Shown here: positions 1 to 25,578 of the stretch, one piece after another
How positions within the stretch are numbered: position 1 is the first letter of the stretch
How the letters are laid out: each line of letters begins with the position of its first letter
Source: a virus
Virus record (IMG/VR): IMGVR_UViG_3300020478_000057
Coordinates: 1 to 25,578 of that record
Direction: 5' to 3' (one strand)
DNA length: 25,578 nucleotides
Translations under genes and position numbers: made by a program
The notes under the pieces: generated by a model
The model's input: only the letters and a program-made list of their open reading frames with translations
Database searches by the model: none
What the model was told of the DNA's origin: nothing

Positions 1-51
1 GATAGATTAATTAAAGAGTACATAGATGAGGAGTTGGACATAAACGTCTAA
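1..51 (+). CDS. C-terminal end of an unidentified gene
   Basis: The first 16 codons are open in frame 1 and end at a TAA at 49-51, giving a charged tail ending in ELDINV. Too little remains to recognise the protein. The coding end doubles as the left arm of an intrinsic terminator, which supports a genuine gene end. The next genes are a small protein and a tube-fold protein, so this may belong to the upstream structural or recombination block, but that is inference. Confidence 0.5.
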   Translation, partial: DRLIKEYIDEELDINV

Positions 52-64
52 TTCCTCTTTTTTT
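28..64 (+). terminator. Rho-independent terminator overlapping a stop codon
   Basis: A 12-bp stem (28-39 with 46-57, two G-U pairs) closes a six-base loop ATAAAC and is followed by seven T residues at 58-64. The stop codon of the upstream gene lies in the 3' arm. This is a textbook intrinsic terminator and separates the upstream gene from the uvsY/uvsW group. Confidence 0.9.
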
Positions 65-95
65 ATGCTAAATTATACTATACACTTAGTATCAA

Positions 96-272
96 ATGAA
101 ACAAGCTATGAATGGCAGAGTGAGAAAAGTTGACATCATACCTCGTATTCATAAGATCAAGACAGGTATAGACAACAAGAGTTGGTATTCGGATTGGAGT
201 GACAAAGAAAGGTGGGCTGCTCAACAAGCCCTAAATAATGTATTAGATGTATTAGACGAATACTGGGAATGA
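96..272 (+). CDS. small conserved-looking protein upstream of the tube-fold gene
   Basis: A 58-codon ORF with an ATG at 96. Its TGA stop (270-272) overlaps the ATG of the next gene (269) as ATGA, the junction used throughout this window, which is good evidence that it is translated. The protein is basic at the N-terminus (MKQAMNGRVRKVD) and has a Trp-rich, acidic C-terminal half (SWYSDWSDKERW, ending LDEYWE). No domain is recognised. A TATACTATA stretch lies at 74-82, but no good -35 box is visible before it. An internal ATG at 108 is an alternative start. Confidence 0.65.
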   Translation: MKQAMNGRVRKVDIIPRIHKIKTGIDNKSWYSDWSDKERWAAQQALNNVLDVLDEYWE

Positions 273-823
273 CTTCCAGCAAATTATTTTCACCCGAATC
301 AAAAAACTTTTTATCTCCTGTTGGATTTAAGTTCATCATAGAGAGGATACCTACTGTAGATTTCTTTTGTCAGTCAGTTAATATCCCTGAGATGAGTATC
401 GGTGTAAGAACCATAGACAACAGAGTAAAAGCATATGATGTTCCTGGTGATAAGATGACACAGGGAGATCTCCAGCTGTCATTCATGATCAATGAGAACA
501 TGGATAACTTCTATGAAGTATACAACTGGTTAAAGGGATTAACTAATCCTAAATCTGAACGACAGTTCTTTGATTATATCAATACTGTAGATGAGCCAGG
601 TAGAAAGAGTTCTTTTAATAAGATCACTACTGACGCACAACTAAAGATTTTAGATAGCAACTTCAATACTATCACCACAGCAAAGTTTCTGAACATATTC
701 CCTGTGTCTTTAAGTGGGGTTAGGTTCACAGCAGATGCTAATGACATTGATTACGTCACAGCAGATGCTACTTTCAAGTACACGTTAATGGAATTTATTA
801 ATAGCGACGGAAAAATTATATGA
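269..823 (+). CDS. tail-tube-fold virion protein (gp19/gp54-like)
   Basis: A 184-residue protein with the pattern of the T4-like tail tube fold. The N-terminal strand (GFKFIIERIPTVDFFCQSVN) is followed by a proline turn (IPEMSIG). A central stretch reads GDLQLSFMINENMDNFYEVY, where T4 gp19 has a comparable 'GDRTFDDWTVTVMNDE' segment. The last third is beta-rich (LKILDSNFN, FPVSLSGV) and ends in TADATFKYTLMEF. Tube, tube-initiator and tube-cap proteins (gp19, gp54, gp48) share this fold, so which one is not settled; length is closest to gp19, but the position beside uvsY suggests a baseplate or tube-junction protein. It is joined to the upstream ORF and to uvsY by ATGA overlaps. Confidence 0.6.
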   Translation: MTSSKLFSPESKNFLSPVGFKFIIERIPTVDFFCQSVNIPEMSIGVRTIDNRVKAYDVPGDKMTQGDLQLSFMINENMDNFYEVYNWLKGLTNPKSERQFFDYINTVDEPGRKSSFNKITTDAQLKILDSNFNTITTAKFLNIFPVSLSGVRFTADANDIDYVTADATFKYTLMEFINSDGKII

Positions 824-1233
824 ACCTTGAATTGATCGAGGGTCTTTGGGAAAAAGACTCTCAACTAGATGATGAAAAATTAGATCACGACTCACTAGCG
901 ATTCCTAGGAAGCACGCTAAATATCTTCAGTTGCTTAACCAAGTAACGATGCTCAGAGATGAGCATGAGTTAAAACTGAAGACACTTTACCGTGAACTTT
1001 GGGAATTTTATACAGGAAAATCTGAGAAGCCATTCCCCATTAAACTTTTAAAAACAGATGTCTCCATCTACATAGACTCTGATGAAAAATACCAGAAGGC
1101 TTGTCTCAAACTGAAGTATTATAACCAGATGATAGATGCTCTTAAGAGTATTCTAACGGCAGTGAACAACCAGTCCTTTCAAATTAAGAATGCGATTGAG
1201 TTTGCCAAGATGCTAAAAGGCTACGATGTCTAA
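820..1233 (+). CDS. uvsY: UvsY recombination mediator
   Basis: A protein of 137 residues, the same length as T4 UvsY. The C-terminal half resembles the family: a segment IYIDSDEKYQKACLKLKYYN, then an amphipathic region (MIDALKSILTAVNNQSFQIK) and a final helix IEFAKMLKG. In T4, UvsY is a ring-forming mediator that loads UvsX recombinase onto single-stranded DNA coated with gp32. The N-terminal half is helical and charged. It overlaps the preceding gene by four bases and uvsW by eight; uvsY and uvsW are also near neighbours in T4. UvsX is encoded in this window at 22080. Confidence 0.85.
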   Translation: MNLELIEGLWEKDSQLDDEKLDHDSLAIPRKHAKYLQLLNQVTMLRDEHELKLKTLYRELWEFYTGKSEKPFPIKLLKTDVSIYIDSDEKYQKACLKLKYYNQMIDALKSILTAVNNQSFQIKNAIEFAKMLKGYDV

Positions 1234-2695
1234 TATCACCATCGAGAAGAAGAATGAGGTCTATCTTAGGGTAGGCTGCGAACCCCATGTGGGTATGGAA
1301 CTGGCAGACGAGTTCACCTTTGAGGTGCCTGAAGCAAAGTTTATGTCAGCCTATAGGAAAAGGTATTGGGATGGAAAAATCAAACTATTCTCCCCAGGTA
1401 CGGGTGAGATTTATGCTGGTCTTCTACCTTACGTTACTTCTTTTCTACAAGAACGGGGGTACCGATATGTTTACGTGGACAACGAAGTCTACGGACTACC
1501 ATCGGAAGTGGATGACCTTGTTACGCCTCAAGGGGTTGGGGAATTCGTAAAGACTCTGAACTTACCACTCAAGGTAAGGGACTATCAGTACAAAGCAATC
1601 TATGAGGCAATGAAACATAGGAGAAAACTACTCCTATCACCTACTGCCTCTGGTAAATCACTTATGATCTATGCTCTCACTAGGTTTTGGGAGAGAAAGA
1701 ATTTACGTACACTGATAGTAGTCCCTACTACATCACTGGTAGAGCAGATGTTTAAGGATTTTAAAGACTATGGTTGGGATTCTAAGTACCATTGTCACAA
1801 AGTATATGGTGGTGCGTCACCCATTTCTAAGAAAGATGTTATTATAACTACATGGCAATCAATCTATAAGTTACCTAAGACATACTTTAAACAGTTTGGT
1901 GCTATCATAGGTGATGAGGCACATCAGTTCAAAGCAAAGTCTTTAACTAAGATCATGAATAAACTTTATGATTGTAAGTATAGAATTGGTTTCACTGGTA
2001 CACTAGACGGTCTACAAACAAACCGCTTAGTCTTAGAGGGTGTCTTTGGTTCAGTCGATAAGGTAACTAAGACTGAGAAATTAATCAAGGAAGGGCACCT
2101 ATCTGATTTTGAGATCAAGGTACTACTGCTTAAGCATGACAAGCAGACCTTTGAAACCTACCAGGATGAAATGGAATACCTCTGTGCTCATCCTTCTAGG
2201 AATAGATTCATACGTAACCTAGTCTGTGACCTTAAGGGTAACACTCTCGTGTTATTTAATTACGTAGAGAAACATGGGTTGCCATTATTTGAATTAATAA
2301 ATAATAAAACAGGGGACAACCGTCAGGTGTTCTTGGTTCATGGAGGAGTTGATGTTGAGGATCGTGAGAAGGCAAGATCTATTGCTGAGACCACAAACAA
2401 TTCAATCATTGTTGCGTCATACGGTACCTTTAGCACGGGTATTAATATTAGGAATCTTAATAACGTCGTGTTCGCATCCCCCTCTAAGTCCCGCATCAGA
2501 AATTTACAGTCCATTGGAAGAGTTCTCCGCAAAGGAACTAATAAAAGTAAAGCTGTATTATATGACATAGCAGACGACATCACCAAGGGTGGTCGTCGCA
2601 ACTACACCCTCAACCATTTGATTGAGAGGGTGAAGATATACAATGAAGAAAGTTTTGATTATGAATTTATTGACGTTAATTTACGAAACAAATAA
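1226..2695 (+). CDS. uvsW: UvsW RNA-DNA and branched-DNA helicase
   Basis: A 489-residue superfamily 2 helicase. The N-terminal ~90 residues contain the UvsW-type pattern (EAKFMSAYRKRYWDGKIKLF, YAGLLPYV). Walker A is PTASGKS with K144; the DEAH box is at D230-H233; motif III-like FTGT follows; motif VI is QSIGRVLRKG near the C-terminus. T4 UvsW unwinds R-loops and drives branch migration and fork regression, shifting replication from origin-dependent to recombination-dependent initiation. The start at 1226 overlaps the uvsY stop, so the two are probably co-translated. Length is close to that of T4 UvsW and no key motif is missing. Confidence 0.95.
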   Translation: MSNITIEKKNEVYLRVGCEPHVGMELADEFTFEVPEAKFMSAYRKRYWDGKIKLFSPGTGEIYAGLLPYVTSFLQERGYRYVYVDNEVYGLPSEVDDLVTPQGVGEFVKTLNLPLKVRDYQYKAIYEAMKHRRKLLLSPTASGKSLMIYALTRFWERKNLRTLIVVPTTSLVEQMFKDFKDYGWDSKYHCHKVYGGASPISKKDVIITTWQSIYKLPKTYFKQFGAIIGDEAHQFKAKSLTKIMNKLYDCKYRIGFTGTLDGLQTNRLVLEGVFGSVDKVTKTEKLIKEGHLSDFEIKVLLLKHDKQTFETYQDEMEYLCAHPSRNRFIRNLVCDLKGNTLVLFNYVEKHGLPLFELINNKTGDNRQVFLVHGGVDVEDREKARSIAETTNNSIIVASYGTFSTGINIRNLNNVVFASPSKSRIRNLQSIGRVLRKGTNKSKAVLYDIADDITKGGRRNYTLNHLIERVKIYNEESFDYEFIDVNLRNK

Positions 2696-2696
2696 C

Positions 2697-3083
2697 ATGC
2701 CAACCGACGAAGAATTTTTAGGTGCTATTAAAATGGTATCTGGAGAGGAAGTTCTATCAAAGGTGACATCTGTTTCTGACGAGAACGGGGATTATCTTAT
2801 TTTAAATAATCCAATCGTTGTTGAAGAGGTTACAATGCATCAGAAAATTGGTGCTAAGGTATCACCTTGGATGAAGTTTTCAAAGGAAGAGGAATTTATA
2901 GTACCGCTTGATAGAATTATTACTGTGGTAGAATGTGATCCTGAAGTAAAGATGTTCTACGAACTATCCCTCAGAAGGATCGACCCTTTACAACATCCCC
3001 CTAGAAGAGGGAAGGGGCGGGTAGGAACTGTTGACGAAGCAAGGAATCATCTAGAGATTCTCTTTAATAAAAAGAACCAATAG
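2697..3083 (+). CDS. Sm-like (LSm-fold) protein, copy 1
   Basis: The ATG at 2697 lies one base after the uvsW stop and gives 128 residues; the open frame extends further upstream but only inside uvsW. The first 60 residues show the Sm-type pattern: IKMVSGEEVLSKVTSV, then YLILNNPIVVEEV. These are followed by SPWMKFSKEEEFIVPLDRI and a valine-rich final strand (ITVVECDPEVK). The same order (GE-V, YxxxxP, PW, D..I, V.EP) recurs in the proteins at 18557, 18952 and 19352, so the four are paralogues. A metagenomic Sm-like protein of presumed cyanophage origin has a solved structure, but the phage function is unknown. RNA binding is inferred from the fold only. Confidence 0.6.
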   Translation: MPTDEEFLGAIKMVSGEEVLSKVTSVSDENGDYLILNNPIVVEEVTMHQKIGAKVSPWMKFSKEEEFIVPLDRIITVVECDPEVKMFYELSLRRIDPLQHPPRRGKGRVGTVDEARNHLEILFNKKNQ

Positions 3084-3124
3084 CTTCCCTTGAAACTGCC
3101 ACACAGTTAGTGTACACGTATTCT

Positions 3125-3153
3125 GGAACCTTGTCAAGCTTGACGTTTGTTCC
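3125..3153. repeat. inverted repeat over the gp55 promoter -35 box
   Basis: A perfect 12-bp palindrome GTCAAGCTTGAC occupies 3133-3144 and is flanked by a second inverted pair, GGAAC (3125-3129) and GTTCC (3149-3153). The centre overlaps the TTGACG -35 hexamer (3140-3145). The placement suits an operator for a dimeric repressor or activator. It has no loop and no T-run, so it is unlikely to be a terminator. Confidence 0.65.
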
Positions 3154-3168
3154 TTAACATACTATACT
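3140..3168 (+). promoter_or_regulatory. sigma70-type promoter for gp55
   Basis: TTGACG (3140-3145), a 17-bp spacer and TATACT (3163-3168). The predicted transcription start is near 3175, about 15 bases before the gp55 ATG. Twenty-one bases separate the -10 box from the ATG, the same distance as at the promoters before 18557 and 25396. Confidence 0.75.
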
Positions 3169-3181
3169 ATATGTACATACA
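3166..3181 (+). repeat. leader motif ACTATATGTACATACA, copy 1
   Basis: A 16-base motif that recurs before the genes at 7050 (13 of 16 identical) and 9893 (15 of 16). The nine bases GTACATACA are identical in all three. It spans the end of the -10 box and the expected transcription start. It contains the palindrome TATGTACATA (3170-3179, allowing one base). It may be part of a promoter class or an operator. Confidence 0.55.
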
Positions 3182-3189
3182 AACTGAGT

Positions 3190-3651
3190 ATGAAAAAGAA
3201 GTCCGAGCACTACGTAAATAATAAGGAATTTCTAGAAGCCCTGGTAGAATTCAAAGCAGCATGTAAAATTGCTGAAGAGAATGATGCGCCAAGACCACAG
3301 ATATCAAACTATATTGGTTCTTGCTTTCTAAAGATTGCTACTCACCTATCATACAAACCAAACTTTGTGAACTATATGTTCAGAGAGGACATGATATGTG
3401 ATGGTATAGAGAACTGTGTACAGTATATCCAGAACTTTGATCCCGCAAAGTCTAGTAATCCTTTTGCTTATTTCACTCAGATTATATACTACGCTTTCTT
3501 AAGACGGATCTCTAAAGAGAAACGACAACTAGAGATCAAGAACAAGATCATTACTAAGTCTGGATACGATCAAGTATTCCATACTGATGATAGCACCAGT
3601 CACTCTGACTATAACACTATCAAAGAAAACGTACAGGTAAAATCAAATTGA
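3190..3651 (+). CDS. 55: gp55 late-transcription sigma factor
   Basis: A 153-residue protein with the typical gp55 core: an acidic, helical N-terminus, then a region-2-like segment (MICDGIENCVQYIQNFDP, SSNPFAYFTQIIYYAFLRRI, SKEKRQ). T4 gp55 is 185 residues; it directs RNA polymerase to TATAAATA late promoters and is activated by the gp45 clamp, also encoded here. The weak tail (residues 125-153) is variable. The gene has its own sigma70-like promoter with a leader of about 15 bases and no clear Shine-Dalgarno. TATAAATA-like boxes occur in this window at 18483 and 25188. Confidence 0.93.
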   Translation: MKKKSEHYVNNKEFLEALVEFKAACKIAEENDAPRPQISNYIGSCFLKIATHLSYKPNFVNYMFREDMICDGIENCVQYIQNFDPAKSSNPFAYFTQIIYYAFLRRISKEKRQLEIKNKIITKSGYDQVFHTDDSTSHSDYNTIKENVQVKSN

Positions 3652-4682
3652 AGGTAGCAATAATAACAGACCAGCACTTCGGTGCGAGGAAGTCTAGTCG
3701 GATTTTTCATGAATACTTTAAAGATTTTTACGACAATGTATTCTTTCCTACCTTAGAGAAGGAGAATATTAAGGTAGTCTTTGATTTAGGAGATACATTT
3801 GACAATAGAAAAGCAGTAGATATATGGTCAGTTAATTGGTCAAGGAAATATTACTTCGATAGACTACAGGAGATGGGCATAGAGGTTCATTCTCTAGTGG
3901 GTAACCATACAGCATACTATAAGGACACAAACAAGATCAATACACTGGAGAATTTCCTAGGGGAATATCCTAATGTTAAGATTTACGACAGTCCTACTGA
4001 AGTTATGATTGGTGGGCTACCTATACTATTCATTCCATGGATATGTCAGGACAATCAGGAAGAAACATATAAACTCATAGAAGAAACAGAATGTGAGGTG
4101 GCCATGGGTCACCTAGAACTCAATGGATTTGAGGCACATAAAGGATTCATTATGAATCATGGTATAGATAAGGGTCTCTTCTCTAAGTTTAAGCAGGTCT
4201 TCTCAGGTCACTATCATACTAAGTCTAGTCATGAGAACTGTCACTACCTAGGTAACCCCTACCAGATATACTGGAACGATTGGGGTGATGAGAGAGGGTT
4301 CCATATCTACGATACTAATACTCTTAACAAGACTTTCTATGAAAATCCATACAAGATATTTGCTAAGGTATTCTATGATGAAAGAAAACTACCTGACCCT
4401 AAGGAATATAGTGGTAAGATAGTTAAAGTCATCGTAGAGAGGAAGACAGACCCCGCTAAGTTTGAATATTTTATCAGTCAGCTATACGTAAATGGTGTCC
4501 ATGAGATCAAAGTTGTAGAGGATTCCTCATTCGAGTCACAGTTAGAAGACAGCCTAGATATAGAAAAGGAAGATACCCTAACCATACTAGAACAGTATGT
4601 GGATGGCATGGAGTACCATGACAAGGACGGTATCAAGGTATTATTAAAATCATTATATGTAGAAGCTCTAGAAATGGTATGA
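3648..4682 (+). CDS. 47: gp47 Mre11-like nuclease subunit
   Basis: A 344-residue calcineurin-like phosphoesterase with the full motif set: D8-x-H10 (TDQHFG), GD49 (LGDTFDN), GNH (85-87), GHLE near residue 155 and GHYHTK (187-192). With gp46 it forms the Mre11/Rad50-type complex that resects DNA ends for recombination and degrades host DNA. It starts with TTG, and TTGA overlaps the gp55 stop. The length matches T4 gp47 (339 residues). The DUF3110 gene follows with another four-base overlap, placing one small gene between gp47 and gp46. Confidence 0.96.
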   Translation: MKVAIITDQHFGARKSSRIFHEYFKDFYDNVFFPTLEKENIKVVFDLGDTFDNRKAVDIWSVNWSRKYYFDRLQEMGIEVHSLVGNHTAYYKDTNKINTLENFLGEYPNVKIYDSPTEVMIGGLPILFIPWICQDNQEETYKLIEETECEVAMGHLELNGFEAHKGFIMNHGIDKGLFSKFKQVFSGHYHTKSSHENCHYLGNPYQIYWNDWGDERGFHIYDTNTLNKTFYENPYKIFAKVFYDERKLPDPKEYSGKIVKVIVERKTDPAKFEYFISQLYVNGVHEIKVVEDSSFESQLEDSLDIEKEDTLTILEQYVDGMEYHDKDGIKVLLKSLYVEALEMV

Positions 4683-4939
4683 CAATGTTCGTCCTAACAT
4701 TAAAAGGTAAAGAAGACGAGGGTGCTTACTCAGTCGAAGACGAGACTGGGAAGACTCTTTACCTTTTTGTTGACAAAGAGGACGCAATACGCTATGCTGG
4801 TTTACTAGAGGCCGACGACTACCCAGAAATGACTGTGGTAGAAGTGAGCGAGAGAGAAGCGATTGGTGCTTGTGAAGAGCACAATCATCCATACTATGTG
4901 ATCACTCCTGATCAGATTGTAATTCCCCCTGATTTTTAA
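4679..4939 (+). CDS. DUF3110 family protein, cyanobacterial type
   Basis: An 86-residue protein that fits the DUF3110 family found widely in cyanobacteria: an N-terminal FVLTLKGKEDEGAYSV, then LYLFVDKEDAIRYAGLLEAD, DYPEMTVVEVSEREAIG, and a C-terminal YYVITPDQIVIPP. The family's typical layout (xVLLFN..ENEGIYT, ...DA.R.A.LLEAQ.FP.P.VE.I, ...LVP...PP) is recognisable throughout. Its function is not known to me. It is inserted between gp47 and gp46 with an ATGA overlap, so it is probably made together with the nuclease complex. Family assignment is from memory of the pattern; a profile search would settle it. Confidence 0.7.
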   Translation: MTMFVLTLKGKEDEGAYSVEDETGKTLYLFVDKEDAIRYAGLLEADDYPEMTVVEVSEREAIGACEEHNHPYYVITPDQIVIPPDF

Positions 4940-4951
4940 TTTGTCTAAATT

Positions 4952-6673
4952 ATGATTATATTCAAGAAGATCAGATGGAAGAATTTCCTTTCAACTGGTA
5001 ATTCTTACACTGAAATTGACTTGAATGGGTCTCCATCTACATTAATAGTCGGCACTAACGGAGCAGGGAAGAGCACATTGCTTGATGCTATATGCTATGC
5101 CCTGTTCAAGAAACCATTTCGTAAGATATCTCAGAGTCAGTTGGTCAATGCGGTCAACGAAAAGGATACTCTCGTAGAAATTAATTTTGAAATTGGCAGT
5201 ACCCAGTGGACTGTCAAGCGAGGGATGAAACCTAACATCTTTGAGATCTATAGGGATGGTACGGTACTCAATCAAGAGTCCAACCAGAGAGATCAACAGG
5301 TATGGTTGGAACAGTCTGTGTTGAAGCTTAACTATAAGTCATTCACACAGGTGGTGATACTAGGTTCTAGTACATTTGTTCCCTTCATGCAGTTGACCTC
5401 TGTACATCGTAGAGAAGTTATTGAGGATCTACTTGATATTAAGATCTTTTCTACCATGAGTTCTATCCTTAAGGAGAGAGCAAAGGGAGTGAGGGACTCA
5501 CTTACTAAACAGGAGTATGACCTTGACCTTATAAAGGAGAAGGTAGAGATCCAGAAGAGGTTTATTGCTGATCTTAAGCAGCAAAACCAGGACAATAGGA
5601 AATCTAAGCAAGCAGACATTGAAGTTCTAGACCAAGATATTCTCAGACTTGACCAATTAATCCATCAAGGATCTGAGAGTGTCTCTGCTCTAGAAAAAGA
5701 GGTGGATGCTCTTGGTGATGCTAGTAGTAAGGTAGGTGAGTTCACACTTTTTAAAGCAAAGTTTGACGATAAGAAAGAGCGTCTAAATAAAGAGTTAGAA
5801 TTTTTCAATAAGCATGATAACTGTCCGACTTGTAGGCAAACAATCCCTGATAGCCTACGCAAAGACAAGCAGGGAGGCATTGACTCACAGCTTCAAGAAC
5901 TTGCTACCGCTACCGAGAAAGTAAAATTAGAAATTGAGAAATGGAGTGCTGATCTCAAGGTAAAAGAGGGTAAAATTAAGGAGATTAGGAAGCTTCAGAA
6001 TGAGATCACTAAGAATAATAATGAGATAGGGTGGAAGAGAAATTCAATCAAGAAGATAGAGGAAGAGATTGCTAACCCTAAGACAAATAATATTAAGAGA
6101 GAGGAAAAGAACCTTAAAGACCTAGCAACCAAGGGTCTAGAGGCAGAGGTCTCCATGAAAGAGATCAAGAAAAAGAGGGAGAATTTTGACGTAGTATCAA
6201 ACCTTCTTAAAGACACTGGTATTAAGAGTCAGATCATCAAGAAGTATCTACCGATCATGAACAACATGATCAATAAGTACCTTAATGAACTGGATTTCTA
6301 TGTGTCCTTTGAACTCAATGAAAATTTTGAGGAGACTATCAAAGCTAGGTTCAGAGATGAGTTCTCCTATGCTTCTTTCTCTGAAGGAGAGAAGATGAGG
6401 ATCGACCTAGCACTCCTGTTTACGTGGAGAACTATAGCAAAGATGAAAAACAGTGCTAATACTAACCTATTAATACTGGATGAGATCTTTGACAGTTCTC
6501 TTGACATAGCAGGTACGTATGATTTCATGAAAATTCTGAGATCATTTAACGATAGTACAAATGTATTCATTATATCCCATAAACCTGACGTACTACAGGA
6601 TAAATTCGATAGGATCCTCAAGGTTGAGAAGAGACAAAACTTCTCAGTGGTTGCGGAAGAGTCAGGAGTGTGA
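4952..6673 (+). CDS. 46: gp46 Rad50/SbcC-like ATPase subunit
   Basis: A 573-residue SMC-type protein: Walker A GTNGAGKST at 34-42, a Q-loop region following, a long coiled coil (about 165-450) broken by a zinc-hook CPTC at 291-294, the ABC signature SFSEGEKM around S477 and Walker B LLILDEIFD with D510 and E511, then an H-loop FIISHK. It partners gp47 in end resection and recombination-dependent replication. Length is close to T4 gp46 (560). Twelve bases separate it from the DUF3110 gene. Nothing is truncated. Confidence 0.97.
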   Translation: MIIFKKIRWKNFLSTGNSYTEIDLNGSPSTLIVGTNGAGKSTLLDAICYALFKKPFRKISQSQLVNAVNEKDTLVEINFEIGSTQWTVKRGMKPNIFEIYRDGTVLNQESNQRDQQVWLEQSVLKLNYKSFTQVVILGSSTFVPFMQLTSVHRREVIEDLLDIKIFSTMSSILKERAKGVRDSLTKQEYDLDLIKEKVEIQKRFIADLKQQNQDNRKSKQADIEVLDQDILRLDQLIHQGSESVSALEKEVDALGDASSKVGEFTLFKAKFDDKKERLNKELEFFNKHDNCPTCRQTIPDSLRKDKQGGIDSQLQELATATEKVKLEIEKWSADLKVKEGKIKEIRKLQNEITKNNNEIGWKRNSIKKIEEEIANPKTNNIKREEKNLKDLATKGLEAEVSMKEIKKKRENFDVVSNLLKDTGIKSQIIKKYLPIMNNMINKYLNELDFYVSFELNENFEETIKARFRDEFSYASFSEGEKMRIDLALLFTWRTIAKMKNSANTNLLILDEIFDSSLDIAGTYDFMKILRSFNDSTNVFIISHKPDVLQDKFDRILKVEKRQNFSVVAEESGV

Positions 6674-6679
6674 TAGAAT
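6651..6679 (+). promoter_or_regulatory. possible promoter for tRNA-Thr
   Basis: TTGCGG (6651-6656), a 17-bp spacer and TAGAAT (6674-6679) would start transcription about three bases before the tRNA. The -35 matches the consensus at only three of six positions, and the site lies mostly inside gp46, so this is tentative. Confidence 0.25.
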
Positions 6680-6688
6680 CAGTAGGGT

Positions 6689-6760
6689 GCCTCTATAGCT
6701 CAACGGTAGAGCAGTGCTTTTGTAAAGCAAAGGTTGTTGGTTCAAATCCGACTGGAGGCA
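6689..6760 (+). tRNA. tRNA-Thr(UGU)
   Basis: A full cloverleaf of 72 bases. The acceptor stem is GCCTCTA/TGGAGGC with one G-U pair, the D arm is GCTC-loop-GAGC, the T arm is GTTGG-TTCAAAT-CCGAC and the discriminator base is A. The anticodon loop TTTGTAA places TGT at 34-36, which reads ACA threonine codons. The outermost anticodon-stem pair is a G-A mismatch. CCA is not encoded. It lies 15 bases after gp46. Phage tRNAs commonly offset codon-usage differences from the host; that role is inferred. Confidence 0.93.
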
Positions 6761-6780
6761 TGGTCTAAATATATGGTATT

Positions 6781-6960
6781 ATGATTAAAACTCATCTCAT
6801 AGAGAAAAAGAATCCTCAGCACAACCAGGAATGGTCGTGGGAGGAGACCCCAGAGTTACTAGCCGCATTGGAGAAGCTCGATGAAAGTTCCAAACTGGCA
6901 GCATCATTCCAAAAAGGAACAGAAACGCCACCTGAAGCCCCAAGCACTAAGACAAGCTAG
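6781..6960 (+). CDS. small protein after the tRNA
   Basis: A 59-codon ORF from ATG 6781 to TAG 6960, starting MIKTHLIEKKNP. It has a charged core (EWSWEETPELLAALEKLDES) and a Pro/Thr-rich tail. No domain is recognised. It fills most of the gap between the tRNA and the VWA gene, and its composition is that of a real small phage protein. There is no clear Shine-Dalgarno. A CTAAATAT sequence at 6765-6772 could be a weak late-promoter box but is not convincing. Confidence 0.5.
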   Translation: MIKTHLIEKKNPQHNQEWSWEETPELLAALEKLDESSKLAASFQKGTETPPEAPSTKTS

Positions 6961-6994
6961 GGCAAGAAGAAACCAGTTGAAAAAGTGTCTACTC

Positions 6995-7022
6995 AATACC
7001 CCATCCAGACGGAAGGGGTATT
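6995..7022 (+). other. hairpin overlapping the next gene's -10 region
   Basis: AATACCCC (6995-7002) pairs exactly with GGGGTATT (7015-7022), and TCC/GGA (7004-7006 with 7011-7013) extends the pairing inside the loop. No T-run follows, so it is not a standard intrinsic terminator. Its 3' arm touches the TATAGT (7022-7027) box of the following gene. It could end the tRNA/small-ORF transcript, protect RNA ends, or affect the promoter. Confidence 0.6.
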
Positions 7023-7038
7023 ATAGTATGTACATACA
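7023..7038 (+). repeat. leader motif ATAGTATGTACATACA, copy 2
   Basis: The same leader element as before gp55 (copy 1), with GTACATACA at 7030-7038 and a complete palindrome TATGTACATA at 7027-7036. A TATAGT -10-like box is at 7022-7027, 22 bases before the ATG at 7050. No -35 box is visible at the normal distance. Confidence 0.5.
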
Positions 7039-7049
7039 CGGAGGAATTA

Positions 7050-9206
7050 ATGCTTGAGGTCAAAGGAACACTCGCAAAACTACTTGCTCAGGAAGATCTG
7101 ATTGTAGAACATCGTCAGGTTGAGACAGCACAGTTCGATGTAGAGCGTAGAGTTCTAACCCTGCCACTATGGGAGAAAGCAGAAGGAGCAGTCCTTGATA
7201 TGCTGATCGCACATGAGGTTGGACATGCCCTCTTTACCCCAAATAAGTGGGATCACTTGGGATCAGTACCTCAGTCCTATGTAAACGTTGCTGAGGACAT
7301 CCGTATTGAGAAATTAATGAAGCGTAGATACGCTGGTCTTCCTAAGACTTTCCGTAAAGGTTATGAGAAGTTCGCTGCTGAAGACTTCTTCCAGTTAGAG
7401 GGTCAGGATCTACGCAAGTTCAGTCTTGCTGACCGTCTAAACTTATTCTTTAAGATAGGACACTTCGTTGACATCCCTTTCACAGAAGAAGAAGAGGATT
7501 ATAAGTTAACAGGATGGGATCTGGAAACATTTGAAGAAGTTTTACAGTTTGCCAAGGACATCTATACATATGACAAGGGACAGCAGGAGGGTCAAACCTC
7601 TCAGACCCCATCTGATGACCAGCCATCTCAGGGAGATTCAAACCTGCCATCAGATTCACAACAGGATCAATCCACCCAAGAGTCTTCGGACGATACACCA
7701 GAAAATAACCAAGAGGGGGATCAGGATAGTCCTAAGCAGTCAAATACACAGGGTCAAGACAATCCACCTAAAGAGGATGAAGCAGAGCAATCTACTTCAC
7801 GAGGTGGTAAGCATCATGAAGGGGACTTGGAAGCAAAAACTGATTCTACATTAAACGAATCAATCCGAGGACTTGTTGACTCTTCTGCTAAACCTATCAA
7901 CTATATACAGACACCACAATTAGATCTAAAAAGGATCATTGTAAGTAATACAGATTACATAGAAGAGTTAGAGGGATACTGGAATGAACACTGCTCAAAC
8001 GACAGACTACGTGAACTCAACGGATGGAACCCATTCGCAAAGGTTGACGAAGACTGGAACAAATTCAAGTCTAATTCAAACCGTGAAGTCAATTATCTGG
8101 TCAAAGAGTTTGAATGTCGCAAGGCAGCTTCGAGTTATGCTCGTGCTTCTGTTAGTCGCACTGGGGTTCTCGATACAAAGAAGCTTCATTCTTACAGATA
8201 TAACGATGATATTTTCAAGAAGATAACAATTACACCTGATGGTAAGAATCATGGTCTAATCTTTAACTTAGACTGGTCTGGATCGATGTCAACGGTCATA
8301 CACGATACAGTAAAGCAGTTACTTAATCTTGTATCATTCTGCCGTAAAGTTAAGATTCCATTTGAAGTGTATGCTTTCACAAATGAGTGGGCAAGAGGTG
8401 AGGAATGCTGGTATGAGTCCCCTAAGGTAGATGGTGATGTTATCGTTGCTGGATTCAATCTAATAAATGTTCTAACAAGTCAAGCAAAACCAAGAGATAT
8501 TGACAAGTCAATGCAATATCTTTTCAGAATGTCCAATGCGATGGATTGTTACAACCATTATGGTGTACCTAACAAACTATGTTTATCTGGTACTCCATTG
8601 AATGAAGCATTGGTAACTATGAAGCAGATTATTCCTCAGTTTCAGAAGAAGAATGGTGTTGAGAAAGTACACTTAATTAATCTAACTGATGGTGAGGGAT
8701 CTCCTCTACGTAGATGGTCATCAAGTACTGGTTATTACCATGAAGTTACTGGTGATAGATTAGCTGCTAGAGATTTAGATAACTGTCAGTTACGTGATCG
8801 TAAACTTGGTAGATTGTACAAGGCATTTGATTGGCATACAAGTTACTATGGTGATTCTAAGGTATGGGTAGAGAATCTACGTGATCACTTCCCTTCAGCA
8901 TCTATAGTAATGATTCGTTTGATCTCTGGTAATGAATTCAAGAGAAGTATCTATAGAATGGATAGTTACACTGAGAAGCAAGCTGCTGAATCTGAGTGGA
9001 GGAAGCACAGATCATTCATAGATCACAAATCAGCATACACTCGTTCATTGTATATACATTCTAATACATTTGATGAGAGTAAGAATGAGTTTGAAGTGAA
9101 AGAAGATGCTAAGAAGGGTGACATCACTAGAGCATTCAAGAAGTCACTTAAGAATAAGAAGTCAAGCAAGAGAATACTTAATGAGTTTGTTACATTGATC
9201 GCATGA
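7050..9206 (+). CDS. CobT-like protein: HExxH metallopeptidase motif plus VWA domain
   Basis: A 718-residue protein in three parts. (1) An N-terminal domain with HEVGH at 55-59 and a conserved ED at 82-83, resembling a zinc-peptidase site; catalysis is unproven. (2) An acidic, Gln/Ser/Asp-rich linker at about 175-265. (3) A C-terminal von Willebrand A domain with the MIDAS motif DWSGSMS (D408, S410, S412), a later SGTPLNEAL and NLTDGEGS. Acidic linker plus VWA is the layout of CobT of aerobic cobaltochelatase and of other MoxR-partner VWA proteins. It begins with GGAGG five bases before the ATG and ends in an ATGA overlap with an oxygenase. The AAA+ partner is at 9893. No CobN-like subunit is present here, so a chelatase role is not shown. 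Confidence 0.8.
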   Translation: MLEVKGTLAKLLAQEDLIVEHRQVETAQFDVERRVLTLPLWEKAEGAVLDMLIAHEVGHALFTPNKWDHLGSVPQSYVNVAEDIRIEKLMKRRYAGLPKTFRKGYEKFAAEDFFQLEGQDLRKFSLADRLNLFFKIGHFVDIPFTEEEEDYKLTGWDLETFEEVLQFAKDIYTYDKGQQEGQTSQTPSDDQPSQGDSNLPSDSQQDQSTQESSDDTPENNQEGDQDSPKQSNTQGQDNPPKEDEAEQSTSRGGKHHEGDLEAKTDSTLNESIRGLVDSSAKPINYIQTPQLDLKRIIVSNTDYIEELEGYWNEHCSNDRLRELNGWNPFAKVDEDWNKFKSNSNREVNYLVKEFECRKAASSYARASVSRTGVLDTKKLHSYRYNDDIFKKITITPDGKNHGLIFNLDWSGSMSTVIHDTVKQLLNLVSFCRKVKIPFEVYAFTNEWARGEECWYESPKVDGDVIVAGFNLINVLTSQAKPRDIDKSMQYLFRMSNAMDCYNHYGVPNKLCLSGTPLNEALVTMKQIIPQFQKKNGVEKVHLINLTDGEGSPLRRWSSSTGYYHEVTGDRLAARDLDNCQLRDRKLGRLYKAFDWHTSYYGDSKVWVENLRDHFPSASIVMIRLISGNEFKRSIYRMDSYTEKQAAESEWRKHRSFIDHKSAYTRSLYIHSNTFDESKNEFEVKEDAKKGDITRAFKKSLKNKKSSKRILNEFVTLIA

Positions 9207-9826
9207 AACCACAAGTACATGCCTTATTCCCCACCCCTTTACTGGAGAGTCACATCCCAGTACAAGAGGGGTGGTTGGAGTTTATAAAGACATTAGATTA
9301 TGACCGTACTGCTATGGATAACGGTTATATTACAAGCGATAGAAATATATGGGAACATGATCAGTTAAGACCACTTTATCATGAGATAAAAGATGCTGTA
9401 AAATACTTTGCTTATGGTCAACTGAAGGTATCAAGTCATGTGTACCTAGATCTTCTTAGAGGATGGGCAGTAAAGCATATGCCTGATGACTGGGCACAGA
9501 ATCACTGTCATATGAATAGTATATTCTCAGGAATATATTATCTTGATGTACATGAGAAGAGTGGTGATGTTGTTATGGAAAAGGGTCAACATTATACTAA
9601 TTGTTTCATGCCAACACTAAGCCCTGACGTAACTATGTTCAATCAATTTACTATGCAATCCTGGAGATGCCATCCTGATAATGGTAAGATATTAATATTT
9701 CCTTCACAACTTATACATAATGTGGAACGCAACCTATCAGGTAAGGTAAGGTATTGTATAGGGTTTGACGTTTTTATCAGAGGAACACTGGGAAAGTACG
9801 CAGGATCTCTTGTGACAATAAAATAA
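9203..9826 (+). CDS. 2OG-Fe(II) oxygenase, HxH type (copy 1)
   Basis: A 207-residue protein of the putative 2OG-Fe(II) oxygenase family (PF13759 type). It opens with FPTPLLESHIP, the usual family start. The iron-site region is WAQNHCHMNSIFSGIYYLDV with H101 and H103, and the distal ligand region is ILIFPSQLIHNVERN with H172, followed by GKVRY supplying the arginine expected to bind 2-oxoglutarate. Substrate unknown. It overlaps the VWA gene by four bases and precedes the CobS-like gene, so it may act with that pair; this is inferred from position only. Confidence 0.8.
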   Translation: MKPQVHALFPTPLLESHIPVQEGWLEFIKTLDYDRTAMDNGYITSDRNIWEHDQLRPLYHEIKDAVKYFAYGQLKVSSHVYLDLLRGWAVKHMPDDWAQNHCHMNSIFSGIYYLDVHEKSGDVVMEKGQHYTNCFMPTLSPDVTMFNQFTMQSWRCHPDNGKILIFPSQLIHNVERNLSGKVRYCIGFDVFIRGTLGKYAGSLVTIK

Positions 9827-9864
9827 GTGGCACCCCATTGTCCCATTTCGTAGAAGTATGGCTT

Positions 9865-9880
9865 ACTATAAGTACATACA
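9865..9880 (+). repeat. leader motif ACTATAAGTACATACA, copy 3
   Basis: This differs from the gp55 leader copy at a single base. A TACTAT box (9864-9869) lies 23 bases before the CobS-like ATG at 9893. No clear -35 box is seen: TTGTCC at 9838-9843 is 20 bases upstream. The 66-base gap 9827-9892 holds nothing else recognised. Confidence 0.5.
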
Positions 9881-9892
9881 CAAAAGGATTCA

Positions 9893-10981
9893 ATGGCTAA
9901 CAAACTCGACAGAGCATCTGAACTTCGTTCTCAGTATGGTAACGAAATCAACGCAGCACAAGTTAGAGAATATTGTGCTTCAAAAGGTTTGACCTATCCT
10001 ACTTTGGCAAAGCAACTAAGAAAGTACAAAGTGGATGGTCAAAGAGGTCAGTGGAATCTTACAGTTCGTGAAGCATTAGAGCAGACACTTACCAAAACTC
10101 CTGCTATTGTAGAGAAGGTAGACCAGAACCTTGTTCCATTCAAGGATGATGAGTTCGTACCATTTGGAAACTTCACTGATCTTAAGAAGGTTATAAGATC
10201 AAAGACCTTCTATCCCGTATTCATTACTGGATTGTCAGGTAACGGTAAGTCCTATTCAGTAGAACAGGCATGTGCCCACTTGAATAGAGAACTGATCCGT
10301 GTTAATATTACTATAGAAACTGATGAGGATGATCTTATTGGTGGTTTTCGTCTTGTTGATGGGAACACTGTTTGGCACAATGGGCCTGTTATAGAAGCAC
10401 TAGAACGTGGTGCTGTACTCCTCTTAGATGAGGTGGACTTAGCATCTAATAAGATTCTTTGTTTACAGAGTATCTTAGAAGGTAAAGGTGTCTTTCTTAA
10501 GAAGATAGGACGTTATGTTAAACCTGCTAAAGGATTCACAGTGATAGCAACTGCTAACACTAAAGGAAAAGGATCCGATGATGGAAGATTCGTTGGTACT
10601 AACGTACTTAATGAAGCATTCCTTGAAAGATTCCCACTCACATTTGAGCAGGAGTATCCATCACCAGTGACTGAAGGCAAGATTCTTGCTTACCACTGTG
10701 ATGATGCTGACTACGTTAAGAACTTATGTGACTGGGCAGACATCATCCGTAAAACATTTAAGGATGGTGGTATCGATGAGGTTATCAGTACAAGGAGACT
10801 GGTTCACATCGCACGTGCTTACTCCATCTTCGGAGATAAAGCAAAAGCAATCTCCACATGTATCTCAAGATTCGATGAGGAGACTACTCAAGCATTCCAA
10901 GAGTTGTATGACAAAGTGGATGCCAAGGTAGAGTTTGACAATGTACAAACATCAGAGTATAATGGAAACGAGGCACAATAA
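9893..10981 (+). CDS. cobS: CobS-like MoxR-family AAA+ ATPase
   Basis: A 362-residue AAA+ protein. A basic N-terminal helical region (about 1-55, with QVREYCASKGLTYPTLAKQL) resembles the small N-terminal domain of CobS. Walker A is GLSGNGKS at 113-120, Walker B is LLLDEVD with D179 and E180, sensor 1 is IATANTKGKG, and an arginine-finger segment NEAFLERFPL follows. Phage genes of this kind are usually called cobS. In bacteria CobS and CobT form the ATPase part of cobaltochelatase with CobN. Here the nearby CobT-like gene has an HExxH motif, so a general MoxR-VWA remodelling or protease-regulating role is equally possible. AAGG lies five bases before the ATG. Confidence 0.85.
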   Translation: MANKLDRASELRSQYGNEINAAQVREYCASKGLTYPTLAKQLRKYKVDGQRGQWNLTVREALEQTLTKTPAIVEKVDQNLVPFKDDEFVPFGNFTDLKKVIRSKTFYPVFITGLSGNGKSYSVEQACAHLNRELIRVNITIETDEDDLIGGFRLVDGNTVWHNGPVIEALERGAVLLLDEVDLASNKILCLQSILEGKGVFLKKIGRYVKPAKGFTVIATANTKGKGSDDGRFVGTNVLNEAFLERFPLTFEQEYPSPVTEGKILAYHCDDADYVKNLCDWADIIRKTFKDGGIDEVISTRRLVHIARAYSIFGDKAKAISTCISRFDEETTQAFQELYDKVDAKVEFDNVQTSEYNGNEAQ

Positions 10982-11348
10982 TGCGACAAACGCATGGGGT
11001 ATGATGGCAGAAGCTATGGAGAACATGGAGAAGCAGGGTTTAACTAACCCTGCTATCCGATGTAAGTATGATGAGGATGAAGTCTTACGAAAGGCAAATG
11101 ATTACATCACTCAGACTTATAAGTCACACTATACTTCCAAGGGTACTAACATACAGACTCTTGATCTTATAGAGGCAGTTGGTGATGCTCCTGCTTTCTG
11201 TAGAAGTAATGCCATCAAGTACCTTTCAAGGTATGATAAGAAGGGGTTCCCTTCCCAAGACATACTTAAGGCAATACACTATTGCGTCCTACTACATCAT
11301 TTTATTAACAAAGACCGTGAAGAATCTCAGCCCTATGAAACTTTCTGA
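10962..11348 (+). CDS. DUF3310 family protein
   Basis: The C-terminal part carries the DUF3310 pattern: IQTLDLIEAVGDAPAFC, then NAIKYLSRYDKKG, then ILKAIHYCVLLHHFI. This small domain is common in phages and often sits near nucleotide or replication genes; its function is not firmly known. The start is uncertain. ATG 10962 (128 residues) lies inside cobS; ATGs at 11001 and 11004 and an upstream ATG at 10935 are alternatives. None has a strong Shine-Dalgarno. It overlaps the sliding-clamp gene by 14 bases, which fits translational coupling. Confidence 0.65.
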   Translation: METRHNNATNAWGMMAEAMENMEKQGLTNPAIRCKYDEDEVLRKANDYITQTYKSHYTSKGTNIQTLDLIEAVGDAPAFCRSNAIKYLSRYDKKGFPSQDILKAIHYCVLLHHFINKDREESQPYETF

Positions 11349-12030
11349 CCGTACGTTTAAAGTACTACGAAATTTAACTTCTATTAATAGATCTATTCAG
11401 TTTAAGCAGGGTAGTCAGTTGTCTACTCTCTCTATTCAGAAGAATGTACTAGCAAGTACAGAGATAGAGGAGATATTTCCTAGGGATTTTGCTATCTATG
11501 ATCTAGATGAGTTCCTCAAGATTTGTTCCTTGTCTGAGGACATGGATATAGATCTAGAGTTTGAAAACGATAACTATGTGACCATTAAGGGTCGTAATAG
11601 TAAGGCAAAGTATTTCTTTGCTGATCCATCTATTGTTATCAGTCCACCTGAGAAGATGCCAGAACTACCTACGGTAGATTGTGAGTTTGATATCTCTATT
11701 GGACAACTCAGATCATTGAGTCAGGCACTTTCCATCTATGGAAATATTGATGACTTCTCTATCATTGGTGGCAATGGTAAGATTACTATTGTAGTTGCTG
11801 ATCGTGAGAATAAATCATCTAACACCTATGCCATTAAGGTGGGTGAAACAGATGCTACATTCCAGTTCAATCTTAAGTCTGAGAATATAGGTAAGATAGA
11901 ACAGTCTCCACAGATAGTTACTGGTTATCATGTGGAAGTTAGCAGGAGTGGAGTGAGTCGTTGGGTTAGTTCTGACGATGTTACTTATCTTATAGCATTG
12001 GAACCTGATTCTACCTATGAAGAAGATTGA
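11335..12030 (+). CDS. 45: gp45 sliding clamp
   Basis: Starting at ATG 11335 the protein has 231 residues, like T4 gp45 (228), and begins MKLSDRTFKVLRNLTSINRS. Family marks include the acidic DLEFENDNYVTIKG, the repeat FDISIGQLRSLSQALS, and the closing YLIALEPDS. The longer open frame upstream to 11179 is only a run-through inside the DUF3310 gene. gp45 forms a trimeric ring that tethers gp43 polymerase and also activates gp55 at late promoters. It overlaps the next oxygenase gene by 14 bases. Confidence 0.93.
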   Translation: MKLSDRTFKVLRNLTSINRSIQFKQGSQLSTLSIQKNVLASTEIEEIFPRDFAIYDLDEFLKICSLSEDMDIDLEFENDNYVTIKGRNSKAKYFFADPSIVISPPEKMPELPTVDCEFDISIGQLRSLSQALSIYGNIDDFSIIGGNGKITIVVADRENKSSNTYAIKVGETDATFQFNLKSENIGKIEQSPQIVTGYHVEVSRSGVSRWVSSDDVTYLIALEPDSTYEED

Positions 12031-12583
12031 TATTGAAATCGTTGATGACTTTGTATCGCCCTCATACCTGAGGGCATTACAGGATGCTTGTGGGGCAGAA
12101 TGTCCATGGTTTATACAGACATCACAGTCTCTATCAGATTATGCTAGAGATAACATCAATGATTATGGTTTCTCTGTTGGTATCGTACCACCATGGCAAC
12201 CTGATAAGTTCGATCAGTCCCCCATAGCAACGCTTGTAGCACCCCTGATTTATATGATCAAGGATTATGCTCAGGCAGATCATATTTCTAGATGTAGATT
12301 GGACATGACTGTATTACATGACCACTATCTACACCCACCACACATAGATATTGACAAACCTCACGTTGCCTCTATAGTATATCTAAATGAGACAGATGGT
12401 GACACTGTAATCTATGATCATCAGCAGGAGTGGGCAGAGTCTTACCCTACTGATATGAAAGTTAAAACTACCATTTCACCTAAGCCAGGTCGTATGGTAT
12501 TATTTGATGGGAGTTATGTCCATACAGGATACTCTCCTTCCGAGCATCAAACTCGGATTCTTATTAACACCGTTTTATCATGA
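12017..12583 (+). CDS. 2OG-Fe(II) oxygenase, HxD type (copy 2)
   Basis: A 188-residue double-stranded beta-helix oxygenase. The facial triad is visible: HID in HPPHIDIDKPH, and the distal H in LFDGSYVHTGYS, followed by HQTRILIN whose arginine should bind 2-oxoglutarate. YLNETDGDTVIYD gives the core strand. The sequence type is like prolyl-4-hydroxylase or phytanoyl-type enzymes, not the HxH type at 9203. Substrate unknown. It sits between the clamp and clamp-loader genes, overlapping both (14 and 4 bases), a place where T4 has no gene. Confidence 0.8.
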   Translation: MKKIDIEIVDDFVSPSYLRALQDACGAECPWFIQTSQSLSDYARDNINDYGFSVGIVPPWQPDKFDQSPIATLVAPLIYMIKDYAQADHISRCRLDMTVLHDHYLHPPHIDIDKPHVASIVYLNETDGDTVIYDHQQEWAESYPTDMKVKTTISPKPGRMVLFDGSYVHTGYSPSEHQTRILINTVLS

Positions 12584-13521
12584 GTGATTTTCTATGGGTC
12601 GAGAAATATCGACCTACTAAGATTGATGACTGTATACTCCCTGAAGGTATTAAAAAAACTTTTAAAGAGTTTGTAAATAGAGGTGAGATACCTAACCTCA
12701 TGCTATCTGGTACCGCAGGTATCGGTAAGACAACGGTAGCAAAAGCTTTATGTAAAGAAATAGGGGCAGATTATTATGTTATTAACGGGTCTGACGAAGG
12801 CAGGTTCCTTGATACCGTCAGGAGTCAAGCCAAAAACTTTGCATCAACTGTTTCCTTGGTGGGTGGATCCAACCACAAGGTCATTATCATCGATGAGGCA
12901 GACAACACCACGCACGATGTTCAGTTATTATTGCGTGCGTTCGTAGAAGAGTTTCATAACAACTGTAGATTTATATTCACTTGTAACTTTAAGAATAAGA
13001 TCATTGAGCCCTTACATTCCAGATGTTCATGTATCGACTTTGCCATCAGTAAAGGTGATAAGCAACAGATCGCTGCTAGTTTCTTCAACAGACTTAACAA
13101 CATCCTGGACAACGAAGGGATTAGTTTTGATAAGAGGGTCATCGCAGAACTCATTCAACGATATTTCCCAGATTGGAGACGAGTACTTAACGAAGTCCAG
13201 CGATACTCAGTAGGTGGTGTAATAGACACAGGTATACTTGCTAACGTAGGTAACGCTAAGACAGATAACCTAGTTGACTTTTTAAGTAAAAAGGATTATG
13301 GTAGTGTTAGAAAGTGGGTCGTTGACAATCTTGACAATGATCCTAACATGATCCTACGTTCCTTATATGATGCTTTATACACTAGGTTGGAGCCTAGCAG
13401 TATCCCTTCTGCTGTACTTATCATTGCCAAATACCAATATCAAATTGCTTTTGTCGCAGACCAAGAGATCAATCTCCTTGCTGCTCTCACAGAAATAATG
13501 GTGGAGTGTAACTTCAAATGA
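12580..13521 (+). CDS. 44: gp44 clamp-loader large subunit
   Basis: A 313-residue AAA+ clamp loader. It starts SDFLWVEKYRPTKIDDCILP, the typical RFC/gp44 opening. Walker A is GTAGIGKTT at 44-52; Walker B is VIIIDEADN; sensor 1 is FIFTCNF; the arginine finger is in HSRCSCIDF (an SRC motif). T4 gp44 is 319 residues and works as a 4:1 complex with gp62 to open gp45 and load it on DNA. The gp62 gene lies 3.6 kb downstream here, not adjacent as in T4. ATGA overlap with the upstream oxygenase. Confidence 0.96.
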   Translation: MSDFLWVEKYRPTKIDDCILPEGIKKTFKEFVNRGEIPNLMLSGTAGIGKTTVAKALCKEIGADYYVINGSDEGRFLDTVRSQAKNFASTVSLVGGSNHKVIIIDEADNTTHDVQLLLRAFVEEFHNNCRFIFTCNFKNKIIEPLHSRCSCIDFAISKGDKQQIAASFFNRLNNILDNEGISFDKRVIAELIQRYFPDWRRVLNEVQRYSVGGVIDTGILANVGNAKTDNLVDFLSKKDYGSVRKWVVDNLDNDPNMILRSLYDALYTRLEPSSIPSAVLIIAKYQYQIAFVADQEINLLAALTEIMVECNFK

Positions 13522-13748
13522 ATTACGCTACAACCATAGGTTACTTTGCAGCAGCAATGTTGACAGGAGGAATGGTATTCCTAGGCAATAGTTATCACAG
13601 ACTTGCTGATACTAACGAAGAACTGTCAGCAGATATACAATCACTCGTTGAGGCATACTTAACAAGTGACAAGGATTGTTATCTGTTAGCACCTAAACCA
13701 GACGATTATATCATCTGGGAAGAAATGCCATACAAAGAGATGATCTAA
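13518..13748 (+). CDS. small single-pass membrane protein
   Basis: A 76-residue protein with one hydrophobic segment at about residues 4-24 (TTIGYFAAAMLTGGMVFLG) and then an acidic, hydrophilic part with LADTNEELSADIQSLVE. It probably has an N-terminal anchor in the inner membrane. No family is recognised. The ATGA overlap with gp44 and TAATG junction with pyrE show that it is part of the same operon. This is the first gene of the accessory block between gp44 and gp62. Confidence 0.7.
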   Translation: MNYATTIGYFAAAMLTGGMVFLGNSYHRLADTNEELSADIQSLVEAYLTSDKDCYLLAPKPDDYIIWEEMPYKEMI

Positions 13749-14266
13749 TGAAACACACAACGTTTAGTCTAAAGCAAGGACTCAAAGATATTTGTTTACA
13801 GGTTGGTGACTATACTCTCTCTTCTGGTAAGAGGAGTTCACACTATCTAAACTGTAAGCCACTTATACTTAATGGTATCTTCTTACGTATAGTATCTAAA
13901 GAGATGGGACGTTATGTTAAGACTCCTGTAGTGGCAGGTCTAACTCTTGGTGCTGATCCTTTAGTAACAGGAGTAGCATACAAGAAACATCTTAGTGGTT
14001 TGATCATTAGAAAGGAACCTAAAGGACATGGTACTGCCTCTCAAGTAGAGGGACCGTTACCACCTCAAGGTACAGCGATAACTGTACTGGAAGATGTGAC
14101 TACTACAGGTGGATCTGCTATGAAAGCAGTCCAAGTGTTGAGAGATCTCAACTATGAAGTTACTCGTGTAGTAACTATTGTGGACAGAGAAGATGGTGCC
14201 ACTAAAATGTTCAAAGACAATGGGGTTGAACTCGTTAGTCTTTTTAAATTGAATGAATTATTATGA
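13748..14266 (+). CDS. pyrE: orotate phosphoribosyltransferase (PyrE)
   Basis: A 172-residue type I phosphoribosyltransferase. It shows YTLSSGKRSSHYLNCK (substrate-binding strand and loop), RKEPKGHGTASQVEG (the flexible catalytic loop typical of PyrE) and the PRPP-binding VLEDVTTTGGS at 113-123. The enzyme joins orotate and PRPP to form orotidine monophosphate in pyrimidine synthesis. It is shorter than E. coli PyrE (213) but all key motifs remain. It could raise pyrimidine supply for phage DNA synthesis, an inference supported by its location among replisome genes. Confidence 0.9.
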   Translation: MKHTTFSLKQGLKDICLQVGDYTLSSGKRSSHYLNCKPLILNGIFLRIVSKEMGRYVKTPVVAGLTLGADPLVTGVAYKKHLSGLIIRKEPKGHGTASQVEGPLPPQGTAITVLEDVTTTGGSAMKAVQVLRDLNYEVTRVVTIVDREDGATKMFKDNGVELVSLFKLNELL

Positions 14267-14970
14267 CTAGAGTTTGTGAAACTGAAAACGTTGTTGAGTT
14301 AAGGAATGATCCTTCTCTTAACTATGGACGTAAACCTATCTATGGTAGGGGCATTAATGATTGCCCAAACAAAGCTAAAGGGAATAAGGCATACAGCAAG
14401 TGGTCTGATATGTTCTGTCGTTCATATTCTGACTCTCTACATTTGAGACGACCATGGTATAAAGGTTGTTCAGTTGATGAGAGATGGTGGCTATGGTCAA
14501 CATTCAATGATTGGTTACAGACTCATGATGACTGGGAGAATTGTGATCTAGATAAGGATCTAATCGTCCCAGACAATAAAGTTTATGGTCCTGATACATG
14601 TTCCCTTCTACCACAGAGAATTAATAAACTTATTCGTTCTGATTTTGGACATAAGAAGAGAGAAGTAGGTCATGGTTTACCTAATGGGGTAACCTTTGTA
14701 CCTAGGAAAAGAGTTTCAACACCACAGTACATAGCATGGGGTAGTAGACCACCTAAAAGGGGTACAGATTATACTGGAACTACTTACAAGAATCATGAGG
14801 GTAAGAAGCAGAGTGGATATGCTGTGAACTTAGGGGCATTTCATACTGCTGAGGAAGCACATAAGTTTGCTCAAGATTATAAGAAGAAACAAATAGAATC
14901 TCTCATACCTACATGTGACCCAAGGTATCAACCTTATCTAATAGACCACGTGGCAAAGTATTATGGGTAG
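14263..14970 (+). CDS. HNH/AP2-like DNA-binding protein, possible homing-type nuclease
   Basis: A 235-residue basic protein. The first half has the pattern of phage HNH-like proteins: AYSKWSDMFCRSYSD, then CSVDERWWLWSTFNDWL, then DLDKDLIVPDNKVYGPDTCS with a following LLPQRINK. The second half is Tyr/Lys-rich and includes SGYAVNLGAFHTAEEAHKFA, which looks like an AP2-type DNA-binding module (YxVxLGxFxTxEEAxxA). AP2 plus HNH is common in free-standing homing endonucleases. A classical HH pair is not obvious, so activity is uncertain. It may explain how this block of accessory genes was acquired. ATGA overlap with pyrE and eight-base overlap with the next oxygenase. Confidence 0.65.
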   Translation: MTRVCETENVVELRNDPSLNYGRKPIYGRGINDCPNKAKGNKAYSKWSDMFCRSYSDSLHLRRPWYKGCSVDERWWLWSTFNDWLQTHDDWENCDLDKDLIVPDNKVYGPDTCSLLPQRINKLIRSDFGHKKREVGHGLPNGVTFVPRKRVSTPQYIAWGSRPPKRGTDYTGTTYKNHEGKKQSGYAVNLGAFHTAEEAHKFAQDYKKKQIESLIPTCDPRYQPYLIDHVAKYYG

Positions 14971-15475
14971 AATAACTGTACTTAAAAACAACTGTACTCA
15001 AACCTACCAGAGGTTTAAGACTGATGTACATTCATGTTGTTTCAACTGGAATTATTTTCCTGGTGATGATGCTACTCCACCACACTATCAACATGTAATC
15101 TTATCCAGACCTGGTTTTGATGGATGGTTAATGCCTTCCCAACAGTCAGAGTATCTCTTACATGCTAATGAGGTATTGAAAGAGATTTTTACACTCAATG
15201 AAATAGAGGTTGACACCATCCTAAGGATTAGTGTAAACTCTACTTATTATATCGATGGTAAGTGTTCTCCTATACATAGGGATCATGACTTCAGTCATCA
15301 AAATATTCTAATCTATCTCAGTTCCTTTGAGGGTGGTAATACAAATGTGTATTCTGCTGAGACAAGGGCAACACATGAACCCAAAGAGGATGATGTGATT
15401 GTCTTTGGTGGTCTACATAGTATGGAACAACCTAAGGTAGGCCGTCGTATAGTTCTAGTCGCAACTTACTTATGA
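14963..15475 (+). CDS. 2OG-Fe(II) oxygenase, HxD type (copy 3)
   Basis: A 170-residue protein with SPIHRDHDFSHQNILIYLSS carrying the H-x-D ligands, EGGNTNVYS as the core turn and FGGLHSMEQPKVGRRIVLV giving the distal histidine and the 2-oxoglutarate-binding arginine. This resembles prolyl-hydroxylase-like enzymes. The N-terminal half contains several cysteines (NNCTQTYQRF, SCCFNW). Substrate unknown. It lies between the HNH-like gene and Dam methylase, with overlaps on both sides. Confidence 0.75.
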   Translation: MGRITVLKNNCTQTYQRFKTDVHSCCFNWNYFPGDDATPPHYQHVILSRPGFDGWLMPSQQSEYLLHANEVLKEIFTLNEIEVDTILRISVNSTYYIDGKCSPIHRDHDFSHQNILIYLSSFEGGNTNVYSAETRATHEPKEDDVIVFGGLHSMEQPKVGRRIVLVATYL

Positions 15476-16332
15476 AATCTTTGAAAACTCCTTTACGTTA
15501 TCCTGGTGGTAAGAGTAGAGCAGTCCCTAAATTATTTGAATTCCTTCCACCAAATATCTCTGAGTTTAGAGAACCTTTTCTAGGTGGTGGTAGTATGGCT
15601 ATCGCTATAACCAAACAGTATCCTGGTATACCTGTCTGGGTTAATGATTTATATGAACCACTGGTAAACTTCTGGCAGGTACTACAGAAGAATGCTGATA
15701 CTTTAGCATTAGATCTAAGTGACCTCAAGAAAGAGTATGACAACCCAGTTAAAGCAAAAGAATTATTTCAATCATTTAAGGAGACACTAAATGAAGGTGA
15801 CGAGATTGATCGAGCGGTCCGTTTTTATACTATTAATAAGTGTTCTTTCAGTGGTCTTACTGAATCGTCCTCGTTCTCAAAGCAAGCCTCTGACAACAAC
15901 TGGACGATGCGTGGCATCGAGCGGCTCCCTGATTATGGAGCCATTATTAAAGACTGGCGAATAACAAACCTAGACTATGCAGAACTTGTTGCAGACTGTA
16001 CTGGACACAGTGAGGATTTAACCTGTGAGTATAGTACATTCATATATGTTGACCCACCTTACAGTATCAAAGACCATCTCTATGGAGAGAAGGGCAGATT
16101 ACATAAAGGATTCGACCATGAAAGGTTCGCAAATGTAATGGATGATACAATAGGGAACGTAATGATTTCATATAATGACAATAAGGAGATCAGGGATCGT
16201 TTTTGGGAGTGGCAGCAGTATGATTGGGATCATACGTACACGATGCGCTCCACTGGTGACTACATGAAAGACCAGAAAGCAAGACGTGAACTTTTACTAA
16301 CAAACTACAATGCAAGGATCACTGGGAGTTAG
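15472..16332 (+). CDS. dam: Dam-type DNA adenine N6-methyltransferase
   Basis: A 286-residue class D12 methyltransferase. The N-terminus has LRYPGGKSRAVPKLF and EPFLGGGSMAIAI (SAM-binding motif I), then VWVNDLYEPLVNFW, and the catalytic DPPY at 194-197 (IYVDPPYSIKD). The C-terminal RRELLLTNY is also typical of the family. The likely target is GATC, as for T4 Dam, but specificity cannot be read from sequence. It may protect phage DNA from restriction or mark it for regulation. ATGA overlap with the upstream oxygenase. Confidence 0.93.
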   Translation: MKSLKTPLRYPGGKSRAVPKLFEFLPPNISEFREPFLGGGSMAIAITKQYPGIPVWVNDLYEPLVNFWQVLQKNADTLALDLSDLKKEYDNPVKAKELFQSFKETLNEGDEIDRAVRFYTINKCSFSGLTESSSFSKQASDNNWTMRGIERLPDYGAIIKDWRITNLDYAELVADCTGHSEDLTCEYSTFIYVDPPYSIKDHLYGEKGRLHKGFDHERFANVMDDTIGNVMISYNDNKEIRDRFWEWQQYDWDHTYTMRSTGDYMKDQKARRELLLTNYNARITGS

Positions 16333-16522
16333 AGTCAAGAACGGTAGATGCTCTCTCTACCATACACGCAGGGGTATCCTGACTGTCTTTGGTAATGGGT
16401 GTCAGTCTGCTATCATACAGGGTGATGAAGTCCATGTCACTCTGAACAATGGTAACGTGGCTATCTACGAGATCAACCAGCATGGTACTGGTGTGAATGG
16501 ACCTCGAAGAATTATAACGTGA
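16310..16522 (+). CDS. small beta-rich protein
   Basis: A 70-residue ORF overlapping the end of dam by 23 bases, and joined to the next oxygenase through GTGA. Sequence is beta-strand-like: RVKNGRCSLYHTRRGILTVF, then DEVHVTLNNGNVAIYEI, which may form a small barrel. No family is recognised. The operon-type junctions on both sides support translation. Confidence 0.5.
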   Translation: MQGSLGVRVKNGRCSLYHTRRGILTVFGNGCQSAIIQGDEVHVTLNNGNVAIYEINQHGTGVNGPRRIIT

Positions 16523-17133
16523 AGCAAGTTAACGTATCCTATCCTGTTGTGTATCGGGATAGGTTTGATTTTGATGTGAAGTTACAGCAGCATTTTGCTG
16601 ATGAACTGTTCAAGAATGTGGATAGGTATGAGGTTCAAACTAGCATAGAGCATGGTGGCAAGTCCACTGCTAATCTAGTTGGTACACCTGGTCATATCTT
16701 CCCACATGATCATGAAATTAATGCTAAGTATATTAAATGGTTAGGTCTCAAGATGCAATACTTAAAAGAAGTATGGCGGTATGATGACTATCCACATTTC
16801 ATATCAAATTCGTGGTACAATGAACACTATGAGGGGGACTGGACTGATGAACATCAGCACGGTCCTTGTGTTGTTGCTACAGCATACATATTAAAACCTC
16901 AGGGATCAGGTGAACTGTTAATAAGAGATCCTCTTACACAGACTAGAGCATTTGAACCCATGAATGTAGAACCTTGGAGACGCATTGATGTATCTCAAGG
17001 TGATGTGATATTTTTTCCAGGATGGTTGCGTCATAAGACGGAACCTAACTATACTAATGAAAGGAGATTGATACTCTCTATGAATATTACTCCTGACCAT
17101 AGTAATGATTTTACTAACCCACCTATATTATGA
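16519..17133 (+). CDS. 2OG-Fe(II) oxygenase, HxH type (copy 4)
   Basis: A 204-residue protein of the same PF13759-like family as the one at 9203. It has SNSWYNEHYEGDWTDEHQHG with an H-x-H pair, AYILKP as the core strand, then GDVIFFPGWLRHKTEPN with the distal histidine, and NERRLILSMNI with the arginine. It starts with GTG, overlapping the preceding stop as GTGA, and ends ATGA into gp62. Substrate unknown. It is the last gene of the accessory block between gp44 and gp62. Confidence 0.8.
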   Translation: MKQVNVSYPVVYRDRFDFDVKLQQHFADELFKNVDRYEVQTSIEHGGKSTANLVGTPGHIFPHDHEINAKYIKWLGLKMQYLKEVWRYDDYPHFISNSWYNEHYEGDWTDEHQHGPCVVATAYILKPQGSGELLIRDPLTQTRAFEPMNVEPWRRIDVSQGDVIFFPGWLRHKTEPNYTNERRLILSMNITPDHSNDFTNPPIL

Positions 17134-17516
17134 GTAGTGAACTTTCTGACATCCTCGCTTCCATTAACAATACTAAAGAACATCTATACGTTGACGACCC
17201 TGATCGCAGTCGCAAATATCCTGCTTACGTCGTTAATAGATGTCTCTCTGGTCATGTTGATAGTATCTTATATGCGAACGAGATGAACAAGGCAGCTCAT
17301 CTGCCTAACCGTCTTCAATATGACTTCTTGCTAAATACTTTGAGGAAACGAAAGCGTTTCACACCTTGGTTGAAGAAAGAACAGATCGAAGATCTGGATC
17401 TGGTCAAGAAACACTATGGATATAGTAATGAAAAAGCAAAGATCGCATTATCTCTTCTTACCAAACCCCAACTAGATTTTATTAGACACAAGCATGACAC
17501 GGGAGGAGTAAGATGA
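17130..17516 (+). CDS. 62: gp62 clamp-loader small subunit
   Basis: A 128-residue protein with the gp62 pattern: YPAYVVNRCLSGHVDSILYA, NEMNKAAHLPNRLQYDFL, KKRFxPW-like KRFTPWLKK, then YGYSNEKAKIALSLL and a C-terminal QLDFI. It is shorter than T4 gp62 (187), as usual in cyanophages. It works with gp44 to load the gp45 clamp. ATGA overlap upstream; ATGA overlap with regA downstream. Confidence 0.88.
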   Translation: MSSELSDILASINNTKEHLYVDDPDRSRKYPAYVVNRCLSGHVDSILYANEMNKAAHLPNRLQYDFLLNTLRKRKRFTPWLKKEQIEDLDLVKKHYGYSNEKAKIALSLLTKPQLDFIRHKHDTGGVR

Positions 17517-17938
17517 CAGCATCCTTCACTGAACAGGAGGTTAAGTGGTCTCCTGACCAGATGGTAGAGGTAAGTTTAAGTGAGCCAGATGACTTCCTTA
17601 AAGTAAGAGAAACATTAACACGTATAGGTGTAGCTTCTAGGAAAGAGAAGAAGTTATATCAATCGTGTCATATCCTGCACAAGCAGGGAAGGTATTACAT
17701 AGTACATTTTAAGGAACTGTTTGCTCTCGACGGTAAGTCAGCAAACTTATCCATTAATGATGTACAGAGACGCAATAGAATCATCCAGTTGCTAAGTGAC
17801 TGGGGTCTAGTTACCATTAATAATTCTGATAATATAGTGGACGTTGCTCCTCTTAGTCAGATCAAAGTACTATCCTATAAAGATAAGAGTGGGTGGACAC
17901 TCGAATCTAAGTACAACATAGGGAAGAAAAAGGCGTAA
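17513..17938 (+). CDS. regA: RegA translational repressor
   Basis: A 141-residue protein. Residues 17-90 match T4 RegA (122 residues) closely: VEVSLSEPDDFLKVRETLTR, KKLYQSCHIL, GRYYIVHFKEL and LLSDWGLV. RegA binds ribosome-binding sites of early phage mRNAs, including in T4 those for the clamp, clamp loader and itself. The start is well fixed: GGGAGGAG at 17501-17508 lies four bases before the ATG. This leaves a 16-residue N-terminal extension compared with T4 RegA. It is the last gene before a terminator. Confidence 0.95.
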   Translation: MTASFTEQEVKWSPDQMVEVSLSEPDDFLKVRETLTRIGVASRKEKKLYQSCHILHKQGRYYIVHFKELFALDGKSANLSINDVQRRNRIIQLLSDWGLVTINNSDNIVDVAPLSQIKVLSYKDKSGWTLESKYNIGKKKA

Positions 17939-17953
17939 AACCGTAATGATAGT

Positions 17954-17978
17954 GAGGGGTTTCAACACCCCTCTTTTT
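17954..17978 (+). terminator. Rho-independent terminator after regA
   Basis: GAGGGGT (17954-17960) pairs with ACCCCTC (17967-17973) around the loop TTCAAC, followed by TTTTT. It ends the clamp-loader/regA operon 16 bases after the regA stop and isolates hsp20. Confidence 0.92.
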
Positions 17979-17986
17979 GTGGCTGG

Positions 17987-17995
17987 TGTTATAAT
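17987..17995 (+). promoter_or_regulatory. extended -10 promoter for hsp20
   Basis: TGT-TATAAT (17987-17995), a TGn extended -10 followed by the exact consensus hexamer. It lies just after the terminator and about 57 bases before the hsp20 ATG. No matching -35 box is seen, as is usual for extended -10 promoters. Confidence 0.55.
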
Positions 17996-18052
17996 TAGTA
18001 GTGGATGCCGAAAGGGTCCACACAATACAAACTCGCTTACAAAGGAGCTATT

Positions 18053-18487
18053 ATGACTAACTTAGCAAGGTTTCACGCTGCGAATCTTCCAGAATTGATG
18101 GAGAGGATTCATAAAAACAGCATCGGTATGGACGATTACCTCAATCGATTCTGGGATGGTGTAGACTCTACTTCAAACTATCCACCATATAATATTATAG
18201 AAATTAACAATGTGGAATCGAGGTTGGAAGTTGCCCTGGCGGGCTTCAAAAAAGATGAGCTCAAAGTCTTTACGGAGTTTGGAAAATTACATGTCGAGGG
18301 CAGCAAAGAAAAACAGGAAGATGCTGGAACGTTTAGACATAGAGGAGTGGCCGCAAGGTCGTTCTCTAGGGTCTGGTCACTCTCTGATGATACCGAAATA
18401 CGAGGAGTCGAATTCAATGACGGATTACTCGTTGTAAAACTCGGTAAGATTGTTCCTGACCATCATGCCCGTAAGGAGTATCTATAA
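18053..18487 (+). CDS. hsp20: Hsp20 small heat-shock protein
   Basis: Taking ATG 18053, which has AAAGGAG five bases upstream, the protein has 144 residues (an in-frame start at 18005 is open but lacks a good site). The alpha-crystallin domain covers about residues 45-140: PPYNIIEINN, RLEVALAGFKKDELKVF, GKLHVEGSKE, the motif SFSRVWSLSDDTEIRGVEF and NDGLLVVKLGKIVP. Small heat-shock proteins hold unfolding proteins as oligomers. The gene is a signature of T4-like cyanophages, commonly near the replication genes as here. Its stop codon overlaps a late promoter. Confidence 0.92.
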   Translation: MTNLARFHAANLPELMERIHKNSIGMDDYLNRFWDGVDSTSNYPPYNIIEINNVESRLEVALAGFKKDELKVFTEFGKLHVEGSKEKQEDAGTFRHRGVAARSFSRVWSLSDDTEIRGVEFNDGLLVVKLGKIVPDHHARKEYL

Positions 18488-18490
18488 ATA
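18483..18490 (+). promoter_or_regulatory. T4-type late promoter TATAAATA
   Basis: An exact match to the T4 late promoter octamer recognised by gp55. It overlaps the hsp20 stop (18485-18487). With standard spacing the transcript would start near 18496, just before the 12-bp hairpin at 18500, giving a late mRNA for the Sm-like genes with a 5' hairpin. Confidence 0.7.
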
Positions 18491-18499
18491 TAAAAACTG

Positions 18500-18527
18500 G
18501 GGGAGCTTGACATCTGTCAGGCTCCCC
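18500..18527 (+). other. 12-bp hairpin containing a -35 box
   Basis: GGGGAGCTTGAC (18500-18511) pairs with GTCAGGCTCCCC (18516-18527), with one G-U pair and the loop ATCT. Only ATT follows, with no T-run, so terminator strength is doubtful. The stem contains TTGACA, the -35 box of the promoter at 18507. Confidence 0.85.
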
Positions 18528-18535
18528 ATTATAAT
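18507..18535 (+). promoter_or_regulatory. perfect consensus sigma70 promoter for the Sm-like/polymerase genes
   Basis: TTGACA (18507-18512), a 17-bp spacer and TATAAT (18530-18535): both boxes and the spacing are ideal. The transcript should start near 18542, leaving a leader of about 15 bases. The -35 lies in the right half of a hairpin stem. Confidence 0.85.
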
Positions 18536-18556
18536 ATAGAGGTTAATTAATAAGCC

Positions 18557-18955
18557 ATGATCGACGAGACAAGAATTAAGTTACTGTTGACACGTGATGG
18601 CGATACCGTCATCTGTGATCTTCAAGAGGCAGTTGACAAAGAGACTGGAAATAGACAGGCATACTTAATGACTATTCCATATAAGGTAGAGATAACAGAT
18701 CAACCATCACAGTTGACTGATCCAGAAACCTTTGAGGATTTAGAAATTAAGATCAGGTATACACCATGGAATCCATTCACTATTGATCAAAGGATTGCTA
18801 TAGTACCTGACTATGTTGTATCTGTAATGGAACCAGCACCAAGTTTACTTCAGACATACCTAAGTAATGTACGTAAGAAGCAAGGTGATCAAGGTCTACC
18901 AACTCCACCAGTTACCAATCCTGAAATTATCGCACCTGATGGTACAGCAACATGA
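18557..18955 (+). CDS. Sm-like (LSm-fold) protein, copy 2
   Basis: A 132-residue paralogue of the Sm-like protein at 2697: IKLLLTRDGDTVICDLQEAV, AYLMTIPYKVEI, RYTPWNPFTID, IVPDYVVSVMEPAPSLLQTYL. The C-terminal tail is Pro/Thr-rich. First gene after the consensus promoter; it overlaps the next Sm-like gene as ATGA. RNA-binding role is inferred; the tandem copies may form mixed rings. No Shine-Dalgarno is evident. Confidence 0.6.
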   Translation: MIDETRIKLLLTRDGDTVICDLQEAVDKETGNRQAYLMTIPYKVEITDQPSQLTDPETFEDLEIKIRYTPWNPFTIDQRIAIVPDYVVSVMEPAPSLLQTYLSNVRKKQGDQGLPTPPVTNPEIIAPDGTAT

Positions 18956-19419
18956 GTATAAAGTTATTGATGCTCAGGACTGGTGAAGAGGTTATCGCTG
19001 AAGTCAAAGAGATAGTGGAACCTGAGACTGAGAAGCCTCTAGGTTATCATATGCATAAACCATTCCGATTAGATATTGTCACCAACGCAACTGGTGATAA
19101 GGGATATCAGTTGGAGTGGTTTCCTTGGGCTCCACTAAGTAAAGATAAAGATTTCTTTCTACCAGGCAGTCATGTGGTGACAGTTTATGAACCACTGGAT
19201 GCTATCCTATCTCAGTATGTTTCTGCCATAGATGAGGCTAGGTATGATGAGAACTTTAAGAAGCATGAAGCTAGGTTTAATCTAAGTTATGAAGATCAAG
19301 ACCTTGATGATATGTTTAACGAAGCAGAAAAAATGTTAAATGATATGGAAGATGGAAACACAACTGATACTACTGAAGTCGGGAACGTACCTGATCAGCC
19401 AGATAGAGACGCTGGATGA
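18952..19419 (+). CDS. Sm-like (LSm-fold) protein, copy 3
   Basis: A 155-residue paralogue: IKLLMLRTGEEVIAEVKEIV, YHMHKPFRLDIV, LEWFPWAPLSKDKDFFLP, HVVTVYEPLDAILSQY. It has an extra acidic C-terminal extension (about residues 100-155: YEDQDLDDMFNEAEKML, then Thr/Asp-rich) absent from the other copies. The last 68 bases overlap the next Sm-like gene in another frame, so the acidic tail is coded by the same DNA as that protein's start. Confidence 0.6.
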   Translation: MSIKLLMLRTGEEVIAEVKEIVEPETEKPLGYHMHKPFRLDIVTNATGDKGYQLEWFPWAPLSKDKDFFLPGSHVVTVYEPLDAILSQYVSAIDEARYDENFKKHEARFNLSYEDQDLDDMFNEAEKMLNDMEDGNTTDTTEVGNVPDQPDRDAG

Positions 19420-19591
19420 GGAGCCTGCTGCTCATCTCTATCAACCGTTTCAAGTTAAGGACGATGGTACATTAGAACCATGGCCACTTCACACAGTGGA
19501 CGATGACGTGTTGATTTATTCTGATACCATTGCTACAATCTTAGAACCTAAGGAGGAAGTCCTTAAGAAGTATAAGACCTGTACTACATGA
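19352..19591 (+). CDS. Sm-like (LSm-fold) protein, copy 4, short
   Basis: From ATG 19352 the protein has 79 residues and aligns directly with the other copies: TQLILLKSGTYLISQIETL, HLYQPFQV, LEPWPLHTVDDDVLIYSDTI, ILEPKEEVLKKY. An ATG at 19340 would add four residues; that ATG directly follows an in-frame TAA at 19337. It overlaps copy 3 by 68 bases and ends as ATGA into the polymerase gene. It is the smallest, consisting of the Sm core alone. Confidence 0.55.
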   Translation: METQLILLKSGTYLISQIETLDEEPAAHLYQPFQVKDDGTLEPWPLHTVDDDVLIYSDTIATILEPKEEVLKKYKTCTT

Positions 19592-22083
19592 GTTTCTACA
19601 CAAACGTACAACTTGTTGGAGATAACCTTCTCTACCTAGGGTACGAAAACGGGAGGAGGATCCAGAGAAAGTTTAAGTTTTCTCCTACCCTCTATGTGGT
19701 GAGTAATCAACCTACCAAGTTTAAAACCTTGGATGGTCGTTTTGCCAAGCCAATACAATTTGATACTGTCAGGGAGGCACGTGATTTTAGAGACAAATAT
19801 AAAGGTGTAGAGGGGTTTGAAGTACATGGGTATGATAGGTTCTTATATCAGTATATTTCGTCGGAGTTCCAGAACGAAGTGGACTACGATCTTAAGACTC
19901 TCAAGATTACATCGCTTGATATTGAAGTCGCATGTGAAAATGGTTTTCCTAACGTACGTGAATGTGCGGAACCATTACTATCGATTACAGTCCAGGACTA
20001 CGCTAGCCGTTCACTTAAAGTATGGGGGACGAAGCCTTATACCACGAATCGTAAGGACGTTGAGTTTATCTTGTGCGACAGCGAAGAACATTTGCTACGT
20101 AGCTTCCTTGCTTATTGGCAGACTGACTTCCCAGATGTTCTTACAGGGTGGAATGTTGAGTTGTATGATATCCCTTATATCTGTGGCAGACTCGAAAGAC
20201 TCTTCGGAGAGAAAGAGATGAAACAGATATCCCCATGGGGTATCGTTCATCGTGAAGAGATGGAGATCAAGGGTCGTCAACAGATTCTTTATAACATCTA
20301 TGGACTCAGTGTCCTAGACTACCTTGACTTATATAAAAAGTTTACTTATACTAATCAAGAATCATATCGCTTAGACCACATAGCATTTGTGGAACTAGGT
20401 CAGAAGAAGTTAGACCACAGTGAGTTTGAGAACTTCAAGGAGTTCTATACAAAAGACTGGCAGAAGTTTATCGACTACAACATCAAGGACGTGGAACTCG
20501 TTTCACAACTTGAGGATAAGATGAAACTGATAGAGCTTGCTATTGCCCTAGCCTATGATGCTAAGGTCAATATGAAAGATGTCTACTATCAGGTACGCAT
20601 GTGGGACACTTTGATATATAATTTCCTTGGGCAGAGGAACGTTGTAGTTCCACCCACTAAACGATCAGACAAAAATCAACAGTACGCAGGTGCTTATGTC
20701 AAGGAACCGAAACCAGGACGCTATGATTGGGTTGTTAATTTTGACCTCAATAGCCTGTATCCTCATCTCATTATGCAATACAATATCTCCCCAGAAACCC
20801 TCTGGGAGACTAGACATTCCAGCGCGAGCGTTGAACGGCTTCTGAATCAGGATGTAGAGATCAATCCAGACTTCTCAACGTGTGCTAATGGTGCTCAGTA
20901 TCGTAAGGACATCAGAGGATTCTTACCTGAGATCATGCAGAAGATATACGATGAACGTGTTCAGAGTAAGAAGCTTATGCTCATGGCAAAGCAGGAGTAT
21001 GAGAAGACCCCAACGAAGGAACTAGAGAAGGCGATCAGTAAGTACAATAACATTCAGATGGCTCGTAAGATCCAACTGAACTCTGCTTATGGTGCTATTG
21101 GTAACCAGTACTTTAGGTACTACAACCTTGCTAATGCTGAAGCAATTACATTGTCAGGTCAGGTCTCTATCAGATGGATAGAGAACAAGATGAATGAGTA
21201 TCTTAATAAATTATTGAAGACTGATGGAGAAGATTATGTCATCGCAAGTGATACCGATAGTATTTACTTGTGTCTCGATAGCTTGGTACGTACAGTATTT
21301 GGTGATAAAGAAGTATCTCAGGAAAAGATCGTATCCTTCCTTGATAAAGCATGTAAGGAAAAGATAGAACCATTTATTGATAGATCATACGAAGAGCTAG
21401 CAACCTATGTGAATGCTTATGATCAGAAGATGTTCATGAAGAGAGAGAACATTGCTGCTAGAGGTATCTGGACTGCTAAGAAAAGATATATCTTAAACGT
21501 ATGGAACAGTGAGGGTGTACAGTATGCTAAACCTAAGTTAAAGATGATGGGTATAGAAGCAGTCAAGTCTTCTACACCAGCACCATGTCGTACTGCTATT
21601 AAGGATGCTCTTAACATCATGATGAGTGGTGAAAATGACGAGTTGATATCCTTTATAGATAGATTTAAGGATGAATTCTATTCGTTACCGCCTGAAGATA
21701 TAGCATTTCCGAGGTCGGTTAATGGAATCACAAAATATAAATCTAAGACAGACGTGTATTCAAAGGGATGCCCGTTACATGTTCGTGGAACTCTCCTTTA
21801 TAATTTTTATGTCACTAAGCAACGACTCGAACACAAATATCCATTGGTTCAAGAAGGGGAGAAGATAAAGTATCTGTTCCTTAAACAGAAAGATAATAAA
21901 AATTATACAAGAGAGAATGTTATATCCTTTTTGAATACATTTCCTAGGGAACTAGGACTTGAGAACTGTATAGACCGTAAGGCACAGTTCCAGAAGTCTT
22001 TTCTTGACCCTTTACAAATCATCACGAGCGTGATAGGATGGGAGACAGAGAAGATTGCTAACCTTGAATTTTTGTTCGCATGA
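19588..22083 (+). CDS. 43: gp43 DNA polymerase (family B)
   Basis: An 831-residue replicative polymerase, uninterrupted. Exonuclease motifs: LDIEVA (D111, E113), [12 protein letters not shown], and YNIKDVELV. Polymerase motifs: [10 protein letters not shown] (D386), [13 protein letters not shown], and ASDTDSIYL (D555, D557). T4 gp43 is 898 residues; the shorter length is normal for cyanophages. There is no intron or intein in this copy. ATGA overlaps join it to the Sm-like gene upstream and uvsX downstream. Expression may start at the consensus promoter at 18507. Confidence 0.98.
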
Positions 22084-23093
22084 GTTTTTTAAAAGATGTC
22101 GTTAAAGAAATTGGTAATGACTATGCGGGAATCCTGGCAGACGGATCCGTTGGTGACATCGGAGGATATGTTGACACTGGGTCGTATATCTTTAATGCCC
22201 TTGTCTCTGGTAGTATTACTGGTGGCATTCCGTCCAACAAAATTACCGCCATCGCTGGAGAATCTTCAACTGGAAAAACCTTCTTCTGTTTGGGAGTGGT
22301 TGGGTCCTTCCTCGCTAAGGATAAAGACGCAGGAGTAGTATACTTTGAGTCTGAGTCAGCCATCTCTAAAGGTATGATGGAAGAGCGAGGAGTTGATACT
22401 AATAGAATGATCCTAGTACCTGTTACTACAGTACAGGAGTTTAGGACACAGGCAATAAAAATATTAGACAAATATTTAGAACAACCTAAAGAGAAACGCA
22501 AACCCTTAATGTTTGTGTTAGATTCTCTGGGTATGCTATCCACCTCTAAGGAACTGGCAGACTCAGCAGAGGGTAAAGACACTAGAGATATGACTAGGGC
22601 ACAAGTTGTTAAAGCAATCTTTAGAATCCTTACACTGAAGTTGGGTAAAGCAAACGTACCTATGTTAGTAACTAATCATACGTACGATGTAGTAGGTGCT
22701 TATGTTCCAACCAAAGAGATGGGTGGTGGTAGTGGTTTAAAATATGCTGCTTCAACTATCATCTATCTTTCTAAATCAAAAGAGAAAGATGGTAAGGAAG
22801 TTGTAGGTAATATTATTAAAGCTACTACAGCAAAGTCAAGACTATCAAAAGAAAATGCTAAAGTTGCTATCCGTTTATACTATGATAAGCGTGGACTCGA
22901 TAGATACTATGGACTCCTGGAACTTGGTGAGAAGTACGGAGTATTCCTTCGTAAAGGTAACCGCATTCTTGTCCATGATCAGTCCGTTTATCCTTCTGCT
23001 ATGCTTAAGGATCCCGAAAAATACTTCACGGAGGAAGTGATGGAAAAACTTGATTGGGCAGCAGGCCAGGAGTTTAAGTACGGTGAAGGTTGA
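22080..23093 (+). CDS. uvsX: UvsX recombinase
   Basis: A 337-residue RecA/RAD51-family recombinase. Walker A is GESSTGKTF at about 60-68, Walker B is [11 protein letters not shown], followed by the DNA-binding loop region, TNHTYD and [17 protein letters not shown]4 UvsX is 391 residues. It carries out strand exchange with UvsY (820) and gp32 and starts recombination-dependent replication. ATGA overlap with gp43. Its 3' end overlaps an oxygenase gene by 11 bases. Confidence 0.97.
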
Positions 23094-23694
23094 TCTATTT
23101 CCTACACACATATACAGGTATCATATTGATGACCATCAACCTATCAAGGATAGGATTGATCAGCATTACAAGGAGTTTAGGGTAGGTAATGAACCACCTG
23201 ACTCATGGAATTGTAAACTTTTCACAACATTTGGCACAAAACAATTTCCTATAGTAGAATGTATAGACGCATTCTCCTATGTCTTTGATCAGTTCCAGGA
23301 TGAGGCCAGACTACCTGGTAATTTAATCCTTACTGATCTATGGTTGAACTGCTACGAGACTACCAACTGGCAGGATAAACATATCCATGCTCCAGGTCAG
23401 TGGTCTGGTATATATTATGGACATTTTGATCCTAATGAACACAGTGGTACGAAGTTCTATCACCCCAACGAGACCTTACTGGCTTGCCAAGGTGACGAAC
23501 AGAATACTATAATACCATGGGTGAATGAAGGTGACGTTATCATCTTCCCCGCATGGTTGGAGCACTCTGCTCCTCTTAACAAGTCCTCAAAACTGAGGTC
23601 TACTATATCATTTAATTTTGTGATCTCAGATGAAGTCTATGAAGGTGGAGAGTTTGATCCTGAAAAACTTATTGTTGACGGAGGAGTATCCTAG
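23083..23694 (+). CDS. 2OG-Fe(II) oxygenase, HxH type (copy 5)
   Basis: Starting at GTG 23083, which has AGGAG ten bases upstream, the protein has 203 residues and opens with the family's [13 protein letters not shown]. The ATG at 23050 lies further inside uvsX and is less likely. The iron site is [20 protein letters not shown] with an H-x-H pair; [17 protein letters not shown] gives the distal histidine; KLRSTISFN the arginine. Same family as the ones at 9203 and 16519. Substrate unknown. It lies between uvsX and gp41. Confidence 0.82.
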
Positions 23695-25000
23695 AAGGGT
23701 ACTTCCATTTGTCAAGCAAGAATATTTTCAGGACTACACAGACAAAGTAATCTTTGATCTAATTGATAAATACTTCGTAAAGTATTCTGCTGTTCCTACA
23801 GTTGAAGCTCTTACCATTGAAGTAGGGCAAATCTCTACACTTAATGATGAACAGTTCAAGCAGATTACGCAGACATTAAGTTCCTTTGATAAGGAAGAGA
23901 CAGAACTCGACTGGCTCTTAGATACTACTGAGAAGTGGTGTAAAGAGCGTGCGATTTACCTAGCTCTGATGAAGAGTATAAAGATCGCAGACGGTTCTGA
24001 TGATAAGAAGACTCCTGATGCTATCCCTAGCATCTTGTCGGATGCTCTTGGCGTGTCGTTTGATAACCATATAGGTCACGATTACATTGACGACTATGAA
24101 GAACGGTATGACAGTTATCACAGGGTCGAGTCGAAAGTCCCATTCGACATTGAATTTTTTAACAAAATTACCAAAGGTGGTTTACCTTCTAAGACTCTTA
24201 ACATCGCGCTTGCTGGTACAGGTGTCGGGAAGTCTCTATTCATGTGCCACGTTGCTAGCTCCGTGCTGCTCCAAGGACGGAACGTTTTATATATTACAAT
24301 GGAAATGGCAGAAGAGCGCATTGCTGAACGAGTTGACGCAAACCTCCTCAACGTCGATATCCAACAACTAGCACAGTTGCCTAAGATGATGTTCGAGAAT
24401 AAGATCACGGACTTATCTAAGAAGACACAAGGAAAATTAATTGTAAAAGAATACCCGACTGCCTCTGCTCATGCGGGTCACTTTAGAGCACTCTTAAATG
24501 ACTTAGCACTCAAGAAGAATTTCAGACCAGAGATTATATTCATAGACTATCTAAACATATGTACATCACAAAGATTCAGAGGAGCAAGTGTTAACTCTTA
24601 CACCATGGTTAAAAGTATTGCAGAGGAACTTAGGGGACTTGCTGTGGAATTTAACGTACCGATTGTCAGTGCTACTCAAACTACTCGTTCTGGTTACGGT
24701 TCTAGCGACGTTGACCTTACTGACACGTCAGAGTCTTTCGGTCTCCCTGCTACTGCTGATCTTATGTTCGCTCTCATATCTACAGAGGAGTTGGAACAGC
24801 AAAATCAAATAATGGTCAAGCAGTTAAAGAATAGATACTATGACCCTACTCTTAATAAGAGATTTGTAATAGGCATTGACAGATCTAAGATGAGGCTGTA
24901 TGATGTAGAGCAGAGTGCTCAGAATAATATTATGGATTCGGGGCAAGAGGTTCTTACGGAATCAAAACCTAAACATAAGTTTGGAGACTTCACATTTTAA
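23639..25000 (+). CDS. 41: gp41 replicative DNA helicase
   Basis: A RecA-fold DnaB-type helicase of 453 residues from ATG 23639 (456 from ATG 23630). The start [12 protein letters not shown] aligns with the T4 gp41 N-terminus, so 23639 is preferred. The N-terminal domain (about 1-110) is followed by Walker A GTGVGKS at 193-199, then the glutamate-bearing YITMEMAEERIAERVDA, Walker B IIFIDYLNI, and SATQTTRSGYG. It unwinds duplex DNA at the fork as a hexamer with gp61 primase. The start lies 56 bases inside the oxygenase gene and has no clear Shine-Dalgarno. Confidence 0.95.
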   Translation: MKVESLILKNLLLTEEYPRRVLPFVKQEYFQDYTDKVIFDLIDKYFVKYSAVPTVEALTIEVGQISTLNDEQFKQITQTLSSFDKEETELDWLLDTTEKWCKERAIYLALMKSIKIADGSDDKKTPDAIPSILSDALGVSFDNHIGHDYIDDYEERYDSYHRVESKVPFDIEFFNKITKGGLPSKTLNIALAGTGVGKSLFMCHVASSVLLQGRNVLYITMEMAEERIAERVDANLLNVDIQQLAQLPKMMFENKITDLSKKTQGKLIVKEYPTASAHAGHFRALLNDLALKKNFRPEIIFIDYLNICTSQRFRGASVNSYTMVKSIAEELRGLAVEFNVPIVSATQTTRSGYGSSDVDLTDTSESFGLPATADLMFALISTEELEQQNQIMVKQLKNRYYDPTLNKRFVIGIDRSKMRLYDVEQSAQNNIMDSGQEVLTESKPKHKFGDFTF

Positions 25001-25192
25001 ATGAAAGATCAAGGAGCAATCCCTAAGGAAGGACAAGATGAGAGATGGAATCGTGCTCTCGATATATTCTCAGAGTCTGTCCAGAAACCTGACCACGAAT
25101 TAAGAAGTTGTGCTCACAACCAGAAATGTTTTCATGAACTAATGTGGATCAGAGAGGAAATTGTTGAGCATCTCAAGACATTGAGAAGATAA
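25001..25192 (+). CDS. small helical protein after gp41
   Basis: A 63-residue ORF whose ATG directly follows the gp41 stop. It is charged and largely helical: RWNRALDIFSESVQK, then CAHNQKCFHELMWIREEIVEHL. Two Cys and several His residues could bind metal, but no known motif is recognised. Its stop codon overlaps a GATAAATAC late-promoter-like box. Confidence 0.65.
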   Translation: MKDQGAIPKEGQDERWNRALDIFSESVQKPDHELRSCAHNQKCFHELMWIREEIVEHLKTLRR

Positions 25193-25196
25193 ATAC
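25188..25196 (+). promoter_or_regulatory. late-promoter-like GATAAATAC
   Basis: Seven of eight bases match TATAAATA. It overlaps the stop codon of the small gene. A transcript would start near 25201, ten bases before the ATG of the next small ORF at 25211. The position fits a real late promoter, like the one overlapping the hsp20 stop. Confidence 0.5.
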
Positions 25197-25210
25197 TTCA
25201 CTTCAAAAAT

Positions 25211-25345
25211 ATGGAGATGACTGAGGAAAAGAAATTAACATCAAAGCAACTGCTGGATGTTATGAAAGATACTAAACATGCTGAACGCCTTTTGGATACC
25301 ATCCAGAAGGATAAAGAAGCACAAGGTATTGATCCTAAGAAGTGA
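25211..25345 (+). CDS. small charged protein
   Basis: A 44-codon ORF with helical, Lys/Glu-rich sequence (MEMTEEKKLTSKQLLDVM, ERLLDTIQKDKEAQG, ending DPKK). A second ATG at 25217 is possible. It fills the gap between the late-like promoter and the MazG promoter. No family recognised. Confidence 0.5.
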   Translation: MEMTEEKKLTSKQLLDVMKDTKHAERLLDTIQKDKEAQGIDPKK

Positions 25346-25374
25346 TTGACAAGTACACTTAATTGATGTATAAT
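25346..25374 (+). promoter_or_regulatory. perfect consensus sigma70 promoter for mazG
   Basis: TTGACA (25346-25351), 17 bp, TATAAT (25369-25374). It lies immediately after the small ORF. Twenty-one bases separate the -10 box from the ATG at 25396, the same as at gp55 and at the Sm-like operon. This suggests strong early expression by host RNA polymerase. Confidence 0.88.
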
Positions 25375-25395
25375 TTTTACATAGAATAGTAGATT

Positions 25396-25578
25396 ATGAC
25401 TATAGATTTTGACCGATACGAAAAGTTCGTCGATGCTGTCACATCCGATAGTTCTAAAGATTTTGTCAGTCTTGCTGACCGTCTGGTTGAGCTTGACAGA
25501 GAGGGTGCCAATATTGAACGTCTTACCACTGCTGGTGTTGGGCTTGCTGCTGAGTCTGGTGAGTTTCTTGAGATCGTT
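25396..25578 (+). CDS. mazG: MazG-like nucleotide pyrophosphohydrolase, 5' part
   Basis: The first 61 codons of a gene running off the window. After a helical start (FDRYEKFVDAVTSDSS) it has AGVGLAAESGEFLEI, the E-x-x-E helix of the all-alpha NTP pyrophosphohydrolase family, in which acidic residues bind magnesium. MazG is a signature gene of T4-like cyanophages. The substrate is not determined by sequence; dNTPs, noncanonical NTPs and (p)ppGpp have all been discussed for such enzymes. It has its own consensus promoter and a leader of about 15 bases. Confidence 0.82.
   Translation, partial: MTIDFDRYEKFVDAVTSDSSKDFVSLADRLVELDREGANIERLTTAGVGLAAESGEFLEIV

Follow-up and report, generated by a model that had tools for sequence, protein, structure and literature searches.

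How do phages of hosts that lack Hfq cope without it, and what do the Sm-like proteins that marine phages encode contribute? The question is raised by a 25,578-nucleotide stretch of viral DNA (IMG/VR record IMGVR_UViG_3300020478_000057, analysed in full and called the window below), in which a first-pass annotation had placed four homologous Sm-like proteins, three of them in tandem before the DNA polymerase, with RegA nearby. All four reading frames are confirmed, the tandem arrangement is correct, and RegA (a PF01818 match) lies two genes upstream. The genes and their junctions are:

1226–2695, plus strand: uvsW helicase, conserved to the left of Sm-like protein 1
2697–3083, plus strand: Sm-like protein 1 (P0001, 128 aa); phrog_471 / T4-GC 139; PF16243, 43.5 bits; phrog_471, E 5e-34
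3190–3651, plus strand: gp55 late sigma factor (P-HM2 annotation), conserved to the right of Sm-like protein 1
17513–17938, plus strand: RegA translational repressor (PF01818, E 1.6e-42)
18005–18487, plus strand: Hsp20, the gene before the composite promoter (PF00011, E 1.5e-11)
18557–18955, plus strand: Sm-like protein 2 (P0002, 132 aa), first tandem copy; phrog_431 / T4-GC 176; PF20198, 27.2 bits; phrog_431, E 5e-26
18952–18955, plus strand: ATGA stop/start overlap of P0002 and P0003, read from the sequence
18952–19419, plus strand: Sm-like protein 3 (P0003, 155 aa), second tandem copy; phrog_431 / T4-GC 176; PF20198, 34.4 bits; 3BY7 by sequence, E 2e-6
19352–19591, plus strand: Sm-like protein 4 (P0004, 79–83 aa); phrog_483 / T4-GC 177/417; PF20198, 69.2 bits; phrog_483, E 1e-25
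19588–19591, plus strand: ATGA stop/start overlap of P0004 and gp43, read from the sequence
19588–22083, plus strand: gp43 DNA polymerase, end of the Sm-like gene string (ORF homologous to the annotated gp43 of P-HM2)

The four proteins are paralogues of one phage-specific Sm-like family (3BY7 / PF16243 / PF20198). Each exceeds the curated Pfam cut-off of PF16243 (29.4 bits) and/or PF20198 (DUF6561, 27 bits), P0002 narrowly (27.2 versus 27), and the PHROG models 471, 431, 527, and 483 cross-match each other. Iterative HMM searches, one per window protein, converged on the same 33 ORFs out of 1,829 six-frame ORFs from ten genomes; 32 of these map to the uvsW/gp55 or gp43 site, and the remaining one follows gp44. 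Homology is thus far above chance. The single ordered motif pattern originally described is real but not uniform: P-W occurs in all four proteins, a GE/GD motif in three (SGEEV, DGDTV, and TGEEV, with SGTYL in the fourth), a closing E-P in three (E-C in the first), and an exact Y-x4-P in the second and third, while the first has Y-x5-P and the fourth has no Y. P0001 consists of an Sm-like core and a conserved C-terminal helix, and P0003 carries a long, acidic C-terminal tail. The start of P0004 is the ATG at 19352, and its enclosing ORF could begin at 19340. The phrog_483 alignment has no conserved stretches usable as a degenerate pattern. GC530 of P-HM2 lies amid the Sm-like genes and was considered as a family member, but it matches phrog_23688 only and was rejected.

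Structural models provide good support for the proposed Sm-like fold. The best PDB match of the AlphaFold model is 3BY7 both for P0003 (TM-score normalized to the target 0.87, rmsd 1.5) and for P0001 (pLDDT 86.6, TM-score to the target 0.81, rmsd 2.3), with Sm/LSm chains next after 3BY7/TIP60 in each case; for P0002 and P0004 the fold is assigned by homology. Strand order in both models matches the Sm-type five-stranded barrel. Both open with the first strand, with no N-terminal helix before it, and have a C-terminal helix. The 3BY7 entry has five chains, and for TIP60 (7EQ9), which was engineered from 3BY7, the LSm unit is described as pentameric in a review (PMC10374429). By analogy, the window proteins are expected to form small beta-barrel rings.

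The Sm-like set is not special to this window and is core in cyanophages. With gp43 as the phmmer query for relatives' loci, an Sm-like gene adjoins gp43 in 87/88 loci, and a copy is preceded by uvsW and followed by gp55 in 86/86 loci with both neighbours in reach. All 10 named cyanophage records searched whole contain at least three Sm-like copies (three or four): a copy flanked by uvsW and gp55, a pair that abuts gp43, and at times a fourth beside gp44, where phrog_527 adjoins gp44 in Syn33 and Syn19. Pelagiphage Mosig and Methylophilales phage Melnitz have two copies each, and the uvsW–Sm–gp55 order is found in both as well as in Sinorhizobium phage phiM12. E. coli-type T4 phages yielded no homologue by tblastn (E ≤ 5–10; 50,697 phage records). 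A cellular origin was also considered and rejected: a scan of 84,980 species genomes returned four matches, all on MAG contigs with flanking uvsW and gp55, i.e., phage contigs binned with cells. The extra tandem duplication in the window is common to P-HM1/P-HM2, its closest named relatives. In the tree, phrog_471, 483, and 527 each form one side of a strong branch, while the window's two phrog_431 copies are not sisters and have long branches, which makes the date of the duplication uncertain.

The junction with the polymerase gene is equally constant. Among relatives with an assigned gp43 start, the overlap between the last Sm-like gene and gp43 is −4 (ATGA) in 75/86 and −1 in 4 more, and the interval ahead of gp43 is protein-coding here. 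One explanation is that the small overlapping genes work mainly in cis: as a leader, they would set polymerase output through translational coupling, in place of the operator hairpin of T4 gp43. We consider this improbable, because conservation as proteins across distant phages is needless for a pure leader and the copy between uvsW and gp55 would be left unexplained.

Between hsp20 and the first tandem copy lie two overlapping elements:

18500–18527, plus strand: 12-bp RNA hairpin in a terminator-like position after hsp20 (dG −24.5 kcal/mol, z −6.1)
18507–18535, plus strand: sigma70-type promoter TTGACA-N17-TATAAT, 12/12 match, ahead of the Sm-like/gp43 string

The promoter is as perfect as had been claimed, and the 5′ arm of the hairpin holds most of its −35 hexamer. 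Both are maintained across relatives: the promoter keeps 12/12 positions in 56/69 loci (0/500 shuffles), and the hairpin is kept in 44/45 variants, with 28 double-change cells versus 7.5 in shuffles, showing a covarying stem. The putative terminator has only a short U-tract. Judged from its sequence, the element is a PeSL-like composite promoter-hairpin, in which an early-type promoter overlaps a conserved stem-loop. It resembles in this respect the PeSL composite promoter-terminator motifs that Arbiol (2010) and Comeau (2014) are said to have described in T4-like phages; unlike them, it heads an Sm-like/gp43 string. The sole Rfam match in the window is a tRNA; the surroundings of the Sm-like genes thus contain no known small RNA.

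In the main rival to the reading that we favour, these proteins are phage-encoded RNA chaperones of the Hfq/LSm type. They may be hetero-oligomeric, would regulate mRNAs of phage or host, and would stand in for a host Hfq that is missing or weak. The fold itself, with LSm/Sm chains as the next-best structural matches, is consistent with this, a set of three to four diverged paralogues brings hetero-oligomeric LSm rings to mind, and the neighbouring RegA is an RNA-level regulator. However, profile comparison against Sm/LSm families came out negative: the LSM profile (PF01423) matches none of the four window proteins and only 1/145 relatives (E 0.085), and Hfq is absent among Pfam matches at E ≤ 10 for the window proteins and the 145 relatives. 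At the Sm2-like turn, placed by strand position rather than by superposition, K/R is found at a frequency of 0–5% in the turn columns of phrog_431 and 483; phrog_471 has 39–62% K/R at two of these columns and lacks the following Gly, so that an Sm2-type Arg/Lys-Gly in loop 5 was found in none of phrog_431, 483, or 471. All subfamilies are strongly acidic; the domain pI is ~4.5, and each domain carries a net charge of about −6 to −8. This charge is more negative than that of 95% of neighbouring ORFs, a control set that includes some spurious ORFs; related rows are also nonindependent. Taken together, the missing profile matches, the lack of a basic Sm2-like residue in two of three subfamilies, and the charge of −6 to −8 speak on balance against a classical Sm/Hfq RNA site in the window proteins.

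Several eukaryotic LSm proteins are acidic yet function in RNA-binding rings. The gp43-adjacent copy of pelagiphage Mosig is near neutral while the cyanophage copies are acidic, so an ancestral role involving nucleic acids is possible, and an Arg/Gly-rich tail in the Phosso relative suggests nucleic-acid contact in some members.

Host biology bears on the chaperone reading from both sides. Prochlorococcus MED4, the host of P-HM1/P-HM2, has no Hfq (PMC2518516), so reliance on host Hfq, which the first-pass annotation took to be usual for phages, is not possible there. Conversely, the same core set occurs in Synechococcus phages, and an Hfq homologue is reported for cyanobacteria, most Prochlorococcus excepted (PMC2518516). 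Overall, RNA chaperones are a possible but less probable account.

The absence of Hfq in MED4 also permits a role in particle assembly. E. coli Hfq is reported to form the second genome gate of the T4 neck, on gp14 (2025 cryo-EM preprint, PMC12270204), and marine T4-like phages, which carry their own Sm-like proteins, might use a phage ring in place of the host hexamer. This is very unlikely: the genes are grouped with those for replication, downstream of an early-type promoter, and not with the neck genes. In T4, Hfq presents a basic surface to an acidic one on gp14 (PMC12270204), whereas the window proteins are acidic. Since mature T4 virions contain no Hfq (PMC12270204), virion proteomics is not decisive for such a role; in the accessible part of the Sullivan 2010 virion proteomics, the Sm-like clusters are not named.

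We therefore favour, at a probability of about 0.5, ring-forming accessory proteins that act mainly through protein contacts with the replication and late-transcription machinery. The phrog_471 copy would be made together with UvsW and gp55, while phrog_431, duplicated here, and phrog_483 would be expressed from the composite promoter-hairpin as overlapping reading frames. P0004 is probably translationally coupled to gp43, in which case polymerase and Sm-like ring would be made together. The resulting homo- or hetero-oligomeric rings would most likely engage proteins of the machinery for replication, recombination, and late transcription, in the manner of Rof on Rho, and would be less likely to serve as classical RNA chaperones. 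Two observations provide a counterpoint: the site near the replication genes is also near RegA and other RNA-level control, and phrog_471 retains some basic residues at the Sm2-like turn. A bolder proposal, which we regard as doubtful, is that marine T4-like phages possess a dedicated system of hetero-oligomeric Sm-like rings, made up of several co-conserved paralogues. It would be a permanent component of this machinery and would do, in Hfq-less hosts, jobs that other T4-like phages give to host Hfq. In ocean viruses that are very abundant, the genes are core and lie almost invariably next to those for the DNA polymerase, the late sigma factor, and UvsW. As a single superfamily that occupies two fixed sites and reaches into rhizobial and pelagic T4-like phages, they lend themselves directly to functional tests.

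Parts of this system have been catalogued before. The window proteins belong to two Pfam families, PF16243 (Sm_like) and PF20198 (DUF6561), and to PHROGs 471, 431 (twice), and 483. PHROGs 471, 431, 483, and 527 (T4-GCs 139, 176, 177/417, and 712) are listed as separate families and are here paralogues of one superfamily. The database label of phrog_471 / T4-GC 139 is "methylamine utilization" (the others are labelled unknown); a literature search on cyanophages and this term found nothing, leaving the label without visible support. The suggestion that the system was unreported holds in part: the fold was solved in 2008, Pfam models exist, and some members are listed in UniProt as "Sm-like domain-containing protein", while no description of the paralogue set and its synteny was found in the open-access literature.

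The closest known structures are 3BY7 and TIP60 (7EQ9), which share fold and sequence family with the window proteins; the profiles of their three subfamilies all match 3BY7 (E 1e-7 to 3e-5, the latter for phrog_483). 3BY7 is a metagenomic protein whose description notes structural similarity to RNA-binding proteins of the Sm/LSm type; a literature search found no paper on the structure. 3BY7 differs in being less acidic (charge about −2), in scoring best with phrog_527 rather than with the window's subfamilies, and in having its nearest relative in a pelagiphage Mosig protein (43% identity) rather than in any named cyanophage. Eukaryotic and archaeal Sm and LSm proteins are the next-best structural matches and likewise comprise multiple paralogues, but they differ in that the window family has no LSM profile match and does not conserve the Sm2 Arg-Gly. 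Bacterial Hfq shares the Sm-like fold, though its structural similarity is low (the engineered Hfq 6XYJ is among the PDB matches); it differs in that the window proteins have no Hfq profile match, lack the N-terminal helix in their models, and are acidic. Finally, Rof (YaeO), an Sm-like inhibitor that binds Rho (PMC11018626), resembles the window proteins in being Sm-like but has a different partner, and it offers a precedent for an Sm-like protein that acts on a protein machine.

The window, a 25,578-base IMG/VR virus record, carries the core replication genes of a T4-like cyanophage, arranged nearly as they are in Prochlorococcus phage P-HM2. Reading frames for all four Sm-like proteins lie where the first-pass annotation placed them.

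Gene order, first half: uvsY, uvsW, Sm-like, gp55, gp47, gp46, large peptidase-like gene, AAA ATPase
Gene order, second half: gp45, gp44, gp62, regA, hsp20, three Sm-like genes, gp43, uvsX, gp41
2697–3083, + strand: Sm-like protein 1 (P0001)
18500–18535: composite promoter-hairpin, between hsp20 and the Sm-like/gp43 string
18557–18955, + strand: Sm-like protein 2 (P0002)
18952–19419, + strand: Sm-like protein 3 (P0003)
19352–19591, + strand: Sm-like protein 4 (P0004)

Elsewhere the window carries a tRNA-Thr (anticodon TGT; 6688–6761) between gp46 and the peptidase-like gene, two proteins matching the 2OG-Fe(II) oxygenase family PF13759 (9203–9826 and 23050–23694), ORFs at 12017, 14963 and 16519 that resemble PF13759 proteins by eye, a phosphoribosyltransferase-like gene (13748–14266; weak PF14681 match, below cut-off) with by-eye resemblance to orotate phosphoribosyltransferase, and, directly 3′ of regA, a terminator-like hairpin (17954–17973; GAGGGGTTTCAACACCCCTC then TTTTT).

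At the sequence level, curated profiles settle the homology of the four proteins: P0001 belongs to PF16243 (Sm_like) and also matches PF20198 (DUF6561) below cut-off, and P0002, P0003 and P0004 belong to PF20198. The ordered motif pattern initially ascribed to all four is real, with P0001 and P0004 departing from it. PHROG models of the four groups (phrog_471 for P0001, phrog_431 for P0002 and P0003, phrog_483 for P0004, and the gp44-side phrog_527) match across groups, and iterative HMM searches of every six-frame ORF of ten genomes, one begun per protein, all converge on the same 33 ORFs. Because phrog_471, 483 and 527 come out as separate groups in a tree (phrog_431 less firmly), the main paralogues are older than the sampled cyanophages.

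Across the whole records of ten named cyanophages, the family is confined to two to three sites: one phrog_471 (T4-GC 139) copy between uvsW and gp55, phrog_431 and phrog_483 copies directly upstream of gp43 (two phrog_431 genes in P-HM2 and in the window), and an additional copy near gp44 (phrog_527, T4-GC 712) that Syn19 and Syn33 carry. Among IMG/VR loci, the uvsW-Sm-gp55 order holds in 86/86 with both neighbours in reach, gp43 comes next after the phrog_483 gene in 87/88, and, of the 86 with an assignable start, 75 have the two genes overlapping by four bases (ATGA) and 4 by a single base; these contigs lean toward close relatives because they were fetched with window proteins, the named genomes being the broader sample. 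The same uvsW-Sm-gp55 order recurs in pelagiphage Mosig, Methylophilales phage Melnitz and Sinorhizobium phage phiM12, whose copy scores weakly against profiles (E 2e-4 and 6e-4), a fold match backing the assignment. Second copies lie one gene ahead of gp43 in Mosig and near recA and a helicase gene in Melnitz. Among 84,980 cellular species scanned there were just four matches, and a cellular origin was rejected, all four being phage contigs with uvsW-Sm-gp55 binned with cells. Contigs L213–L216, binned as Woesearchaeota/Gammaproteobacteria MAGs, are T4-like phage contigs carrying that order. At the sensitivity of these searches, the scan and the recurring synteny therefore indicate a family of phages alone, whose sites next to genes for replication and late transcription are old and fixed.

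Earlier work already covers the fold, the Pfam families and each gene cluster taken singly; in the open-access literature we found no account of the family as a single paralogous set with fixed replisome-side positions. Many cyanophage records name phrog_471 (T4-GC 139) "methylamine utilization"; the window's gene at 2697–3083 is Sm-like, and the label looks like a propagated misannotation.

Structure prediction favors the Sm-like fold first proposed from sequence. AlphaFold2 models of P0001 and P0003, built from alignments of IMG/VR relatives, show confident barrels (mean pLDDT 86.6 for P0001; 73.9 for P0003, with residues 1–40 and 71–90 at about 85–92, the middle being less confident and the tail disordered). 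The best solved match of both is the metagenomic Sm-like protein 3BY7 (TM-score over target 0.87 for P0003, 0.81 for P0001), alongside TIP60, an engineered cage made from it whose unit has been called a pentameric LSm protein (PMC10374429). Next come Sm and LSm proteins from spliceosomal and Lsm complexes. Subfamily sequence profiles each match 3BY7 as well (E 1e-7, 7e-6, 3e-5). The earlier attribution of 3BY7 to a cyanophage is doubtful, since its nearest named relative is a pelagiphage Mosig protein (43%). One stretch of a 605-residue viral protein, possibly a fusion (BFVD A0A8S0HZU4), also matches an Sm-like model.

From the fixed placement with gp43, gp44, gp55 and UvsW, we infer, with a probability of about 0.5, that these proteins serve replication, recombination or late transcription as an accessory ring. 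The main alternative, advanced in the first-pass annotation, is a phage RNA-control system; Hfq is reported absent in 10/12 Prochlorococcus strains, including MED4, which the nearest named relatives of the window infect (PMC2518516). Against RNA control, profile searches with the four proteins and their relatives gave no LSM or Hfq match beyond one LSM hit at E 0.085 among 145 relatives, basic residues are almost absent from the Sm2-like turn in phrog_431 and phrog_483, and the domains are acidic in all three well-sampled subfamilies (pI about 4.5), with a charge of about −6 to −8, lower than that of 95% of neighbouring ORFs; RegA of the same window has a pI of 9.3. Some eukaryotic LSm proteins are acidic too, so acidity is compatible with RNA binding. 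Taken together, these sequence features make a classical Hfq-like role less likely. A less likely second alternative is a role like the one that T4 reportedly gives host Hfq, that of a gate in the phage neck (PMC12270204). The relative carried by Sinorhizobium phage Phosso (469 kb; L210:5968–6339) differs from the acidic cyanophage copies in its Arg/Gly-rich C-terminal tail (GRRGGRGR).

Gene ends overlap throughout the P0002-P0003-P0004-gp43 string (ATGA at 18952 and 19588; 68 bases between P0003 and P0004), which suggests translational coupling. Under a third alternative, the overlap would serve chiefly to fix gp43 output in cis, replacing the gp43 operator of T4 (PMC3014915). The perfect promoter noted previously, TTGACA-N17-TATAAT, is present at 18507–18535 and scores 12/12 in 56/69 relatives versus 0/500 shuffles. 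A 12-bp hairpin (−24.5 kcal/mol, z −6.1) spans 18500–18527, and its 5′ arm takes in most of the promoter's −35 hexamer. Promoter and hairpin are both retained in 44/45 distinct relatives, and the stem shows 28 two-sided changes in a 17-sequence alignment versus 7.5 in shuffles, far above slid versions. Two more 12/12 promoter matches occur at 10935, within a coding region, and 25346, neither with a strong hairpin.

The element at 18500–18535 fits the composite promoter-terminator motifs (PeSL) published for T4-like phages and cited in PMC4503421. For an Sm-like protein acting on a protein machine there is a precedent in Rof, which acts on Rho (PMC11018626), as the cyanophage proteins would on theirs.

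Follow-up and report, generated by a model that had tools for sequence, protein, structure and literature searches.

How does a virus place the end of one transcription unit and the beginning of the next in the same letters of DNA? This question is raised by the short spacer between hsp20 and the replication genes in a 25,578-nt stretch of viral DNA (IMG/VR record IMGVR_UViG_3300020478_000057; hereafter the window), which its gene content and its synteny with P-HM2 identify as a fragment of a T4-like marine cyanophage. The genes follow the order gp55, gp45, gp44, gp62, regA, hsp20, two DUF6561 genes, gp43, uvsX and gp41. The ORF of the small heat shock protein hsp20 (18005..18487, +; Pfam HSP20, E 1.5e-11) ends with the stop codon TAA at 18485-18487. 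The first gene downstream, a DUF6561 gene (T4-GC 176, phrog_431; 18557..18955, +; ATG at 18557), heads the gp43-uvsX-gp41 replication operon, as judged from synteny with P-HM2 and S-SM2, and the main gene of this operon is the DNA polymerase gene gp43 (19588..22083, +; Pfam DNA_pol_B, E 3.2e-33). Upstream, a terminator after regA (17954..17973, +; terminator score d 11.9) is separated from hsp20 by a spacer with an extended -10 motif, TGTTATAAT (17987-17995, +). With this terminator on one side and the hairpin described below on the other, hsp20 is flanked by two hairpins.

The spacer between hsp20 and the gp43 operon combines three signals. A T4-type late promoter motif, TATAAATA (18483..18490, +), overlaps the hsp20 stop codon; it is the sole exact copy on the + strand of the window and one of four occurrences of NATAAATA there. 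Its expected reader is the gp55 encoded in the window (3190..3651, +; phrog_234 late sigma transcription factor, E 1.3e-68). A 12-bp hairpin follows at 18500..18527 (+), with arms at 18500-18511 and 18516-18527 and the loop ATCT at 18512-18515. The -35 hexamer TTGACA (18507..18512, +) lies in its 5' arm, with the final A serving as first loop base, and the -10 hexamer TATAAT (18530..18535, +) stands directly 3' of the stem at a spacing of 17 nt, where it doubles as most of the U-tract. The two hexamers form an early promoter with a 12/12 match to the sigma-70-type consensus. The 75-base layout set out in the earlier note (late motif, 12-bp stem, TTGACA and TATAAT at 17) is thus exact letter for letter; the transcription starts at ~18496 (late) and ~18542 (early) are extrapolated from motif spacing. 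The hairpin leaves the region of the start codon uncovered, and therefore no translational effect is predicted.

We compared this arrangement with chance expectation. The RNA fold of 18483-18560 has a minimum free energy of -27.4 (z = -5.27), and none of 200 shuffles reached a value as low. Perfect TTGACA-(16-18)-TATAAT promoters occur three times in the window versus a mean of 0.07 per dinucleotide shuffle; one of the three carries a stem of at least 10 bp, a combination found in none of 60 shuffles. No other GC-rich 12-bp hairpin exists in the window, and none arose in 60 shuffles. A chance co-occurrence of promoter and hairpin is ruled out by the z value of the fold and these 0/60 shuffles. 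A comparison of the element with Rfam gave no match at the gathering threshold. The two other 12/12 promoters of the window have no hairpins and are located at 10935-10963, inside the 3' end of a cobS-like ORF (9893-10981), and at 25346-25374.

Searches with the downstream and upstream proteins led to 72 and 80 IMG/VR loci, respectively, whose spacers we compared. The architecture is kept in one register in the orthologous spacers of more than 100 marine T4-like contigs, and 51 distinct spacers share the same pairs, defined by i+j=13 with positions numbered from the first T of TTGACA. TTGACA is invariant in 50/50 distinct aligned relatives; in the -10 hexamer, TATA.T is invariant and the fifth position is conserved in at least 90%. 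Under the i+j=13 structure, 93.5% of the cells in the alignment are paired and seven pairs are changed on both sides, giving 62 double-changed cells versus 17.8 in shuffled alignments; these counts are not independent events, because the sequences are related. The covariation score of 0.458 compares with 0.273 for shuffled data and with 0.166-0.195 when the partner is slid by one column. This alignment was preselected for at least 9/13 pairs; in the unselected list, the stem is likewise present in nearly all hsp20 spacers that have a consensus promoter. The covariation among related phages that the earlier note had named as a check on the stem is therefore present, and early promoter and hairpin are conserved together as one unit, as it had suggested.

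The distribution of changes within the stem is instructive for what is being conserved. In the outer stem the letters differ among relatives and are matched by compensatory pairs, while the promoter hexamers are nearly invariant; opposite the -35, at the TTG pairs, 63 one-sided G-U cells stand against 6 mismatch cells. Fixed promoter letters, matched stem pairs and G-U pairs opposite the -35 together argue for selection on RNA pairing and promoter at the same time. The promoter letters would thus be held for protein recognition, with the opposite strand following at the RNA level. The inverted repeat could also be viewed as a DNA operator, at which a dimeric repressor sitting over the -35 and the spacer controls the early promoter. 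Its dyad centre just downstream of the -35 and the presence of TTGACA..TGTCAA dyads in promoters upstream of gp55 would suit such an operator; however, it is the pairing that is conserved and not the dyad letters, as seen in the differing outer stems, and the G-U cells break the DNA symmetry while keeping the RNA paired. We regard a repressor site as very improbable here. The TTGACA(n)TGTCAA dyads upstream of gp55, at 123718 in Syn9, at 125259 in P-SSM4 and near 20730-20800 in P-HM2 (L156), are possibly operators.

A covariance model of the element gave a single strong hit in each of MED4-213, three further genomes (G001, G002, G003) and the window, every time at the hsp20 junction, which rules out an element scattered through the genome. 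Similarly, all 24 copies retrieved with a DNA pattern (24/24) lie directly after hsp20. The corresponding junction of P-HM2 (L156, 33825-35251) has kept the hairpin (14 bp) with a weakened -35, and an endonuclease gene and a dam gene are inserted between the hairpin and the DUF6561 gene.

Next, we considered the hairpin as a terminator. The stem is strong (dG -23.1) and its tail, ATTATAATA, is a poor U-tract in the window copy. The d'Aubenton-Carafa terminator score is -11.4 for the window copy and above 0 in 22/50 relatives, and a simple terminator scan did not list the window hairpin. Because of the poor U-tract and the score, termination at the window copy may be weak; the score itself is a poor guide, since the promoter-hairpin copies of phage RB49 reach values of only -43 to -46. 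In more distant lineages, the same junction is occupied by canonical U-run terminators fused to an early promoter whose -35 lies in the loop or an arm (the 3' arm in some) and whose -10 follows at 17 nt. For this reason we describe the window hairpin as terminator-type, with an efficiency that remains uncertain. The strong stem and the poor U-tract, which the window copy shares with about half of the relatives, would also suit a role in stabilising or processing the 3' end of the hsp20 mRNA, in which case the overlap with the promoter would only save space. Such a role would leave the near-constant distance to the -10 without a need and does not sit well with the canonical U-run terminators at this junction in distant relatives, so that we consider it quite unlikely. 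Weakened read-through from hsp20, which the earlier note had offered as a possibility, is from these comparisons the best-supported function of the stem.

Altogether, we read the element as the fusion of a terminator-type RNA hairpin with a sigma-70 early promoter at the junction of two transcription units, and put the probability of this reading at about two-thirds. That hairpin and -35 are encoded in the same DNA, with the -10 directly after them, is shown by the sequence and its comparison with relatives. RNA polymerase leaving hsp20 would make the hairpin and be stopped or slowed there; the stop may be full in some relatives and is probably only partial at the window copy. Host sigma-70 polymerase would start a clean early mRNA for DUF6561-gp43-uvsX-gp41 at ~18542, beyond and thus free of the hairpin.

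As for the late motif at the hsp20 stop, it would be either a remnant of the start of a short late RNA or a start that still works. Motifs of the MTAAATA type are strongly strand-biased in complete cyanophage genomes and therefore represent a genuine class: P-HM2 has 31+29 copies of ATAAATA/CTAAATA on the gene strand versus 3+1 on the other, and in the window 9 lie on the + strand versus 1 on the - strand. The window motif, as TATAAATA/NATAAATA upstream of a predicted start, has the form of a late promoter. Many lineages carry a late-type motif over their hsp20 stop, in most cases with a conserved block and then a terminator behind it. This recurrence, like the presence of the gp55 and gp45 genes in the window, speaks for the late motif pointed out in the earlier note. 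Among distinct hairpin-bearing relatives, 24/26 have no late motif (one row listed as late, L146, is really the U-run form), and where it is kept, a true terminator usually follows within about 45-75 nt.

These counts bear on the idea that both promoters serve the polymerase operon, with a late gp43 mRNA from ~18496 protected by the hairpin at its 5' end and an early mRNA from ~18542 lacking it. In its favour, the two motifs stand in the order required, the window encodes gp55 and gp45, RB49 and S-PM2 have been proposed to use overlapping early and late promoters for middle genes (PMC2984593), and the weak U-tract of the window copy would permit read-through. However, the hairpin is mostly conserved without the late motif, and a terminator usually follows where that motif is kept. 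Two types of leader for the polymerase mRNA are therefore not the conserved function; the prediction of two polymerase mRNAs of differing stability or translation did not hold up among relatives, and we consider this arrangement unlikely for the window. An expression study of P-HM2 gives temporal classes, with no mapped starts for the hsp20-gp43 junction (PMC5082946).

In relatives, the late motif is followed by one of two conserved blocks, GAGTTCGAGATGGATC (family A) or GAATATCGTCGSCGC (family B). When we scanned without requiring a late motif, 72/82 distinct A blocks standing before a U-run had MTAAATA, at a distance of 5-7 nt upstream in 71 of these 72, versus 0/33 for A blocks without a U-run. 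The predicted late RNA measures 42-48 nt in family A and 54-64 nt in family B. A covariance model for family B found one copy per genome in S-SM2, Syn9, S-IOM18 and Syn19, and the B module is present in 134 public isolate records, at one place each and under no RNA annotation. Examples of the late-promoter module are located at L641:2501-2579 (S-SM2), at L644:2135-2186 (Syn9) and near 2501-2584 in L642 and L643, and the collected copies comprise L350-L640. In total, the intact module is represented by more than 200 distinct copies, and no genome has more than one strong copy. A fused early promoter with its -35 in the hairpin, ~12 nt before the U-run, was found in 147/206 distinct modules (14 in a control window), and the promoter spacer measures 17 nt in 138 of those 147. 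A register-based alignment with given structure showed six double-changed pairs and 15 double-changed cells versus 7.9 in shuffled data, which is modest support, with stem lengths varying within both families. No match to the module was obtained in Rfam at the gathering threshold. Among cyanophage RNAs, the literature consulted names CfrI, PhotoRC-II, wcaG, manA and the glutamine riboswitch; an earlier description of the predicted late RNA is possible.

Read as its reverse complement, block A is identical to a stretch of bacterial 5S rRNA. In the 5S genes compared, which come from genomes of Cyanobiaceae (the family of a Synechococcus MAG), the counterpart of block A is CGATCCATCTCGAACTC and that of block B is GCGSCGACGATATT. 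In many relatives, the first 14-17 nt of the predicted late RNA are an exact antisense match to host 5S rRNA, at either of two sites. Antisense runs extend over 14-20 nt in most modules, versus mostly 8-10 nt against shuffled 5S and mostly 5-8 nt in the sense direction. The C/G variation within block B is the same as that in host 5S, and a rarer block, TCTTCGCCGC (L129), matches the host allele GCGGCGAAGATATT. The longest 5S-antisense match per whole genome is 14-16 nt versus 13-15 nt in controls, which is not significant alone; the case for 5S therefore depends on the conserved blocks, which had been identified before 5S came into consideration. The block variants TCGTCGCCGC, TCGTCGGCGC and TCTTCGCCGC (L129) mirror the host 5S alleles GCGGCGACG, GCGCCGACG and GCGGCGAAG (5S loci L667-L696), so that the phage RNA appears to vary as if tracking the alleles of its host. 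Separately, an unusual 123-nt 5S gene (TTTGGTGTTTTTAG...) is identical in genomes labelled Synechococcus, Pelagibacteraceae and Bacteroidota (L651, L650, L646; G008-G010); it probably derives from a contaminant contig, perhaps of plastid origin.

How does the window copy relate to this module? It shares the layout of a late motif over a stop codon, then a hairpin, then a fused early promoter. After its late motif, no stretch of more than 5 nt is antisense to 5S, and the module words are absent from the window. The hsp20 junction takes several forms in relatives: late motif, block B and a U-run terminator/promoter (S-SM2); late motif and block B with a hairpin of the window type (L038-L044, L572); block A and hairpin without late motif (L107-L115); late motif and hairpin without a block (the window, L004-L006); and, in the majority, the hairpin alone. 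The window copy looks like a reduced form of the module, with an order of events that we infer, the link being made through position and these intermediates only. In relatives with the full form, the late motif at this junction would begin a 42-64 nt RNA that opens with the antisense-5S block and ends in the terminator holding the early -35. With the block gone in the lineage of the window, a late start would yield a hairpin RNA of ~35 nt or some read-through into gp43. We tentatively suggest that the triple unit of the window is the worn-down gene of a tiny late RNA whose intact form has a gp55-type late promoter, a 5' block antisense to Synechococcus/Prochlorococcus 5S and a terminator carrying the next -35, and which could bind nascent 5S and block ribosome assembly late in infection; we see this as a real possibility that falls somewhat short of probable.

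In a compact virus genome, two opposite signals, a terminator-type hairpin and a start, thus share one set of letters, of which those of the promoter stay fixed while the stem evolves around them. If expressed, the late RNA directed against 5S would represent a novel route by which a phage affects the ribosomes of its host.

The closest known counterparts are PeSL (promoter-early stem-loop) cassettes, reportedly described by Arbiol in 2010 and Comeau in 2014 in the T4-type phages RB49 and phi1. In outline, the published cassettes consist of a strong sigma-70-like early promoter and a stem-loop terminator, in dispersed copies that mediate gene shuffling (PMC4503421, PMC3950731). As far as this outline goes, the likeness lies in a sigma-70 early promoter and a stem-loop that share a few dozen bases at a gene junction. 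The promoter of the window element is likewise strong (12/12, kept in 50 relatives) and combined with a stem-loop in one cassette, where the stem overlaps the -35 and the spacer. Unlike the RB49 PeSL, it is a single copy at a fixed junction, with a covarying stem around a fixed promoter, and its -35 lies inside the 5' arm, whereas the stem of the 13 near-identical RB49 copies lies wholly between -35 and -10. RB49 has 13 promoter-hairpin overlaps versus 1.7 expected, and cyanophages other than that of the window have 3-6 versus 0.7-3 expected. In nearly all 13 RB49 copies (L181-L189; for example at 115033 and 121736, minus strand), a GC-rich hairpin exactly fills the 17-nt spacer (AGGGGATCGGTGATCCCCT).

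A U-run terminator-promoter cassette, TTGACANNCNCTTTTTTTATGCTATAAT / TTGACANNCNCT7ATGCTATAAT, was found in 109 IMG/VR stretches (L218-L326). It is located at many junctions, often after gp23 or regA and also after cobS, ferredoxin and other genes, and nearly all of its 65 distinct copies pair, although the search pattern left the 5' arm unspecified; no tRNA was found downstream of these cassettes. In its behaviour, the U-run cassette of cyanophages resembles a dispersed PeSL cassette. The RB49 composite in 13 copies, the spread of the U-run form over junctions with 22 upstream and 14 downstream gene clusters, and the endonuclease and dam genes inserted right behind the P-HM2 junction could be taken to mean that the unit is chiefly a recombination cassette (PeSL) for swapping gene blocks. 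The window form, however, is present once per genome and always after hsp20, which leaves this the least probable of the explanations weighed here. The fused hairpin and early promoter of the window works like a PeSL and is not classed as one; the U-run cassette would fit better.

Comparison with other known systems gives a similar picture of partial likeness. Overlapping early and late promoters for middle-mode genes have been described for RB49, S-PM2 and Syn9 (PMC2984593), so that the general idea is already published; the window likewise has an early and a late motif before a homologue of the T4 middle gene gp43, but a hairpin lies between the two starts, and in most relatives the late start would end at a terminator. 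Like an intrinsic terminator, the hairpin has a GC-rich stem, a short loop and an A/T-rich tail and follows a gene; unlike one, it has a stem that carries a -35 and a U-tract, poor in the window copy, that consists mostly of the -10 box. Finally, the late motif is the exact octamer of T4 late promoters, in a window with gp55 and clamp genes, but differs from those promoters in overlapping a stop codon and in having a hairpin ~4 nt after the predicted start.
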